Below, in pieces: positions 1 to 64,000 of a stretch of DNA of 64,000 nucleotides (positions are counted from its first letter, which is position 1; each line of letters begins with the position of its first letter). Both the position numbers and the translations under genes were made by a program. The notes beneath the pieces were generated by a model, which made no database searches, was not told the origin of the DNA, and was given only the letters and a program-made list of their open reading frames with translations. Origin of the DNA: Marinovum algicola. GTDB taxonomy: Bacteria; Pseudomonadota; Alphaproteobacteria; Rhodobacterales; Rhodobacteraceae. The DNA lies in the NCBI RefSeq assembly GCF_900109145.1, contig NZ_FNYY01000009.1:124001-188000 (forward strand). Reading direction: 5' to 3'.

Positions 1-47
1 GCCATGATGTACTCCAGTACTTGCAAGGTTCGTTCAGTCGGATTCAT
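1..47 (-). CDS. IclR-family regulator, N-terminal fragment (runs off the left edge)
   Basis: Only the first 15 codons lie in the window. They read MNPTERTLQVLEYIM, the amphipathic opening helix typical of IclR-type winged-helix repressors. The ATG at 47-45 is preceded by a purine-rich site (AGGAAATAACG), which supports the start. An inverted repeat at 63-81 sits just upstream and would suit an autoregulatory operator. Target genes cannot be judged because the rest of the gene is missing. Another helix-turn-helix family is possible from so few residues. Confidence 0.45.
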   Translation of the reverse strand, partial: MNPTERTLQVLEYIM

Positions 48-62
48 CTCGTTATTTCCTAT

Positions 63-81
63 TTGGAATTCTGTATTCCAA
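63..81. promoter_or_regulatory. Inverted repeat, candidate operator
   Basis: TTGGAAT and ATTCCAA are perfect 7-base arms separated by TCTGT, ending 16 bases before the start of the partial IclR-like gene. Position and symmetry fit an operator for that regulator; binding is inferred. Confidence 0.45.
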
Positions 82-171
82 TAATGAAATTTATATGACT
101 TATGACGAATCCTGCTCCTGTTGTCAATCCTCGTCCGGCCGGAACAGGATGCGGCGGCAGCGGCCCACGCG

Positions 172-209
172 AAAACAAGCCCCCCCATCGGCCATTCGAT
201 GCGGGGGCT
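172..209 (-). terminator. Intrinsic terminator of the module 1 ABC operon
   Basis: AGCCCCC (178-184) pairs with GGGGGCT (203-209), and an inner CATCG/CGATG stem closes a six-base loop with one mismatch between the two stems. On the minus strand the stem is followed by TTGTTTTC. It lies 36 bases past the stop of the ABC ATPase gene. Confidence 0.75.
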
Positions 210-244
210 CTTGAGGTCAAAGCCGCGGACGCGGGCCCTTTCGG

Positions 245-1327
245 TCAGTCGCGAAGGGCGACACCGGTGTCGGCATCAAAGACGTGCAATTGTGCTGCCG
301 TCAGCGCGATGGCCACCCGATCGCCCTGCACCGGGTGATCGGTGCCGCCGACCCGCGCCAGAAGCCGCGCCTTGCCCACACCGAGGCTGAGCAGCGCATC
401 GGCACCCAGCAGCTCGTCAAGCAGAACTTCGGCCTGATAGTCCAGATCGCCCTGCGGCTGGCCGCCGGCGGTCACGGCGATATGTTCCGGCCGCACGCCG
501 AGCCTGACCTGTCGACGGGCGCCGGCATCGACCGGCAGGGACGGCAGGACGAGGCTGCCGCATTCGGTGATCCAGCGCCCGGTGTCGTCGCGCATCAGAT
601 CGAGGAAGTTCATTGCCGGGCTGCCGATGAAGCCGGCGACGAATTCATCCGCCGGGCGATCATAGACCTCGCGCGGGGTGCCGACCTGTGCCACCACGCC
701 GCCGTTCATGATGACGATCCGGTCGGCCAGGGTCATCGCCTCCACCTGGTCGTGGGTGACATAAACCGAGGTCGCGCCCAGGCGGTCGTGCAGCTCCTGC
801 AATTCCATCCGCATCTTGACGCGCAGCTTGGCATCGAGGTTCGACAGCGGCTCGTCGAACAGGAAGACATCGGGTGTGCGCACGATGGCGCGGCCGATGG
901 CCACCCGCTGGCGCTGGCCACCCGAAAGCGCGGCGGGCTTTCGGTGCAGGTAGTCGGTGAGGCCCAGAAGCTCGGCGGTGCGGCCCACGCGGTCCTGAAT
1001 CTCGGCCGCCGGCACCTTTTGCAGCTTCAGCGCCATGGCCATGTTGTCGAACACCGTCTTGTGCGGATAGAGCGCGTAGTTCTGGAACACCATCGCCACG
1101 CCGCGATCCTTGGGATCGACATCGTTCATCCGCGTGCCGCCGATCATCAGATCGCCCTTCGTAATGCTTTCCAGCCCGGCGATCATCCTGAGCGTCGTGG
1201 ATTTGCCGCAGCCCGAGGGCCCCAGCAGGACCAGGAACTCTCCCTCGCGGATTGTCAGGTCGAATTGTTGCACGGCCTCGACGCTGCCATAGGATTTGCC
1301 GATACGGTCCAGTTTCACTTCGGTCAT
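245..1327 (-). CDS. ABC sugar importer ATP-binding protein (CUT1, MalK/UgpC type), module 1
   Basis: This 360-residue cytoplasmic ATPase powers a carbohydrate importer. Walker [10 protein letters not shown] is at 36-44, the Q-loop at about 82, the signature LSGGQ at 134-138, Walker B with DEP at about 154-160 and the switch histidine at 192. The C-terminal third is the OB-fold (TOBE) region of MalK-type subunits. It is the last gene of the minus-strand run regulator, binding protein, two permeases, ATPase, and is followed by a clear terminator. Full length for the family. The paralogue at 12348-13412 aligns almost without gaps in the ATPase core. The substrate is inferred from the neighbouring sulfatase as a sulfated sugar or oligosaccharide. 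Confidence 0.93.
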   Translation of the reverse strand: MTEVKLDRIGKSYGSVEAVQQFDLTIREGEFLVLLGPSGCGKSTTLRMIAGLESITKGDLMIGGTRMNDVDPKDRGVAMVFQNYALYPHKTVFDNMAMALKLQKVPAAEIQDRVGRTAELLGLTDYLHRKPAALSGGQRQRVAIGRAIVRTPDVFLFDEPLSNLDAKLRVKMRMELQELHDRLGATSVYVTHDQVEAMTLADRIVIMNGGVVAQVGTPREVYDRPADEFVAGFIGSPAMNFLDLMRDDTGRWITECGSLVLPSLPVDAGARRQVRLGVRPEHIAVTAGGQPQGDLDYQAEVLLDELLGADALLSLGVGKARLLARVGGTDHPVQGDRVAIALTAAQLHVFDADTGVALRD

Positions 1328-1337
1328 TGTCAGGGTC

Positions 1338-2162
1338 TCACTTGCCTGCGCCAGCGGTCAGCCCGCCGACGATCTGTTTCTGGAAGATGGCGGTGATGAT
1401 CAGGATCGGCACGATGGCGATCACCGTCGCGGTCGAGATCGTCTCCCACGGAAAGGCGTATTCGCCGGGGTAGAGCGAGATGCCCACCGGCGCGGTGCGC
1501 ATCGCGTTCTGGGTCATCAGCACCAGCGCCAGCGGAAATTCGTTCCACGAGAAGATGAAGACGATCAGCCCGGTCGCCACGAAGCCGGGCCAGGACAGCG
1601 GGATCACGATCGACCAGAAGATGCGGAAGAAGCCCATGCCGTCCATCCGCGCGGCCTCTTCGATTTCGGGCGGCAGCGTGGCGAAATAGCTGGCCAGCAT
1701 CCAGACTGTGAAGGGCAGGAACAACCCGGTGTGGGCGATGATCAGCCCGGTGTAGGTGTTGAGCAGCCCGAGGTTCAGGAAGGTCTGGAACAGCGACGGC
1801 AGCAGCGACACCGGTGGGAACATCGACACCGCGAGGATGAAGACCATCAGCACACCCGCGCGCCGCATCCCCAGCCGCGACAGCGCATAGCCCGCCATGC
1901 CGCCGAAGCTCAGCGCCACCACGGTGCAGCCGAGCGCCACGATGAAGGAGTTCAGCACGTAGAGCAGCAGCTCCGGCGAATTGGTGAAGATGTTGATGTA
2001 GTTCTTGAGCGTGAAGGGATCGGGCAGGTACTGCGGCGGCCAGGCATAGATGCCCTCGGTCGTTTTCAACGAGGTCAGCACCAGCCAGATGATCGGCAGG
2101 AAGGAGATCACCACCGACAGGATCACCAGCGCATAGAGGCCGAAACGGGGACGTTTGGTCAT
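1338..2162 (-). CDS. ABC sugar importer permease, MalG type, module 1
   Basis: This is a 274-residue inner-membrane protein with about six hydrophobic spans. The EAA loop that docks the ATPase is visible as EEAARMDGMG followed by the conserved PLSWPG turn. Length and the NEFPLALVL stretch after the EAA loop fit the MalG/CUT1 group. It lies between the MalF-type permease (4-base gap) and the ATPase (10-base gap), so the three are almost certainly cotranscribed. It forms a heterodimeric pore with the upstream gene product. Confidence 0.92.
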   Translation of the reverse strand: MTKRPRFGLYALVILSVVISFLPIIWLVLTSLKTTEGIYAWPPQYLPDPFTLKNYINIFTNSPELLLYVLNSFIVALGCTVVALSFGGMAGYALSRLGMRRAGVLMVFILAVSMFPPVSLLPSLFQTFLNLGLLNTYTGLIIAHTGLFLPFTVWMLASYFATLPPEIEEAARMDGMGFFRIFWSIVIPLSWPGFVATGLIVFIFSWNEFPLALVLMTQNAMRTAPVGISLYPGEYAFPWETISTATVIAIVPILIITAIFQKQIVGGLTAGAGK

Positions 2163-2166
2163 GGCG

Positions 2167-3060
2167 TCAGTCCTTGTTCCGCAGGGTGAGGATGTAGAGC
2201 AGGCTCATGGCGAAGATCACCAGAAACTGCACCACGACGATGGCGGCGCCGTAGTTGAACTCGATGAAGTCGAAGATCACCTTGTAGGCGTAAAGCGACA
2301 GGCTCTCGGTGGCGGTCACCGGGCCGCCGTCGGTCAGGTTGAAGGGCAGTTCAAACGTCCGCAGGGCATCCATCGACCGCACGATCAGCGCCACCAGGAT
2401 CGGCCCTTTCAACAGCGGCAGGGTGATCTCGCGGAACTCCTGCCAGCGGGTCATGCCATCCATGCGGCCCGCTTCATAAAGCTCGCGCGGGATCGATTGC
2501 AGCCCGGCGAGGATGATCAGCGCCATGAAACTGGAGGTTTTCCAGACCGCGACGACAACCATCGACCCCATGGCCAGGGTCTCGTCGCCCAGCCAGTTGA
2601 TCGGCCGATCCACGATCCCGCTTTGCAGGGCGGCGGCATTGAACAACCCGTAATCGGTGTTGTACATCCAGCGCCACATCAGCGTGTTCAGCGCCGTGGG
2701 CAGCGCCCAGGGAAACAGCACCGCCAGCCGGGCGATGCCCTTGAAGCGGAAATGTTCGTTCAGCAGCACCGCCAGCCCGATGCCCATCGCCAGCTCCAGC
2801 GGGATCGACAGACCGGTGAACACCAGCGTCACCCAAAGCGAATTCCAGAACCGTTCGTTGCCGGCCAGGGTGGCGTAATGCTTGAGGCCGACGAAGCTGT
2901 AGGGTTCTGACCCGTCGATACTGGACTGGCCAAAGCTCAGAACGATGGATTGCAGGATCGGATAGACGAGGATCGCAATGATCACGGCCATCGTCGGGGT
3001 GATAAAGGCCATGCCCGTCAGGTGCCTGCGCCTGTCGAGCGGGGAAGTCATGTTTGTCAT
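2167..3060 (-). CDS. ABC sugar importer permease, MalF type, module 1
   Basis: This 297-residue membrane protein has about six spans and the EAA-loop sequence YEAGRMDGMTRWQEF, followed by ITLPLLKGP, diagnostic of CUT1 permeases. A short basic N-terminus (LDRRRHL) precedes the first span. It sits 4 bases upstream of the MalG-type permease and about 80 bases after the binding-protein gene, as in most CUT1 operons. It lacks the large periplasmic loop of E. coli MalF, which is normal for short MalF homologues. Confidence 0.92.
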   Translation of the reverse strand: MTNMTSPLDRRRHLTGMAFITPTMAVIIAILVYPILQSIVLSFGQSSIDGSEPYSFVGLKHYATLAGNERFWNSLWVTLVFTGLSIPLELAMGIGLAVLLNEHFRFKGIARLAVLFPWALPTALNTLMWRWMYNTDYGLFNAAALQSGIVDRPINWLGDETLAMGSMVVVAVWKTSSFMALIILAGLQSIPRELYEAGRMDGMTRWQEFREITLPLLKGPILVALIVRSMDALRTFELPFNLTDGGPVTATESLSLYAYKVIFDFIEFNYGAAIVVVQFLVIFAMSLLYILTLRNKD

Positions 3061-3140
3061 GGGTCCACCGTGGGGGGTGTCAAAGGTCTGCCCGGCGACG
3101 GGACGCCGCCGGGAGAGGAGGTGCCGGGAATGTCCGGCTC

Positions 3141-4397
3141 TTACTCGGACAGAAGCGCGTCAAGCTGCGCCTGCGCGTCGTTCAGCGCCTCTTCCACCGT
3201 TTTCTGCCGGTGCAGGGCATTGGTGATCTCGAGCTGCATGATCTCCGACACGCGGGGATACTTGCTGCCCGATCCGGCAGAGGGGCGCACCACGCCGTAA
3301 TCGTAGTTCTTGCCGAATTTCGCCAGCACCGCGTTGCCCTTCATCGCGTCGTTGTCATAGATGCCGGGGATGGTCGGGGCGCGGTTGTCTTCGACCGCGG
3401 CGGTCAGCTGTTGCTCCTGGGCGGTGAAATGCGCCAGGAAGTCCGCTGCGGCCTCTTTGTTGTCCGAGTTCGGATTGATGCCCAGGAACCAGCCACCCAT
3501 GGTGGTGGAATTGGCATCCTCGTGGCCCTCGAAATAGGGCACGCGGGTGAAGTCGAACTTGCCGGCGACGGGACTGTTGTCGGCGCTCAGCGGCGCGTGC
3601 ACGAAATCCTGCACCATGAGGAAGGCGGCGCGACCCTGCTGGAACAGGGTGCGGGCGTCGTCGGGGCGGGCGTTGAGGATCGAATCCGGGGTGATCCGGT
3701 GTTCGTGCAGCAGATCGACCATGAATTGCGTCGCCTCGATATTGGCGGGCGAATTCACCGCGACATTGCCCTCGGCATCATAGAAGCCGCCGCCATTGCC
3801 ATTGGCAAAGGCCAGCCAGTTCATGAACAGACCTTCGATCTTGGCCCACATCGAGACAAAACCGTAAAGCTGCGGATTGCCTTCGCCCTCGGTGATGGTC
3901 TGCGAGGCGGCCAGCACCTCTTCCCAGGTCTGCGGCACGTCGAGGCCGTATTTTTCAAGCAGGTCGGTGCGATAGAAGAAATGGATGCCATCGGCGTAAA
4001 GCGGCAGCGCATGCACCTCGCCATCGACGGTCGAGGCTGCCAGTAGCGAGGGGTTGAAAGCGTCGATAGTGGCCTCGTCGAGCAACCCGTTCAGCGGCTC
4101 GAGCCAGCCACGCTGAGCAAATTCGCCGGCCCAGATCACATCCACCGCATAGATATCCGGTGTCGGGCTCTTGGCGGTCAGGCCGGTGACATAAAGCTTG
4201 CGGGTCTCGCCCGGCACGTCGGACACCTTGTTCCATTCGATGCTGACATCGGGGTTTTCCGCCGCGTAGCGTTCGATATTGCGCTCGACCGCCGGTCCGT
4301 AGCCGCGCGATCCGATGGATAGCACAAGCTCCTGTGCAAAGCCGGGCAGCGCGGTCAGGGCCGCTGCGGTGGCCAAGGCTGATATGGTGAATTTCAT
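3141..4397 (-). CDS. Extracellular solute-binding protein, family 1, module 1
   Basis: This 418-residue periplasmic protein begins with a Sec signal peptide (basic MKF, hydrophobic stretch, likely cleavage near PGFA-QE). The mature part has the two-lobed family 1 architecture, with the recognisable pattern ...YRTDLLEKYGLDVPQTWEE at about 140-160. There is no lipobox cysteine, so it should be soluble. It lies 28 bases downstream of the IclR regulator and upstream of the permeases. It determines importer specificity, which cannot be read from sequence alone. The sulfatase and mutarotase-like genes next door suggest a sulfated carbohydrate. Confidence 0.9.
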   Translation of the reverse strand: MKFTISALATAAALTALPGFAQELVLSIGSRGYGPAVERNIERYAAENPDVSIEWNKVSDVPGETRKLYVTGLTAKSPTPDIYAVDVIWAGEFAQRGWLEPLNGLLDEATIDAFNPSLLAASTVDGEVHALPLYADGIHFFYRTDLLEKYGLDVPQTWEEVLAASQTITEGEGNPQLYGFVSMWAKIEGLFMNWLAFANGNGGGFYDAEGNVAVNSPANIEATQFMVDLLHEHRITPDSILNARPDDARTLFQQGRAAFLMVQDFVHAPLSADNSPVAGKFDFTRVPYFEGHEDANSTTMGGWFLGINPNSDNKEAAADFLAHFTAQEQQLTAAVEDNRAPTIPGIYDNDAMKGNAVLAKFGKNYDYGVVRPSAGSGSKYPRVSEIMQLEITNALHRQKTVEEALNDAQAQLDALLSE

Positions 4398-4425
4398 GGT
4401 GTCCTCCCTATGATTGACTTGCGTC

Positions 4426-5193
4426 TCAGCCGGTTCTGGCCGGATCCGAGAACGCGCTTTCGATTGCGGATTTCCGGGCCATCAGATGGCCGCGCACATT
4501 GGCGACATGCTGCGCCTCGTCACGCACCGGTGTCGCCGCTTCGGCCACGGTCAGCAGGCAGACCATGCCGCCGCCCGGCCCGTGGATGGCAACGCAGTAG
4601 CGGCGGATGCCCTTGGCGTTACCCATCATGTCGTATTGCATCTCTGCCGGATCGACGGCGGCGATCATCGCGCGCGCCTCGGCCCAGTCCAGCGACCGCC
4701 GGTCCACCCCGGCGGTATAGAACGCGCCGGTGTCCCAGGATTTTTCCAGCGTCTCGACCGGCCGATGCGCCAGCGCCAGCCGCGAGATGGAATCGAGTTC
4801 ATAGGCGCCGCGCATGAAGCCCGGAAAGGCCCGCAGGCGGATGGCCTGATCGGGGTGCTGCTGCACGATATGCCACAGCATGTTGTGGCCGCTCAGCACC
4901 ACGACCTCGGCCGCAACGGTCAGCCGGTCGCTCAGAAGCGCGCAGGCATCGGCCAGCATTTCCGGCTCGAGTCCGGGGCAATGCAGCCGCCGCTGAAAGC
5001 TGAAATTGGCCATGATCTTGCGGCTGGCGCTGCGGTGCACAAGGCCCAACTCCTGCAATTCGGTGATGATTCGATACCCCGTCGAGGCCGGCAACCCCGA
5101 GCGTTCGACGACCTCTTGCGCGCTTAAACCATCGGCTTCGGGGCCGGTCAGGGCCTCCAGGATCGCGATCACTCTGCTTGATGTTCCGGACAT
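4426..5193 (-). CDS. IclR-family transcriptional regulator, module 1
   Basis: This 255-residue protein has an N-terminal winged helix (about 1-65, with ...RSGLPASTGYRIITELQELGLV as the recognition region) and an IclR effector domain (about 75-245). It is the first gene of the ABC operon and divergent from the sulfatase gene, so it is well placed to control both. The 89-base divergent region contains the palindrome at 5240-5254. The effector is unknown; by analogy with sugar-acid IclR regulators it would be the imported sugar or an intermediate. Confidence 0.88.
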   Translation of the reverse strand: MSGTSSRVIAILEALTGPEADGLSAQEVVERSGLPASTGYRIITELQELGLVHRSASRKIMANFSFQRRLHCPGLEPEMLADACALLSDRLTVAAEVVVLSGHNMLWHIVQQHPDQAIRLRAFPGFMRGAYELDSISRLALAHRPVETLEKSWDTGAFYTAGVDRRSLDWAEARAMIAAVDPAEMQYDMMGNAKGIRRYCVAIHGPGGGMVCLLTVAEAATPVRDEAQHVANVRGHLMARKSAIESAFSDPARTG

Positions 5194-5239
5194 TCTTGAT
5201 TCCTATATCTGGGTTTGTTATTACCACATTTGAGAAAAC

Positions 5240-5254
5240 GGTCAACAGTTGACC
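5240..5254. promoter_or_regulatory. Palindromic operator in the iclR/sulfatase divergent region
   Basis: GGTCAAC and GTTGACC are perfect arms around a single A. It is 28 bases before the sulfatase GTG and 46 bases before the regulator ATG. It is the strongest symmetry in the region and the obvious binding site for the module 1 IclR protein. Binding is inferred. Confidence 0.55.
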
Positions 5255-5282
5255 TGAAAGACGCTTAGGGACGGAGCCACAC

Positions 5283-6827
5283 GTGAGACCGAATATCCTT
5301 TTTATCATGTCCGACGATCATGCCTCCAAGGCGATTTCCGCTTATGGCCACGGCATCAACCAGACCCCCGGCATCGACCGAATCGCCAATGAGGGGATGC
5401 GGCTGGATCATTGCTACGTGACCAATTCGATCTGCACGCCGTCGCGCGCGGCGATCCTGACCGGCACCTACAACCACGTGAACGGCGTCACCACGCTCGA
5501 CACCCATATCGACAACCGCTGGCCGAACGTGGCCAAACATCTGGCGCAATCGGGGTATCAGACCGCGATGGTGGGCAAATGGCATCTGGGCGAAGGCAAG
5601 CCGCATGAACCCACCGGCTTCGACTATTGGTCGGTGTTGCCGGGCCAGGGCGATTATTTCGACCCGCTGATGATCGAAATGGGCGAGGAACGGACCGAGC
5701 CGGGCTATGTCACCGATATCATTACCGACAAGAGCCTGAACTGGCTGAAAGAGCGCGACAGGGATCGGCCATTCTTCCTGATGTGCCATCACAAGGCCCC
5801 GCATCGCAATTTCGAACCCCATCCGCGCGACCGCGACATGTTCGACGGCCGGGATATCAAGGTGCCGGTCACCTATAATGATGATTATGTTAATCGCGCC
5901 CGTGCCGCCAAAGAGGCCCGGATGCGGGTGCGGATGGATCTGAAATACGCCGATCTCGGGCTGATCCAGCCCGAAGGCGGCGCCGAGGTGGGCGAACGCT
6001 GCACCCCCGGCGATGTCGACCGGCGTGTGCCGCATCCCGAAGATCCGCGCGGGCTGGTTCTGATCGACCGGCACAGTGGCGAGAACTTCACCTTCGAGAC
6101 GGAAGAGGAGCTCGCCCTGTTCAAGTACCAGCGCTACATGAAACGCTATCTGGCGACGATCCACGCGGTCGATGAAAACGTGGCCCGCATGCTCGACTGG
6201 CTGGACGCAGAGGGTTTGGCCGAGAACACCATCGTCATCTATACCTCCGATCAGGGCTTCTTTCTTGGCGAACACGGCTGGTTCGACAAACGTTTCATGT
6301 ACGAGGAGTCGCTGCAAATGCCCTTCCTCATCCGCTACCCGAAGGCCATCGCCCCCGGCAGCGTGGCCAAGGCGATCGCCACCAACGTCGATTTCGCCCC
6401 CACCTTCCTCGATTATGCCGGCCTGCCGGTGCCGAGCTATATGCAGGGCCGGTCGATGCGCCCGGTGCTGGAACGGGACGCGCCCGAGGATTGGCCCGAC
6501 AGCGCCTATCACCGCTACTGGATGCACAAGGACGAACATCACAACGCCTGGGCGCATTACGGGCTGCGCAGCCATCGCTACAAGCTGATCTACTGGTACA
6601 ATTCCGATCTCGGCCAGCCCGGCGCCCATGGCCCCGACGAGCCGCCGGAATGGGAGCTGTTCGATTGCGAGACCGACCCGCTGGAACTGGTCAACGTGGC
6701 GGATGATCCGGACTATGCCGATGTCTTCGACGAGATGCTGGCGCAGCTTGATGCCCGCATGGCCCAGATCGGCGATGTCCCCGAACATGACAGCAGCGCC
6801 GCGCGATCCGCGCGCAGGGCCGCCTGA
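5283..6827 (+). CDS. Cytoplasmic type I sulfatase, module 1
   Basis: This 514-residue sulfatase of the alkaline-phosphatase superfamily removes sulfate esters. The formylglycine motif is complete: C51-T-P-S-R followed by AAILTG. N-terminal metal ligands appear in SDDH (10-13), the GKWHLGE segment at about 98, and the second metal cluster in YTSDQGFFLGEHGW. The GTG start has an upstream CGGAG site, and the protein begins directly with the first core strand (MRPNILFIMSDD), so there is no signal peptide and action should be cytoplasmic after import. The stop codon directly abuts the ATG of the DUF4432 gene, suggesting coupled translation. Substrate unknown. A maturation enzyme (FGE or anSME) is needed and is not in the window. 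Confidence 0.9.
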   Translation: MRPNILFIMSDDHASKAISAYGHGINQTPGIDRIANEGMRLDHCYVTNSICTPSRAAILTGTYNHVNGVTTLDTHIDNRWPNVAKHLAQSGYQTAMVGKWHLGEGKPHEPTGFDYWSVLPGQGDYFDPLMIEMGEERTEPGYVTDIITDKSLNWLKERDRDRPFFLMCHHKAPHRNFEPHPRDRDMFDGRDIKVPVTYNDDYVNRARAAKEARMRVRMDLKYADLGLIQPEGGAEVGERCTPGDVDRRVPHPEDPRGLVLIDRHSGENFTFETEEELALFKYQRYMKRYLATIHAVDENVARMLDWLDAEGLAENTIVIYTSDQGFFLGEHGWFDKRFMYEESLQMPFLIRYPKAIAPGSVAKAIATNVDFAPTFLDYAGLPVPSYMQGRSMRPVLERDAPEDWPDSAYHRYWMHKDEHHNAWAHYGLRSHRYKLIYWYNSDLGQPGAHGPDEPPEWELFDCETDPLELVNVADDPDYADVFDEMLAQLDARMAQIGDVPEHDSSAARSARRAA

Positions 6828-7772
6828 ATGACGGGCCCGGCGCCCCTGCCCGGCCTGCTGCGGCCGGCGCGGCATCGCCTGTCCGAGTTGGTGGGCGATC
6901 TGCGGCAACTGGCGTCGGTGCAGCGAATTGCCCTGCGCGACGGCCCCGACCGGGGCCTGCCGCTGCTGGCCTTTTCCACCGGCGGGGGCCTCGATTTCCA
7001 GATCAAGGAAAATGGCACGCTGGACATTCGCAGCCTGCACTTTCGTGGCCGTCCCGTCGGCTGGCAGCATCCGGCGGGCGAGCCGGGAAATCGCGAGCGC
7101 GCCTTGACCGGTTTCCTTGTGACCTGCGGGCTGGAAAACGTGCGCGCGCCGCGCGCCGGCCTGGCGCAACATGGCTCTCTGGCCATGTCACCGGTGCGTG
7201 TCACCGGCGTGGGCGAAGATTGGGCCGCCGCGCAACCGCAGCTTTTCGTCGAAGGCGAAATCATCCAGCCCCAACCCAATGGCGCCGTGTTCCGCCTGCA
7301 CCGCCGGATCACCGCACCAATCGGCGCGGCCCGTCTGACGATCAGCGACCGGATCGAAAACATCTCGGCCACGGCGGCCGAGATGATGATCCTCTATCAT
7401 CTCAATTTCGGCTTTCCCGTGGTGCAGCCGGGCTGCACGGTTGCTTTGGGTGCCCGCCGGATTGTCGAAATCGCGGACAGCGAGATCACCTCGGCACCCG
7501 GCGCACCAGAGTGCCACCCGGTGGATCCGGCGGCGCAGGTCCGGTTGATCCGCCCGGCCAGCGCGGACTGGCCCGGGCTTGACATCAGGCTCGAATTCGA
7601 CGGCGCCTCGCTGCCCTATCTGCAAACCTGGCGTGATGCCCGCGCGGGCCGCAACATCCTTGCACTCGAGCCGTGCAATTGCGCGCTTCTGGCCGATGGC
7701 ACCAGCGGCCCCGGCCCGACCCTGCGGCCCGGCGCGCATTGGCATGGGCAGCTGTCCATGACCTTCGCCTGA
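6828..7772 (+). CDS. DUF4432 / aldose-1-epimerase-like protein, module 1
   Basis: This 314-residue protein has the galactose-mutarotase-like pattern of the DUF4432 family: a stretch of beta strands, the block SLHFRGRPVGWQHPAG at about 69-84, FLVTCGLENVR at about 97, and the closing [18 protein letters not shown] near 277. It probably interconverts anomers of the imported or desulfated sugar in the cytoplasm, but the family has no firm general activity, so this is inference. It is translationally adjacent to the sulfatase and has a paralogue at 13414-14340 that also overlaps a sulfatase gene. The repeated pairing suggests the two act on the same molecule. Confidence 0.75.
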   Translation: MTGPAPLPGLLRPARHRLSELVGDLRQLASVQRIALRDGPDRGLPLLAFSTGGGLDFQIKENGTLDIRSLHFRGRPVGWQHPAGEPGNRERALTGFLVTCGLENVRAPRAGLAQHGSLAMSPVRVTGVGEDWAAAQPQLFVEGEIIQPQPNGAVFRLHRRITAPIGAARLTISDRIENISATAAEMMILYHLNFGFPVVQPGCTVALGARRIVEIADSEITSAPGAPECHPVDPAAQVRLIRPASADWPGLDIRLEFDGASLPYLQTWRDARAGRNILALEPCNCALLADGTSGPGPTLRPGAHWHGQLSMTFA

Positions 7773-7781
7773 AAGTCGCGG

Positions 7782-7815
7782 CCCTTTCCGCCAGCACCTG
7801 GAGCCGCGGAAAGGG
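7782..7815. terminator. Hairpin between convergent genes
   Basis: CCCTTTCCGC (7782-7791) and GCGGAAAGGG (7806-7815) form a perfect 10-pair stem with a 14-base loop. It lies in the 51-base gap between the converging DUF4432 and KGSADH genes. No T-run follows on either strand, so it is a weak or Rho-assisted bidirectional terminator. Confidence 0.5.
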
Positions 7816-7823
7816 TGCCGGGC

Positions 7824-9335
7824 TCAGAGATCCGCGGGCAGAAGCGCCTCCGGCATGTTCTGGTAACACACAGGTCGCAGGAAACGGCGGATCGACAGGG
7901 TGCCGACCGAGGTTGCGCCAAAGTTGGTCGAGGCCGGATACGGGCCGCCGTGTACCATGGTATCGGCCACTTCGACGCCGGTCGGGAAGCCGTTGACCAG
8001 CAACCGCCCGGCCTTGCGCTCCACGATGGGCATCAGCCGCCGCGCCGCTTCGGTGTCGCCGTCGTCCATGTGCAGCGTGACGGTCAGCTGCCCGTCGAGC
8101 CCTTTCGCCAGTGCCGCCATCTCGTCGGCGCCCTCGACCCGCACCACGAGGCCGAGCGGGCCAAAGACCTCTTCGCCAAGCGCGTGATCGCCGAGATAGA
8201 CGCTGGCCTCGGTTTCGAAGAGATTGGGCAGCGCCCTGCGGCCCTCGCTGTCGGTGGTGAGCACCGGGCGCACCCCGTTCCGGCCGTCCAGCCGCGCCGT
8301 GCCGTCGCGATAGGCATGCGCAATCCCGTCGGTCAGCATGACCTGCGCCGGCGCGTCTTGCAGCGCCTCGGCCGCCGCCCGCACAAAGGCGTCGCCTTCG
8401 GCGCCCTGGGCTACCACGGCAATGGCGGGATTGGTGCAGAACTGGCCCGCGCCCATGAGCAGCGATGCCGCCCAGCCTTCGCCGATGGCCGCGCCCCGCG
8501 CCTTGACCGCCTCGGGCAGCAGGAACATCGGATTGACCGAGCCCAGCTCGCCGAAAAACGGGATCGGCTCGGGCCGTTGCGCGCAGAGATCGAAGAGCGC
8601 CCGCCCGCCGCCGAGCGACCCGGTAAAGCCCACCGCCTTGATCAGCGGATGCTGCACCAGCCGCTGGCCGACATCGCGTTTGCCGCCCTGGATGAAAGAA
8701 AAGACGCCCCGGGGCATGGCACATTTTTCCGCCGCCGCCTGCACCGCCTCGGCGACGATCTCCCCGGTGCCGGGATGGGCGGAATGGCCCTTGACCACCA
8801 CCGGACAGCCGGCCGCCAGCGCCGCCGCGGTGTCGCCGCCGGCGGTGGAGAACGCCAGCGGAAAGTTCGAGGCGCCAAAGACCGCGACCGGGCCGATCGG
8901 ACGTTGCACCATGCGCAGATCGGGGCGCGGCAGCGGCTGCCGCTCCGGCAGGGCCGCGTCGTGGCGGCGGTCGAGGTAGTCGCCCTCCAGGATATGCGCG
9001 GCAAAGAGCCGGAGCTGGCCGGTGGTGCGGCCGCGTTCGCCGTTGAGCCGCGCTTCCGGCAGGCCGGTTTCCCGGCTGCCGATCTCGGTGATCGCCTCGG
9101 CGCGGGCCTCGATCTCGTCGGCGATGGCGTTGAGAAAGGCCGCCCGCTCGGCCCGCGTTGTCGCGCCGTAACGCCAGAAGGCCTCTTCCGCCGCCTCGCA
9201 GGCCTGATCGACCAGCGCCGGTGTGCCGCGGCTGAAGTCATGCGACGGGCCGTGTGCCGGGTCGGACGCAAAGGTCTGGTCCGAGCCGATCCATTCGCCA
9301 GCGATCAGGTGGTTTCCATGCGGGGCAAAGCTCAT
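7824..9335 (-). CDS. Alpha-ketoglutaric semialdehyde dehydrogenase (2,5-dioxovalerate dehydrogenase)
   Basis: This 503-residue aldehyde dehydrogenase oxidises 2-oxoglutarate semialdehyde to 2-oxoglutarate, the last step of non-phosphorylating pentonate, hexarate and hydroxyproline routes. The catalytic set is intact: N157 (GASNFP), K182, E263 (FFGELGSVNP) and nucleophile C300 (GQFCTNP). The GELGSVNP block and long N-terminus are typical of the KGSADH group rather than generic aldehyde dehydrogenases. It is last in the operon dehydratase, DapA-like protein, GntR regulator, KGSADH; its ATG overlaps the stop of the GntR gene by four bases. A colinear paralogue lies at 52421-53941, with residues 101-195 nearly identical. 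Confidence 0.87.
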   Translation of the reverse strand: MSFAPHGNHLIAGEWIGSDQTFASDPAHGPSHDFSRGTPALVDQACEAAEEAFWRYGATTRAERAAFLNAIADEIEARAEAITEIGSRETGLPEARLNGERGRTTGQLRLFAAHILEGDYLDRRHDAALPERQPLPRPDLRMVQRPIGPVAVFGASNFPLAFSTAGGDTAAALAAGCPVVVKGHSAHPGTGEIVAEAVQAAAEKCAMPRGVFSFIQGGKRDVGQRLVQHPLIKAVGFTGSLGGGRALFDLCAQRPEPIPFFGELGSVNPMFLLPEAVKARGAAIGEGWAASLLMGAGQFCTNPAIAVVAQGAEGDAFVRAAAEALQDAPAQVMLTDGIAHAYRDGTARLDGRNGVRPVLTTDSEGRRALPNLFETEASVYLGDHALGEEVFGPLGLVVRVEGADEMAALAKGLDGQLTVTLHMDDGDTEAARRLMPIVERKAGRLLVNGFPTGVEVADTMVHGGPYPASTNFGATSVGTLSIRRFLRPVCYQNMPEALLPADL

Positions 9336-10072
9336 GCCGGGGTCTCCGTGTCTGGGTTGGGCGACCGGGCGGTGCCGGCGTCCTGAAATACGTTTCTGAT
9401 GTTTGTGACGGCCGAAGCCAGGTGACGGCGCAGCGCAATGGCGGTCGCCACCGGGTCGCGCTGCGACAGCGCCGCGATGATGGCGCGGTGCTCCGCCAGC
9501 GTCTGATCGCGCCCGGCGCGACGCTGCGAGGATTGAAAGCGCGCCCGCCAGAGGCGCGCATTGTATTTGCGGTGGGTGTCGATCAACGGCGCATTGCCGC
9601 TGGCTGCGACGATCGCCTCGTGCATCTGCATGTCGAGCTGAAAGGACTCGAGCGGCGAAAGCGTGCCCTCGCCCGCTTCCATCTGCTGTTGATACCCGGC
9701 CACCCGGGCTATCTCGGCGTCGGTGATCCGCGTGCAGGCCAGCTCGCCCGCCAGCGCCTCGAGCGCGCCCATCACCACCAGGTTCTGGGCGATTTCCTCG
9801 AATGGCGGATTGGCCACCTGCGGCCGTCGGGTGACCGAATATTCGATCAGCCCGTCCTGTTCGAGGATGGTCAGCGCGCGGGTCAGCGGCGTGCGGCTGA
9901 TCCCGAGCGCCGAGGCCAGATCGCGTTCGGAGATCTGCGCCCCGGCCGGCAGCTTCTCGAGCAGGATCAGCTCGCGCAGCTTGTCGGCCGCGACCTCGAC
10001 CAGCGTGGCGCGCGGCCGCGCCAGCGTCAGCTCTCCTGTGTCCAGATCGGCGATCTCGGCCTTCCTGCTCAT
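9332..10072 (-). CDS. GntR-family regulator with FCD effector domain
   Basis: This 246-residue regulator has a winged helix at about 20-90 (ISERDLASALGISRTPLTRAL, then LEQDGLIEY) and an all-helical FCD domain behind it. It is inside the acid-sugar operon, one base downstream of the DapA-like gene, and overlaps KGSADH by four bases. FCD regulators often bind TTGG-N4-CCAA-type palindromes. One such palindrome (12234-12261) lies upstream of the first gene of this operon, so autogenous control is likely. The ligand is probably a sugar acid or keto-deoxy acid. Confidence 0.87.
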   Translation of the reverse strand: MSRKAEIADLDTGELTLARPRATLVEVAADKLRELILLEKLPAGAQISERDLASALGISRTPLTRALTILEQDGLIEYSVTRRPQVANPPFEEIAQNLVVMGALEALAGELACTRITDAEIARVAGYQQQMEAGEGTLSPLESFQLDMQMHEAIVAASGNAPLIDTHRKYNARLWRARFQSSQRRAGRDQTLAEHRAIIAALSQRDPVATAIALRRHLASAVTNIRNVFQDAGTARSPNPDTETPA

Positions 10073-10073
10073 G

Positions 10074-10985
10074 TCATTTACCCCAGCTCAGAACCACCGG
10101 CTCCAGCGGCCGGATCAGCCTGAGTAGGGACTCGCGCGTTTGCGGATGCAATGGCGGGATCGGGTGGCGGCAGAATTCCGAGCCGATCACCCCGCCTTCG
10201 ACCATCGCCGCCTTGGCCGAACGAAAGCCGCATTGCCGGTTCTCGTGGTTCACCGCCGGCAGCACGCGGGCATAGGCGGCGGTGGCCGCGTCGAGATCGC
10301 CGGCGGCGAAAAGGCCCAGCACCGGCTTGATCTGGTCGGGGATCATCGCGCTGGTCATCGCGCCGGTGGCCCCGGCCTCGAGATCGGCCAGCAGGGTGAT
10401 CGCCTCTTCGCCATCAAACGGGCCCTCGATGGCATCGCCGCCCTCGGCGATCAGCGCGCGCAGCTTGGCGGCGGCCTGCGGACATTCGATCTTGAACAGC
10501 TTCACCATCTCGATCTCGCGTGCCATGCGCACCAAGAGCGGCACCGGCAGATCGACCCCCGAGAGCGGCGCATCCTGCACCATGATCGGCAGGCCGACTT
10601 CGCCGACCCGGGCGAATTGCTCGAAGGTCTGCGCCGCCGTGCCTTTCAGAAGCGCACCGTGATAGGGCGGCATCATCATCACCATGGCGGCGCCGTGATC
10701 CTTGGCATGGCGCGCGCGGTCCACGGCGATCTGCGTGGCGTAATGGCTGATTGTGACGATCACGGGCAGACGTCCGGCCATATGGGCCAGCGACACCTCG
10801 GTCAGCCGGCGGCGCTCTTCGTCCGAAATCAGGAATTGCTCGGAGAAATTGGCCAGGATGCAGATGCCGTCGCTGCCCTGATCGACCATGCAGTCGATCA
10901 CGCGTTTCATGCCCTCGTAATCGACGCTGCCGTCCTCGTGAAAGGGCGTGGGCGCGACAGGCCAGATGCCGGAATAGACGCTCAT
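10074..10985 (-). CDS. DapA-superfamily 2-keto-3-deoxy-acid dehydratase or aldolase (L-KDA dehydratase-like)
   Basis: This 303-residue TIM barrel belongs to the dihydrodipicolinate synthase/N-acetylneuraminate lyase superfamily. The Schiff-base lysine is probably K165 in LFKIECP. Where DHDPS has its catalytic tyrosine motif this protein reads MVQDAPLSG, so it is not a lysine-biosynthesis enzyme. [16 protein letters not shown] and [19 protein letters not shown] resemble what I recall of 2-keto-3-deoxy-L-arabonate dehydratases, which yield 2-oxoglutarate semialdehyde, exactly what the KGSADH two genes downstream uses. An aldolase giving pyruvate plus an aldehyde is the main alternative. The coding end overlaps the enolase-superfamily gene by four bases. 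Confidence 0.72.
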
Positions 10986-12160
10986 TCGGTGATCTCGAAA
11001 TTGTGGAGGTGTTTGTCGGTGATGGAGATGCCAAGGCCGGGGGTTTCATCATCGAGTTGCAGGAAGCCGTCTTCCGCCTCCGGGTCGCCCTCGAAGATGT
11101 AGTAAAACAGCTCGTTGCCGACCTCGACGTCGAAGACCGGAAAATATTCGCTGATCGGGCAGTTCGTGTTGGCCATGGTCAGGTGATAGTTGTGCATCTG
11201 CCCGGCATGCGGAACGACCGGGATCTGCGCCGCCTCGGCGATGGCGTTGATCTTTTGCGCGGCGGTGATGCCGCCGACCCGGTTGGTGTCATATTGCAGC
11301 ACGCTGACGGCGCGGCGGTTGATCAACTCGGCGCAGCCGATGACCGAGAATTCATGTTCGCCGCCCGAAATCGGCACGATGCCCATGGCGTTCAGTTCGG
11401 CATAACCCGCCACATCGTCGGCAATCACTGGCTCCTCGAGCCAGCGCGGCTCGTATTTCGCCAGTTTCGACAGCATCCGCTTGGCGTAATCGAGGTTCCA
11501 GCCCATGTAGCATTCGAGCATCAGGTCGCGGTCATAGCCGATCACCTCGCGCAGCGCCTCGACCCGTTTGAGGTTCTCGCGCATCCCCGCCATGCCGTCC
11601 TTGGGGCCATAGCCGAAGCGCGATTTGAAACCGGTATAGCCGTGTTTCATCGCCTCTTCCGCCTCGGCCTGCATGCTCTCGACCGGGCCGGCGTAGAGCT
11701 TGGAGTAATAGACCGGGATCTTCTCCTTGGTGCGGCCGCCGAGCAGCTTGAACACCGGCTTGCCCACCAGCTTGCCCATCAAATCCCAGATCGCGATGTC
11801 GATGGCAGAGATTGCCGTCATGCCCACGCCCTTGCGGCCCCAGGCGTGGCTGCGGCGGTACATCTTTTCCCAGAGATAGGCGTAATCGAACGGATCCTCG
11901 CCCAGAACCAGCGGCGCGAACCATTCGTCGATCGCCTGTTTCACCAGTTTCGGCGCCAGCGCCGCATTGCCGATGCCCACTGTGCCGTCTTCGGTCTCGA
12001 TCTCGCAGGTCAGCCATTGGTGAAAGCGAAAGCTCTCCATGGCGTCGCCCTTGATCCACAGGGCATCGGACGCATTGGTGCAGAAATTGCCCGACGGCGG
12101 CACCGTCGGCCCGGTCCAGCTCCAGACGCGGGTGCGCACGGATTTGATCTTGGTCATCAA
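10982..12160 (-). CDS. Enolase-superfamily sugar-acid dehydratase (L-rhamnonate dehydratase-like)
   Basis: This 392-residue mandelate-racemase/muconate-lactonising type enzyme dehydrates an aldonic acid to a 2-keto-3-deoxy acid. Metal ligands read as E216 (LMLECYMGW), E242 (LEEP) and E268 (SGGEHE); the general base is H318 (VPHAG) paired with D291. Spacing and the [12 protein letters not shown] segment resemble L-rhamnonate dehydratase more than mandelate racemase. It is the first gene of the operon, with the palindrome at 12234-12261 about 75 bases upstream. With the DapA-like and KGSADH genes it makes a complete acid-to-2-oxoglutarate path if the substrate is a pentonate. If it is a true rhamnonate dehydratase, the downstream step would be an aldol cleavage instead. 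Confidence 0.83.
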
Positions 12161-12233
12161 GGCCCCTCTCTTGCTCTCCTGCGCGGCGCCAGGCCCGCGC
12201 CGCGACTCGTGATGACATGGTCATAGCACGTAA

Positions 12234-12261
12234 TCGGAATTTTGGAATGCCAAAATTCCGA
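12234..12261. promoter_or_regulatory. Long palindromic operator upstream of the acid-sugar operon
   Basis: TCGGAATTTTGG and CCAAAATTCCGA are perfect 12-base arms around AATG. The core TTGG-N4-CCAA is the shape bound by many FCD-type GntR regulators, and such a regulator is encoded in the downstream operon (9332-10072). It lies 74 bases before the dehydratase ATG. Confidence 0.65.
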
Positions 12262-12271
12262 AAAGCCAAAA

Positions 12272-12310
12272 ACCTGTCCCCCGGCGCCGTAAATGCGCCG
12301 GGGGACAGGT
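12272..12310 (-). terminator. Intrinsic terminator of the module 2 operon
   Basis: ACCTGTCCCCCGGCGC (12272-12287) and GCGCCGGGGGACAGGT (12295-12310) form a perfect 16-pair stem with loop CGTAAAT. On the minus strand TTTTTGGCTTTT follows. It lies 38 bases past the module 2 ATPase stop and next to the operator at 12234-12261, insulating the two operons. Confidence 0.85.
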
Positions 12311-12347
12311 CATGACTGCCGAAAGAGACTGACGGGAACCGGGGAGT

Positions 12348-13412
<1,065 letters not shown>

Positions 13413-13413
13413 G

Positions 13414-14340
13414 TCATTCCTCCTGATTGCCGGATGAAAAGGTGTAATGCAGCCGGGTCTGCCAGCTCTCGCCGGGGGCCAGCCAGGTGCCCGGTCCGCT
13501 GGTGCCGTCTGCCGCGCGGGCGCAGTTGCAGGGCTCGAGCGCCAGAACGTTGCGGCGCGGCCGGGCATCGCGCCAGATCTGAAAGAACGGCAGATCGCTT
13601 TCGATCCGCGCGCCGACGGCGGGCCAGTCGGCAGAGGCCGGCCGGGCGATCCAGGCGACACATCCGCCCGGCACCGGGTGGCAGGTGGTTTCCCGGTCCT
13701 CGGCCTGCACTTCCGCGCCATCTAGGTGCAGGGTGGTGTCCTCCGCCACCATCGGAAAGCCGAAATTGGTGTGGTAAAGCACGCGCATCTCGGCCCGCTC
13801 CGGCCCGATGTTCTCGACCCGGTCGATCAGCGTCAGCGCGGCCCCGCCCACCGGCGCCTCGATCCGGCGATGCAGCCGGAAACAGGCGCCGCCCATATGC
13901 GCCGTGGTCACCACACCTTCGGCAAAAAGCAGCGGATCGGGGCGATCCCAATCCTCGCCACAGGCCGTCACCCGCGCCGGTGTCAGCGGCAGGGTGCCAT
14001 GCAGCGGCAGGCCGTCACGCGGTTGGCGGACGTTGTCCAGCCCGCAGGTCACCAGAAAGCCCGACAGGGCGCGCTGGATGCCGGTGCCGCCATCGGCCTG
14101 CGCATCATGCAGCCCCGGCGCGACGAAGCCCGCCGGATGCTGCCAGGCCAGCGGCATGCCGCGGAAACTCAGCGGGCCGATATCGAGACTGCGATCGGCC
14201 AGCAGCCAGAAGGCCAGCCCGCCACCGGTGTCGAAGCTCAGCGCCCGGACCCCGCGTTCCGCCCCGTCATCGAGCGTGATCCGGCGCACGGCGGCCAACT
14301 GGCGCAGGTCGGGCACCCTTTCGGCCCAGTCCCGCCTCAT
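13414..14340 (-). CDS. DUF4432 / aldose-1-epimerase-like protein, module 2
   Basis: This 308-residue paralogue of the protein at 6828-7772 shares the blocks [27 protein letters not shown] and [18 protein letters not shown]. It begins without the first ten or so residues of the module 1 copy. Its ATG overlaps the sulfatase stop by four bases, and its stop precedes the ATPase start by one base. The fold is galactose-mutarotase-like; anomer conversion of the imported sugar is a reasonable inference but no catalytic assignment is possible by eye. Confidence 0.75.
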
Positions 14341-15869
14341 GCCGGCACGGCTTCGGGCAGAAGGTCGAGCCTCGCAAAAGCCTCTTCCGGCGCGTCCAGC
14401 CCGCGCATCAGATCGGCCATCTGGCCGGCCAGCCGCGCCTCGAGCGCCGGATCGTCAAGCGCCGCCGCCTGCCCCGGGTCGCGCTCCAGATCGAACAGCC
14501 GGGTCTCGCTCTCGATCAGGCAGCCGGGGCCATAGGCGTTCCACATCGCCGATTTCTCGCTTACCGGCACCCGCAGCAGCGGCATATCGCGGCTGAAGGG
14601 CATCGGGGGCGCAAGCTCGGCGCGGGTCAGCTCTTCGGGATGGAAGAAGTCAAAGATATGCGTCGGCATCAGGGTGTATTGATAAACTTCCTGCTCGGCC
14701 ATGTCGGGCGGATAGCGGTGATAGCTGTGCCTTCCGTCGGTCAGATTCACCGCCCCGCCGAAATAGCCATAGATCAGCGCCTGATGGGCCGAGGGCTTGC
14801 CCGCCAGCATCGGCCGCAGCGAGGGCGCCACCATCTGCGGCGGGCGCGGGGTGTCAAAGAGATCGAGGATGGTGGCCGCCAGATCGGGCGTCTGGCTCAG
14901 GCCGTCGACTTGCGTGCCATCGGCCGCCGGATGGCCCGGGTCATGGACAAACATCGGGATCTGCGCGATCTCGCGATAAAGCGTCATGCGGTTCTTGGCC
15001 CAGAGATCATGCTCGCCCAACAGGAAGCCGTGATCGGTGGTGACGATCAGCGCCGTATCCTGCCAGAGCCCGTCGCGGTCGAAAGCGTCGAGTACCTGCC
15101 CGAGCAATTCGTCGCACATTGCCAGCGAGGCGTGATAGCTGGCGCGCAGCTCCGCCTGTTCTTCCAACGGCCGGTCGCTGTACCCGTATTCCGGCCAATC
15201 CAGCGCCGGGCCATCGGCGCGCGCCCCGACGATGTCGCGAAAGCGTTTCGGCGCAAAGAACGGCTCATGCGGGGCAAAGGTCTCGATCTGGAGAAACCAG
15301 TTGTCGGCCGCCTTGTTAGCCTCGATGAAGTCCACCCCGGCGGCAAAGGTCTGAAAGCTGGGATGGCCGGCCTCGTCCTCGATGAAATCGCGGTTGACGA
15401 CGTTGTGGCGCTTGTAGCTGCGCGGCTTGCGCGACACCTGGGCCGGGTCAAAGCGCCGGTCAATCGCCGGCCAGTCCGGCGCCGCGACGCCTTTCCAGCG
15501 GTCGCCTTCCTGGCCGCGAAAGAATTCGTGACTATCATAGCGGTTGTGATAGGTGGCGCCGCCATCTTCCCAATAGTGGAAGTGATCGGTGACGAAATGG
15601 CTATAGACACCCTTGTCGCGGCTCAGCACCTCGGGGAAGGTCACGTCGAAAGGCTCGATCGGTCCCCAGCTGCGGTGCAGGAACGACATCCGGCCGGTCA
15701 AAAGATCCCGCCGCGCCGGCATGCAGGGCATCGAGCCGACATGATGGTTGTCGAACCGCGCACTGCGCGCCGCCAGCCGATCAAAGTTCGGCGTCGGCAC
15801 CGTATCGCCGCCATAAGGCGAGAGCGCGTGGCGATTGAGCGAGTCGAAGAGGACAAGAACCGTTTTCAT
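14337..15869 (-). CDS. Cytoplasmic sulfatase-like hydrolase, module 2
   Basis: This 510-residue alkaline-phosphatase-superfamily hydrolase carries the formylglycine motif C49-M-P-A-R followed by RDLLTG, which satisfies the CxPxR rule but differs from the CTPSR of module 1. Metal-site residues appear in LFDSLNRH (8-15) and VTTDHGFLLGEHDLW. It begins MKTVLVLFDSLN with no signal peptide, so it is cytoplasmic. It is embedded in the ABC operon: nine bases after the MalG-type permease and overlapping DUF4432. It shares fold but little obvious sequence with the module 1 sulfatase, so a different regiospecificity is likely. A phosphonate monoesterase role cannot be excluded. Confidence 0.85.
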   Translation of the reverse strand: MKTVLVLFDSLNRHALSPYGGDTVPTPNFDRLAARSARFDNHHVGSMPCMPARRDLLTGRMSFLHRSWGPIEPFDVTFPEVLSRDKGVYSHFVTDHFHYWEDGGATYHNRYDSHEFFRGQEGDRWKGVAAPDWPAIDRRFDPAQVSRKPRSYKRHNVVNRDFIEDEAGHPSFQTFAAGVDFIEANKAADNWFLQIETFAPHEPFFAPKRFRDIVGARADGPALDWPEYGYSDRPLEEQAELRASYHASLAMCDELLGQVLDAFDRDGLWQDTALIVTTDHGFLLGEHDLWAKNRMTLYREIAQIPMFVHDPGHPAADGTQVDGLSQTPDLAATILDLFDTPRPPQMVAPSLRPMLAGKPSAHQALIYGYFGGAVNLTDGRHSYHRYPPDMAEQEVYQYTLMPTHIFDFFHPEELTRAELAPPMPFSRDMPLLRVPVSEKSAMWNAYGPGCLIESETRLFDLERDPGQAAALDDPALEARLAGQMADLMRGLDAPEEAFARLDLLPEAVPA

Positions 15870-15878
15870 GACAAACCC

Positions 15879-16763
15879 TTATTTCACCGCGCCAGAGGTC
15901 AGGCCGCGGACAATGAACCGTTGTGCAAAGAGCAGAAGCAGGAAGGCCGGCAGGATCGACAGGGTCGAGGCCGCCGCCATTTCGGTAAAGGCGATGGTAT
16001 TTTCCTGGGCATATTTGCCGATGCCAAGCGGCACCGTCGCGGTCTGTCGCTGGCTCAGCACCAGAACCACCGGGAATTCGTTCCAGCTGAAGATGAAGGT
16101 CAGGATGCCGGTCGCCGCCAGCCCCGGCCGCACGATGGGAAGCACCACATGCCAGAGGATCTGCGGCACCTTGGCGCCATCGATCTGCGCCGCCTCCACC
16201 AGCTCCTTGGGCACGTCGCGGACGAAGACGCCCATCATCCACAGCGCCATCGGCAGGTGCAGCGTGGTGTGAGCGAGGATGATGCCGGTGTAGCTGTTGT
16301 CGAGCCCGACCGAGCGGAACATGGTGAACCAGGCGCCCGCCAGGGTGATCGGCGGCACCATGTGAAAGATCACCGACCAGCCGAGCAGCGAATGCAGCAC
16401 CCAAGCGGGCCATTGCAGGCGGTAGAGCGAAAAGGCCGCCAGCGTCGCGATTACCAGCACGAGGAAGGTGCTGATCAGGCCAATCACCATGGAGTTGGCG
16501 AAGTTGCGGGCGAAATCCGAGGTCTTGTCGAAGATCACGTCGAGAAAGCCGTCGAGGTTGGGGGTAAAGAGCACCTTGCCCATCAACAGGTCGATCTGGG
16601 TCTTGAAGGCGGCCGAGACGATCCAGAAGAAGGGAAAGAGCACCACCAGCGCAAAGCTCATCAGCACGAGGTGGCGGATCACGCTGACCTGGCGTTCCGA
16701 TGCGGTGAAGCGGCGGCGGCGCGGCGCGGTCAGCGCGGTGTGGGTGTCGGTCGCATGGGTCAT
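15879..16763 (-). CDS. ABC sugar importer permease, MalG type, module 2
   Basis: This 294-residue membrane protein starts with a hydrophilic, arginine-rich cytoplasmic stretch (about 1-25), then about six spans. The EAA loop reads VEAAQIDGAKVPQ, followed by VVLPIVRPG. The NEFPVVLVL stretch is shared with the module 1 MalG-type permease. It overlaps the upstream MalF-type gene by four bases and is followed nine bases later by the sulfatase gene, so one transcript carries importer and hydrolase. Confidence 0.92.
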   Translation of the reverse strand: MTHATDTHTALTAPRRRRFTASERQVSVIRHLVLMSFALVVLFPFFWIVSAAFKTQIDLLMGKVLFTPNLDGFLDVIFDKTSDFARNFANSMVIGLISTFLVLVIATLAAFSLYRLQWPAWVLHSLLGWSVIFHMVPPITLAGAWFTMFRSVGLDNSYTGIILAHTTLHLPMALWMMGVFVRDVPKELVEAAQIDGAKVPQILWHVVLPIVRPGLAATGILTFIFSWNEFPVVLVLSQRQTATVPLGIGKYAQENTIAFTEMAAASTLSILPAFLLLLFAQRFIVRGLTSGAVK

Positions 16764-17635
16764 GCCTTGGCTCCTTTGCCGGCGGTGGCGCGGGTGGCGG
16801 CGATGATGCCGGCGGCGATGACCGCGATCACCGCAATCGACATGGCGGCGCCATAGCCGGTCTGATCCTCGGTGAAGAACCGGCGGTAGATGGTGAAGCT
16901 GATCACTTCGGTCGAGGTGCCGGGCCCGCCGCCGGTGAGCAGGTAGATCTCGTCGAACACCTTGAAGGCCAGGATCATGCGGAACACGAAAGTCACGGCG
17001 ATCGTCGGCAGCATCAGCGGCAGGGTGATGTGGCGCAGCTGTTGCCAGCGCGAGGCACCGTCGATCTTGGCGGCCTCGAAGATATCATCCGGCAGGCTTT
17101 CGAGCCCGGCCAGCAGCAGCAGGAAACAGAACGGCGTCCAGTGCCAGACATCGACGACGATCACCGACAGCAGCGCCAGATCGGGGTTGCCCAGCCAGTC
17201 CTGCGGCGCCAGGCCGAGCCAGAGCAGCAGGCTGTTCAGCACCCCGAAATCATAGGAATACATCAGCTTCCAGATCGCGCCGATGATGATGCCGGGCACC
17301 AGGATCGGCAGGATGAAAACCGTCCGGTAGAACACGCGCCCGCGCACCACCCGCGTGGTCAGAAGCGCCAGAATGAAACCGATCAGCATCTGAAGCGCCA
17401 CCGCCACCACGGCAAAGATCAGCGTGTTCAGCGCGCCGGCGCGCAGCAGGTTGTCCTGCGGCAGCCTGGCGTAATTGGCCAGCCCGACCCAGTCCCAGAC
17501 GGCTTCGCGGTTGATCCATTCCACATCGTGGAAGCTCAGCGCCAGCAGTTTGATCAGCGGCAAGATGGTGAGCAGCGCAAACAGGACAAGCGCAGGCCAG
17601 AGCGTCGCGTGACGCCAGAAGGTATCGGTTTTCAT
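16760..17635 (-). CDS. ABC sugar importer permease, MalF type, module 2
   Basis: This 291-residue membrane protein has about six spans and the CUT1 EAA loop FEAAKIDGASRWQQL followed by ITLPLMLP. The FDEIYLLTGGGPG segment downstream is characteristic of MalF-type permeases of sugar importers. It lies between the binding-protein gene (55-base gap) and the MalG-type permease (four-base overlap). Confidence 0.92.
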   Translation of the reverse strand: MKTDTFWRHATLWPALVLFALLTILPLIKLLALSFHDVEWINREAVWDWVGLANYARLPQDNLLRAGALNTLIFAVVAVALQMLIGFILALLTTRVVRGRVFYRTVFILPILVPGIIIGAIWKLMYSYDFGVLNSLLLWLGLAPQDWLGNPDLALLSVIVVDVWHWTPFCFLLLLAGLESLPDDIFEAAKIDGASRWQQLRHITLPLMLPTIAVTFVFRMILAFKVFDEIYLLTGGGPGTSTEVISFTIYRRFFTEDQTGYGAAMSIAVIAVIAAGIIAATRATAGKGAKA

Positions 17636-17690
17636 CGGTGGGCTCCGTGAATTTCGGCGGCCGCGGGCAGTGCCGCGACCACCAGGGAGG

Positions 17691-19013
17691 TTACTGGAGC
17701 AGTTCAGGCGCGGGAATGTCGTAACCGGCGTCCTGCATGACCTTGGTGATCTCTTCGGCGGCGGTGTTCAGCGCCTCCTTCAACGGCATCTCGCCGCCGA
17801 TCGCCTGGTTGAGCCGCAGTTCGGTGATCGCCAGAACCTGGGTCGCCTCGGGAAAGGTGAAGGTCAGCCGCGCATTGGGCAGCGCCTCGGCCATCGCCTT
17901 CATCCAGCGGTATTCCGGTTGATCGGCCATCTCGCTTTCCAGCACCGCCCGGCTGACCGGCATCGAACCGGCCTCGGCATAGGCGCGCTGCGCGGCGTCG
18001 GTCTGGAACCAGCTCAGGAAGGCCAGCGCCGCCTGCTTGTTGTCGTCCGAGATATTCTTGGGCACGCCGGCCAGCCAATGGCCCAGCGGCGTGGCCGAGG
18101 GGATCTCGGCGGTGCCCGGCGGCGGCGCATAGGCCACCTGGCCCACAACCATCGACTTGCTTTCGTCGTCGAACAGCCCCGGGGCCGGCACCGAATTGAT
18201 ATGCGCCGCGCGCCCCGTCGCCATGTTCTGGATCACATTGGTCTGGGTTTGGCCGGCGGTCGAGGGGTGGCCGACGTCATTGGCCAGCTTCAGATAGGTT
18301 TCCATCCCCGCCAGAGTGCCCTCCGAGTTGATCGAGACCTGGAAGCTGCCATCGTCCTGCTGATCGACGATACCGCCGCCATGCGACCAGATGTAGGGAA
18401 AGACGTCATAGGTCACGTCGAATGTGCCGCGCTGGCCACGCTGCGAAATACCGTACCGGCGGTCGGTTTGCAGGGTCTTGGCGTTCTCGTAGAGCTCATC
18501 CCAGGTCTTGGGCACGGAAAGGCCGGCCTCGTCATAGAGATCCTGCCGATAGTGCAGGATCAGCACGTTGGGATTGACCGGAACGCTCAGCAGATCGCCG
18601 CCGTCGCAGGTGATCGTCTTGGCCTCAGCGTTCCAGCAGGTGCTGTCGTCGAAGGTGTAGATGTCGTCGGAGAGCTCGAAAGAGGCGTCGATCTCTTGCA
18701 GCGGCGCGATGAAACCGCCGGTGTAGAACTCGACGAAAAAGCCGGCGTTCATGATCAGGATGTCAAACGGGCTCTCATCGGCGCGCACGGCGGTGCGCTG
18801 TTTCTCGAGGCTGCCGGCAAAGGGGTTCACGTCGAGCTCGACGGTATTGCCGGTCTCGTCCTCGTAGGCCTCGACCACGGCCTGAAAGCCGGGGAACCAG
18901 GGCGACTGGTTGATGACGATGGTGATCGGCGCCTCTTCGGCCGCCGCAAGCGAGGCGCTCAGCGCCAGGGCGCTGGCGGCAAGTGTCGCGGTCATTCTGC
19001 TTTGGTAAGTCAT
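17691..19013 (-). CDS. Extracellular solute-binding protein, family 1, module 2
   Basis: This 440-residue periplasmic binding protein uses the ATG at 19013, preceded by GGGAGG at good spacing; the frame is open to 19067 but without a ribosome site or signal-like sequence. The signal peptide is MTYQSRMTATLAASALALS... with likely cleavage at AAA-EE. The mature part has the family 1 pattern, including LYDEAGLSVPKTWDELYENA. There is no lipobox. It is the first gene of the module 2 operon. Sequence similarity to the module 1 binding protein is low apart from family motifs, so the ligands probably differ. Confidence 0.9.
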   Translation of the reverse strand: MTYQSRMTATLAASALALSASLAAAEEAPITIVINQSPWFPGFQAVVEAYEDETGNTVELDVNPFAGSLEKQRTAVRADESPFDILIMNAGFFVEFYTGGFIAPLQEIDASFELSDDIYTFDDSTCWNAEAKTITCDGGDLLSVPVNPNVLILHYRQDLYDEAGLSVPKTWDELYENAKTLQTDRRYGISQRGQRGTFDVTYDVFPYIWSHGGGIVDQQDDGSFQVSINSEGTLAGMETYLKLANDVGHPSTAGQTQTNVIQNMATGRAAHINSVPAPGLFDDESKSMVVGQVAYAPPPGTAEIPSATPLGHWLAGVPKNISDDNKQAALAFLSWFQTDAAQRAYAEAGSMPVSRAVLESEMADQPEYRWMKAMAEALPNARLTFTFPEATQVLAITELRLNQAIGGEMPLKEALNTAAEEITKVMQDAGYDIPAPELLQ

Positions 19014-19114
19014 AGATCCTCCCATGGGTCTGAAATGCCAGTGCCTCCCGCACCGATCCGAGGCCAACCTAACTCGCGGCGAGCCATTCCAGAAATGAAA
19101 AGAATTCCGGCCTC

Positions 19115-19131
19115 CATAGCCAATGGCTATG
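19115..19131. promoter_or_regulatory. Perfect palindrome with LysR-type T-N11-A core
   Basis: CATAGCCA and TGGCTATG flank a single A, and T19117 to A19129 gives the T-N11-A spacing of LysR boxes. It lies about 100 bases upstream of the module 2 binding-protein start and just after the LysR gene stop. It is the best candidate for that regulator's binding site. Confidence 0.6.
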
Positions 19132-19179
19132 CCACTTCCCCGAATGCTGTCCCCTGCACCGGCCGATTGGCGGTGCGGA

Positions 19180-20100
19180 TCAGTTGAAGGGGTCGGCGGT
19201 GCTTTCCTCGATCAGCCGGTCGGCCACCGCCCGCGCCGCCGGGGTCAGCAGGCCCGGTTTGCGATAGATCAGCCCGGCCTGGCGGTTGGTCACCAGATCG
19301 GGCACGTCGATCTCGATCAGCCGGCTGCCCTCGGGCGAGAGCAGCTGCGAGCGGGTGGTATAGATCAGCGTGTCGGTCTGCGCCGCATGGGTCAGCAGAA
19401 AGGTCAGCGAGGTCGAGACGACATTGGCCCGTGGCGGGGTGAGGCCGAGGCTGATCACCCGGCCGTCGAGCTTGCGCCGGGCCAGGGTATTGTCGGGCGG
19501 CAGCGCCCAGGCCAGCGCCAGCGCCTCGACCGGGGGCACGTTGGTGCGGCCCGCCAGCGGATGCTGCGGCCGGCCGACGCAGATCAGATCATCTGCCGTG
19601 AGCAGGTGGAATTCCAGGTTGGCGCTTTCGCTGTCGATCGGCCGTTCCGCAACGACGAAATCCAGCGTGCCGGTGGCCAGCCCGCGCAGCAGCGAGCTGT
19701 CGAAACCGGTCTGCACCTCGACCTGCACGTCGGGCCGCTGTTCGGTAATCCGGCTGATCGCCTCGGGCAGCTTGCGCCGTACCCAGGACGGCCCGGCGCC
19801 GATCCGCACATGCCCGCCCTGGCCTTCGCGCAACTGGGCGATTTCATCGGCGGCGTCGCGCACCTGGGCCATCACCACCCCGGCATGTTCCGCCAGCCGG
19901 ACCCCGATCGGCGTCAGCGTGATGCCATGGGCGTGGCGTTCCAGCAGCGGCGTGCCGACCTGATCCTCGAGCAGCTTCAGGGCTTTCGACAGCGTCGGCT
20001 GGGCGACGTTCAGCTCGGATGCGGCGCGGGTGATGTTGCCGGTCTGGGCGGTGCGAAAGAAATAGCCGAGAAGGCGCAGATCGAAATTGCGGGGGTGCAT
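19180..20100 (-). CDS. LysR-family transcriptional regulator, module 2
   Basis: This 306-residue regulator has an N-terminal helix-turn-helix (about 5-65; ...NITRAASELNVAQPTLSKAL), a linker helix and a two-lobed effector domain from about 95. It lies 166 bases upstream of the module 2 binding-protein gene on the same strand, with a LysR-type palindrome in the gap. It therefore probably activates the ABC-sulfatase operon. It is 100 bases downstream of the TRAP large-permease gene, so read-through from the hut operon is possible. Confidence 0.88.
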   Translation of the reverse strand: MHPRNFDLRLLGYFFRTAQTGNITRAASELNVAQPTLSKALKLLEDQVGTPLLERHAHGITLTPIGVRLAEHAGVVMAQVRDAADEIAQLREGQGGHVRIGAGPSWVRRKLPEAISRITEQRPDVQVEVQTGFDSSLLRGLATGTLDFVVAERPIDSESANLEFHLLTADDLICVGRPQHPLAGRTNVPPVEALALAWALPPDNTLARRKLDGRVISLGLTPPRANVVSTSLTFLLTHAAQTDTLIYTTRSQLLSPEGSRLIEIDVPDLVTNRQAGLIYRKPGLLTPAARAVADRLIEESTADPFN

Positions 20101-20200
20101 GTTTCCCTCTCCCTTGCGCGCATGGCCGACGCCGGGACCATAAGCCGCCCGAGGGCCGGGCGCAAAGGGGCATTGCCGCCTTCTCGTGCGCCACCTGCGG

Positions 20201-21751
20201 CTAGAACATCACCCGCGGCAGCCAGGTGGCCAGCGCCGGGAAGAACCAGACGACAGCCACGCCGATGGCCTGCAAGACGATGAACGGCAGGACCCCGCGA
20301 TAGATATGGCCCGTGGTGACCTCGGGCGGGGCCGCCCCCCGCAGATAGAACAGCGAAAATCCGAAGGGCGGCGTCAGGAACGAGGTTTGCAGGTTAATGG
20401 CCAGGACGATGCCAAGCCAGATCGGATCATGGCCGAGCAGGATCAGCGTCGGCACCACCAGCGGCAGCACGATGACCGAGATTTCGACGAAATCGAGGAA
20501 GAACCCCATGAAGAAGACGATCACCATGGTCACCAGCAGCGCCCCGGTTGCGCCGCCCGGCAGGTTCTCCAGCCAATGCGCGACCCGCTCTTCGCCGCCA
20601 AGCCCGATGAACACCAGCGAGAACATGCCGGCGGCGAGGATGGTGGCAAAGATCATCGCCGTCATGGTCATGGTCGAGGCCACCGCCCCATGCACCACCC
20701 GGTCGCGCAGCAGGTTGTTCAGGGCGGCCAGGATGCCGGTCACCCCGACCAGGGTCAGAACGATGTACAGCCCGCCGGCCAAGTAGGCGCCTGTCCCCAG
20801 ATCGCCGCGCTGCAACCGCACCGGAAACAGCCCCGCCGCGATCGCCAGAACGATCAGCGCCGCCGCCGCGACGGCGATCACCCCCCGGTGCCGCCCGCGC
20901 CGCGCCCCCGCCAGCAGGAGCGCACCCACCGCGCCCACCGCCGCCGCTTCGGTCGGAGTGGCCAGCCCGCCGAGGATCGAGCCCAGCACCGCAAAGATCA
21001 GCAGCACCGGCGGCACGATGGCGCCCAGCACCTCGGGGCGTGACGGCCGCGGAAGATCCGCCGGTGCCGGCGGCATGTCGTCGGGGCGCAGCACGCCGCG
21101 GGCCAGCACATAGATCAGATAGAGTGAGACGAGCACGAGGCCGGGGACCAGCGCGGCGGCAAAGAACTGGCCGACCGACAGCGCCTCGACCGCGAATTTG
21201 CCCTGTTCGTATTGCGCCTGCTGATAGGCGTTCGACATCACGTCGGCGAGGATGATCAAAAGCGTCGAGGGCGGGATGATCTGGCCCAGGGTGCCGGCGG
21301 TGCAGACGATGCCCGAGGCGACACGCGGGTCATAACCCGAGCGCAGCATGGTGGGCAGCGCAATCATTCCCATGGCCACAACCGTCGCCCCGACGATTCC
21401 GGTCGAAGCGGCGAGCAGCGCGCCCACTAGCACCACCGAGATGCCAAGCCCGCCGCGCAACTGGCCGAAGGCGCGCCCCATGGTATCCAGCAGCTCTTCG
21501 GCAATGCGGCTTTTTTCCAAGAGCGCGCCCATCAGGACAAACAGCGGAATGGCGATCAGCACCTGGTTCGAGATCAGCCCAAACACCCGTTGCCCGAAAG
21601 CGCCCAGAAGCGAGATGTCCATCGCGCCCAGAGCCCAGCCCAGATAGGCAAAGAGCACCGCGACACCGGCAATCGAAAAGGCCACCGGAAAGCCCGACAG
21701 GATCGCCACCACGAGAGCCGCGAACATCAGAAGATCGAGAGTGTCGCTCAT
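20201..21751 (-). CDS. TRAP transporter large permease (DctM family), hut-linked
   Basis: This 516-residue, strongly hydrophobic inner-membrane protein has a dozen or more spans; it is the sodium-coupled transport subunit of a TRAP importer. It is about 80 residues longer than classical DctM, with extra hydrophobic segments around 260-340, as in TakM-type subunits. Its ATG overlaps the small-permease stop by four bases. It is the final gene of the run hutI-hutH-hutG-hutU-TRAP. No terminator is obvious before the LysR gene. Confidence 0.92.
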   Translation of the reverse strand: MSDTLDLLMFAALVVAILSGFPVAFSIAGVAVLFAYLGWALGAMDISLLGAFGQRVFGLISNQVLIAIPLFVLMGALLEKSRIAEELLDTMGRAFGQLRGGLGISVVLVGALLAASTGIVGATVVAMGMIALPTMLRSGYDPRVASGIVCTAGTLGQIIPPSTLLIILADVMSNAYQQAQYEQGKFAVEALSVGQFFAAALVPGLVLVSLYLIYVLARGVLRPDDMPPAPADLPRPSRPEVLGAIVPPVLLIFAVLGSILGGLATPTEAAAVGAVGALLLAGARRGRHRGVIAVAAAALIVLAIAAGLFPVRLQRGDLGTGAYLAGGLYIVLTLVGVTGILAALNNLLRDRVVHGAVASTMTMTAMIFATILAAGMFSLVFIGLGGEERVAHWLENLPGGATGALLVTMVIVFFMGFFLDFVEISVIVLPLVVPTLILLGHDPIWLGIVLAINLQTSFLTPPFGFSLFYLRGAAPPEVTTGHIYRGVLPFIVLQAIGVAVVWFFPALATWLPRVMF

Positions 21752-22245
21752 GCCGCGTCCTCATTGGCAAATAGCCGCGCGAGGATCGCCAGCGATTGCA
21801 GCGCCACCAGCGCGCAGAACAGCGGGATCAGCGATTTCAGCAGGAACACCGCCTCGATCCCGCCAACCGAGATCGGGCCCTCGAGAATGCGCCAGGAGTT
21901 GCGCACCGACGGCCAGGACCACCAGGCCAGCGCCGCCATCGATGGCAGCAGGAAAAGAAGATGCCCGGCAATGTCGATGCGGCGCCGGGCAGCCGGCGTG
22001 ACCTTGGCATAGAAGATGTCGACCCGGACGTGCTTGTCCACCAAGAGCGTGTATCCGGCCGCCAGCATGAACAGCATGGCATGCAGGTAGAGCACGCTTT
22101 CCTGCACCCAGATCGAGTTCACGCCAAAGACATAGCGCCCGATCACGATGCCGAACTGGATCAACACCATGGCCAGGGCAAACCAGCGCAGCACCCGGGC
22201 GACACCCCGGTTCAGCCCATCGATCAAGCCTGCAAGTCTCAGCAT
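21748..22245 (-). CDS. TRAP transporter small permease (DctQ family), hut-linked
   Basis: This 165-residue membrane protein has four predicted spans, with the DctQ-type stretch YVFGVNSIWVQESVLYLHAM in the middle and LLVDKHVRVDIFY after it. It lies between the binding protein (63-base gap) and the large permease (four-base overlap), the standard P-Q-M order. Confidence 0.92.
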   Translation of the reverse strand: MLRLAGLIDGLNRGVARVLRWFALAMVLIQFGIVIGRYVFGVNSIWVQESVLYLHAMLFMLAAGYTLLVDKHVRVDIFYAKVTPAARRRIDIAGHLLFLLPSMAALAWWSWPSVRNSWRILEGPISVGGIEAVFLLKSLIPLFCALVALQSLAILARLFANEDAA

Positions 22246-22308
22246 CCGCCACCTCTTCCCGTCGCGACAGGGCCGCGCGCGAGGGACATGCCCCCGCGCG
22301 CCGCCGGA

Positions 22309-23394
22309 TCAGTAACCCATCACCTGGGCGCGGGCGTTCATCTGACCGTTGTCGGCATAGCTCATGTAACCGCCGACGCTGTCGCGATAGGCAACAAAGC
22401 TCTCGGTGATGCGGCGCACCAGCTCGTCATCGTCCTCGCGCAACTCGTCGATCACCTCCTTCGCCGCCGCGCCCATGGCGTCGATCACGTCCTGCGGGAA
22501 CATGCGGACCTGCACGCCATCCTCTTCGACCAGCTTCTTCAGCGAAGCCGCGTGCTTGGTGGTGTATTCGGTCCAGACCGGGTTGTAGAGGCTTTCGCAG
22601 GCCAGCGAGACCGCCTGTTTCAGATCCTCGGGCAGATTGCCGAAAACCTCGGCATTGACGCCGCATTCCTCGGCCGAAGAGGGTTCGCCGACGCCGGGCC
22701 AGTAGTAGTTCTTGGCCACCTGCTGGTAACCCAGCGCGCTGTCGGTCCAGGGGCCGATGAACTCGCCGGCATCGAGCGCCCCGGTCTGCAACGCCTGGAA
22801 CATCGCCGGGCCGGACATGGCCTGTGCTGCCATGCCGATCTTTGCCGCCATTTCCGAGGCCAGGCCGGTGGTGCGGAACTTCATGCCCTTGAGGTCCTCG
22901 ACCGAGGTGATCTCATCGCGGAACCAGCCGCCCCATTGCGGGCCGGAATTGCCGCAGAGGAAGGGCTTGATGCCGAAGCGGCCATACATCTCGTCATAAA
23001 GCGCCTGGCCGCCGCCGTGGTAGAGCCAGCCGAATTGTTCGTCGGCGCGCAGGCCGAAGGGTTGCGAGCCAAAGAGCAGGATGCCCTTGGATTTCGACCC
23101 CCAGTAGGCCGGCACCGCGTGGTAAAGCTCGGCGGTGCCTTCGCTGACCGCGTCGAAAACGCCGGGCCCCGGCACGATCTCGCCCGAAGCGTAAAGCTTG
23201 ACCTCGATCCGCCCGCCCGAAAGCGTGGTGATCCGGTCGGCCAGCATCTGCGCCGCCACCCCGGGCCCGGGCAGGTTCTTGGGCCAGGCGGTAACCATCT
23301 TCCATTGCTGCACATCCTGCGCAATCGCCGGTGTCGCCAGCGGCGCGGCGGCCGCGCCAAGCGCGCCGGTGGTGAGAAATTTGCGTCTGTCCAT
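22309..23394 (-). CDS. TRAP transporter solute-binding protein (DctP/TakP family), Tat-exported
   Basis: This 361-residue periplasmic protein begins MDRRKFLTTGALGAAAAP, a twin-arginine signal with RRKFL, ending near AIAQ. The mature part has the DctP fold pattern, including the VEDLKGMKFRTTGLASEMAAK block whose arginine normally clamps a ligand carboxylate. It starts only 24 bases after the hutU stop and is preceded by a GGAG site, so it is in the hut operon. Urocanate or histidine is the inferred ligand. TakP relatives bind keto acids, so another carboxylate remains possible. Confidence 0.88.
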   Translation of the reverse strand: MDRRKFLTTGALGAAAAPLATPAIAQDVQQWKMVTAWPKNLPGPGVAAQMLADRITTLSGGRIEVKLYASGEIVPGPGVFDAVSEGTAELYHAVPAYWGSKSKGILLFGSQPFGLRADEQFGWLYHGGGQALYDEMYGRFGIKPFLCGNSGPQWGGWFRDEITSVEDLKGMKFRTTGLASEMAAKIGMAAQAMSGPAMFQALQTGALDAGEFIGPWTDSALGYQQVAKNYYWPGVGEPSSAEECGVNAEVFGNLPEDLKQAVSLACESLYNPVWTEYTTKHAASLKKLVEEDGVQVRMFPQDVIDAMGAAAKEVIDELREDDDELVRRITESFVAYRDSVGGYMSYADNGQMNARAQVMGY

Positions 23395-23418
23395 TTTTTG
23401 TCTCCCTGTTGGATTGGA

Positions 23419-25089
23419 TCAGTTCTTGAGAATGCCGGGCAAGTTCAGCCCGTGGTCGCGGGCACAATCGATGGCGATGTCATAACCGGCATCGGCGTGC
23501 CGCATCACGCCGGTCGCCGGGTCGTTCCACAGCACGTTGGCGATGCGGCGGTCGGCGTCCTCGGTGCCGTCGCAGCAGATCACCATGCCGGAGTGCTGCG
23601 AAAACCCCATGCCGACGCCGCCGCCATGGTGCAGCGAGACCCAGGTCGCGCCGGAGGCGGTGTTGAGCAGCGCGTTCAGCAGCGGCCAGTCGCTAACCGC
23701 ATCCGAGCCGTCCTTCATCGCCTCGGTCTCGCGGTTGGGCGAGGCCACCGATCCGCTGTCGAGATGGTCGCGGCCGATCACCACCGGCGCCTTCAACTCA
23801 CCGTTGCGCACCATTTCGTTGAAGGCCAGCCCCAGCTTGTGACGCACGCCGAGCCCGACCCAGCAGATCCGCGCCGGCAGCCCCTGAAAGCTGATCCGCT
23901 CGCGCGCCATGTCGAGCCAGTTGTGCAGATGCGGGTCATCGACCAGCTCTTTCACCTTGGCATCGGTCTTGTAGATATCTTCCGGATCGCCCGAGAGCGC
24001 GGCCCAGCGGAACGGCCCGATGCCACGACAGAACAGCGGCCGGATATAGGCCGGAACGAAGCCGGGGAAGGCAAAGGCGGTTTCAAGCCCCTCTTCCAGC
24101 GCCACCTGGCGGATGTTGTTGCCGTAGTCCAGCGTCGGCACGCCGGCGTTCCAGAAATCGACCATCGCGGCGACATGCACCTTCATCGAGGCGCGGGCGG
24201 CCTTTTCCACCGCCTTGGGATCGCTTTCCTGGGCCTCGCGCCACTCTGCCACGCTCCAGCCCTGCGGCAGATAGCCGTGGATCGGATCATGCGCCGAGGT
24301 TTGATCGGTGACCATATCGGGGCGCAGGCCGCGCTTGACCAGCTCGGGATAGACATCCGCCGCATTGCCGATCAGTGCCACCGATTTCGCCTCGCCCGCC
24401 TTGGTCCAGCGGTCGATCATCGCCAGCGCCTCATCGAGCGAATGGGTCTTTTCGTCGACATAGCGCGTGCGCAGGCGGAAATCGGCGCGGCTCTCGTCGC
24501 ATTCCACCGCCAGACAGCAGGCGCCGGCCATCACCGCCGCCAGGGGCTGCGCGCCGCCCATGCCGCCAAGACCGGCGGTCAGGATCCAGCGGCCGGTGAG
24601 ATCGCCATCGAAGTGCTGGCGGCCGGCCTCGACAAAGGTCTCGTAGGTGCCCTGCACGATGCCCTGCGACCCGATGTAGATCCAGGACCCGGCGGTCATC
24701 TGGCCGTACATGGCGAGGCCCTTCTTGTCCAATTCATTGAAATGATCCCAGTTGGCCCAATGCGGTACCAGGTTGGAATTGGCGATCAGCACCCGCGGCG
24801 CATCCTTGTGGGTGCGGAAGACGCCCACCGGCTTGCCGGATTGCACCAGCAGGGTCTGGTCCTCTTCCAACGCCTTCAGGCTGGCGACGATCAGGTCGAA
24901 ATCCTCCCAGGTGCGCGCGGCCCGGCCGATACCGCCATAGACCACCAGCTCATGCGGGTTCTCGGCCACATCCGGGTGCAGGTTGTTCATCAGCATCCGC
25001 ATCGGCGCCTCGGTCAGCCAGCTCTTGGCGCTGATCTCGGGGCCGGTGTCGGGAAAGACGTCGCGGATGTTGTGGCGGGGGTTGGTCAT
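23419..25089 (-). CDS. hutU: Urocanate hydratase
   Basis: This 556-residue cytoplasmic enzyme converts urocanate to 4-imidazolone-5-propionate with tightly bound NAD. The NAD site is visible as [16 protein letters not shown] at about 168, and [12 protein letters not shown] at about 143 and [19 protein letters not shown] at about 444 are family hallmarks. The length matches the family exactly. The ATG overlaps the hutG stop by four bases. It is second in the histidine pathway after hutH and is followed directly by the TRAP binding protein. Confidence 0.97.
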
Positions 25090-25886
25090 GCGGAGCCTCC
25101 AAGCTGCGGGGCCATGTCGGCCAGTCTTTGCAGGATACGGGTAAGAGGGGCGCGCAGGCGCGCGGCCTTGGCGCTGTCATAGCTCCAGGGCGCGTGCTCT
25201 GCGGTCAGATAGGTGGATTGCGCCAGTTCCATCTGGATGGCGTGAATTCCAGTCTCGGGCCGGCCATAGTGGCGGGTCGTCCAGCCCCCCTTGAACCGGC
25301 CGTTCACCACCGTGGAATAGCCTTCGGACGCGGCGCAGATCTCCTGCACGGCGGTCTCGATGTCGGGCGCGCAGGTGGTTCCATTGTTGGTGCCGATGTT
25401 GAAATCCGGCAGGGTGCCGTCGAACAGGAACGGGATCTGCGAGCGGATCGAATGGCAATCGTAGAGGATCGCAATGCCGTGCCGGGCGCGCACCCGCTCC
25501 AGCTCGGCCATCAGCGCCGCGTGATAAGGCGCGTGAAAGGCGGCGCGGCGGGCTTCGATCTCGCCGGCATCGGGCGGGCTGTCCCAGATTTCCTTGCCGT
25601 CGAAATCGGTGAGCGGCACGAGGCCGGTGGTGTTCTGGCCGGGATAGAGGCTCTGGCCCGAAGGGTCGCGGTTGGCGTCGATGACATAGCGATGAAAACT
25701 CGCGCGCACAGTGGTCACCCCGGGCAGCAGCCCTGCGTAGAGGTCGTGAATGTGCCAGTCGGTGTCTTCCAGGCCCCGGCCCCGATCGTTCAGCCGGGTG
25801 CGGATATCGCCAGGCAGCCAGGTGCCGGTGTGCGGCAGGCCAAGCACCACCGGGCCCTCGCCGCGGGAAATCTCGACCGGGGTCAT
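25086..25886 (-). CDS. hutG: N-formylglutamate deformylase
   Basis: This 266-residue metallohydrolase of the N-formylglutamate amidohydrolase family yields glutamate and formate, the last step of the five-step hut route. The visible signature is [11 protein letters not shown] near the N-terminus, [22 protein letters not shown] with a probable metal ligand histidine, and [11 protein letters not shown]. It overlaps both neighbours by four bases (hutH and hutU). Together with hutF across the divergent promoter it completes the formimidoylglutamate to formylglutamate to glutamate branch. Confidence 0.95.
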
Positions 25887-27415
25887 GGCGCAAGCTCCGG
25901 CATCCTGATCTCTGCGGCGCGGCCGAGCGCCGCGCCCCGAACCAGTTCGGCCGCCCGTTCCAGATCGGGCGCCATGTAGCGATCTTCTGTCAGGCCCGGC
26001 ACGCTCTCGCGCAGACAGGCCAGCACCTGCCGCAGCGGCGCGCTGGTGGAGAGCGGCGCGCGAAACTCGATGCCCTGGGCGGCACAGAGCAACTCGACGC
26101 CGAGGATGCGGTCGAGATTGGCCACCATCCGCCCCAGCCGCACCGCGCCATGGGCCGCCATGCTGACGTGATCCTCCTGATTGGCCGAGGTCGGGGTGGA
26201 ATCGGTGACACAGGGGTTGGCGAGATGCTTGTTCTCGCTCATCAGCGCCGCCGTCGTCACCTCGGCGATCATCAGGCCCGAATTCAGCCCCGGGTCCGGG
26301 GTCAGGAAGGGCGGCAGGTCAAAGCTCAGCGTCGGGTCGACAATCAGCGCGATGCGGCGCTGCGCGATGGCGCCGATCTCGGCCAGGGCCAGCGCGATCA
26401 TGTCGGCGGCAAAGCCTACCGGCTCGGCGTGGAAATTGCCGCCCGAGACAATCAGGTCGGCCCCCACCAGCACCAGCGGGTTGTCGGTGGCGGCATTGGC
26501 CTCGGTCTCCAGCGTGCGGCCGGCCATCCGCAGCAGGTCCATCGCCGCGCCGGTCACCTGCGGCTGGCAGCGGATGCAATAGGGATCCTGCACCCGGGTA
26601 TCGCCCTCGCGGTGGCTTTCGCGAATTTCCGAGCCGTCGAGCAGCGCGCGCATGCAGGCCGCCGCCTCGATCTGGCCGGCATGGCCGCGCAGGGCGTGGA
26701 TCTCGGGTTGCAAGGGCGCGGTCGACCCCATGATCGCATCGGTGGACATCGCCGAAGTGACAAGCGCCGCCTGCATCGCGCGCCAGCCGTCGAACAGCCC
26801 GGCCAATGCGAAAGCGGTCGAGAACTGCGTGCCGTTGATCAGCGCCAGCCCCTCCTTGGCGCCAAGCGCCACCGGTTCCAGCCCGGCCCGCCGCAGTGCC
26901 TCGGCGCCGGGCAGCGTTTCGCCTTCAAAGACCGCCTCGGCCTCGCCCATCATGACGGCGGCCATATGCGCCAGCGGCGCCAAATCGCCGGAGGCGCCGA
27001 CCGAGCCCTGAACCGGGATCACCGGCGTCACGTCACGGGCCAGCATCGCTTCGAGGAGCGCGATCAATTCCATCCGCACGCCCGAGGCGCCCCGCCCCAG
27101 AGACAGCAACTTCAGCGCCATCATCAGCCGGGCATGGCGGCGCGGGATCGGATCGCCCACGCCGCAGCAATGCGACAGAATCAGGTTGCGTTGCAGCGTC
27201 GCGGTATCTTCGGGTGCGATCTTGACGCTGGCCAGCTTGCCGAAACCCGTGTTCACGCCATAGACCGCCGCGTCGCCGCTGGCGGCGGCATCGATCCGCG
27301 CGGCGGCCTCTTCGATGCCGGCGTGGCAGGCGGGATCGAGCCGCGCCGGGCTCTGGTCGTGATAGATGCGGGCCAGCGCGGCAAGCGTGGTGGTGCCGGG
27401 GGTGAGAGTGATCAT
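25883..27415 (-). CDS. hutH: Histidine ammonia-lyase
   Basis: This 510-residue enzyme deaminates histidine to urocanate. The self-forming MIO cofactor triad Ala-Ser-Gly is at 141-143 in [12 protein letters not shown]. The start is the ATG at 27415 ([11 protein letters not shown]), preceded by GGAGG and overlapping the hutI stop by four bases; the frame runs open to 27619 but that part is antisense-like hutI sequence. Length is right for the family. It is the pathway's entry enzyme. Confidence 0.97.
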
Positions 27416-28611
27416 GCCCGACCTCCATGGATCCGCCGGTAGAGCGGGTTGATGCCGATGCCATAGCTCAGCTCGGCCGGCGCCTCGACGTCCCAGAGCG
27501 CGAGGTCGGCGCGCATTCCGGGCGCGATCACACCGCAATCCTTGAGACCCAGCGCGCGGGCCGCATGGCAGGTGGTGCCGGCCAGCGCCTCGGCCGGGGT
27601 CAGGCCGAACAGGGTGCACCCCATGTTCATCGCCAGAAGCAACGAGCCCATCGGCGACGATCCCGGGTTCCAGTCGGTCGCCACCGCCATCGGCACACCC
27701 GCCGCGCGAAACGCCGCAACCGGCGGCTTTTGCGTTTCGTGCAAGGTGTAGAAGGCGCCGGGCAGAAGCACCGCGACGCTGCCCGCGGCCTTGAGCGCGC
27801 GCGCGTCTGCCTCGGTGGCGAATTCGACGTGATCGGCCGAGAGCGCGCCATGGCTGGCCGCCAGTGCGGTGCCGCCCATATTGCTCAGCTGCTCGGCATG
27901 CAGTTTCACCGGCAGACCCAGCGCCGCGGCCCGGTCAAAGACCCGGGCGATCTGGGTGGCGTCAAAGGCGATGCCCTCGCAGAACCCGTCCACCGCATCG
28001 ACCAGCCCCGCCTCATGGGCGGCCTCGAGCGCCGGAATGCAGACCTCGTCGATATAGGCGTCGGCCGTCTTCCCTTTCGGCACCGCATGGGCGCCCAGAA
28101 ACGAGGTGACGACGCGCAGCGGCCGTTGCGCGCCGACCGCCCGCGCCACCCGCAGCATCTTCAGCTCGGTCTCGATATCCAGCCCGTAGCCCGACTTGAT
28201 CTCGACCGTGCCGACGCCCTCGGCGATCAGCGCATCAGCGCGGATCAGCGCGGCGTCCAGCAAGGTCTGTTCGTCCGCCGCTCGGGTCGCCGAGACGGTC
28301 GAGACAATCCCGCCGCCGGCCCGCGCGATCTCTTCGTAGCTGGCGCCCTGCAAACGCATCTCGAACTCGCGGGCGCGGTTTCCGCCGTGCACGATGTGGG
28401 TGTGACAATCGATCAGCGCCGGGGTCAGCAGCCGCCCGCCGCCATCGATTTCTTGTCCGCGCCACGCCGGATCGGCCTCCGCCATCGGGCCGACCCAGGC
28501 GATCCGGTCGCCCTCGATCCGCAGACCGGCCTGCCGGAGCAGGGAATACGCCCCATCCGCCCCGTCCATGCGTGCGACCGACACGTTGGTGATGAAGACC
28601 GGGTCTGACAT
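27412..28611 (-). CDS. hutI: Imidazolonepropionase
   Basis: This 399-residue amidohydrolase-fold enzyme hydrolyses imidazolonepropionate to formimidoylglutamate. The metal-binding [17 protein letters not shown] is at about 72-88, the [14 protein letters not shown] block at about 156, the KLHAEQLSN metal ligand at about 236 and DWNPGSSP near 311. It is the first gene of the minus-strand hut operon and starts 71 bases from hutF on the other strand. The divergent gap carries the shared operator. Confidence 0.96.
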
Positions 28612-28620
28612 AACATCTCC

Positions 28621-28669
28621 TTGCTTTGATGCCTACATAAAGCTAATATGTACGTACTTATTTTGTCAA
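28621..28669. promoter_or_regulatory. Divergent hut promoters with a palindromic (HutC) operator
   Basis: For hutF, TTGCTT (28621-28626), 17 bases and TAATAT (28644-28649) make a plausible sigma-70 promoter. For hutI, TTGACA reads on the minus strand at 28669-28664. The palindrome AATA-T-GTACGTAC-T-TATT at 28645-28662 covers the hutF -10 box and the hutI spacer, so one repressor could close both. HutC is encoded at 30043-30744. Confidence 0.6.
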
Positions 28670-28681
28670 TGGAGATGACAC

Positions 28682-30046
28682 ATGCAGGAGATCCATGCGC
28701 GACAGGCACTTACGGCCGAGGGTTGGGTCGGCGACCTGCGCATCGCCATCGACAACGGCCGGATCGCGCGAATCTCCACCGGTCCGGCCGAGGGCCGCCG
28801 CTCGGTCGATCTGCTGCTGCCGGCGCCGGCGAACCTGCACAGCCATGCCTTTCAGCGGGCGATGGCCGGCCTGACCGAAACCCGCGGCCCCGACCCCAAG
28901 GACAGCTTCTGGACCTGGCGCAAGCTGATGTACCGTTTTCTCGACCGGCTGACGCCCGATCAAGTGCAGGCCATCGCGGCGCTGGTCTTTCTCGAGATGC
29001 AGGAGGCCGGCTACGGATCGGTGGCCGAGTTCCACTATCTGCATCACGACATCGGCGGCGCACCCTTTGCCAACCTGTCGGAAATGGCCGAACGGATCGC
29101 CGCCGCCGCGCAGGAAACCGGGATCGGGCTCACGCTCTTGCCGGTGCTCTACATGCAGGGCGGCTGTGACGGCCGCGCCCTGCAAGGCGGACAACGGCGG
29201 TTCGGCTGCGACATCGATCTCTTTGCCCGGCTGCATACCGAAAGCGCGGCGCGGATCGCCCGTGGCCCGGAAGATCACGCCATCGGCCTCGCGCCGCATT
29301 CGCTGCGCGCCGTGCCGCCCGCGGCGCTGGCGTCGGCGCGTGCCATCTCGCCCGAAGGCCCGCTTCACATGCATCTTGCCGAACAGCAGGCCGAGGTCGC
29401 CGAGGTCGAGGCCCATCTCGGCGCCCGGCCGGTGGACTGGCTGCTGCGCAACGCCGAGGTGACGCCGGATTGGTGCCTGATCCACTGCACCCAGATGAGC
29501 GATGACGAAACGGCCCGGCTGGCCGCCACCGGCGCCGTGGCCGGGCTCTGCCCGATCACGGAATCGAGCCTTGGCGACGGCATCTTCAACGGCAAGAGCT
29601 TTCAGCAGGCCGGCGGGCGCTTTGGCATCGGCTCGGATTCCAACATCCATATCGCGCTCTGGGAAGAGCTGGCGACGCTCGATTATTCACAACGCCTGCG
29701 TGACCACAGCCGCGCCGCCCTGGCCACCCCGGAGCAATCGACGGGGCGGGTGCTCTTTGACACCGTTGCCCGCGCCGGCGCCCAGGCGGCAGGCCGGCAG
29801 GCGGGGCGCATCGAGACCGGGCAATTTGCCGATCTGATGGCCATATCCACCGACAACGAATTCCTGTGCAATCGCAGCGGCGACGCGGTGCTCGACAGCC
29901 TGATCTTTACCGGCCGTGGCCGCGCCTGTGTCACCGATGTCTGGAGCGCCGGCCGCCACATGGTACAAGACGGTCGCCACATCCATCGCGACCGGATAGT
30001 ACGGGCGTTCCTCGACGTGATGGACCAGCTTGGACAAGAGATATGA
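28682..30046 (+). CDS. hutF: Formimidoylglutamate deiminase
   Basis: This 454-residue amidohydrolase deiminates N-formimidoyl-glutamate to N-formyl-glutamate plus ammonia. The metal motif HSHAFQRAMAG is at about 53-63, LHMHLAEQQAE at about 229 and the FGIGSDSNIHI block near 319, all typical of HutF. It is divergent from hutI and overlaps hutC by four bases. Its presence with hutG defines the Pseudomonas-type five-enzyme pathway rather than direct HutG arginase-like cleavage. Confidence 0.95.
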   Translation: MQEIHARQALTAEGWVGDLRIAIDNGRIARISTGPAEGRRSVDLLLPAPANLHSHAFQRAMAGLTETRGPDPKDSFWTWRKLMYRFLDRLTPDQVQAIAALVFLEMQEAGYGSVAEFHYLHHDIGGAPFANLSEMAERIAAAAQETGIGLTLLPVLYMQGGCDGRALQGGQRRFGCDIDLFARLHTESAARIARGPEDHAIGLAPHSLRAVPPAALASARAISPEGPLHMHLAEQQAEVAEVEAHLGARPVDWLLRNAEVTPDWCLIHCTQMSDDETARLAATGAVAGLCPITESSLGDGIFNGKSFQQAGGRFGIGSDSNIHIALWEELATLDYSQRLRDHSRAALATPEQSTGRVLFDTVARAGAQAAGRQAGRIETGQFADLMAISTDNEFLCNRSGDAVLDSLIFTGRGRACVTDVWSAGRHMVQDGRHIHRDRIVRAFLDVMDQLGQEI

Positions 30047-30744
30047 CACCGCCGACCCGCCTGTCCTGGAAAGACGTGCGCGACGAGATCCACAAGGCGA
30101 TCCTGTCGGGCCGCTACGGCCCCGGCGACCGGCTGCCCCGCGACGCCGATATCGCCGAAGAGATGAACTGCGCCCGGTCGACCGTGCAGCGCGCGATGCA
30201 GGATCTCTCTGACAGCGGGCTGGTCGATCGCCGCCGCAAGGGCGGCACAAGGGTGCGCGCCGAGCCGGTGACCCGCGCCACGCTCGACATTCCGATCACC
30301 CGCCGCGAAGTCGAACAGCGGGGCGGGCGCTATGGCTATCAGCTGATCCGCCGGGTCGAGGAGACCGCGCCGCACAGCGTTCTGGCGACCTTCGAGCTCA
30401 CCACCCCGCAGCCGATGCAGCGGATCGAAGCGCTGCATTTCTCCGATGGCCGGCCCTATATCCTCGAAGACCGCTGGGTCTGCCCGGAAACGGTGCCGGA
30501 GATCCGCGATCTCGACCTCACCAGCCAGAGCGCGAACGAATGGCTGGTGCTTAACAAGCCCTACAGCCGCTGCGACATGCGTTTCTTTGCCATAACCGCC
30601 GAACCGCAGATGGCCGAGCTGCTGGAAACCGAGGTTGGCGCCGCGCTTTTGGTGATCGAACGGACCACCTGGATCGAGACCGCGCCGATCACGACGGTCA
30701 AGGCGATCACCGCGCCGGGCTACCGGCTCCTGACCACCAGCTGA
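30043..30744 (+). CDS. hutC: HutC-type GntR/UTRA repressor
   Basis: This 233-residue regulator uses the ATG at 30043, overlapping the hutF stop (ATGA). The winged helix covers about 5-70 (LPRDADIAEEMNCARSTVQR) and the UTRA effector domain about 90-228. HutC proteins bind the divergent hut promoter and release it on binding urocanate. The operator-like palindrome at 28645-28662 is the expected target. The frame extends upstream to 29866 only as a shadow of hutF. Confidence 0.92.
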   Translation: MTPPTRLSWKDVRDEIHKAILSGRYGPGDRLPRDADIAEEMNCARSTVQRAMQDLSDSGLVDRRRKGGTRVRAEPVTRATLDIPITRREVEQRGGRYGYQLIRRVEETAPHSVLATFELTTPQPMQRIEALHFSDGRPYILEDRWVCPETVPEIRDLDLTSQSANEWLVLNKPYSRCDMRFFAITAEPQMAELLETEVGAALLVIERTTWIETAPITTVKAITAPGYRLLTTS

Positions 30745-30826
30745 ACGCCGCGCGCCTCTGGGTCTGCGTCCCTTTCGGGTCTTGCCGCGCGCAGGGTCGA
30801 CGGCGCGCCCTGCCCTGGCCATATAA

Positions 30827-30873
30827 CCGGACTACCAAGAATTGCCGGGAAGGTATTTCCGGACTTTCAAAAT
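30827..30873. repeat. Tandem direct repeats upstream of the ureidoglycine aminohydrolase gene
   Basis: CCGGACTACCAA (30827) recurs as CCGGACTTTCAA (30859), 32 bases apart, close to three helical turns. The second copy continues into TTTCAAAAT, which also occurs before bhcA at 32865-32873. This is the most structured part of the 222-base gap 30745-30966 and may bind a regulator. Confidence 0.4.
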
Positions 30874-30966
30874 TCCTGATAAAGAGTTGTCGCAGCTTTG
30901 CGGGTGGCCGGAATGGCCGTTCAGACGCATAGTCGGGCAAACGCCACGCCGGCTTCAGGAGCGCTC

Positions 30967-31836
30967 ATGACCGCGAAATACTATGCCCCCCACGGCGGCC
31001 ACCCCGGCCAGGACCAACTGCTGACCGACCGTGCCGTCTTTACCGATGCCTATGCCGTCATCCCGAAAGGAACGATGCGCGACATCGTCACCAGTTTTCT
31101 GCCGTTCTGGAACGACACCCGGCTCTGGGTGATTTCCCGCCCCCTGAGCGGCTTTGCCGAAACCTTTTCGCAATACATCATGGAAGTGCAGCCCGGCGGC
31201 GGCTCGGACCGACCGGAAACCGACCCCGGCGCCGAGGGCGTGCTGTTTGTCGTCGAAGGCACCGCAAGCCTGACGGTGCAGGGCGAAACCCATGAGATGA
31301 CCCCGGGCGGCTATGCCTATCTGCCACCCTCGACCGATTGGACCCTGTACAACCGGGGCAAGGAGACCCTGCGCTTTCACTGGGTGCGCAAGGCCTATGA
31401 GGCGGTCGAGGGCCTCGATCTGCCCGATGTGCTGATCCTGAACGAAAACGACATCGCGCCGACAGAGATGCCCGGCACCGACGGCAAATGGGCTACCACG
31501 CGCTTTGTCGACCCGAACGACCTGCGTCACGACATGCATGTCACCGTGGTGACCTTCGAGCCCGGCGCGGTGATCCCCTTCCTGGAAACCCATGTCATGG
31601 AACACGGGCTCTATGTGCTGGAAGGCAAGGCAGTCTATCGCCTCAACAACGACTGGGTCGAGGTCGAGGCCGGCGATTACATGTGGCTGCGCGCCTTCTG
31701 CCCGCAGGCCTGTTATGCCGGCGGCCCCGGCAAGTTCCGCTACCTGCTCTACAAGGACGTCAACCGCCACATGGCGCTGCGCCCGGCCCACGCCGGCCTT
31801 GCCTGCGGCCACCGGGTGCGCCAGGCCGCCGAATAG
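30967..31836 (+). CDS. allE: (S)-ureidoglycine aminohydrolase, bicupin
   Basis: This 289-residue double-cupin protein converts ureidoglycine to ureidoglycolate plus ammonia in allantoin breakdown. The ATG at 30967 follows CAGGAG; the frame opens at 30898 without a better site. The N-terminal part (ISRPLSGFAETFSQYIMEV) and the C-terminal cupin with FLETHVMEHGLYVLEGKAVY, including Glu and His metal ligands, match the family. Its product feeds ureidoglycolate lyase (41879-42376). It converges on bhcR with a hairpin in between. Confidence 0.87.
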   Translation: MTAKYYAPHGGHPGQDQLLTDRAVFTDAYAVIPKGTMRDIVTSFLPFWNDTRLWVISRPLSGFAETFSQYIMEVQPGGGSDRPETDPGAEGVLFVVEGTASLTVQGETHEMTPGGYAYLPPSTDWTLYNRGKETLRFHWVRKAYEAVEGLDLPDVLILNENDIAPTEMPGTDGKWATTRFVDPNDLRHDMHVTVVTFEPGAVIPFLETHVMEHGLYVLEGKAVYRLNNDWVEVEAGDYMWLRAFCPQACYAGGPGKFRYLLYKDVNRHMALRPAHAGLACGHRVRQAAE

Positions 31837-31887
31837 CCGCAGTCTGACCTCCGCGCCGTGACCGCGCGGCCGGAGCCAACGGCCGAG

Positions 31888-31908
31888 GCCCCGGGCCAAG
31901 CCCGGGGC
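31888..31908. terminator. GC-rich hairpin between convergent allE and bhcR
   Basis: GCCCCGGGC and GCCCGGGGC pair perfectly around CAA in the 80-base convergent gap. No T-run follows, so termination efficiency is uncertain. Confidence 0.5.
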
Positions 31909-31916
31909 GCGCCGCC

Positions 31917-32771
31917 TCACACCTCGCGCATTATCCCGCCGATGGCATGGGTCAGATCCCGCGCCGCCGCGATCACCGGGCGGCTCAAGCGGTCGACCTC
32001 TGCCATGCTGACGCGGCTTGTCGGGCCCGAGACCGAGATCCCCGCGATCGCCTCGCCGTTCAGATCGAACACCGGGGCGGCGATACAGCGCATGCCGGCA
32101 TTCTTTTCCTCATTGTCGATGGAAAAGCCCCGGGCCCGCACTTTCCGCAGATCCGCCCGCAGCGCCTCCCGGTCAGTGATCGTGTGATCGGTGAACACCT
32201 CCAGCCGGGTCGCGGCCAGAAAACGGCCCAGCCGCGCATCGTCCATCTGCGCCAGAAGCACCTTGCCGATGCCCGAGGAATGCATCGGCGACAAGGTGCC
32301 CGGCGGAAAGAAGGCGCGGATGCTGGCATGGGTTTCGACCTGGCTGAGAAACAGCACCGCGCCTTCCTGCTCGATCCCGAGATTGGCGGTCTCGCCGGTG
32401 TCCTCCATCAGACGCCGCAGGTACGGCCTGGCCCGGTCGACAAGGCTGGTGCGTCGCAGAAACCGCGCGCCGATCACATAGGCGCGGGGCCCGATGTGCC
32501 AAGTCTGATCCTCGGCGTCGAATTCCACCAGCCCCCGGCCTTCCAGCGTCACCAGAATCCGGTAAACCGTGGCCGGCGCCTGCCGCGTTTCGCTGGCCAG
32601 AGCGGTCAGCGACCTGCCCTGCGCCGCGCTGAGATATTCGAACACCTCCATCGCCCGATCCAGCGATTTGATGGTGTTCTGCGCGGTCTTGTCTTCCCAG
32701 CCCCGCGGCCGGCCCCGGGCCCGCCGCGGGCCTCGTTTTCCGCCATTGTCTTGAGAATCCATAAGAACCAT
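31917..32771 (-). CDS. bhcR: BhcR, IclR-family regulator of the beta-hydroxyaspartate cycle
   Basis: This 284-residue protein has a basic N-terminal extension (RGPRRARGRPRG), a winged helix at about 33-95 (KSLDRAMEVFEYLS... APATVYRILVTLEGRGLVEF) and an IclR effector domain. The start is the ATG at 32771 preceded by GGAAAG; an in-frame ATG at 32762 is an alternative. It is divergent from bhcA, the arrangement known from Paracoccus denitrificans, where BhcR responds to glyoxylate. The 160-base divergent gap holds an inverted repeat (32804-32839) suited to IclR binding. Confidence 0.9.
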   Translation of the reverse strand: MVLMDSQDNGGKRGPRRARGRPRGWEDKTAQNTIKSLDRAMEVFEYLSAAQGRSLTALASETRQAPATVYRILVTLEGRGLVEFDAEDQTWHIGPRAYVIGARFLRRTSLVDRARPYLRRLMEDTGETANLGIEQEGAVLFLSQVETHASIRAFFPPGTLSPMHSSGIGKVLLAQMDDARLGRFLAATRLEVFTDHTITDREALRADLRKVRARGFSIDNEEKNAGMRCIAAPVFDLNGEAIAGISVSGPTSRVSMAEVDRLSRPVIAAARDLTHAIGGIMREV

Positions 32772-32803
32772 CTGCTTTCCAGTGAAAGATAAATTCACTA
32801 TAT

Positions 32804-32839
32804 GAAAAATACAACTCATTGGCAATCATGGTATTTTTC
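32804..32839. promoter_or_regulatory. Inverted repeat in the bhcR-bhcA divergent region
   Basis: GAAAAATAC (32804-32812) and GTATTTTTC (32831-32839) are perfect 9-base arms separated by 18 bases. A smaller symmetric element ATTG-G-CAAT (32818-32826) shares the same centre. Nested symmetry in an AT-rich divergent gap is what an IclR tetramer would be expected to bind. Confidence 0.6.
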
Positions 32840-32931
32840 GAAACCGGGGCATTCCGAAAGCCGATTTCAAAATAATGTCGCCCGCCGTCGTCGTCATTTA
32901 AGGTGCAGACAACGACGGAAGGAGACCCCCC

Positions 32932-34122
32932 ATGAGCTTTCAAAACCCTGTTTTCATCCCGGGTCCGACGAACATCCCGGAAAACCTGCGCAAGGCCTGC
33001 GACATGCCGACGATCGACCATAGATCGCCGCTCTTCGGCCAGATCCTGCACCCGGCCCGCGAGGGTGTACGCAAGGTTCTGAAAAGCGACAGCGCCGAGG
33101 TCTTCATCTTCCCCTCGACCGGCACCGGCGGCTGGGAAACCGCGCTGACCAACTGTCTCTCGGCCGGTGACAAGGTGCTCTCGGCGCGCAACGGCATGTT
33201 CTCGCACCGCTGGATCGACATGTGCCAGCGCCACGGGCTGGACGTCCAGATCGTCGAGACCCCCTGGGGTGAAGGCCTGCCGGCGGATCGCTTCGAAGAG
33301 ATCCTGACCGCCGACACCAACCACGAGATCAAGGCCGTTCTGGCGACCCACAACGAGACCGCCACCGGGGTCAAATCCGACATCGCCGCAGTGCGCAAGG
33401 CACTGGACGCCGCCGGCCACCCGGCACTGATGTTCGTCGACGGCGTGTCCTCGATCGGGTCGATGGATTTCCGGTTTGACGAATGGGGCGTCGACGTGGC
33501 GGTTGCCGGCTCGCAGAAGGGCTTCATGCTGATGGCCGGCCTCGCCATCGTCGGCTTCAGCGAAAAGGCGATGGCAGCCACCCAGACCGCGACACTGCCG
33601 CGCACCTTCTTTGACGTGCATGACATGAAGAAAGGCTATGCCAACAGCGCCTATCCCTACACCCCCGCCGTCGGCATGTTGAACGGTCTGAACCAGGCCT
33701 GCACCATGCTGCTGGACGAAGGTCTCGAGAACGTCTTTGCCCGGCATCACCGCATCGCCGAAGGCGTGCGCGCCGCCGTGGGCGCCTGGGGGCTGGAGCT
33801 CTGCGCCGCCTCGCCGGACCTCTATTCCGACACGGTCAGCGCGATCCGCACGCCGGAAGGCTTCAACGCCACCGACATCGTGTCGCACGCCGCCAGCAAA
33901 TACGGCGTCGCCTTTGGCGTCGGTCTGGGCGAGGTCGCGGGCAAGGTGTTCCGCATCGGCCACCTCGGCTCGCTCACCGACGTGATGACCCTGTCGGGCC
34001 TCGCCACGGCGGAAATGTGCATGGCCGATCTCGGCCTCGACATCACGCTGGGCTCGGGCGTTGCCGCCGCGCAGGAATACTATCGCGGGCATGCCGTCGC
34101 GGCCCGGAAATCCGCAGCCTGA
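32932..34122 (+). CDS. bhcA: Aspartate-glyoxylate aminotransferase
   Basis: This 396-residue PLP enzyme of the serine-glyoxylate aminotransferase group (class V) transfers the aspartate amino group to glyoxylate, giving glycine and oxaloacetate. The PLP lysine is K196 in GSQKGFMLMAG; the N-terminal FIPGPTNIPENLRKA is the family opening. It starts after AAGGAG and heads the bhcABCD operon opposite bhcR. The order and gene set, not this sequence alone, separate it from a serine-cycle aminotransferase. Confidence 0.93.
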   Translation: MSFQNPVFIPGPTNIPENLRKACDMPTIDHRSPLFGQILHPAREGVRKVLKSDSAEVFIFPSTGTGGWETALTNCLSAGDKVLSARNGMFSHRWIDMCQRHGLDVQIVETPWGEGLPADRFEEILTADTNHEIKAVLATHNETATGVKSDIAAVRKALDAAGHPALMFVDGVSSIGSMDFRFDEWGVDVAVAGSQKGFMLMAGLAIVGFSEKAMAATQTATLPRTFFDVHDMKKGYANSAYPYTPAVGMLNGLNQACTMLLDEGLENVFARHHRIAEGVRAAVGAWGLELCAASPDLYSDTVSAIRTPEGFNATDIVSHAASKYGVAFGVGLGEVAGKVFRIGHLGSLTDVMTLSGLATAEMCMADLGLDITLGSGVAAAQEYYRGHAVAARKSAA

Positions 34123-34148
34123 GGACCCGTCTCATGAAGGATACACCG

Positions 34149-35102
34149 ATGTATATCCCCACCTACGACGACATGCTGGCCGCGCATGAGCGCATCAAGC
34201 CGCATATCCGCAAGACGCCGGTCCGCACCTCGGACTACCTCAACGAGCTTGCCGGGTGCCAGCTGTTCTTCAAATGCGAAAACTTCCAGGAGCCGGGGGC
34301 CTTCAAGGTCCGCGGCGCCTCCAACGCGGTGTTCGGGCTGGATGACGCACAGGCGAAACTGGGCGTCGCGACGCATTCCTCGGGCAACCATGCCTCCTGC
34401 CTCAGCTATGCGGCTATGAAGCGCGGCATCCCCTGCAACGTGGTCATGCCGCGTACCGCGCCGCAGGCCAAGAAGGACACCGTGCGGCGATACGGCGGCA
34501 AGATCACCGAATGCGAACCCTCGACAAGTTCGCGCGAAGTGACCTTTGCCGAGGTACAGGCGAAAACCGGCGGCGATTTCGTGCATCCCTACAACGATCC
34601 CCGGGTGATCGCCGGGCAGGGCACCTGTGCCAAGGAATTCGTCGAACAGGTCGACGGGCTGGATTTTGCCGTGGCCCCGATCGGTGGCGGCGGCATGATC
34701 TCGGGCACCTGCCTGACGCTTTCGACGCTGGCGCCCGAAACGAAAATCATCGCCGCCGAGCCGGAACAGGCCGACGATGCCTATCGCAGTTTCAAGGCCG
34801 GGCACATCATTGCAGATGACGCGCCCAAGACCGTGGCCGACGGGCTGCTGGTGCCGCTCAAGGATCTGACCTGGCACTTCGTGTCGAACCATGTCTCCGA
34901 GATCTTCACCGCTTCCGAGCAGGAGATCGTCGACGCGATGAAGCTGGTCTGGAAACACCTGCGTGTGGTGATGGAGCCGTCCTCCGCCGTGCCGCTGGCC
35001 ACCATCCTGAAAAACAAGGAGCACTTCGCGGGCAAGCGCGTCGGCGTGATCGTCACCGGTGGCAACGTCGACCTCGACAAGTTGCCGTGGATGGTGGGTT
35101 GA
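34149..35102 (+). CDS. bhcB: Beta-hydroxyaspartate dehydratase
   Basis: This 317-residue PLP enzyme of the serine racemase/threonine dehydratase fold eliminates water from beta-hydroxyaspartate to give iminosuccinate. The PLP lysine is K53 in AFKVRGASNAV; the phosphate-binding glycine loop is GGGGMISG at about 178. The ATG at 34149 (MYIPTYDDML) follows AAGGAT; the in-frame ATG at 34134 is a possible earlier start. There is no C-terminal ACT domain, unlike biosynthetic threonine dehydratase. It lies 26 bases after bhcA. Confidence 0.93.
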   Translation: MYIPTYDDMLAAHERIKPHIRKTPVRTSDYLNELAGCQLFFKCENFQEPGAFKVRGASNAVFGLDDAQAKLGVATHSSGNHASCLSYAAMKRGIPCNVVMPRTAPQAKKDTVRRYGGKITECEPSTSSREVTFAEVQAKTGGDFVHPYNDPRVIAGQGTCAKEFVEQVDGLDFAVAPIGGGGMISGTCLTLSTLAPETKIIAAEPEQADDAYRSFKAGHIIADDAPKTVADGLLVPLKDLTWHFVSNHVSEIFTASEQEIVDAMKLVWKHLRVVMEPSSAVPLATILKNKEHFAGKRVGVIVTGGNVDLDKLPWMVG

Positions 35103-35129
35103 AGACCCGCCTTACCCGGATTTCCGTAG

Positions 35130-35147
35130 GCCGGGCGGCCGCCCGGC
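35130..35147 (+). other. Intercistronic hairpin between bhcB and bhcC
   Basis: GCCGGGC and GCCCGGC pair around GGCC in the 67-base gap. No T-run follows. It could stabilise the upstream mRNA end or dampen read-through. Confidence 0.45.
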
Positions 35148-35169
35148 ACCTTCTCAGGGAGCAAGAAAG

Positions 35170-36333
35170 ATGAAAGACATGACCAACCTCGACAATTTCG
35201 AAGTCGGCTACGACATTCCCGCCAAGCCCGGCATGGACGAGGCCGATATCCAGACCCCCTGCCTGATCCTCGATCTCGACGCGCTCGAGCGCAACATCAA
35301 GAAAATGGGCGATTACGCCAAGGATCACGGCATGCGCCACCGGGCGCATGGCAAGATGCACAAGTCGGTCGACGTGCTGAAGCTGCAAATGGAGCTGGGC
35401 GGCGCAATCGGCGTCTGCTGCCAGAAGGTCTCGGAGGCCGAGGTCTTCGTGCGCGCCGGCATCACCGAAGTGCTGGTGTCGAACCAGGTGCGCGACGCGG
35501 CCAAGATCGAACGGCTGGCGCAGTTGCCCAAGCGCGGCGCCAATATCATCGTCTGCGTCGACGACCTGGCCAATGTCGTCGACCTCTCGGCGGCGGCCAA
35601 GGCCGAGGGAACCGAACTTGGCGTCTTTGTCGAGATCGACTGCGGCGCCGGGCGCTGCGGCGTGACCAGCACTGAGGCCGTGGTCGAGATCGCCCAGGCC
35701 GTGCAGGCCGCCGACAACCTGACCTACAAGGGCATCCAGGCCTATCAGGGCGCGATGCAGCACATGGACAGCTACGACGACCGCAAGGCCAAGATCGATG
35801 CCGCCGTGGCCCAGGTCAGCGACGCGGTCGCGGCACTCAAGGCGCTCGGCATAGAAACCGAGCTGGTCTCGGGCGGCGGCACCGGATCGTATTACTTCGA
35901 ATCCAATTCGGGCGTCTACAACGAGCTTCAATGCGGCTCTTATGCCTTCATGGACGCCGACTACGGCCGCATCCTCGACAAGGACGGCAACCGGATCGAC
36001 GCCGGCGAATGGGAAAACGCCTTTTTCATCCTGACCTCGGTGATGAGCCACGCCAAATCCGACAAGGCGATCTGCGACGCCGGCCTCAAGGCGCAGTCGA
36101 TCGACAGCGGGCTGCCCTTCATCTATGGCCGCGATGACGTGGAATACGTCAAATGCTCGGACGAGCACGGTGTGATTTCCGACCCCAAGGGCGCGCTCAA
36201 GGTCAACGACAAGCTGCGCCTGGTGCCCGGCCACTGCGACCCGACCGCCAATGTGCACGACTGGTATGTCGGTGTGCGGAACGGCAAGGTCGAGACCGTC
36301 TGGCCGGTCTCGGCCCGAGGCAAGGCCTACTAA
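35170..36333 (+). CDS. bhcC: Beta-hydroxyaspartate aldolase
   Basis: This 387-residue PLP enzyme of the D-threonine aldolase family condenses glycine and glyoxylate to beta-hydroxyaspartate. The PLP lysine is probably K62 in RAHGKMHKS, the equivalent of RPHxKTHK in D-threonine aldolases. Near the C-terminus LVPGHCDPTANV holds the His/Asp site for the divalent metal. The ATG at 35170 follows GGGAG; the open frame begins at 35059 without support. Third gene of bhcABCD. Confidence 0.93.
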   Translation: MKDMTNLDNFEVGYDIPAKPGMDEADIQTPCLILDLDALERNIKKMGDYAKDHGMRHRAHGKMHKSVDVLKLQMELGGAIGVCCQKVSEAEVFVRAGITEVLVSNQVRDAAKIERLAQLPKRGANIIVCVDDLANVVDLSAAAKAEGTELGVFVEIDCGAGRCGVTSTEAVVEIAQAVQAADNLTYKGIQAYQGAMQHMDSYDDRKAKIDAAVAQVSDAVAALKALGIETELVSGGGTGSYYFESNSGVYNELQCGSYAFMDADYGRILDKDGNRIDAGEWENAFFILTSVMSHAKSDKAICDAGLKAQSIDSGLPFIYGRDDVEYVKCSDEHGVISDPKGALKVNDKLRLVPGHCDPTANVHDWYVGVRNGKVETVWPVSARGKAY

Positions 36334-36378
36334 GCGCCTGAAACCCCGGGGAGGGGGAGAGCCCGAGAGGGCCAAAGT

Positions 36379-36420
36379 CGCCCGTGTGTATACTCACCTT
36401 CCGGCAGTGGCACACGGGCG
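36379..36420 (+). other. Hairpin between bhcC and bhcD
   Basis: CGCCCGTGTG (36379-36388) and CACACGGGCG (36411-36420) form a perfect 10-pair stem with a 22-base loop; TTTT occurs six bases later, just before the bhcD ribosome site. It may partly terminate or attenuate transcription into bhcD. The 113-base gap is the longest inside bhcABCD. Confidence 0.5.
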
Positions 36421-36446
36421 CACGAATTTTATGTGGGAGACAATAC

Positions 36447-37412
36447 ATGTTCATCGTACCCGAAAGAGACATCGCCGACCTTATGACCCGCGAAGCGGCT
36501 TTCGACGCCGTCGAAAAGGTGTTTGCCGCCATGGCGTCGGGCGACGCCTACAATTTCCCGGTCGTCCGCGAGGCCATCGGGCACGAGGATGCGCTTTACG
36601 GCTTCAAGGGCGGCTTCGACCGCGCCGGGCTGACACTCGGGCTGAAGGCGGGCGGCTATTGGCCGAACAACCTTGAAAAGCGCGGCATCATCAACCACCA
36701 GTCGACCGTCTTCCTGTTCGATCCCGACACCGGCAAGGCCAAGGCGATGGTCGGCGGCAACCTGTTGACCGCGCTGCGCACCGCGGCGGCCTCTTCGGTG
36801 TCGATCAAGCATCTGGCGCGCAAGGATGCCAAGGTGATCGGCATGGTCGGCGCCGGCCATCAGGCCAAGTTCCAGCTGCGCGCCGCGCTCGAGCAGCGCG
36901 ACTTCGAGAAGGTCATCGGCTGGAACTTCCATCCCGAGATGTTGCCCAATCTCGAAGAGGTCGCCAGCGAGGCCGGTCTGCCATTCGAGGCGGTCGCGCT
37001 CGAGGGTCTGGCCGAGGCGGATGTGATCATCTCGATCACCTCGTCGTTCGATGCCATCCTGCACGCGGATCATGTGGCCCCCGGCACCCATATCGCCTGC
37101 ATGGGCACCGACACCAAGGGCAAGCAAGAGGTCGAAACCGCACTTCTCGGCAAGGCCACGGTCTTTACCGACGAGGTGGCGCAATCGATCTCGATCGGCG
37201 AGGCACAACATGCGATCGAGAGCCAGATCCTGCGGGCCGAGGACATCACCCAGGTAGGCGCCGTGATCAACGGCACCCACCCGGGCCGGATCTCGGACGA
37301 CGAGATCACCCTCTTCGACGGCACCGGTGTCGGTCTTCAGGATCTGGCCGTCGCGGCGGCGGTTGTCGATCTGGCGGTGGCCAAGGGCCTCGCCATCGAA
37401 GTGGATTTCTGA
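36447..37412 (+). CDS. bhcD: Iminosuccinate reductase
   Basis: This 321-residue enzyme of the ornithine cyclodeaminase/mu-crystallin family reduces iminosuccinate to L-aspartate, closing the cycle by regenerating the amino donor of BhcA. The Rossmann loop reads GMVGAGHQAKFQLRAAL at about 139. K85 and R-rich segments of the substrate dimerisation lobe lie N-terminal. The ATG at 36447 follows GGGAGA. It could be called a cyclodeaminase from sequence alone; the operon context decides. Confidence 0.92.
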   Translation: MFIVPERDIADLMTREAAFDAVEKVFAAMASGDAYNFPVVREAIGHEDALYGFKGGFDRAGLTLGLKAGGYWPNNLEKRGIINHQSTVFLFDPDTGKAKAMVGGNLLTALRTAAASSVSIKHLARKDAKVIGMVGAGHQAKFQLRAALEQRDFEKVIGWNFHPEMLPNLEEVASEAGLPFEAVALEGLAEADVIISITSSFDAILHADHVAPGTHIACMGTDTKGKQEVETALLGKATVFTDEVAQSISIGEAQHAIESQILRAEDITQVGAVINGTHPGRISDDEITLFDGTGVGLQDLAVAAAVVDLAVAKGLAIEVDF

Positions 37413-37460
37413 CGCCACCGACCCGCGTCCACCTTCGCAAAATTCACTGACCTTGCCTCA

Positions 37461-37499
37461 GGTTGCGCCCGTCCGGGCGCAGCCGGCCCCTTTGTTTGT
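37461..37499 (+). terminator. Terminator-like hairpin after bhcD
   Basis: GGTTGCGCCC and GGGCGCAGCC pair (one G-T pair) around GTCC, followed after six bases by TTTGTTTGT. It probably ends or reduces the bhcABCD transcript before the channel gene. Confidence 0.6.
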
Positions 37500-37512
37500 C
37501 CAGAGGTTTGTC

Positions 37513-38025
37513 ATGCTTCTGCCCCTGTCATTGTTGTTCGTGGGTGCTGTCCTCGTGCTCAACGGCCTGTGGATGGCGGGACGGATTTCCGACCGCGAGA
37601 TCGTGGTGATCAATTTCGCCACCGCCGCGATCACCGCTACCGTCGCCATCCTGTCGCTGGTGCGGGCAACCGGGGTGGCCGAGGTCCGCAGCGTGGCGAT
37701 GACGCTGTTGTTCAGCGTGACCTACCTCTGGGTGGCGATCAACCGGCTGAGCGGGTCGGACGGGCGCGGTCTGGGCTGGTTCAGCCTCTTCGTGGCGCTC
37801 TCGGTCCTGCCTGAAGCGGTGCGCAGCCTCGCCGTCGCACAAAGCGCGATGGATGTCTGGCTGGGCCTGTGCTGGGTCGCCTGGGCGGGACTGTGGTTCA
37901 CCTATTTCCTGGCGCTGGGCCTGCAACGGCCGATCCAGTCGCAGGCCACCGTTGCCACGCTGGCCAGCGGCGTGCTGACCGCCTGGCTGCCAGCGCTGTT
38001 TCTGATGTACGGGGCACCGGCCTGA
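37513..38025 (+). CDS. AmiS/UreI-family urea or amide channel
   Basis: This 170-residue membrane protein has about six hydrophobic spans and the family markers VGAVLVLNGLWMAGRI at the start, RGLGWFSLFVAL in the middle, WLGLCWVAWAGLWFTYFLALGL later, and TAWLPALFLM at the end. The ATG at 37513 follows AGAGG; the frame opens earlier at 37327 inside bhcD. Family members pass urea, ammonium or short amides. Its place beside ureidoglycolate lyase and purine permeases suggests it moves urea released in purine breakdown. No urease gene is in the window. Confidence 0.85.
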   Translation: MLLPLSLLFVGAVLVLNGLWMAGRISDREIVVINFATAAITATVAILSLVRATGVAEVRSVAMTLLFSVTYLWVAINRLSGSDGRGLGWFSLFVALSVLPEAVRSLAVAQSAMDVWLGLCWVAWAGLWFTYFLALGLQRPIQSQATVATLASGVLTAWLPALFLMYGAPA

Positions 38026-38042
38026 GCCACGCCCCGGATGGT

Positions 38043-38115
38043 CGCCGGCCGGGGAGGGCCGGCCGGCGTCCGCCCCACCCGGCAGGGCCGCATCGTGAGG
38101 ATGCGGCGCCCTGCC
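38043..38115 (+). other. Two strong hairpins in the channel-to-permease gap
   Basis: CGCCGGCC (38043-38050) pairs with GGCCGGCG (38061-38068). Then GGCAGGG-CCGCATC (38081-38094) pairs with GATGCGG (38100-38106) and CCCTGCC (38109-38115), a 14-pair stem with a two-base bulge and a five-base loop. Only scattered T bases follow. They may be a terminator or processing site in the 127-base leader of the permease. Confidence 0.5.
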
Positions 38116-38152
38116 ACACGGAATTTCTCGCAAATCAGGAGGAGAGAGAGAA

Positions 38153-39667
38153 ATGTCATCCGACATGACGGCCGATACCGTCACCCCCGATGCGGTGCAC
38201 GCCGTTGACGAAAAACTGCCCGCCGGCAAGCTGTTCACGCTCGGGCTGCAACATGTGCTGGTGATGTATGCCGGCGCCATCGCCGTGCCGCTGATCGTCG
38301 GCCGCGTCCTGGAACTGACCCCAGAACAGGTCGCCTTTCTGATCTCGGCCGACCTGTTTGTCTGCGGTCTGGTGACCATCATCCAGTCGTTCGGCGCCTC
38401 GAAATGGTTCGGCATCAAGATGCCGGTCATGATGGGGGTGACCTTTGCCTCGGTGGGCCCGATGGTGGCGATTGCCGCCGCCAACCCGGGCACCGAAGGC
38501 GCGCGCATGATCTTTGGCGCAATCATCGGCGCGGGCGTGATCGCCATGCTGATCGCGCCGCTGGTCAGCCGCATGCTGCGGTTCTTTCCGCCTGTGGTGA
38601 CCGGGACGATCATCCTGGTGATCGGCGTGACGCTGATGCGGGTCGGCATCCAGTGGATCTTCGGCGTGCCGGTCGGCCCGACTGCGCCGCAGCTTGTCGA
38701 TCCTGCCCATGCCGACTGGCTGACCCAGATCCGCGATCTCGGCGCTGGCGCGGTTCCGGTAGTGCCCGAGGGGCTGAAACTGGCCCCCACCGTGAACAAC
38801 GTGAACTATGCCACACCGCAGAACATGATGATCTCGGCCCTGGTGCTGGGGACCATCGTCGTGGTGATGAAATACGCCCGCGGTTTCCTCGCCAATATCT
38901 CGGTGCTGGTCGGTATCGTCGTCGGCGCGGTGGCGGCCTCGGCCCTGGGCATCATGCACTTCGAGCATGTCGGCAAGGCCGAATGGTTCGAGCTGATCAC
39001 CCCGTTCCGTTTCGGCCTGCCGATCTTTGACCCGATCATGATCCTGACCATGACCCTGGTGATGATCGTCGTGATGATCGAATCCACCGGCATGTTCCTC
39101 GCTCTGGGCGACATCTGCGGCAAGAAGATCGAACGCCCGTCGCTGTCGGCCGGCCTGCGCACCGACGGCCTTGGCACGCTGATCGGCGGGCTGTTCAACA
39201 CCTTTCCCTATACCTCGTTCAGCCAGAACGTGGGCCTTGTCGGGGTGACCGGCATCCGCTCGCGCTATGTCTGCGTGATGGGCGGCGCGATCATGATCGT
39301 GCTCGGGCTGGTGCCGAAGATGGGCGCGCTGGTCGAAAGCCTGCCGGTGGCCGTTCTCGGCGGCGCCGGGCTGGTGATGTTCGGCATGGTGGCCGCAACA
39401 GGCATCCGCATCCTCGGCGGCGTTGATTTCAAGGAGAACCGCTACAACGGGCTGATCGTGGCGATTTCGCTCGGGATGGGGATGATCCCGCTGATCGCCC
39501 CGGAATACACCATGTGGCTGCCGCATGCGATCGAACCGCTGATCCATTCCGGCATCCTGCTGGCCTCGATTGCCGCCGTGGGACTGAACGTCGCGTTCAA
39601 CGGCGCCAGGGACGTCAGTGAAGACGAGTTGCGCACCGCCGCGCTGCAAGCGGAAGGTGGTCACTGA
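38153..39667 (+). CDS. NCS2 nucleobase permease (xanthine/urate type), copy 1
   Basis: This 504-residue inner-membrane symporter of the nucleobase-ascorbate transporter family has about 14 spans. The family signature appears as SQNVGLVGVTGIRSR at about 356-370, preceded by the MIESTGMFLALGD segment carrying the conserved glutamate. Surrounding genes point to xanthine or urate as substrate. GGAGGAG precedes the ATG. It is followed by a good terminator (39697), so bhc-channel-permease forms a unit on the plus strand. Confidence 0.92.
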   Translation: MSSDMTADTVTPDAVHAVDEKLPAGKLFTLGLQHVLVMYAGAIAVPLIVGRVLELTPEQVAFLISADLFVCGLVTIIQSFGASKWFGIKMPVMMGVTFASVGPMVAIAAANPGTEGARMIFGAIIGAGVIAMLIAPLVSRMLRFFPPVVTGTIILVIGVTLMRVGIQWIFGVPVGPTAPQLVDPAHADWLTQIRDLGAGAVPVVPEGLKLAPTVNNVNYATPQNMMISALVLGTIVVVMKYARGFLANISVLVGIVVGAVAASALGIMHFEHVGKAEWFELITPFRFGLPIFDPIMILTMTLVMIVVMIESTGMFLALGDICGKKIERPSLSAGLRTDGLGTLIGGLFNTFPYTSFSQNVGLVGVTGIRSRYVCVMGGAIMIVLGLVPKMGALVESLPVAVLGGAGLVMFGMVAATGIRILGGVDFKENRYNGLIVAISLGMGMIPLIAPEYTMWLPHAIEPLIHSGILLASIAAVGLNVAFNGARDVSEDELRTAALQAEGGH

Positions 39668-39696
39668 TCCCCTGCTTTGCTAGGCTCTGACAACCA

Positions 39697-39726
39697 AGCT
39701 CCGGCCGGCGACGGCCGGGGCTTTTC
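39697..39726 (+). terminator. Intrinsic terminator after NCS2 copy 1
   Basis: AGCTCCGGCC and GGCCGGGGCT pair (one G-T pair) around GGCGAC and are followed directly by TTTTCTG. It lies 30 bases past the stop. Confidence 0.8.
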
Positions 39727-39763
39727 TGTCTCGCACCCTCCCTGGCAGCCAAAGAGTGAACAC

Positions 39764-40297
39764 ATGGGCGCACGATCTTCGCAAGTGGTGACGGTGGTCA
39801 TCCGCCGGTTGCCGGTGACCGCAAGGCCGGAGGTCCAGGCGAAAATGGACCGGCTGCGCGCGGCGGCGCGGCAATACCCGGGTTATCAGGGCGCGGATGA
39901 CACCTATCTGCCTGCAACCGACACCCATGTCGATCTTGTCACCCTGTTCCGCTTCGATTGCCGCAAGAACCTGAAGCGCTGGGAAGGCGCGCCGGAGCGC
40001 AAGCGGCTGATCGCCGAGGTGGACCGGCAGTGCCTGGAGATCTCGGACCGCGCCGCCTTTGACGGGCTGTCGCTGCTGCTGCCCGACACCGTCAAGGTGA
40101 GCAAGCTCGAGACCGTCGTTGTCCTGATCGCGCTGATCCTGGCCCTTGGCTGGCTGGCGAATATGCTGCTGCCGCCGATGGCCGAGCCCTGGCGGACGGT
40201 GCTGACGGTCGCGGTCAATGTCTGCCTGATCAGCTATCTTTTCCTGCCGTGGTCGATCCGGCTTCTGGTGGCGATCCGCAAACGCCTGTTGTCCTGA
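39764..40297 (+). CDS. Antibiotic-biosynthesis-monooxygenase-like protein with C-terminal membrane segments
   Basis: This 177-residue protein uses the ATG at 39764. Residues 1-100 look like a dimeric alpha/beta-barrel (ABM) domain: a first strand VVTVVIRRLPV, a helix, GYQGADDTYLP, then VDLVTLFRFD and LKRWEGAPERKRLIAEV. Residues about 115-140 and 145-170 are two membrane spans. Such fusions are known as conserved hypotheticals without assigned function. It stands alone between a terminator upstream and one downstream on the opposite strand. I do not know its role. Confidence 0.65.
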   Translation: MGARSSQVVTVVIRRLPVTARPEVQAKMDRLRAAARQYPGYQGADDTYLPATDTHVDLVTLFRFDCRKNLKRWEGAPERKRLIAEVDRQCLEISDRAAFDGLSLLLPDTVKVSKLETVVVLIALILALGWLANMLLPPMAEPWRTVLTVAVNVCLISYLFLPWSIRLLVAIRKRLLS

Positions 40298-40303
40298 CCC
40301 GCA

Positions 40304-40332
40304 AGAAAAAGCGGCGCTCCGAAGAGCGCCGC
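40304..40332 (-). terminator. Intrinsic terminator of the puuE/uraD-allA-NCS2 operon
   Basis: GCGGCGCTC and GAGCGCCGC pair perfectly around CGAA (40311-40332). On the minus strand TTTTTCTT follows (40310-40303). It lies 50 bases past the stop of NCS2 copy 2 and also just after the convergent ABM gene. Confidence 0.85.
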
Positions 40333-40381
40333 CTGGCTGTCATCTATGCGCGACCCGCCCTGACGGCGGCCGCTGCGCGGT

Positions 40382-41818
40382 TCAGGCGCGGCTGTCCTTG
40401 GCGTAAGAACCTTCACCGTGACCGGACATGCCACCCGAGACTTCCTCGGTGGATTCGTCGGTCAGCTCTTCGGGCAGCACCAGGTTCAGCACGATAGCGA
40501 GGAAGGCCGCCGGCAGAAGACCCGAGGTCAGCAGCACGCGGGCGGTTTCCGGCAGGTGCTGGAGCGCACCCGGTTCGAGCTGCAAGCCGAGGCCGAGGCT
40601 CAGCGAGATGGCGAAGATCACCATGTTGCGCCGGTTCCAGTGCACGTCCGAGAGCATCGAGATGCCGGCCGCGACCACCATGCCGAACATTACGATCACA
40701 CCGCCGCCCAGCACCTCGATCGGCACCGTGCGGATCACGCCGCCCACTTTCGGGACCAGCCCGCAGATGATAAGGAAGATCGCGCCGCAGGTGACCACGT
40801 GGCGGCTCATCACGCCGGTCATGGCAATCAGGCCGACGTTCTGGCTGAACGAGGTGTTGGGAAAGCCGCCGAAGATGCCGGCCAGCGCCGTGCCGAAACC
40901 GTCGGCATAGGTCGCGCCGGTGACTTCTTCGGCCGTGGCCTCGCGGCCCGCGCCGCCCTTGGTGATCCCCGAGACATCGCCCACCGTTTCAATCGCCGAG
41001 ATAAAGGCCATCAGGCAGAAGCCGATCACCGCGGCAATCGAGAACTCGAAACCGTATTTGAACGGTTGCGGCAGCGCGAAGGCGGCGGAATTGGCCCAGG
41101 AGCCGGTGATGGCGTCGAGGCTGAGCATCCCGACCGCAATGGCATAGACATAGCCCACGATCAGGCCGATCAGCACCGCCGAGATCGACAGCATGCCCTT
41201 GGTGAAGAACTTCAGCCCCAGTGTCACCACGATCACCACGATCGCCGCCGACCAATTCAGCAGGCTGCCGTATTCCGGCGTGCCGATGGCCGGAACGCCG
41301 CCCGCGGCATACTGGATGCCGACCTTGACCAGCGCGAGGCCGATCATCGTCACCACGAGGCCGGTAACCAGCGGCGGCAGGGCAAAGCGCAGCTTGCCGA
41401 CGAAAGTCCCGATAAAGGCGTGGAAGATGCCGCCGACGATCACGCCGCCGAACAGCGCGGCAAGCCCGTCGACGCCCTTGCCCGCAACCAGCGGAATCAT
41501 GATCGGCAGAAAGGCAAAGGACGTGCCCTGCACGATCGGCAGCGCCGCGCCGACCGGCCCGAGGGTGATGGTCTGAAGCAGCGTGGCGACACCGGCAAAC
41601 AGCATCGACATCTGGATAAGGTAGAGCAGTTCGGGAAAATCAGCCGAGCCCGAGCCAAAGCCAAATCCGGCGGCGCCGGCGACGATGATCGCGGGTGTCA
41701 CGTTGGACACGAACATCGCCAGAACGTGCTGGATGCCCAGCGGTATGCCCTTGGCCAGACCCGGGAAGTAATTTGGATCCCGGAGTTGCTCCGGTGTCCC
41801 GATTGATGTGTCAGCCAT
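40382..41818 (-). CDS. NCS2 nucleobase permease (xanthine/urate type), copy 2
   Basis: This 478-residue symporter has about 14 spans and the family signature SQNVGLIAMTGVMSRH at about 328-342, preceded by AFISAIETVGDVSG with the conserved glutamate. The start chosen is the ATG at 41818 after GGGGAGAG; an in-frame ATG at 41833 is possible. It ends in a hydrophilic acidic tail. It is only distantly similar to copy 1, so the two probably differ in substrate. Last gene of the minus operon with allA and puuE/uraD, which suggests uric acid, xanthine or allantoin. Confidence 0.92.
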   Translation of the reverse strand: MADTSIGTPEQLRDPNYFPGLAKGIPLGIQHVLAMFVSNVTPAIIVAGAAGFGFGSGSADFPELLYLIQMSMLFAGVATLLQTITLGPVGAALPIVQGTSFAFLPIMIPLVAGKGVDGLAALFGGVIVGGIFHAFIGTFVGKLRFALPPLVTGLVVTMIGLALVKVGIQYAAGGVPAIGTPEYGSLLNWSAAIVVIVVTLGLKFFTKGMLSISAVLIGLIVGYVYAIAVGMLSLDAITGSWANSAAFALPQPFKYGFEFSIAAVIGFCLMAFISAIETVGDVSGITKGGAGREATAEEVTGATYADGFGTALAGIFGGFPNTSFSQNVGLIAMTGVMSRHVVTCGAIFLIICGLVPKVGGVIRTVPIEVLGGGVIVMFGMVVAAGISMLSDVHWNRRNMVIFAISLSLGLGLQLEPGALQHLPETARVLLTSGLLPAAFLAIVLNLVLPEELTDESTEEVSGGMSGHGEGSYAKDSRA

Positions 41819-41878
41819 TGTGTCTCTCCCCATTATAGCTGATGGTGAAGGCCGCCCCTCCTCCTGGCGGCCCGGTGA

Positions 41879-42376
41879 TCAGTCCGCCACCACCTCGTAG
41901 GGCGTGTCGAACCAGTGCTCCTCCAGGTTGGCGCCGTCGCCGATGCGGTCGATCACCGCAAACACCCCGGATCCGCCGAGCGGTGTCAGCACCCCGTGCC
42001 AGACATTGCGCCCGATATTGACCGCCTGCCCCGGTTCCGTGCGATAGGCACGCGGCGCGCCCGGGCGGCCGTTTTCATCTTCGGCCAGCACGACAAGAAA
42101 GCCCTCGTCGCTCATCGGGATGAAGGCCTGTGACCCCAGCGGATGCCGCTCCATCATCTCCAGCCGGAACGGCAGGCTGAAGACCTCGGATTTGAACAGG
42201 CTGATGCCGGCGCGGCCGTCGACGATGTCGAGCGCGGCCAGATCGTGGAACCGACCGCAGAGGCCCTTGTTGATCAGCTTGTCGGGCGTCCCCGCGCAGC
42301 CGATCAGCTCGGCCAGACCGGCCATGGCCCCTGCCTCGGCAGGCCGGGCGGTGATCTTGTCCGATGTCACGGTCAT
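41879..42376 (-). CDS. allA: Ureidoglycolate lyase
   Basis: This 165-residue enzyme splits ureidoglycolate to glyoxylate and urea. The motifs ERHPLGSQAFIPM, FLVVLAEDENGRPG and NIGRNVWHGVLTPL are characteristic. Length fits the family. It overlaps the puuE/uraD stop by four bases and precedes NCS2 copy 2. Its glyoxylate product is the substrate of BhcA and BhcC, encoded about 5 kb away, and its urea product fits the UreI-type channel. Confidence 0.93.
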   Translation of the reverse strand: MTVTSDKITARPAEAGAMAGLAELIGCAGTPDKLINKGLCGRFHDLAALDIVDGRAGISLFKSEVFSLPFRLEMMERHPLGSQAFIPMSDEGFLVVLAEDENGRPGAPRAYRTEPGQAVNIGRNVWHGVLTPLGGSGVFAVIDRIGDGANLEEHWFDTPYEVVAD

Positions 42377-43788
42377 GGCAGCAGATCCTTCAGGCGGAAT
42401 TCGGCAATGCGCTCGACCTGCCGGCAGGCCTCGGCGAATTCGGTGTCGCGGTCGTTGCCGATGCGGCGGTCAAAGGCCGCCATGATCGACGCCTTGTCGT
42501 GATCGCGCACCGCAATGATGAAGGGAAACCCGTGCTTTTCAACGTAGTCGCCGTTGAGCCGTGTGAAGGTTTCGCGCTCTTCGTCGGTCAGCATGTCGAG
42601 CCCGGCACCGGCCTGTTCCGAGGTGCTCTCGGCGGTCAGCCGCCCGGCCGCTGCCAGTTTTCCGGCCAGATCGGGGTGCGCGGTCAGCACGCCCAGGCGC
42701 TTGTCGGGCGCGGCGGTGCGGAACACCCGCGCCAGTGCATTGTGCAGCCCCAGGGCGGTGTCATGTGCCGGCCCGAGCTCCAGGTCATGCGCCCCTTCGG
42801 CGATCCAGGCCGAATGTTCGAAAATGCCACCGAACCTGCTCACGAAATCCTCGCGCGTCATCTCGCTGGGCCGCTCCCGGCGTTCATGCGGATGAGTCTT
42901 TGCCCAGTGCTCGGCGATTTCCAGACGCGTCGGGCACCAGACGTCGTCAAAGCTGAGAATATAGTCGATGAACCGCTTCAGCGCCGCGATCTTGCCCGGA
43001 CGGCCGACCAGCCGGCAATGAAGGCCGATCGACATCATCTTGGGACTGCCGGCCTGACCTTCGGCATAAAGCGTGTCGAAGGCATCCTTGAGATAAGAGC
43101 CGAAATCCTCACCCGTGACCCAGCCCGGCGCGGTGGCAAAGCGCATGTCATTGGCTTCCAGCGTATATGGAATGATCAGCTGGTCACGGTCGCCGTATTC
43201 GCGCCAATACGGCAGATCGTCGTCGTAGGTGTCGGAAATATAGTCAAATTGCCCGGTTTCCGCCGCCAGTCGCACGGTGTTTTCGCTGCACCGGCCGGTG
43301 TACCAGCCGCGCGGTTCCTCGCCCACCACCTCGGTATGCAGGCGGATCGCCTCGGCGATGGCCGCACGTTCCTCGGCTTCGGGCATGTCCTTGTGTTCGA
43401 CCCATTTCAGACCGTGGCTGGCAATCTCCCAGCCGGCAGACTTCATCGCCGCGACCTGCTCGGGGCTGCGCGCCAGTGCCGAGGCGACGCCGTAGATGGT
43501 CACCGGTATTGCCGCCCCGGTGAACAGGCGGTGCAGGCGCCAGAAACCGGCCCTGGCGCCGTATTCGTAGATCGATTCCATGTTCCAGTGGCGCTGCCCC
43601 GGCCACATCGCCGCACCGGGGATGTCGGACAGGAAGGCCTCGGAGGCCGCGTCGCCGTGCAACACGCAGTTCTCGCCGCCCTCTTCATAGTTCAGCACGA
43701 ACTGTACGGCCACCTTCGCACCATTGGGCCATTGAGCGTCGGGAATGCGGGGACCGTAACCGATCATGTCGCGCGGATAACGTGTCAA
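42373..43788 (-). CDS. puuE/uraD: Fusion of cofactor-free allantoinase (PuuE) and OHCU decarboxylase (UraD)
   Basis: This 471-residue protein joins two purine enzymes. Residues 1-305 form a polysaccharide-deacetylase-fold allantoinase (PuuE): [18 protein letters not shown] at the start, [36 protein letters not shown] and [10 protein letters not shown]. Residues 310-471 form OHCU decarboxylase: [17 protein letters not shown], then [12 protein letters not shown] with the catalytic-site histidine, [11 protein letters not shown] and [11 protein letters not shown]. The fusion covers OHCU to (S)-allantoin and allantoin to allantoate. Such fusions are known in proteobacteria. First gene of its operon and divergent from uraH, which makes OHCU. 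Confidence 0.93.
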
Positions 43789-43937
43789 TTTGGAACTCCT
43801 TTTGGTCTTGCCCCTTCATAGAGCATAAAATCAGATGTGTTTTTCAAATAATACTAGAAGGAGCATCTTGTCGCCTGCTGTTTGTGTCCGGCGGGCTTTC
43901 ACGCGTACAAATCAACAAGCATAAAAGGAGGCTACCC

Positions 43938-44291
43938 GTGACCGGCTATCTGACAACACATGTCCTCGACACTGCACGCGGCTGCCCGGCGGAGGGCCTG
44001 AAGATCGAACTCTATCGGATCGAAGGCGACAGCCGGACGCTTCTCAAGACGCTGAAGACCAACGATGACGGGCGCACCGACGAACAGATCCTGCCGGCGG
44101 AAAAATTCGCGACCGGCACCTACGAGCTGGTGTTCCATGCCGGCGCCTATCTGGATGCCACCGGCACACCGCCAGAGACGCCGCGGTTCCTTGACGTCAT
44201 ACCGCTGCGGTTCGGGATGTCGGAAGCGTCTCACTATCATGTGCCGCTGTTGCTGTCGCCCTTCGGCTACAGCACCTACCGGGGCAGCTGA
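43938..44291 (+). CDS. uraH: 5-hydroxyisourate hydrolase (transthyretin-like)
   Basis: This 117-residue protein starts at the GTG at 43938, which follows AAAGGAGG at six bases, and opens with [18 protein letters not shown], the family N-terminus. It ends in [18 protein letters not shown]; the terminal YRGS is the diagnostic tetrapeptide of HIU hydrolases. No signal peptide, so cytoplasmic. It acts between PuuD and UraD. The frame is open back to 43782, but only the GTG start has a ribosome site and begins with family sequence. Confidence 0.94.
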
Positions 44292-44319
44292 GCGACGCTC
44301 AGCTCCCTTGGCCCCCCGA

Positions 44320-45237
44320 TCATCCCTGGGCGGCCTCGCGCACGGTCGCCCCGATCCGGTCGATGATGAAATCCATGAACAGCCGGGTCTTGGGATCCTG
44401 CCGCCGCCGGTGGGTGAACAGACAGGCCATTTGCACCGGCTCCGGCGGGGTGTCGGTGGCCACGGGCACCAGCGCGCCCGATTTCAGGTGATGCGCGATC
44501 TCGAAGATCGGCTTCATCACGATGCCCTGCCCCGCCAGCGCCCAATCGGTCAGCACATCGCCATCATCGGATTCGTACCTGCCCTTGACCGGAAAGCGCT
44601 CGGGCCCGGTCGCGGTCATCAGTCGCCACTGGAACTCGGCCGCGCCGGGAAACCGCAGGTTGAGGCATTCATGCCCCTGCGCCAGGATCTCCTGGCCATT
44701 CGCCGGCATGCCGCGCCGGTCCACATAAGACGGAGCGGCGCAGAGAATGCGTTCGACATCGGCGATCTTGCGGATCCGCAGATTGCTGTCTTCCGGCTGG
44801 CCGAGAAAGAAGGCCAGATCGAGCCCCTCGGTGGTGAGATCGACCTTGCGGTCGGTCAGCCGCAGGCGGACGCTGACCTCGGGATATTCGGTCAGAAAAT
44901 CGGGCACCTCCGGCGCAATCAGCCTGCGTCCCACACCAAGCGGCGCCGCTACGTAAAGCGACCCCTTGAGGTTCTCGGTCATGTCGACGATCTGCGCCTC
45001 GGCATTTTCCACCGCCTCGAGGATCTCGATCGCCCCGCGATAGAAGGACTTGCCCTGTTCCGTCGGGTTCAGCGACCGGGTGGTGCGCTGAAACAGCCGC
45101 ACGCCGAGATGTTCCTCGAGCTGCGCGATCCGCGCCGACGTCACCGCCGGAGAAATCCTCAGATCGCGCCCGGCGGCGGACATGCTGCCCAATTCGTAGA
45201 CGCGAACAAAGGTGCGGATACTGTCGAAATAGGACAT
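44320..45237 (-). CDS. LysR-family regulator divergent from puuD
   Basis: This 305-residue protein begins at the ATG at 45237 (MSYFDSIRTFVRVYELGSMS). The helix-turn-helix is at about 3-62 and the effector domain at about 88-295 (GSLYVAAPLGVGRRLIAPEVPDFL...). It resembles the large CrgA-type LysR group. It is divergent from the urate oxidase gene across 100 bases and convergent with uraH, so control of urate degradation is likely, though no clear T-N11-A palindrome stands out in the gap. Confidence 0.87.
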   Translation of the reverse strand: MSYFDSIRTFVRVYELGSMSAAGRDLRISPAVTSARIAQLEEHLGVRLFQRTTRSLNPTEQGKSFYRGAIEILEAVENAEAQIVDMTENLKGSLYVAAPLGVGRRLIAPEVPDFLTEYPEVSVRLRLTDRKVDLTTEGLDLAFFLGQPEDSNLRIRKIADVERILCAAPSYVDRRGMPANGQEILAQGHECLNLRFPGAAEFQWRLMTATGPERFPVKGRYESDDGDVLTDWALAGQGIVMKPIFEIAHHLKSGALVPVATDTPPEPVQMACLFTHRRRQDPKTRLFMDFIIDRIGATVREAAQG

Positions 45238-45337
45238 TGTTCGTTTTTCTTTGAGACTGCTTGGTGTTTCACGGCAATACCAGAACAAACGCCGGTCCGC
45301 TAGTCTGGCTGCGAACACGAATCTTGGGAGAACCGCC

Positions 45338-46564
45338 ATGTATGACTTGGCAATCATTTGGGACTGGATCGCCTTTTCTGTGCGATGGCTCCACATCATC
45401 ACCGCGATGGCCTGGATCGGCGCCTCGTTCTACTTCGTGGCGCTCGACCTGATGCTGAAGCCCAATCCGAACCTGCCCGACGGCGCGCATGGCGAGGAAT
45501 GGGAGGTGCATGGCGGCGGCTTCTATCACACCGTCAAATACCTCGTGGCGCCGGCCGAGATGCCCGAGCATCTGACCTGGCACAAATGGCAGAGCTATTC
45601 GACCTGGCTGTCGGGCGCCGTACTGTTGATGATCATCTATTGGGTCGGCGGCGAGCTCTTTCTGATCGATCCGACCAAGGCCGATCTGTCGCTGTGGCAG
45701 GCGATCCTGATTTCCGGCGGCTCGCTCACCATCGGCTGGATAGCCTATGACTTCCTCTGCAAGTCCAAGCTGGGCGAAACTCCGACGCTGCTGATGCTGC
45801 TGCTGTTTGCCATCCTCGTGGCAATGTCCTGGGGCTACAACCAGATATTCACCGGCCGCGCGGCGCTCCTGCACCTCGGCGCCTTTACCGCGACGATCAT
45901 GACCGCCAATGTGTTCTTCCAGATCATGCCGAACCAGCGCATCGTGGTGAACGACCTCAAGGAAGGCCGCACCCCGGACGCCAAATACGGCAAGATCGCC
46001 AAGCTGCGCTCGACCCACAACAACTATCTGACGCTGCCGGTCGTCTTCCTGATGCTGTCCAACCACTACCCGCTGGCCTTTGCCACCGAGTACGCCTGGA
46101 TCATTGCCAGCCTGATCTTTCTGACCGGTGTCACCATCCGGCATTACTTCAATACCATGCACCGCACCGGCAAGGGCCCGCATTGGACCTGGGCGGTCAC
46201 CGTGATCATCATGCTGGTCATCGCCTGGCTGTCGATCGTGCCCAGCATGGACAGTTACGAGGAATCCCAGGCCCGGGCGCTGACCCCCTACGAGCAGAAG
46301 TTCGCCTCGGCCGAAGGCTTCGCCGAGGCCTATGACACCGTGGTCGGCAATTGCTCGATGTGCCACGCGCGAGAGCCGGTCTGGGAGGGGCTGCACTGGG
46401 CGCCCAAGGGGATCTTTCTGGAAACCGAGGCCGATGTCGCGCGCAATGCGCAGCAGGTATTTCTGCAAGCCGGGGTCAGCCACGCCATGCCGCCGCCCAA
46501 CGCGATCCAGATGGATGAGGCGGACCGCCGGACCCTCGTTGCCTGGTATCGCGACGGCCTTTAG
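45338..46564 (+). CDS. puuD: Membrane urate oxidase with C-terminal cytochrome c (PuuD)
   Basis: This 408-residue protein oxidises urate to 5-hydroxyisourate and passes electrons to its own cytochrome c domain rather than making hydrogen peroxide. The N-terminal 310 residues hold about eight spans (IAFSVRWLHIITAMAWIGASFYFV opens the first). The tail has the heme motif C339-S-M-C-H343 and a probable axial methionine M384 in HAMPPPN. The ATG at 45338 follows GGGAG; the frame is open to 45251. It starts the three-enzyme path PuuD, UraH, UraD. Confidence 0.93.
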   Translation: MYDLAIIWDWIAFSVRWLHIITAMAWIGASFYFVALDLMLKPNPNLPDGAHGEEWEVHGGGFYHTVKYLVAPAEMPEHLTWHKWQSYSTWLSGAVLLMIIYWVGGELFLIDPTKADLSLWQAILISGGSLTIGWIAYDFLCKSKLGETPTLLMLLLFAILVAMSWGYNQIFTGRAALLHLGAFTATIMTANVFFQIMPNQRIVVNDLKEGRTPDAKYGKIAKLRSTHNNYLTLPVVFLMLSNHYPLAFATEYAWIIASLIFLTGVTIRHYFNTMHRTGKGPHWTWAVTVIIMLVIAWLSIVPSMDSYEESQARALTPYEQKFASAEGFAEAYDTVVGNCSMCHAREPVWEGLHWAPKGIFLETEADVARNAQQVFLQAGVSHAMPPPNAIQMDEADRRTLVAWYRDGL

Positions 46565-46573
46565 GGTTGAACA

Positions 46574-46608
46574 CCGGGGCGCAAGCGTATTCACTTGACG
46601 CGCCCCGG
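46574..46608 (+). terminator. Hairpin after puuD
   Basis: CCGGGGCGC and GCGCCCCGG pair perfectly with a 17-base loop, ten bases past the puuD stop. No T-run follows, so it may be only a partial terminator before glxA-like. Confidence 0.45.
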
Positions 46609-46711
46609 CCGCGCCGAACCTGGCGGATCGACCCGATCCCGCCGCGGTGCGGGCGGGTGCCTCCGCAACCGGCTGGCCGCATGTCGGCACGACTTACCAC
46701 GGCAGGTCCCG

Positions 46712-47740
46712 ATGCCAGAAAAACCGCGCGCCGCAGCCAGGAACCGCCTGGCGCTGATCCCCGAAGGCGCGTTCAGCTATCCGATCGACCGGCCCGGACC
46801 CACACGGTGGTTCGGGTTTCTGCTGTTGCCCGAGTTCACGCTTCTGGCTTTCAGCTCGGCCATCGATCCGCTCAGGATTGCCAATCAACTCGCCGGCAAG
46901 CCGCTTTACGGCTGGCTCGTGCTGTCCGAGGACGGCCAGCCGGTGCCCGCCTCTGCCGGGCTTGAGATCTCGGCGCAGGCCGGTCTCGAGGCGCTCGACC
47001 CGGGCGTGCACCTGTTTGTCTGCTCCGGCAATCGCGGCACCGAGGTCGCCACGGACCGTGCCCTGGCCGCGATCCGCAAGCACAGCCGCTTTGGCGGCGC
47101 GGTCGGCGGCATCTGTACCGGCGCCGCCACGTTGGCACGGGCCGGCCTGCTGGACGGCAAACGGTTCACTCTGCACTGGGAGAACCAGCCGGGGTTCACC
47201 GAGGCCTTTCCCGACCTCGAGCCAAGCAGCACGCGGGTGGAAAGGGACGGAACGCTGCTGACCTGTGGTGGCGGATCGGCCGCCACCGACATGATGGTCG
47301 ACATCATCGCCGCGGATTACGGCCGGGACTTTGCCATCGCTGTCGCCGACATGTGCCTGAACGCCCCCGCACCCGCGCCCGACCGCGAACAGCGCTCATC
47401 CATCGCCAAGGCGATCAGCTCGCGCAACGCCCGGCTGCTGCATGTGCTCAGATCGATGTATGCTCATATCGAAGAGCCGCTGACGCTTGACGGGTTGGCC
47501 GAGAATGCCGGAATTTCGCGGCGCCAACTGGAGCGGCTGTTCCGCCTGTTCCTGAAGGAATCCCCCGCCACCACCTATCGCAACATCCGCCTCGACCGGG
47601 CGCATTCGCTGCTGGCCGAGACCGACATGAGCGTGATGGAAATCGCGCTGGCCACCGGGTTCAGCGATGTCGCCCTGCTGGCGCGGCACTACAAGGCCCG
47701 CTTCGGGCAGACGCCTTACGGCAAACGCGGCAAGAAATGA
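46712..47740 (+). CDS. GlxA-type regulator (DJ-1/PfpI plus AraC domain)
   Basis: This 342-residue regulator joins a class I glutamine-amidotransferase-like DJ-1/PfpI sensor (about 25-200; nucleophile-elbow cysteine in GGICTGAATLA) to an AraC-type double helix-turn-helix (about 230-335; ISRRQLERLFRLFLKESPATTY). The ATG at 46712 is chosen for the AGGTC site; the frame opens at 46595. Relatives control choline, carnitine and amino-acid catabolism, usually as activators. Its place after puuD suggests purine or glyoxylate-linked genes as targets, but the effector is unknown. Confidence 0.87.
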   Translation: MPEKPRAAARNRLALIPEGAFSYPIDRPGPTRWFGFLLLPEFTLLAFSSAIDPLRIANQLAGKPLYGWLVLSEDGQPVPASAGLEISAQAGLEALDPGVHLFVCSGNRGTEVATDRALAAIRKHSRFGGAVGGICTGAATLARAGLLDGKRFTLHWENQPGFTEAFPDLEPSSTRVERDGTLLTCGGGSAATDMMVDIIAADYGRDFAIAVADMCLNAPAPAPDREQRSSIAKAISSRNARLLHVLRSMYAHIEEPLTLDGLAENAGISRRQLERLFRLFLKESPATTYRNIRLDRAHSLLAETDMSVMEIALATGFSDVALLARHYKARFGQTPYGKRGKK

Positions 47741-47756
47741 CCACCGCCGCTCCGCG

Positions 47757-47892
47757 CAGGGCAGCAACGGTTCGATCCGCGCCCAACTCTTGTCGTCCAA
47801 CCAGAAAAGACTGCTCATCAAGATGCCCTCCTGCACATCTTGATCCACAGAAACACCAGACCGGGAACCATCTTGTTGAGTGCAGACCCTAG
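47757..47892 (-). mobile_element. Remnant of an IS5-like insertion sequence (left end and transposase start)
   Basis: On the minus strand an ATG at 47818 preceded by AGGAGG opens MSSLFWLDDKSWARIEPLLP, the N-terminus typical of IS5-family transposases. After that, at about 47757, the frame continues only into antisense sequence of the upstream gene, so the rest is deleted. GGGTCTGCACTCAACAAG at the outer edge (47892 downward) looks like a terminal inverted repeat; it abuts the stop codon of the regulator at 47889-48593. Coordinates are approximate. Confidence 0.6.
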
Positions 47893-48593
47893 GGATCCTG
47901 GGTGCCGACAAACATCCGGTCTTTGGCGGCGGTGATGTGGTGGCGCATGGTGGCCGCCGCGACCTCGGGCTGCTGTAGGCGGATCGCCTCGAGCACGGCG
48001 CGGTGTTCGGCCAGCACCAGATCCTGGCGCCCCGGGGTGTCGAGCAGCGTCAGCGACCGCGAGAGCTTGACGCCAAAGCCGATCTGTTCGCCGAGGGATT
48101 CGAGCACCGAGGCAAAGAACGGGTTTTTCGAGGCCCGCGCAATGGCCAGGTGCAGCTTCTGGTCCGCCTCGACGCCGAGCGCATTCTGCGCATAGGTCTG
48201 CTCCATCTCGCGGTAGGCCTGATCCATCGCCGCCAGATCCTCGTCATCGCGTCGCCGCGCCGCCCAGGCCGCCGCCGCGCCTTCGACATCGATGCGGAAT
48301 TCGTAACAGCGCTGCACATCCGACACCGAGTCCAGCGGCACAAAGCTGATCAATTGCCGGTCGGGCCGCCGCAGTACATAGCTGCCCGATCCACGGCGCG
48401 ACTGGACGATCCCGTCATCGCGCAGCCGCGACAGTGCCGCGCGCACAATCGGGCGAGACACGCCGAAGGTCTGGGCCAGGAGCTCTTCTGCGGGCAACCG
48501 GCTGTGGACCGGATATTCCTCTTCGAGGATCTTGGCCAGTAGCTGGTCGTAGACTTGATCCGCCAGTGAGGGGCGCCGGGTCTCTGACAACAT
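47889..48593 (-). CDS. GntR-family regulator with FCD domain (FadR type)
   Basis: This 234-residue regulator has a winged helix at about 8-75 (LPAEELLAQTFGVSRPIVRAALSRLRDDGIV) and an FCD domain with the usual histidine-rich metal/ligand pocket (EFRIDVEGAAA, HLAIARASKN, EHRAVLEAI, MRHHITAAKDRM). AAGGAG precedes the ATG. It lies 172 bases downstream of the TTT transporter genes on the same strand and probably controls them. Its stop codon lies at the edge of the IS remnant, so the last two or three residues may have been altered by the insertion. Confidence 0.88.
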   Translation of the reverse strand: MLSETRRPSLADQVYDQLLAKILEEEYPVHSRLPAEELLAQTFGVSRPIVRAALSRLRDDGIVQSRRGSGSYVLRRPDRQLISFVPLDSVSDVQRCYEFRIDVEGAAAAWAARRRDDEDLAAMDQAYREMEQTYAQNALGVEADQKLHLAIARASKNPFFASVLESLGEQIGFGVKLSRSLTLLDTPGRQDLVLAEHRAVLEAIRLQQPEVAAATMRHHITAAKDRMFVGTQDP

Positions 48594-48765
48594 GGTCTCC
48601 TTTGGCTTGGGTTTGACACGAGTCTACACCGGGCAGGCGCCGGATGTCCCTTATAAGACACCGGCGCCCGGTTGTAACGGCCTGTCCCTGCCAAACCGCA
48701 TGTCCGGTGCCGCCCCCGAAACGCTAACCCTGCGGTCCCGGAGACGGCCTTGACGCGGACGCGCC

Positions 48766-50292
48766 TTACCCGGCCTCTGCCGGCGCCGGCTTGTCGGCCG
48801 GTTTGCGGATCACCAGGAAGTAGACAAAGACCAGCGTCAGCACGACAAAGAACAGGCTGTCGGGATTGGTGAAGAAGGTCGTCGGATCGCCGTTCGACAG
48901 CGCCAGCGAGCGGCGCAGGAACTCCTCCAGGTTGGGCCCGAGGATATAACCTAGCAGCATGGTGATCACCGGGAAGCCGTTGCGCCGCAGGTAGAAGGCC
49001 AGCACACCCATGCCAAGCGCCATGAACATCTGAAAGGTGGAATAGGTCGCGACATAGCTGCCCACCACGGCCAGAAGGGCAATGACGGCATAAAGCACGT
49101 CCTTGCGCACCGAGACGATGCGGATGAAATACGGCCCGATCAGGTAGAGCGTCAGCGGAATGAGCACCACGGCGGAAAACAGCAGCGCGGCCAGCATCGG
49201 CGCGATCAGACCGGCCTGATCCGACATCAGCTGCGGCCCCGGTTGAATGCCGTTGATCACCAGCACGCCCAGCATGATCGCGGTGATCGGATCGCCGGGG
49301 ATGCCGAAGGTCAGCATCGGCACCATCGCCCCGCCGCAAACCGCGTTGTTGGCGCTCTCCGAGGCGGCGATGCCCTTGGGGTTGCCCTTGCCGAAGGTCT
49401 CGGGCGCGTCCGAGGTGCGCACCGCCTCGGTATAGGCGAGGAAAGAGCCCATCGAACCGCCCGCCCCCGGCAGCGTGCCAACGAAATAGCCGATCAGGCA
49501 GGACTTGAAGTAACAGCCAAAGCCGATCTTGCGGATGTCAGAGAGCGGCGGCAGGAAATCGCGGCGCCTGATCCTGACCTTCTCGGCGGCCGCTGCGGCG
49601 GCGCTGATATCGCGCGACGAGGCGGCTTGCATCAGCACCTCGGCAATGGCGAAGGTGCCGATGATCACCGGCATCAGATCGATCCCCGCGGTCAGGTTGG
49701 AATAGCCATAGGTGAAGCGGGTGATCGGCTCCATCGCGTCAAGCCCGACGGTGGCCAGCATCAGCCCGATACAGGCGGCCAGACCGGCCTGCGGAATGCG
49801 GCCGCGCTGCGCGATCACCACGACGATCAGCGCGAATGCCAGGAGAGAGAATTTGCCGGTGGTCTTCACCAGGAGCGACAGCTCGGCCACGAAGGGCGCG
49901 ACCGCGATCAGCAGCAGCGCGCCGACCGCGCCGCCGAACATCGAGCCCAGCGCCGCATGGCCCAGCGCCAGCGCGCCCTTGCCCTGCTGCTGCATCGGAT
50001 AGCCGTCCAGCGCGGTCATCATCGACGAGGGCGCGCCGGGAATGTTGATGGTGGTGGCGGTGATCGAGCCGCCGCACATGCCGGCCATGTAGATGCTGGC
50101 GCAGGCCATCAGCGCGGTCTCGACGTTGAGCGTGTAGGTCAGCGGCAGCAGAAGCGCCATCGCCAGGGTCGCGGTCAGCCCGGGAATGGCGGCAAAGATG
50201 GTGCCGATCACGAAGCCGAGGATCACGTAGGTCAGATTGAACGGATCGAGCAGCAGGGAGAAGCTGTTGATGACAAGAAGAATGAAATCCAT
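48766..50292 (-). CDS. tctA: Tripartite tricarboxylate transporter large permease
   Basis: This 508-residue inner-membrane protein has about 12 spans and the TctA repeats: GLTATLAMALLLPLTY and GGSITATTINIPGAPSS near the N-terminus, and GTLPGAGGSMGSFLAY with the related proline-glycine motif in the second half (GGAMVPMLTFGIPGDPITAIMLG). It is the sodium- or proton-coupled pore of the TTT system with the neighbouring TctB and TctC. Gap to TctB is three bases. Confidence 0.94.
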   Translation of the reverse strand: MDFILLVINSFSLLLDPFNLTYVILGFVIGTIFAAIPGLTATLAMALLLPLTYTLNVETALMACASIYMAGMCGGSITATTINIPGAPSSMMTALDGYPMQQQGKGALALGHAALGSMFGGAVGALLLIAVAPFVAELSLLVKTTGKFSLLAFALIVVVIAQRGRIPQAGLAACIGLMLATVGLDAMEPITRFTYGYSNLTAGIDLMPVIIGTFAIAEVLMQAASSRDISAAAAAAEKVRIRRRDFLPPLSDIRKIGFGCYFKSCLIGYFVGTLPGAGGSMGSFLAYTEAVRTSDAPETFGKGNPKGIAASESANNAVCGGAMVPMLTFGIPGDPITAIMLGVLVINGIQPGPQLMSDQAGLIAPMLAALLFSAVVLIPLTLYLIGPYFIRIVSVRKDVLYAVIALLAVVGSYVATYSTFQMFMALGMGVLAFYLRRNGFPVITMLLGYILGPNLEEFLRRSLALSNGDPTTFFTNPDSLFFVVLTLVFVYFLVIRKPADKPAPAEAG

Positions 50293-50295
50293 GAG

Positions 50296-50745
50296 TTACC
50301 CCCACAGCGTCGGGAGGCGAACCCCGAACAATTGCTGGAACATGACATAGGCGACGCCGGTGATGACCGCGGAGATGGCGGCCTTGATCACAAGCTTTTC
50401 GAAAGACGAGAAGATCACGATCAGCGCAAAGACGAAGAGGCCCGACGAGAGGAAGTACCCCAGCGGCTTGAAGGCGACGATATAGGCAAAAATCGCCGCA
50501 CCGACCCAGAGATGGGTATAGCTGCGCGGCCCCTCGGTCGCGGCGGCATCGGCGCCTTCGCGCAGTTTCTGAACGATCAGGATGCCGGCAAAGACGATGG
50601 CCGCGCCGCCCACCAGGATGGGAAAGAACGATGGCGTCAGACCGCCATCGGAGGTCGGCGCACCGAGGCTCAGGGCCGAAATGAAATATCCGACAGACAC
50701 TGCCAGAGTGACATAGAGAAATACCAGGTGTCTGTTAAAGAGCAT
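50296..50745 (-). CDS. tctB: Tripartite tricarboxylate transporter small permease
   Basis: This 149-residue membrane protein has four hydrophobic spans and the usual TctB patterns (GLTPSFFPILVGGAAIVFAG, then FKPLGYFLSSGLFVFAL). The start is the ATG at 50745 (MLFNRHLVFLYVTLAV), preceded by GGGAG; the frame is open to 50811. It lies between TctC and TctA. Confidence 0.9.
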   Translation of the reverse strand: MLFNRHLVFLYVTLAVSVGYFISALSLGAPTSDGGLTPSFFPILVGGAAIVFAGILIVQKLREGADAAATEGPRSYTHLWVGAAIFAYIVAFKPLGYFLSSGLFVFALIVIFSSFEKLVIKAAISAVITGVAYVMFQQLFGVRLPTLWG

Positions 50746-50848
50746 CGTCTTCTCCCGCGATGGGTGTGGTAAAATCGGAAGGGCCGGAGGCTTGCGCCGC
50801 CGGCCGGACATGTCTCCGGCCGGGGACCGGAGACATGATGGGCGTGGC

Positions 50849-51814
50849 TTACAGGTTCAGCTCGTCCATGAGTGTGAAGGTCTTGTCCTGAAGCGCATCG
50901 ATCCAGCTGACGACCTCGTCAGACCCCAGCCAGTCGGCGGTCACACCGACCTGTGCCAGCCAGTCCTGGAACTCGGCGCTGTCATAGGCGGCCTTGAAGG
51001 TCGTCTCGAGCGTGTCGATCGCGTCATCGGGGGTGTTCGCGGGGGCCGCGAGCACGATGAAGCTGCCGGTCTGAAGATCATAACCCTTGGATTTCAGCGT
51101 CGGAACGTCGGTATAGGTGGCGTTCTGCACCGAGGTCAGCTCGACCACGCCCTTGGCGTCGCCCGACGACAGGATGCCGCTGAAATCGCCCAGCGAGGAG
51201 ATCGCCGCGTCAAGCTCGCCCGAGAGCAGCGCCTCGGCTTCGGCACTCGACGAGCCGGCATAGGTGATGACGTTGAAATCGACGTCCAGCAGCTTTTCCA
51301 GTTGCATCGCCGAGAGATACGGGCCCGAGCCCTTGGGCGCCACGCCGAGCGTGACGGTGCCGGGGTTTGCCTTGGCCCGTTCGACCAGTTCCTCGAAGGT
51401 GTTGATGCCGGTGTGCTTGGACACGACGATCGCATCGGCCTCGGAGGTGATGCGGGCGATCGGCGTCATGTTGTCGAGCGAATAGCCCGGCACCATCTGA
51501 CCGCGCGGCAGGGTGATGACGCTGTCATAGGTCAGCACGCCGACGGTGTGGCCATCGGGGCGCGCACTGGTCATCTGGATCAGGCCGGTGGCCGTCACGG
51601 CGCCGGCGATGTTTTCCACATAGATCGACTTCGGCAGATCCTGCTCGGCGATGTTGCTGATCTTGCGCGAGATCGCATCGGCGCCACCGCCTGCGGGCCA
51701 GGGCACGATCAGGCGAATGTCCCGGGTGGGGAAATCCGCCGCAGCGACCGATGTGCCAATGATACAGGCACCAAGTGCCAGCGCGAGTTTGCTTTTCAGG
51801 CTTTGGGAAATCAT
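50849..51814 (-). CDS. tctC: Tripartite tricarboxylate transporter binding protein
   Basis: This 321-residue periplasmic binding protein has a signal peptide (MISQSLKSKLALALGACIIG..., cleavage near AAA-DF) and the family core: IRLIVPWPAGGGADAISRKI at about 33-52, then TRLP-like segments, GVAPKGSGPYLSAMQL and VTADWLGSDEVVSWI near the end. TctC proteins bind carboxylates through water-mediated contacts; the ligand here is unknown. The adjacent KGSADH and RraA-like genes suggest a sugar acid or hydroxy-dicarboxylate. Confidence 0.93.
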   Translation of the reverse strand: MISQSLKSKLALALGACIIGTSVAAADFPTRDIRLIVPWPAGGGADAISRKISNIAEQDLPKSIYVENIAGAVTATGLIQMTSARPDGHTVGVLTYDSVITLPRGQMVPGYSLDNMTPIARITSEADAIVVSKHTGINTFEELVERAKANPGTVTLGVAPKGSGPYLSAMQLEKLLDVDFNVITYAGSSSAEAEALLSGELDAAISSLGDFSGILSSGDAKGVVELTSVQNATYTDVPTLKSKGYDLQTGSFIVLAAPANTPDDAIDTLETTFKAAYDSAEFQDWLAQVGVTADWLGSDEVVSWIDALQDKTFTLMDELNL

Positions 51815-52350
51815 AGACCTGTTCCTCCTTCACAGATGTCGTCATCCAGATAAATCTGGCCGTTTGAATGCACCGATTGGCCTGACGACGCGAAGGCCTC
51901 GCCAGTGCGGTTTCGGTTTTGTCTTTGGTGGGGGCGCGAAACCGGACTGTCGGTCCGACCTCACGTGCGCGCTGCGGCATCGACAAGGCGCGACATATGT
52001 CATCGCCGTGCCGGACCTTGCGCCTTCCGAAGCGGGCTTGCGCCACGCTCCCGATGCGACTGATAACACCCTCCCATATATTACCCAGCCGGGGCCGCCT
52101 CGAAGTGTCGCCGGATCAGACCGGACGCTCCAGGAGGCTTGAGTCACATTACTGAATAGCTTTTTACAAATCAACGGAAAAAGTTACTAATTATCCGCAA
52201 TTTTTACGCATTTCTTGCAAAATCTGTCTACTTTAGCGACAAATATAGACGAAACCTGACAGGTCTTTGGCGATTGGGACGCCTGTTGACAAGATCTGTA
52301 AGGCCGGACCTGCGGAGCGCCTCGGATCAGGTCCCGCAATGTGACGGCGC
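51815..52350. other. Long non-coding stretch upstream of tctC
   Basis: No convincing gene is present. Next to tctC, CCAGAT-AA-ATCTGG (51846-51859) is a perfect 14-base palindrome 31 bases before the tctC ATG and a good operator candidate for the FadR-type regulator. CGGTTTCG (51908-51915) and CGAAACCG (51937-51944) could pair across 21 bases. Bases 52141-52260 are AT-rich against the GC-rich surroundings. A long tctC leader or an unannotated small RNA is possible; nothing proves either. Confidence 0.45.
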
Positions 52351-52398
52351 GAAACAAAAATGGCCCGCCAACCGCATCGGAACGCGGCGGCGGGCCAT
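52351..52398 (-). terminator. Intrinsic terminator of the RraA-like/KGSADH operon
   Basis: ATGGCCCGCC (52360-52369) and GGCGGGCCAT (52389-52398) pair perfectly, with an inner CCGC/GCGG stem. On the minus strand TTTTTGTTTC follows. It lies 23 bases past the KGSADH stop and separates this operon from tctCBA. Confidence 0.85.
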
Positions 52399-52420
52399 GA
52401 GGTGCCGATCCGGGAGAAGG

Positions 52421-53941
52421 TCAGACCTTCACAAGATCGGCCGGGAGGAGCTCGTCGGGGAGGTTCTGGTAACACACCGGCCGCAGGAAACGGCGAATCG
52501 ACAGCGTGCCGACGGAGGTTGCGCCAAAGTTGGTGCTGGCCGGGTACGGCCCGCCGTGCACCATGGCGTCGCAGACCTCGACCCCGGTGGGGAAACCATT
52601 GGCCAGAACCCGGCCGGCCATGCGCTCGAGCAGCGGCAACAGCGCGCGCGCCAGCTCGATGTCTTCGGCCTCCATCTGAAGCGTCGCGGTCAGCTGCCCT
52701 TTGAAGCTCTGCGCGATCTGTGTCATCTGCGCGGCGTCCGCCACCCGGATCACCAGCCCGAGCGGGCCAAAGACCTCTTCCGACAGCGCCTCGTTCTCGA
52801 GCCAGTCGCCAGCGGACACCTCGAACAGGCAAGGCGCGGCCGCGCGGCCCTCGCAGGCGGTGCTCAGCAGGGATTTGACGCCGGCGCCTTCGGCCACCCG
52901 GCGGGCGCCGTCGCGATAGGCCGCGGCCATGCCATCGGTCAGCATGGTCTGGGCGGCAACCGCCTTCAGCCCCTCGGTCGCCGATTGCACGAAGGCATCC
53001 GCCTCCGGCCCGTCGATCACGATGGCAATGCCGGGATTGGTGCAGAACTGACCGACCCCCATGGTCAGGCTTCCGGCCCAGCCGGTCCCCAGCTCCACGC
53101 CCCGGGCCGAGGCCGCTTGCGGCAGAACGAACATCGGATTGACGCTGCCCAGCTCGCCGAAGAACGGGATCGGCTCGCGGCGGGCAGCGCAGAGGTCAAA
53201 GAGCGCCCGTCCGCCGCCGAGACTGCCGGTGAAACCGACCGCCTTGATCCGGGGGTCCGTCACCAGTGCCTCGCCCACGGCGCGGCTGCCGCCCTGGACA
53301 AGACTGAAGATGCCCGCGTCCATTCCGAGCGCGTCCAGCGCCACGACGATGGCATCCGCGACGACTTCGCCGGTGCCGGGGTGCGCGCCATGGCCCTTGA
53401 CGACCACCGGACAGCCGGCGGCCAGCGCGGCGGCGGTGTCGCCGCCGGCGGTGGAAAAGGCGAGCGGGAAGTTGGAGGCGCCGAAGACCGCCACCGGGCC
53501 GACCGGGCGCGGCATCATCCGCAGATCCGGGCGCGGCAGGGGCTGACGCTCGGGCAGGGCCGCGTCGTGGCGGCGGTCGAGGTAATCGCCCTTCAGGACA
53601 TGCTCGGCAAACAGCCGCAGCTGGCCGGTGGTCCGGCCGCGCTCGCCCTCGAGCCGTGCCGCGGGCAGGCCGGTTTCGGCGCTGCCGATTTCGGTGATCT
53701 GCGCGCCGCGGGCGTCGATCTCGTCGGCGATGGTGGTCAGAAGCCGCGCCCGGGCCTCGCGGCTGGTGGCGGCAAATCCGGCAAAGGCGGCCTCGGCCGC
53801 CGCGCAGGCCTCGGCTACCAGCTCGGGCGTGCCAGCCGAAAACTCAAAGGTGCTGCCGCTGGCCGGAGCGGAGGAGAACCGCGCCGACGCGCCGACGCGC
53901 TTGCCTGCGATCCAGTGATCTCCGTGGGGCGTAAAAGTCAT
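52421..53941 (-). CDS. Alpha-ketoglutaric semialdehyde dehydrogenase, second copy
   Basis: This 506-residue paralogue of the enzyme at 7824-9335 is colinear to the residue: N157, K182, E263 and C300 fall at the same numbers, and residues 101-195 are nearly identical. The reaction is 2-oxoglutarate semialdehyde to 2-oxoglutarate. It is paired one base downstream with an RraA-like gene rather than with sugar-acid dehydratases, and shares no operon with the first copy. A separate inducer and a different upstream route to the same semialdehyde are likely. Confidence 0.86.
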   Translation of the reverse strand: MTFTPHGDHWIAGKRVGASARFSSAPASGSTFEFSAGTPELVAEACAAAEAAFAGFAATSREARARLLTTIADEIDARGAQITEIGSAETGLPAARLEGERGRTTGQLRLFAEHVLKGDYLDRRHDAALPERQPLPRPDLRMMPRPVGPVAVFGASNFPLAFSTAGGDTAAALAAGCPVVVKGHGAHPGTGEVVADAIVVALDALGMDAGIFSLVQGGSRAVGEALVTDPRIKAVGFTGSLGGGRALFDLCAARREPIPFFGELGSVNPMFVLPQAASARGVELGTGWAGSLTMGVGQFCTNPGIAIVIDGPEADAFVQSATEGLKAVAAQTMLTDGMAAAYRDGARRVAEGAGVKSLLSTACEGRAAAPCLFEVSAGDWLENEALSEEVFGPLGLVIRVADAAQMTQIAQSFKGQLTATLQMEAEDIELARALLPLLERMAGRVLANGFPTGVEVCDAMVHGGPYPASTNFGATSVGTLSIRRFLRPVCYQNLPDELLPADLVKV

Positions 53942-53942
53942 G

Positions 53943-54668
53943 TTATCGTCCTGTCCGTTCGCGCCATGCGCTGTATTTCACCAGGTTGTCTTCGTCGGTC
54001 GCCGGATAGAGGCCGATGATCGCGGCCCCTTCGTTGACCTGTTCCAGAACGAAATCCTCGTAGGATTCCATGCCGGTGCATTCCTCGGCGATCTCTTCCG
54101 CCAGATGCGCCGGGATCACCATCACGCCATCGCCGTCGCCCAGCATCACGTCGCCCGGAAAGACCGGCGCGTCGCCACAGGAAATCGGCACATTGATGTC
54201 GATCGCCTCGTGCAACGTCAGGTTGGTCGGCGCCGAGGGGCAGGCAAAATAGGCCGGTATCTCGAGCGCGCCGATGCCCATCGCATCACGCACCCCGCCA
54301 TCCGACACCACCCCCGCGACGCCGCGCTTTTGCAGCCGGGTGACCAGGATCGATCCGGCGGTGGCGGCGCGGCTGTCCTTGCGGGCATCCATCACCAGCA
54401 CATGACCCGCGGGGCAGGCCTCGACCGCCACCCGCTGCTTGTGGTCGCGGTCACGGAACACGGTAAGCGGATTGCGGTCTTCCCGCGCCGGGATATAGCG
54501 CAGGGTGAAGGCCTGGCCGACCATGGTCACCGGCTTGCGTTCGACCGGCACGACGCCCTGCACGAACTGGTTGCGCAATCCCCGCTTGTAGAGCGCCGTG
54601 GCAACGGAGGCCGTGGATACCCTTTTGAATTTGTCACGTGTCTCGCTGGACAAGATGTAATCGCTCAT
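53943..54668 (-). CDS. RraA-like / HMG-CHA aldolase-family protein
   Basis: This 241-residue protein has the RraA fold pattern: VSTASVATALYKRG near the start, GQAFTLRY at about 51, the GVAGVVSDGGVRDAMGI block with the metal and substrate residues (Gly-Val-Arg-Asp), and GDVMLGDGDGVMVIP. The GVRD sequence is shared by 4-hydroxy-4-methyl-2-oxoglutarate/4-carboxy-4-hydroxy-2-oxoadipate aldolases, and also by RNase E regulators, so catalysis is not proven. ATG at 54668 after ATAGGAA; the frame is open to 54827. It heads a two-gene operon with KGSADH copy 2, so a lyase or dehydratase acting on a keto acid is the best guess. Confidence 0.75.
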   Translation of the reverse strand: MSDYILSSETRDKFKRVSTASVATALYKRGLRNQFVQGVVPVERKPVTMVGQAFTLRYIPAREDRNPLTVFRDRDHKQRVAVEACPAGHVLVMDARKDSRAATAGSILVTRLQKRGVAGVVSDGGVRDAMGIGALEIPAYFACPSAPTNLTLHEAIDINVPISCGDAPVFPGDVMLGDGDGVMVIPAHLAEEIAEECTGMESYEDFVLEQVNEGAAIIGLYPATDEDNLVKYSAWRERTGR

Positions 54669-55056
54669 GGTCATTCCTATCGTGTGGCTGGTAGCAGCCC
54701 TGGTTATCGTGACTTCGGCCCGCCCCAGCGGCGGCAGGCAGCCCCGGCGCTGCGCGGCCGTCGGGCGCCGCGAACCGGCGCCGGACGCAGATCGGCCCGC
54801 CCGTCGGGCAACCGCACCGGCCACCAAACGCCGGTGGCGTTCAGCGGCTCGACCGCACTCCGATTTTCAGAAGAGTCAGCAGATCGCCCCCTCCAAACTC
54901 CCTCCGCCAAAGTTAACAGGATTAGTATACTTTGGCCGGAAATGTGTCAATATTAGTAATGGAAAACTTCACAAATTTGACGACAGATGGTGATTTTCGC
55001 GGAAATCAGCGCACAGAATTTACAGATTACGAAATCATCGCGCTGATGCAGACATG
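54669..55056. other. Intergenic region upstream of the RraA-like gene
   Basis: No gene seen. Bases 54720-54890 are GC-rich without a convincing frame. From 54900 composition becomes AT-rich. GCCAAAGT (54906-54913) and ACTTTGGC (54929-54936) are perfect 8-base arms separated by 15 bases, with ATTAGTAT inside and ATTAGTAA just beyond. This is the most likely promoter/operator of the RraA-KGSADH operon. Confidence 0.45.
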
Positions 55057-55086
55057 AAAAAACCGGCCGTTGTTGCCTGCGGCCGG
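55057..55086 (-). terminator. Intrinsic terminator of the peptide ABC operon
   Basis: CCGGCCG (55063-55069) and CGGCCGG (55080-55086) pair around a ten-base loop; on the minus strand a run of six T bases follows. It lies 33 bases past the GAF protein stop. Confidence 0.85.
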
Positions 55087-55119
55087 GGAAAAATCGGTCT
55101 GGTCTGGGGTGCCGGGGCC

Positions 55120-55608
55120 TTAGCGCGACAGGGCCATCGCCGCCATCGCCGGCAGGCGCAACAGTTCTTCGGCCTGCGTCACCCGTTCGGGCGTGTAATA
55201 GCCCTCTTCATGCAGGATGTTGACCGTGGCTACCAGCTCTCCGCCGAGGATCACCGGGAGGTTGACCACCGAGGCGCAACCCAGCCGGCCGATCAGCTCG
55301 GCATCCGGGAAGACCGCGTCGATATCGGCCAGCGTATTGGCGACAAAGCTCTCGCGGCGGCCGTGCACCTGCTCGAACCAGGGGTTGAGCGTGATCTCCT
55401 TGGTGCCTGAGGTCGGATAATTCTCCGGGTCGTCGGAATAGGCGCGGCGCGCCAGCATCGCCTGCATGTCGGCGGTCATCACGGTAAAGAGCTTGGCGCC
55501 CACCGTGGCCTTGGTCAGGGCGCAGAGCGCGTCAAAGGCCTGGGTTTCGGTCACGGCCCCGGACAGCGCATCCTCGAAGGCACGCAGGGCGGTCTTGGTC
55601 TCGGTCAT
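55120..55608 (-). CDS. GAF-domain protein at the end of the peptide ABC operon
   Basis: This 162-residue protein (MTETKTALRAFEDALSG...) looks like a single GAF domain over about 15-155: FDALCALTKATVGAKLFTVMTAD, YPTSGTKEITLNPWFEQV, RLGCASVVNLPVILGGELVATVNIL. There is no output domain, no methionine-sulfoxide-reductase cysteine pattern and no signal peptide. The ATG shares one base with the stop of the OppF-type ATPase, so it is translated with the importer. It may sense a small molecule linked to import; I cannot name the ligand or role. Confidence 0.75.
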   Translation of the reverse strand: MTETKTALRAFEDALSGAVTETQAFDALCALTKATVGAKLFTVMTADMQAMLARRAYSDDPENYPTSGTKEITLNPWFEQVHGRRESFVANTLADIDAVFPDAELIGRLGCASVVNLPVILGGELVATVNILHEEGYYTPERVTQAEELLRLPAMAAMALSR

Positions 55609-56360
55609 CAAATGTCCTTGCGATCTGGATTGCCACCCGAGGCGGCATAGAGGGATTGCGTATAGGGATCCTGAAAGCTGCCGTCGTGCAGCGCGGTCGC
55701 CGGGGCGATCTCGACGATGCGGCCCTTGTTCATCACCGCCATGCGGTCGCACATGAAGCTCACCACCGGTAGGTTGTGGGTGACCAGCAGATAGGTCAGC
55801 CCCTGTTCGCGGCGCAGCCGTTTCAGCAGGTTGAGGATCTCGGCCTGAACCGAGACATCCAGCGCCGAAGTCGGCTCGTCGAGCAGCATCACCCGCGGCT
55901 CCAGCATCAGCGCCCGGGCGATGGCCACCCGCTGGCGCTGCCCGCCCGAGAGCTGGTGCGGAAAGCGGAAGCGGAAGCGCGTGTCCAGCCCGACGGCGGC
56001 CAGCATCTCGACCACGCGGCGGCCGCGGTTGCCGATGCCCTGCACCTGCAATGGCTCGGACAGCACCGCATCCACCGTCTTGCGCGGATGCAGCGAGGCA
56101 TAGGGGTCCTGGAACACCATCTGGCAGCGGCGGGCAAATCCGTGATCCACCATGTGGCCGCGCGGCTGGCCCAGCACGCTGATTTCGCCGGTCCATTCCG
56201 GGGCCAGCCCGGCAATCGCCTTGAGCACGGTGGATTTGCCGGAACCGCTCTCGCCCACCAGCGCAAAGCTCTCGCCTTCGGCAACCTCGATATCGACTCC
56301 CTGCACCACCTTGGTCGGCCCGTAGGAGATATCGAGGTTCTTGAGGGAAATCGCGCTCAT
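55608..56360 (-). CDS. Peptide-type ABC importer ATP-binding protein, OppF/DppF type
   Basis: This 250-residue ATPase begins at the ATG at 56360 (MSAISLKNLDISYG). Walker A GESGSGKST is at 36-44, the Q-loop in MVFQDPYASLHPRKTV, LSGGQ at 137-141 and Walker B at about 156-163 (VMLLDEPTSALD). The C-terminal DPYTQSLYAA stretch is typical of peptide importers, though it is shorter than OppF and lacks the iron-sulfur cysteine tail seen in some. It overlaps the OppD-type gene by four bases. Confidence 0.9.
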   Translation of the reverse strand: MSAISLKNLDISYGPTKVVQGVDIEVAEGESFALVGESGSGKSTVLKAIAGLAPEWTGEISVLGQPRGHMVDHGFARRCQMVFQDPYASLHPRKTVDAVLSEPLQVQGIGNRGRRVVEMLAAVGLDTRFRFRFPHQLSGGQRQRVAIARALMLEPRVMLLDEPTSALDVSVQAEILNLLKRLRREQGLTYLLVTHNLPVVSFMCDRMAVMNKGRIVEIAPATALHDGSFQDPYTQSLYAASGGNPDRKDI

Positions 56361-57190
56361 GTGCCGCTCCATGCGCTGCGGTCGAGCACCGGCAGCTCGT
56401 CGCGGGTTTCTTCCATCCGGGGCACCGCCGCCAGCAGCCCCCGGGTGTAGGGGTGGCGCGCTTTGTGCAAATCGGCGGCGGCGCAGCTCTCGACCACCTG
56501 GCCGGCATGCATCACCAGGATGCGGTCGCAATAGCGCGCCACCAATTGCAGGTCGTGCGAGATCAGGATCAGCCCCATGCCCTTGTCGCGCACCAGCTCG
56601 TCGATCAGGTCGAGCACCTGCGCCTGCACCGAGACATCCAGCGCCGAGGTCGGCTCATCGGCGATCAGCAGGTCGGGCTGCGGAATCAGCATCATCGCGA
56701 TCATGATGCGCTGGCCCATGCCGCCGGAAACCTCATGCGGATAAAGCCCGGTCACCCGCTCGGGATCGTTGATGCGTACCGCGTGCAGCATCTCGATCAC
56801 CCGCGCCTGCACGTCGCGGCGCGCCAGTGTCTCATGCGTCAGCAGCGCCTCGGCGATCTGCGCGCCCACGGTCATCACCGGGTTCAGCGAGAACTTGGGA
56901 TCCTGCATGATCATCGAGATCCGCGCGCCGCGCAGATCGCGCATCCGCCGTTCGGACAGCGTTGTCAGGTCGATGCCGTCAAACGCCAGCCGATCCGCCT
57001 CCTGCCGGCCCGGCGTGCGGATCAGCCGCAGGATGGCGCGGCCGGTCATCGACTTGCCCGAGCCGCTTTCGCCGACGATGCCAAGACGTTCGCGGCCGAG
57101 GGTGAACGACAGCCCCTTGACCACCTCGGCCCGGCCTTGCGGCGTCGGAAAGCTGACCCGCAGGTTCCTGACATCGAGAAGCGGGCTCAT
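56357..57190 (-). CDS. Peptide-type ABC importer ATP-binding protein, OppD/DppD type
   Basis: This 277-residue ATPase has Walker A GESGSGKS at 40-47, the Q-loop ISMIMQDPKFSLNPVMTVG, the variant signature VSGGMGQ at 154-160, Walker B LLIADEP at 174-180 and the switch histidine in LISHDLQLV. The variant signature is normal for OppD. The gene is between the DppC-type permease and the OppF-type ATPase, overlapping each by four bases. The C-terminal DLHKARHPYTRGLLAAVPRM is characteristic of the peptide/nickel group. Confidence 0.92.
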   Translation of the reverse strand: MSPLLDVRNLRVSFPTPQGRAEVVKGLSFTLGRERLGIVGESGSGKSMTGRAILRLIRTPGRQEADRLAFDGIDLTTLSERRMRDLRGARISMIMQDPKFSLNPVMTVGAQIAEALLTHETLARRDVQARVIEMLHAVRINDPERVTGLYPHEVSGGMGQRIMIAMMLIPQPDLLIADEPTSALDVSVQAQVLDLIDELVRDKGMGLILISHDLQLVARYCDRILVMHAGQVVESCAAADLHKARHPYTRGLLAAVPRMEETRDELPVLDRSAWSGT

Positions 57191-58092
57191 GACTTGCCCC
57201 CCTGCTTGGGATCGAGCACATCGCGCAGCCCGTCACCGAGGAAGCAGAAGCCCAGCGAAACCACGATGATGGCAAAGCCCGGCATGGTCGCCACCCACCA
57301 TTGATCAAGGATGAAGGTCCGCCCGCGCGAGATCATCGCGCCCCATTCCGGCAGCGGCGGCTGCGCGCCCAGCCCGAGAAAGCCGAGACCCGCGGCGGTC
57401 AGGATGATGCCTGCCATGTCGAGCGTCACCCGCACGATCATCGACGAGGTGCAGAGCGGCAGCACGTGGCGGGTGATGATCCGTGCATGCGAGGCGCCCA
57501 GCAGCCGGGTGGCCGAGATGAACTCGGAGTTGCGGAAGGTCAGCGTCTCGGCCCGGGCGATCCGGGCATAGGCCGGCCAGGACGTGATGGCGATGGCGAT
57601 GATCGCGTTTTCGATCCCCGGCCCGAGCGCGGCGACAAAGGCCAGCGCCAGGATCAGCTTGGGCATCGACAGGAAGACATCGGTCACCCCCATCAGCAGC
57701 TTGTCGGTCCAGCCGCCGAAATAGCCCGAGATGGCACCGATCAAGAGCCCCAGCGGCGCCGAGATCACCGCCACCAGCGCCACGATGGTCAGGGTGATGC
57801 GGGCGCCATAGATCACCCGGCTGAAGATGTCGCGGCCCAGCTCGTCGGTGCCCATCCAGTGCTGCGCCGAGGGCGGCAAGAGCCGCGCCTCGAGGTTCTG
57901 GCCCAGCGGGCTGTAGGGTGCGATCCAGGGCGCAAAAAGCGCCGCGAGGATCAGCAGCAGGAGGATGAAGGCCCCCACCATCGCCAGCGGATTGCGCGCC
58001 AGTTGCAGCGCCATGCGGTAGGCATGGCCCAAGTTGGCCTGCAATCTCGAGGCCGGAGACTCGTCGAGCAGCCAATGTCTTGCGGTGGTCAT
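57187..58092 (-). CDS. Peptide-type ABC importer permease, DppC type
   Basis: This 301-residue membrane protein begins with an OppC-N segment (LLDESPASRLQANLGHAYRMALQLARNPLAMVGAF...) and about six spans. PYSPLGQNLEARLLPPSAQHWMGTDELGRDIFSRVIYGAR is the hallmark of DppC-type permeases. GGAGG precedes the ATG. It lies nine bases after DppB and overlaps the OppD-type ATPase by four bases. Confidence 0.93.
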   Translation of the reverse strand: MTTARHWLLDESPASRLQANLGHAYRMALQLARNPLAMVGAFILLLLILAALFAPWIAPYSPLGQNLEARLLPPSAQHWMGTDELGRDIFSRVIYGARITLTIVALVAVISAPLGLLIGAISGYFGGWTDKLLMGVTDVFLSMPKLILALAFVAALGPGIENAIIAIAITSWPAYARIARAETLTFRNSEFISATRLLGASHARIITRHVLPLCTSSMIVRVTLDMAGIILTAAGLGFLGLGAQPPLPEWGAMISRGRTFILDQWWVATMPGFAIIVVSLGFCFLGDGLRDVLDPKQGGKS

Positions 58093-58101
58093 GCGGGCCT
58101 C

Positions 58102-59151
58102 CTATCGGCTGCGCGGGTCAAGGACGCGGTAAAGCACGTCCGAGAGCTTGTTGATCAGGATGAAGACCGCGCCGATCACCAGCGTCGCGCCCAGCACCGC
58201 ATTCATGTCGGCATTGAGCAGCGCCACGGTCAGGTAATTGCCGATGCCGGGCCAGCTGAACACCGTCTCGATCATCACCGAACCCTCGAGCAGAGCGGCA
58301 TAGGACAGGCCGATCACGGTGATCAGCGGCACCCGGATCGGCCGGAAGCCATGCACCCAGATCACCCGCCATTCCGAGACGCCCTTGACCCGTGCGGTGG
58401 TGATGAACTCCTGCCCCAGCGTGTCGAGCATGAAACTGCGGGTCATCCGCGCGATATAGGCCAGCGAAAAAAACCCGAGGATCGCCGCCGGCAGGATCAG
58501 GTGATCGAGCGCGTTCCAGAACACCTCCCAGTCGCTTGCCAGCGCCGCATCGACCAGCATCAACCCGGTCCGTGGCTCGACCAGCCCCTCGTAGAAGATA
58601 TCGACGCGTCCCGGCCCCGCGACCCAGCCGAGATTGGCATAAAACACCACCAGCCCGACGAGGCCCAGCCAGAAGGCCGGCACCGAATAGCCCAGAAGCG
58701 CAAAGACCCGGATCAGCTGATCGACCCAGGTGCCCTGACGCGCCGCCGCCCAGGTGCCGCAGGGCACGCCGAGACCGACACCGATCAGGATGCCCAGCGT
58801 CGCCATTTCCAGCGTGGCGGGAAACACCCGCGCCAGATCCTGCGCCACGGGGCGGTTGGTCGAGACCGAATGGCCGAGATTGCCCTGGAAGACATCGCCG
58901 ACATAAGAGACGAACTGCAAGACCAGCGGCCGGTCGAGCCCCATGGCGACGCGGGCGGCGTCATATTGCTCTTGCGTCGCGCGGTCGCCGACCACCGCCA
59001 GAACCGGATCGATCGGGATCACCCGGCCGATGAAAAAGGTGATCGCCATCAACCCGATAAAGGTCAGTGCCGTCACCACGACAAAGCCGCCGAGCGACCT
59101 GGCCGCCTGCTTGAGCCTTTGGGCTCCTGCTGTCTTCCTGCGCAAAGGCAC
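58102..59151 (-). CDS. Peptide-type ABC importer permease, DppB type
   Basis: This membrane protein of about 349 residues has six spans and the DppB patterns: RVIPIDPVLAVVGDRAT after the first span, GLDRPLVLQFVSYVGDVFQGNLG, FITTARVKGVSEWRVIWVHG and SVMIETVFSWPGIGNYL. I place the start at the GTG at 59151 because AGGAAAGGGG precedes it; an ATG at 59193 and the frame opening at 59259 would add an arginine-rich tail without a ribosome site. It is the first gene of the minus-strand importer, divergent from the XRE-cupin regulator. Confidence 0.88.
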   Translation of the reverse strand: MPLRRKTAGAQRLKQAARSLGGFVVVTALTFIGLMAITFFIGRVIPIDPVLAVVGDRATQEQYDAARVAMGLDRPLVLQFVSYVGDVFQGNLGHSVSTNRPVAQDLARVFPATLEMATLGILIGVGLGVPCGTWAAARQGTWVDQLIRVFALLGYSVPAFWLGLVGLVVFYANLGWVAGPGRVDIFYEGLVEPRTGLMLVDAALASDWEVFWNALDHLILPAAILGFFSLAYIARMTRSFMLDTLGQEFITTARVKGVSEWRVIWVHGFRPIRVPLITVIGLSYAALLEGSVMIETVFSWPGIGNYLTVALLNADMNAVLGATLVIGAVFILINKLSDVLYRVLDPRSR

Positions 59152-59259
59152 CGCCCCTTTCCTGCGTCGATGTCGGCCTCGTCCGGGCCGCATCGTGACG
59201 GCCACTGCCTTCGGACAAGGCAGGCCGCACCGTTCCGAATGCCTCCGTGCATAAAACAA

Positions 59260-59385
59260 ATCTTGCTTATTGCAAAAAATTTTTTTCTATACCAAAAATA
59301 TTCTTACCATGTCGCTCCGGCACGGGAGACCGTTCGCAACAGCTTTGCAGAAGCGGGCGGCGCATAGAAGGGGAAGGCTGCGACC
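59260..59385. promoter_or_regulatory. AT-rich divergent region between dppB-type and regulator genes
   Basis: Bases 59255-59310 are sharply AT-rich in GC-rich surroundings, with GCAAAAAATTTTTTT (59273-59287). It probably contains the promoters for the minus-strand importer and for the plus-strand regulator. No single operator palindrome beyond the A/T run stands out. Confidence 0.4.
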
Positions 59386-59994
59386 ATGCCGCGCGAAAGA
59401 GCCAGACGAGATCCGCAACTTGGCGCCGCGATCCGCAAGCGGCGCAAGCAGGTGCAGATGACCCTGCAAGCGCTCTGCGACCGCTCCGGCGTTTCGGTCG
59501 GCTATCTCAGCCAGGTCGAGCGCGACAATGCCACACCGTCGCTGGGCACGCTGGCGCAGATTGCCGATGCGCTTGGCGTCGCGCTGGAATATTTCATCGC
59601 CGCGCCCAAGCCGTCAGACGGGCTGACCCGCGCCGGCCAGCGACCGCAGTTTTCGCTGGCGCATTCCTCGCTTACCTATGAAAGCCTCGCCGCCGATTTC
59701 CCCGGCTCGGAACTGTCGAGCTATCTGCTGCATGTTCCGCCCGGCTATGTCTCGGAAACCGTGAGCCATGAGGGCGAAGAGATGATCTTTGTCCTCGAAG
59801 GCGAGATCGAACAGACCCTCGACAACCAGAGCTTTCGCATGAAGGCGGGCGATTGCCTGCATTACAGCGGCCAGACCGCCCATGCCTGGAGCAACCCGAC
59901 CGAAAAGACGGCCCGCATCCTCTGGGCCGGGACATTGACCGTCCTGACCCGCGCAGGCGCTATCGAGCTCCCGGAGCTGGCACACAAGATATAG
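59386..59994 (+). CDS. XRE-family regulator with C-terminal cupin
   Basis: This 202-residue regulator has a helix-turn-helix at about 12-66 (LGAAIRKRRKQVQMTLQALC, GVSVGYLSQVERDNATPSL) and a cupin at about 110-190 with HEGEEMIFVLEGEIEQTL. PuuR-like proteins of this design sense small amines, amino acids or peptides. It is divergent from the ABC permease operon and upstream of the matching binding protein, so it likely controls both. GGGGAAGG lies upstream of the ATG. Confidence 0.88.
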   Translation: MPRERARRDPQLGAAIRKRRKQVQMTLQALCDRSGVSVGYLSQVERDNATPSLGTLAQIADALGVALEYFIAAPKPSDGLTRAGQRPQFSLAHSSLTYESLAADFPGSELSSYLLHVPPGYVSETVSHEGEEMIFVLEGEIEQTLDNQSFRMKAGDCLHYSGQTAHAWSNPTEKTARILWAGTLTVLTRAGAIELPELAHKI

Positions 59995-60051
59995 GCGCCG
60001 CAGAGCGTCCGCTGCCAGCTCTTTCACCCTGATCCAACAAGGAGACCCCCT

Positions 60052-61641
60052 GTGAAACATCTGAAATCCACCCTTCTGGCCAGCGTCCTGGCGCTGCCGC
60101 TGGCGGCCCCGGCGGCCTTGGCCGAAACCCCCGAAGGCGTGCTTGTCGTGGCGCAGAACATCGACGATATCGTCGCGCTCGACCCGGCCCAGGCCTATGA
60201 GTTCACCTCGGGCGAGCTGGTCACCAACCTCTATGACCGCCTGGTGCAATACGACGCCGAGGACACCACCGTCCTGGCCCCCGGCCTCGCCACGGACTGG
60301 CAGGCGGATGATGCCGCCAAGACCATCACCTTCACCCTGCGCGACGGCGCGACATTCGCCTCGGGCAACCCGGTGACCACCGAGGATGTGCTGTATTCCT
60401 TCGGCCGCGTCATCAAGCTGAACCTGACGCCGGCCTTCATCCTGGCCCAGCTTGGCTGGACCCCGGAGAATGTCGACCAGATGGTCACCGCCGAGGGCAA
60501 CACCGTCAAGGTGACCTATGACGGCGATTTCTCCTCTGCCTTCGTGCTCAACGTGCTGGCCTCGCGCCCGGCCTCGATCGTCGACAGCGCGCTGGTCCAG
60601 GAGCATGAGGTCGATGGCGACATGGGCAACGCCTGGCTGAACGAAAACTCCGCCGGCTCCGGCCCCTTCACGCTCGACCGCTACGCCCCGGCGCAGATGG
60701 TGCGCATGGGCGCCAACGAAAACTATTTCAACGGCGCGCCGGAAGTCGACAGCGTGATCATCCGCCATGTCGCCGAAGCCGCGACCCAGCAGCTTTTGCT
60801 GGAACAGGGCGATGTGGACATGGCGCGCAACCTGACCCCGGATCAGATCGCCTCGATCGACAGCGAAGAAATCAAGGTCGAGACCTTTCCGCAGGCCGCC
60901 GTCCACTTCCTGTCGTTCAACCAGAAGACCGAGAGCCTGACGCCGCCGGCAGTCTGGGAAGCGGCGCGCTATCTGGTGGATTACGAGGGCATGACCAACT
61001 CGATCATCAAGGGCCAGATGGACGTGCACCAGGCCTTCTGGCCCAAGGGCTTCCCCGGCTCTTATGACGAGACGCCGTTCACCTACGACCCGGAGAAGGC
61101 CAAGGCGATCCTCGACGAGGCCGGCGTCGAGACGCCGATCACCGTTTCGATGGATGTGATCAACGCCGCGCCCTTCACCGACATGGCGCAATCCTTGCAG
61201 GCCAGCTTTGCCGACGCCGGCATCAATTTCGAAATCCTGCCCGGCACCGGCAGTCAGGTGATCACCAAGTACCGCGAGCGCAGCCACGAGGCGATGCTGC
61301 TGTATTGGGGCCCCGACTTCATGGACCCGCATTCCAACGCCAAGGCCTTTGCCTACAATTCCGACAATTCCGACGGCTCTTATGCCGCCACCACCACCTG
61401 GCGCAACGCATGGGCGGTGCCGGAGGCGCTGAACAAGAAGACCATGGCGGCGCTCTCCGAGGCTGACCCCGAGGCGCGGCTCGACATGTACCGCGAGCTT
61501 CAGAAATCGGTGCAGGACAGCTCGCCCATCGTGATCATGTTCCAGGCGGCCTATCAGGTGGCGATGGATGATGACGTGACCGGATACGTCAACGGCGCGA
61601 CTTCGGATTTCGTTTATTACCGTCTGGTCGACAAGGACTGA
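60052..61641 (+). CDS. Peptide-type ABC importer binding protein, family 5
   Basis: This 529-residue periplasmic protein has a signal peptide (MKHLKSTLLASVLALPLAAP..., cleavage near ALA-ET) and the family 5 opening VVAQNIDDIVALDPAQAYEFTSGELVTNLYDRLV. NSAGSGPFTLDRYAPAQMV and LLYWGPDFMDPHSNAKAFAY are further family blocks. It is the missing binding component for the permeases and ATPases encoded on the opposite strand across the regulator. Specificity is unknown; the M24 peptidase next door points to a dipeptide or a modified amino acid. Confidence 0.92.
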   Translation: MKHLKSTLLASVLALPLAAPAALAETPEGVLVVAQNIDDIVALDPAQAYEFTSGELVTNLYDRLVQYDAEDTTVLAPGLATDWQADDAAKTITFTLRDGATFASGNPVTTEDVLYSFGRVIKLNLTPAFILAQLGWTPENVDQMVTAEGNTVKVTYDGDFSSAFVLNVLASRPASIVDSALVQEHEVDGDMGNAWLNENSAGSGPFTLDRYAPAQMVRMGANENYFNGAPEVDSVIIRHVAEAATQQLLLEQGDVDMARNLTPDQIASIDSEEIKVETFPQAAVHFLSFNQKTESLTPPAVWEAARYLVDYEGMTNSIIKGQMDVHQAFWPKGFPGSYDETPFTYDPEKAKAILDEAGVETPITVSMDVINAAPFTDMAQSLQASFADAGINFEILPGTGSQVITKYRERSHEAMLLYWGPDFMDPHSNAKAFAYNSDNSDGSYAATTTWRNAWAVPEALNKKTMAALSEADPEARLDMYRELQKSVQDSSPIVIMFQAAYQVAMDDDVTGYVNGATSDFVYYRLVDKD

Positions 61642-61710
61642 CCACAAAACCGCAGGCTGCCGGTATCCCCGGCGGCCTGCCCCATTTCAGCGACACCCAT
61701 CGGAGCCCGC

Positions 61711-62817
61711 ATGACCGCCTTTCCCCGCACCGCAACCCGCCTGGCCAACCTGCGCGCCCGCATGGCCGAGACCGGCACCGACCTCGTGGCGCTCGGGCCC
61801 TCGAGCCACATGGCCTGGCTCTCGGGCGTTCACCCGCATGGCGACGAACGGCCGGTGCTGCTGCTGGTCAGCCAGAGCCACGCCGGGTTTCTGATGCCGG
61901 CGCTGAACGCCGATGCCGCGCGCCGCGACACCGACCTGCCGTTCTGCGACTGGCGTGACGACGAAGGCCCGGACGCCGCGCTTGCCGCCCTGCTCGCCGC
62001 CTGCGACGCCACCGGCCCGGGCCTGTCGGTGGTGCTGGACGAGACCATGCGCACCGATTTCGCCCTGCGCCTGCTCGACGCGATGGACAGCCCCCGGCGC
62101 CGCTTTACCGAAGACACCGTCGGAGCGTTGCGCGCCGCCAAGGACGCCGGCGAAGAGGCGGCGATCAAGGCCGCGCATCTGCTGAACGACAGCGCCGTCA
62201 AGGCCGCCTTTGCCGCCCTCGAGGAGGGCATCACCGAGCGCGAGGTGGTCGAATTGATCCACGACCACTTCAAGGCCAATGGTGCCAGCCTGGTGTTCTG
62301 TTCGGTCTGCTTCGGCGCCTCTTCCGCCTTTCCGCATCACACGCCGGGCGAGACCCCTCTCTGGCCGGATACGGCCGTGCTGATCGACACCGGCTGCCGG
62401 CTGAACGGCTATCCCTCGGACATGACGCGCTGCGGCTTCTTCGGCACGCCGGGCGAGGAATACACCAAGGTTTTCAATGTCGTGGAGGACGCGGTACAAG
62501 CCGCGCTGGAGGCGGCCAAGCCCGGCGTGCCGGCGCGTGACATCGACAAGGCCGCCCGCGAGGTGATCGCGGCGGCGGGCTATGGCGACCGCTTCCTGCA
62601 CCGAACCGGCCACGGGCTGGGCATCGACGTGCACGAGCCACCCTATATCGCCGCCAATTCCGACGCGGTGCTGGCCGAGGGCAATGTCTTTTCGATCGAG
62701 CCCGGCATCTACATCAGCGGCGCCTTTGGCATTCGTCTGGAGGAAATCGTGATCCTGCGCGAAGACGGGCCCGAGATCTTCTCGGAAATGCCGCGCGACA
62801 TGGTGCGCCCCGGCTGA
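61711..62817 (+). CDS. M24-family metallopeptidase (Xaa-Pro dipeptidase/creatinase-like)
   Basis: This 368-residue cytoplasmic hydrolase has a creatinase-type N-terminal domain (about 1-135) and a pita-bread catalytic domain. All five metal ligands are present: D226, D237, H301, E330 and E344; H210 and H308 are further conserved histidines. No signal peptide. It is 69 bases downstream of the binding-protein gene and is probably the enzyme that splits the imported substrate: a prolyl dipeptide, or a related amide as in ectoine or creatine hydrolases. Confidence 0.87.
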   Translation: MTAFPRTATRLANLRARMAETGTDLVALGPSSHMAWLSGVHPHGDERPVLLLVSQSHAGFLMPALNADAARRDTDLPFCDWRDDEGPDAALAALLAACDATGPGLSVVLDETMRTDFALRLLDAMDSPRRRFTEDTVGALRAAKDAGEEAAIKAAHLLNDSAVKAAFAALEEGITEREVVELIHDHFKANGASLVFCSVCFGASSAFPHHTPGETPLWPDTAVLIDTGCRLNGYPSDMTRCGFFGTPGEEYTKVFNVVEDAVQAALEAAKPGVPARDIDKAAREVIAAAGYGDRFLHRTGHGLGIDVHEPPYIAANSDAVLAEGNVFSIEPGIYISGAFGIRLEEIVILREDGPEIFSEMPRDMVRPG

Positions 62818-62870
62818 TCGGCGGCTGTCTCTGACGGAAATGACGGCGCCCCGCGGCGCCGTCGTCCTGC

Positions 62871-63812
62871 TCACGCCAGCTTTTCGGCGATCCGGTGCAA
62901 GAGCTTCTCGTGATCGGCATCGAAATTGCGAATGCCTTCGGCGAGTTTCTCGGTGGCCATGGCATCGGCATTCATCTTCCAACGGAACCGCGCCTCGTCG
63001 ACTGCAAGCCGCGCGCGGCCAGTGGCCTTTTCCGGCGTCAGCATCCGCTTCAGCTCGGCCGTCTCGGCGTCAAGCTCTTGCAGCAGCCCCGGCGAAATCG
63101 TCAGCCGGTCACAGCCGGCCAGCGCCTTGACCTGGCCGATATTGCGAAACGAGGCCCCCATGACGATGGTCTCGATTCCGTTGGATTTATAGTAGTCGTA
63201 GATTTCGCGCACCGAGAGCACGCCGGGATCTTCCTGGGCCGCAAAGGCGCGGCCGTCGCGGGCAGTGTGCCAATCGGTGATCCGGCCGACAAACGGCGAA
63301 ATCAGCGCCACACCCGCATCGGCGCAGGCGGCGGCTTGGGTGAGCGAAAAGAGCAGCGTCAGATTGCAATCCGTCCCCTCCTGCTGGAGGATTTCGGCCG
63401 CGCGGATGCCCTCCCAGGTGGCGGCCAGCTTGATGAAGAGCCTGTCACGTCCGACGCCGCGCTCGGCATAGGCGGCCACCAGCGCCCGCGCCTTGGCGAC
63501 CGAGGCCGCGGTGTCGAACGACAGCCGCGCGTCCACCTCGGTCGATACCCGGCCCGGCACCAGCTTGGCCAGTTCGACGCCAACCCCGACGGTCAGCGCG
63601 TCAGCGATCTCGAGCGGTGTTTTCCCGGCCCCTCGTCCGGCCTCGATTTCCCGCGCCACCAGCTCTTCGAACGCCGGCATCTGAAGCGCCTTCAGGATCA
63701 GGCTGGGATTGGTGGTGCAGTCGACCGGTTTCAACGCCCGGATCGCGGTGACATCGCCGGTATCGGCAACGACGGTCGTCATCTGCCGCAATTGGCTCAG
63801 GCTGGTTTGCAT
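62871..63812 (-). CDS. tal: Transaldolase
   Basis: This 313-residue TIM-barrel enzyme moves dihydroxyacetone between sugar phosphates in the non-oxidative pentose phosphate pathway. The Schiff-base lysine is K128 in [20 protein letters not shown] (30-38) and [13 protein letters not shown] are signature blocks. The ATG at 63812 is used rather than the TTG one codon earlier. It converges on the M24 gene and starts 36 bases after the stop of the partial gene upstream, so it is probably the last gene of a carbohydrate operon that continues outside the window. Confidence 0.95.
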
Positions 63813-63848
63813 CAAGTCTCTCCATTGATCATTGGGGCCGCGCTGGTC

Positions 63849-64000
63849 TCACCCCTGACTCTCGGCCAGCGAAAAGGTCACATCGGCGGGCAGGCACGCC
63901 GCGAGGATGCGGCGCGCGTTCGGCAGGTCGTTGCTTTCGGCCCGGGCCAGCGCCGCGTCGGGCGAATGGTCGTGATCGAGCCAGCGCTGCACCAGTCGGT
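63849..64000 (-). CDS. Unidentified protein, C-terminal 49 residues (runs off the right edge)
   Basis: The minus-strand frame ends in TGA at 63851-63849 and encodes a hydrophilic tail with LVQRWLDHDHSPDAALARAE and a closing ...LPADVTFSLAESQG. Codon usage and a 36-base spacing to transaldolase argue that it is a real gene in the same operon. I do not recognise the family from this fragment. Confidence 0.6.
   Translation of the reverse strand, partial: RLVQRWLDHDHSPDAALARAESNDLPNARRILAACLPADVTFSLAESQG

Follow-up and report, generated by a model that had tools for sequence, protein, structure and literature searches.

Beta-hydroxyaspartate cycle genes in the purine catabolic island of Marinovum algicola and their recurrent linkage in Rhodobacteraceae

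Introduction

The beta-hydroxyaspartate (BHA) cycle is presented as a bacterial route that recovers glycolate released by algae, and the question raised here is what its genes do when they lie inside a cluster for the catabolism of purines. Such a locus occurs in Marinovum algicola (Rhodobacteraceae), in a stretch of 64,000 nucleotides of contig NZ_FNYY01000009.1 that was analysed as a whole and is called the window.

The known system is that of Paracoccus denitrificans, in which the cycle is encoded by the same five genes, with a divergent bhcR and a palindrome upstream of bhcA; it was described there for glycolate and glyoxylate (PMC11323563), whereas the cassette of the window is embedded in a purine island. 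In the accessible text of that article, purine bases and allantoin figure solely as a further glyoxylate source, and the words 'ureido', 'urate' and 'xanthine' do not occur. As for the purine genes, PuuD is known from proteobacteria alongside UraH and UraD, the set also seen in the window, and P. denitrificans is reported to be capable of oxidative urate degradation (PMC4562309); the words glyoxylate and aspartate are absent from the accessible main text of this second article. No paper dealing with a bhc–purine gene neighbourhood was found in the open-access literature, by a search that did not reach the 2019 primary paper.

Gene content of the locus

All bhc and purine genes named in the initial annotation are present between positions 30967 and 47740, in the order it gave, as judged by NCBIfam and Pfam scores. 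AllE lies on one side of bhcRABCD, and a block of permeases, AllA, PuuE-UraD, UraH and PuuD on the other. To the left the locus is flanked by a hut (histidine) cluster, and the contig is 98.95% identical to M. algicola plasmid pMaD4 across 33 kb.

The four enzymes of the cycle all score above their curated equivalog cut-offs: bhcA, L-aspartate–glyoxylate aminotransferase (32932..34122, + strand; NF045640, 757 bits versus 650), bhcB, beta-hydroxyaspartate dehydratase (34134..35102, +; NF045641, 584 versus 550), bhcC, 3-hydroxy-D-aspartate aldolase (35170..36333, +; NF045642, 748 versus 690) and bhcD, iminosuccinate reductase (36447..37412, +; NF045643, 593 versus 500). The closest solved structures of BhcC and BhcD are 6qkb, a D-3-hydroxyaspartate aldolase (704 bits), and 6rqa, an iminosuccinate reductase (456 bits). 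The gene for the IclR-type regulator BhcR (31917..32771, − strand; NF045644, 398 bits versus 350) adjoins bhcA divergently. Judging by these families and by established pathway knowledge, the BhcABCD set of the window would convert two glyoxylate into oxaloacetate.

The urate/allantoin island is complete for PuuD, UraH, UraD, PuuE, AllE and AllA. It comprises AllE/UGLYAH, (S)-ureidoglycine aminohydrolase (30967..31836, +; NF008376, 537 bits versus 338), the fused puuE-uraD gene for allantoinase and OHCU decarboxylase (42373..43713, −; TIGR03212, 474 versus 425; TIGR03164, 207 versus 96), uraH for hydroxyisourate hydrolase (43938..44291, +; TIGR02962, 127 bits versus 87, a score taken on the longer ORF 43782–44291) and puuD for the membrane urate oxidase (45338..46564, +; PF06181, Urate_ox_N, 439 bits), whose product ends in a cytochrome c-type motif, CSMCH. 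The start of puuE-uraD is uncertain, the pMaD4 record giving 471 aa. The ureidoglycolate lyase gene allA, whose product releases glyoxylate and urea (41879..42376, −), is assigned by PF04115 (163 bits versus 23) and by similarity to 2bdr (E 3e-26); it falls under the cut-off in all eight NCBIfam ureidoglycolate-lyase models matched (best 234 versus 260 bits), so that family membership holds and strict equivalog status does not. Transport genes are those for an AmiS/UreI-family urea or amide channel, starting 101 bp past bhcD (37513..38025, +; PF02293, 168 bits; 3ux4, acid-activated urea channel, E 8e-15), an NCS2 purine permease of the pbuX type (38165..39667, +; TIGR03173, 497 bits versus 414) and a second NCS2 purine permease (40382..41818, −; 423 versus 414). 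Since AllA, PuuE-UraD and one permease are encoded on the strand opposite to bhc, the bhc and purine genes do not form one operon in the window.

Three further genes were absent from the earlier gene list. A LysR-type regulator gene (44320..45237, −; PF00126 and PF03466) lies between uraH and puuD, a position that it keeps in many other purine islands. The AraC-type regulator with a DJ-1/GATase1 domain (46712..47740, +; PF12833, PF01965) has an uncertain link to the island; it is GbdR-like, yet below the GbdR cut-off (268 versus 480). An ORF of 150 aa with no assigned function (39845..40297, +) has no match in Pfam and a 64% identical copy behind the same permease in Salipiger marinus (locus L027). 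Scanning the window for Rfam families and tRNAs gave no hit.

Proposed coupling of the two modules

It is considered likely that bhcRABCD acts as the glyoxylate-assimilating module of this urate and allantoin catabolic island; co-expression of the bhc and purine genes, and flux from one set to the other, are what we infer from the gene content and its recurrence. In the proposed scheme, the NCS2 permeases would bring purines in, PuuD, UraH, UraD and PuuE would convert urate into allantoate, and an allantoate amidohydrolase encoded outside the island would produce ureidoglycine, from which AllE would strip ammonia. AllA would split the resulting ureidoglycolate into urea and glyoxylate. BhcA would convert one glyoxylate into glycine with aspartate as amino donor, BhcC would join this glycine to a second glyoxylate, and BhcB and BhcD would regenerate aspartate, the net result being one oxaloacetate from two glyoxylate. 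BhcR, reported to act with glyoxylate as activator, would turn the cassette on regardless of where the glyoxylate comes from.

By analogy, the role of bhc in the purine island is best read as parallel to that of gcl in the allantoin regulon of Escherichia coli (allA-allR-gcl-hyi-glxR-allW-allB-ybbY-glxK; allE-allC-allD). In both, a ureide-catabolism cluster contains a module that assimilates glyoxylate along with a glyoxylate-responsive regulator of the IclR family, which in E. coli is AllR (PMC11323563). The modules themselves differ, E. coli using glyoxylate carboligase and the glycerate route with release of CO2, and M. algicola having the BHA cycle instead.

Glyoxylate sources and sinks

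Complementary functions are encoded elsewhere in the M. algicola genome: xanthine dehydrogenase (XDH) scores over cut-off twice, three over-cut-off members of TIGR01879 are candidate allantoate amidohydrolases (a broad family that leaves the substrate unspecified), and there are urease candidates. Glyoxylate carboligase was rejected as a rival sink, as no sequence passed the 711-bit cut-off in any of 394 genomes of the family, M. algicola's included, with at most three candidates scored per genome. The M. algicola genome also encodes malate synthase G and a GlcD-class oxidase, so other glyoxylate sinks and sources exist.

The carbon balance limits what the coupling could yield. Urate (C5) gives rise to one glyoxylate (C2), and the remainder leaves as CO2 and urea. 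The initial annotation had proposed that purine carbon is assimilated without CO2 loss; this applies to the glyoxylate carbons that enter the cycle and fails for purine carbon overall. The same stoichiometry, by established pathway knowledge much nitrogen and a single glyoxylate per purine, lends some weight to a competing explanation, namely that purines are a nitrogen source and that bhc disposes of by-product glyoxylate without growth on purine carbon. A UreI-type channel and urease would suit nitrogen use, and AllA is near-universal (366 of 394 genomes, versus 199 with BhcC), including genomes without bhc, where the glyoxylate must go elsewhere. A four-gene carbon-assimilation cycle would nevertheless be excessive for detoxification, which is an argument rather than a test, and many genera have, just behind bhcD, a GAPDH-like gene with a plausible role in gluconeogenesis. 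Disposal alone is a possible but less likely account. The distribution of AllA has a further consequence: because it is near-universal and BhcC is present in nine of the 20 listed genomes without AllA, presence and absence of the two do not couple, and such coupling was discarded as evidence.

Linkage of bhc and purine genes across the family

The initial annotation had called for a search of other genomes, and the neighbourhood is not unique. In a survey of 100 bhc neighbourhoods of Rhodobacteraceae, one per genus, five purine-pathway genes (AllE, AllA, PuuE-UraD, UraH and PuuD) were scored within about 10 kb. At least one was close to bhc in 43 of the 100 loci, and at least three in 31; the other 57 had none of the five in the fetched stretch. 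Clustering of the 1651 ORFs from these loci, blind to function, gave as the commonest neighbours after bhcRABCD the genes for AllE (34 genera), PuuE-UraD (33), UraH (27) and AllA (25), followed by NCS2b (24), the GAPDH-like gene (24), the island LysR (19) and PuuD (17).

The association is specific within the family. Genes of hut, taken as a control, were close to bhc in one locus of 100, and relatives of GlcD, GlcE or GlcF (at least 35% identity over more than half the length) in none of the 100. In coordinate controls, AllA and bhcC lay less than 10 kb apart in 28 of 62 genomes, AllA and glcD within 10 kb in 0 of 37, and bhcC and glcD close together in 0 of 73. The survey and its controls confirm that the bhc–purine pairing exceeds chance.

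The linkage also recurs in different forms. Several distinct gene orders occur among linked loci, two loci outside the family (L012 and L014) are linked as well, and bhc-negative genera keep the purine island and lack bhc. A tree of 108 BhcABCD sets requires no fewer than 24 switches between the linked and the unlinked state. A PuuE-UraD tree with 58 rows, of which 38 have bhc and 20 lack it, shows 14 linkage changes, and the lowest count over 30 label shuffles was 13, so that bhc linkage is near-scattered on this tree. Paracoccus has purine genes behind bhcD on the same strand in 14 of 19 loci; its single-strand order is bhcABCD-permease-8-oxoguanine deaminase-uraH-puuD, with spacers as short as a few bases, and xdh lies beyond a LysR gene.

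These data bear on a second explanation, that bhc is a glycolate cassette that chanced into catabolic islands on plasmids, where the purine genes merely travel with it as neighbours. It accords with the plasmid match of the window and its location beside hut and further catabolic clusters, with a BhcC relative (E 1e-150) on 117 plasmid records, with a GlcD-class oxidase in 75 of 80 bhc-bearing genomes, and with the majority of sampled loci that have none of the five purine genes nearby; outside the family, glcDEF relatives stand directly before bhcC and bhcD at one locus (L009). The specificity of the neighbours within the family, the separation of AllA from glcD, the several arrangements of the linked genes and the operon-like spacing in Paracoccus nevertheless make chance companionship unlikely. 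Least probable is that BhcA of purine islands acts on a purine intermediate, as a PucG-like ureidoglycine–glyoxylate aminotransferase, in a cluster that is no longer a BHA cycle: its relatives include PucG (3isl, 'purine catabolism protein') and a ureidoglycine–glyoxylate aminotransferase (3nnk), and AllE implies that ureidoglycine is produced, but BhcA is above its equivalog cut-off, matches serine–glyoxylate aminotransferase with 379 bits versus 125 for PucG, and stays together with the other three bhc genes.

The BhcR operator

BhcR has been reported as a glyoxylate-dependent activator, as has a potential palindrome for the BHA cycle (PMC11323563). A matrix for the palindrome TTtTGAAAAa.tTTTTCAaAA was learned from 168 intergenic regions, that of the window among them, and exceeds 8 bits in 161 of these 168, which are its own training set. 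Its best match in the window is the predicted operator between bhcR and bhcA, upstream of the latter (32852..32872, 22.9 bits). In bhc loci, sites of at least 10 bits occur at 167 of 182 bhcA promoters, at 6 of 59 puuE promoters and at 4 of 71 uraH promoters; the promoters of AllE (67), AllA (58), NCS2a (29), NCS2b (43), PuuD (55) and UreI (11) have none. The site at the puuE promoter of the window reaches 7.7. A single BhcR regulon over bhc and purine genes was rejected, the predicted operator being mostly absent from purine promoters. Several loci, including the window, have a TTTTGAAAAAC-like half-site some 135 bp ahead of puuE; it is not read as a BhcR site because the bhc-negative locus L225 carries one too. 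The only locus without bhcA that has 10 bits at puuE is L053, where the bhc locus is cut by the contig end.

Solo BhcC and the origin of the cycle

A more speculative proposal, which is rather doubtful, is that the BHA cycle arose in purine islands, or repeatedly returned to them, as a sink for purine glyoxylate, with glycolate use added, and that a solo BhcC beside AllE in genera lacking the cycle represents an early stage. A weaker BhcC-family match occurs in 26 genera in which no BhcB scores over the cut-off, and the four bhc genomes searched alongside all have BhcB. The solo gene abuts purine genes in 6 of 21 fetched loci, twice after AllE and before NCS2b, which is the site of bhcRABCD in the window, and lysine K62 and a GHCDP motif are retained in all 21 solo sequences. 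In the BhcC tree, a clade of 44 rows holds all full-cycle sequences but one and no solo sequence, with modest support and a midpoint root. Two counts speak against a purine-island origin. In the BhcABCD tree, one deep clade of 25 rows contains just 2 that are linked to purine genes; beyond the family, linkage was seen at 2 of the 15 BhcC loci fetched. Both counts also weigh against the proposed coupling of the two modules.

Significance

The proposal of the initial annotation, that AllA supplies glyoxylate to BhcA and BhcC, is strengthened by the recurrence of the linkage, by the spacing in Paracoccus, by the absence within the family of an adjacent glycolate oxidase and of a carboligase over cut-off, and is weakened by the scarcity of BhcR operators at purine promoters and by the other sinks and sources. 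The pairing across genera suggests that a cycle known for glycolate also feeds on purine carbon. If bhc is wired into purine catabolism in many hosts of the family, carbon derived from purines would account for part of its ecological role, and environmental bhc transcripts could then not be read as a signal of glycolate alone. The cycle was worked out in Paracoccus, a genus that often has purine genes directly behind bhcD, which makes the idea testable in laboratory strains.

Gene content and setting of the island

Gene calls in the window rest on an ORF list combined with codon scores and profile scans, and they bear out the layout proposed in the initial annotation, a bhc cassette nested among purine genes, over positions 30967–47740. 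AllE opens the island at 30967 and is followed by bhcR and, divergent from it, bhcABCD; all five bhc proteins score over their NCBIfam equivalog cut-offs. On the 3′ side of bhcABCD come, in this order, a UreI-type channel, an NCS2 permease and a 150-aa ORF, then, on the opposite strand, a second NCS2 permease, AllA and a PuuE-UraD fusion, and finally UraH, a LysR gene, PuuD and an AraC/GATase1 regulator ending at 47740. In the profile scans, AllA is a Pfam member yet falls under the NCBIfam cut-offs, and each of the four solved chains matching it carries the name ureidoglycolate hydrolase. Over 33 kb the window is 98.95% identical to plasmid pMaD4 of Marinovum algicola DG 898. A histidine utilisation (hut) cluster at 23419–30744 adjoins the island on its left; hut genes stand beside bhc in just one of the 100 other loci surveyed.

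Survey of bhc neighbourhoods in Rhodobacteraceae

At E 1e-150, 199 of 394 family genomes (393 genera) have BhcC, which in 168 exceeds the cut-off. The neighbourhood survey drew on the best-scoring BhcC places listed (weakest 743 bits) and thus describes high-scoring BhcC only. Its entries came from 147 listed places (146 genomes), excluding the window's own genome and two previously fetched ones (G154 and G252); 121 places, each beginning 10.5 kb or more into its contig, were kept, with the previously fetched G481 excluded, and after shuffling the first 100 were fetched with ~10 kb per side, some clipped by contig ends. The pairing extends beyond this one genome, since at least one of AllE, AllA, PuuE-UraD, UraH and PuuD occurs in 43 of the 100 loci, at least three in 31 and all five in 19; within the same ~10 kb per side, 57 loci have none. 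None of the 100 loci has a relative of E. coli GlcD, GlcE or GlcF (35% identity or more, over half the length), and three have a relative of malate synthase GlcB. Function-blind clustering of all 1651 predicted ORFs ranked, after bhcRABCD, AllE (34 genera), PuuE-UraD (33), UraH (27), AllA (25), the NCS2b permease (24), a GAPDH-like gene (24), the island's LysR (19) and PuuD (17); a further 17-genus cluster, whose 859-aa representative overlaps other genes, is in our reading a probable antisense artefact. The 80 named loci, which are closest relatives and no random sample, include 50 with one or more of the five purine genes and 25 with three or more.

The GAPDH-I-like gene (L142:11547–12527 and 23 further genera; 323 bits, under the 367 cut-off) is absent from the window, sits up to 200 bp 3′ of bhcD and in its orientation in 20 of 24 genera, and also occurs in four of the 20 bhc-less purine islands (L207, L214, L216, L222). 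Cys149, His176, Thr179 and Arg231, whose roles we assume, are kept in 28 of 28 copies. Genome G154 has two bhc clusters, one in a full purine island and the other near AllE and a UreI-type gene (loci L006 and L013), possibly with divided tasks, and G481, of the window's genus, has two BhcB over the cut-off. BhcB and BhcC that are 88% and 81% like the window's also occur on an 11-kb contig deposited under the name Spirulina subsalsa (L067), perhaps through alphaproteobacterial contamination.

Glycolate oxidase as a control

The coordinate control used the top-scoring rows for BhcC, AllA and a GlcD-class gene (at least 390 bits; the curated cut-off of 568 was reached by 0 of 80 genomes). Among the matches listed, AllA and bhcC are no more than 10 kb apart in 28 of the 62 genomes with both, AllA and the GlcD-class gene in 0 of 37, and bhcC and glcD in 0 of 73. 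The sole GlcD-class locus fetched carries glcF-glcE-glcD relatives side by side. As a GlcD-class gene is present in 75 of 80 bhc genomes, most hosts can also derive glyoxylate from glycolate, linked or not; it shares a contig with bhcC in 20 of those 75 (closest 23 kb off), and in the window's genome it lies on contig C38 and bhc on C50.

In other families of the class, purine genes occur at two of 15 BhcC loci (L012, L014), and L009 has glcD, glcE and glcF relatives immediately before bhcC and bhcD; the purine linkage is therefore chiefly a feature of Rhodobacteraceae, and a glycolate linkage exists elsewhere. L009 is the only glycolate-linked arrangement in 120 loci, those 15 and the survey loci included.

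Gene orders and history of the linkage

A FastTree tree was built from 108 concatenated BhcABCD sets, of which 49 have one or more of the five purine genes linked. It requires a minimum of 24 changes of linkage state (27 when three genes are demanded), a count that pools gains and losses and may be inflated by contig-clipped loci passing as unlinked; a deep clade has only two of 25 rows linked. Core orders were compared in 38 loci having bhc and PuuE-UraD. The window order, AllE-bhc-AllA-PuuE, is found in 21; bhc precedes AllA-AllE-PuuE in six (L012 among these) and AllA or PuuE, AllE being out of view, in six more. In one locus each, bhc lies beyond UraH (L136), beyond PuuD and adjoining an intact AllE-AllA site (L171) or on the AllA strand (L202), the window order is inverted (L149), and the order is rearranged (L014). 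Twenty AllA loci were picked, among the top AllA scores, from genera lacking BhcC at threshold, and all 20 keep purine genes without bhc; in nine of these AllE and AllA face each other like those of the window, and in L211, L212, L219 and L224 AllE is no more than 200 bp away from NCS2b or AllA. In L221, whose genome has no BhcC at threshold, a BhcR-like gene (46%) adjoining AllA and AllE is perhaps a remnant.

Paracoccus supplies 19 of the 80 named loci, and in 14 of these bhcD has same-strand purine genes on its 3′ side, an operon-like arrangement; the usual order is bhcD, ~36 bp, permease, amidohydrolase, UraH and PuuD, the gaps being as small as 4 bp, lengths that rest on script-chosen gene starts. 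The L062 amidohydrolase is an 8-oxoguanine deaminase (688 vs 532 bits), with xdhA lying past a LysR gene; P. pantotrophus pPAN3 has the same order, with XdhB over the cut-off. For P. denitrificans, one study gives bhcR as Pden_3922 and glcR as Pden_4400 (PMC11323563), and another says that oxidative degradation of urate has been reported (PMC4562309).

Solo BhcC

A weaker best BhcC match (504–707 bits) was found in 35 genomes of different genera, four over the cut-off, and 30 of these loci were fetched with up to 1.5 kb per side. Other bhc genes lie beside BhcC in eight and L241 stops at a contig edge; six of the remaining 21 abut AllE, AllA, PuuE-UraD or PuuD (L240, L253, L255, L257, L262, L268). 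BhcB is over the cut-off in 0 of 26 genomes with a weaker BhcC match, those of the six loci included (best 255 bits), and in four of four bhc genomes searched alongside. K62 and GHCDP, which we take to be catalytic, are retained in 21 of 21 solo BhcC. Our guess is that a solo BhcC serves a linear branch from glycine and glyoxylate to hydroxyaspartate. Solo BhcC occupies in L240 and L255 the site holding bhcRABCD in the window, and in L247 BhcC adjoins xdhB/xdhC-like genes; at L253/L016, L016 shows the order AllE, BhcC, GAPDH-like gene, malic enzyme.

Glyoxylate sinks, regulation and the proposed coupling

Urate yields one glyoxylate, one urea and CO2, and the beta-hydroxyaspartate cycle converts two glyoxylate into one oxaloacetate. 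By this textbook stoichiometry, the suggested assimilation of purine carbon would be free of CO2 loss from glyoxylate onward but not upstream, where urate releases CO2 and urea. Glyoxylate carboligase over 711 bits occurs in 0 of 394 family genomes (best 369), and malate synthase G is present in the window's genome. AllA is found in 366 of the 394, and bhc-less genera therefore dispose of glyoxylate in another way; among the matches listed, nine of 20 AllA-less genomes have BhcC.

A palindromic matrix (TTtTGAAAAa.tTTTTCAaAA), learned from 168 bhcR-bhcA intergenic regions, exceeds 8 bits in 161 of these 168, its own training set, and places the window's predicted BhcR site at 32852–32872. In bhc loci, it reaches at least 10 bits in 167 of 182 bhcA promoters, 6 of 59 puuE and 4 of 71 uraH promoters, and at none of the other purine promoters tested there. 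A TTTTGAAAAAC-like half-site, resembling half the BhcR palindrome, lies ~135 bp upstream of puuE in the window (43829–43849) and several loci, and occurs also without bhc. BhcR is reported, in PMC11323563, as an activator required for growth on glycolate and glyoxylate; induction of bhc through purine-derived glyoxylate would, we infer, require no shared operator.

The pairing of bhc and purine genes is thus real and common in Rhodobacteraceae. The linkage in the family is specific, recurrent and variously arranged, and its best explanation is the proposed coupling of AllA to bhc through glyoxylate, with a putative carbon flux along this route.
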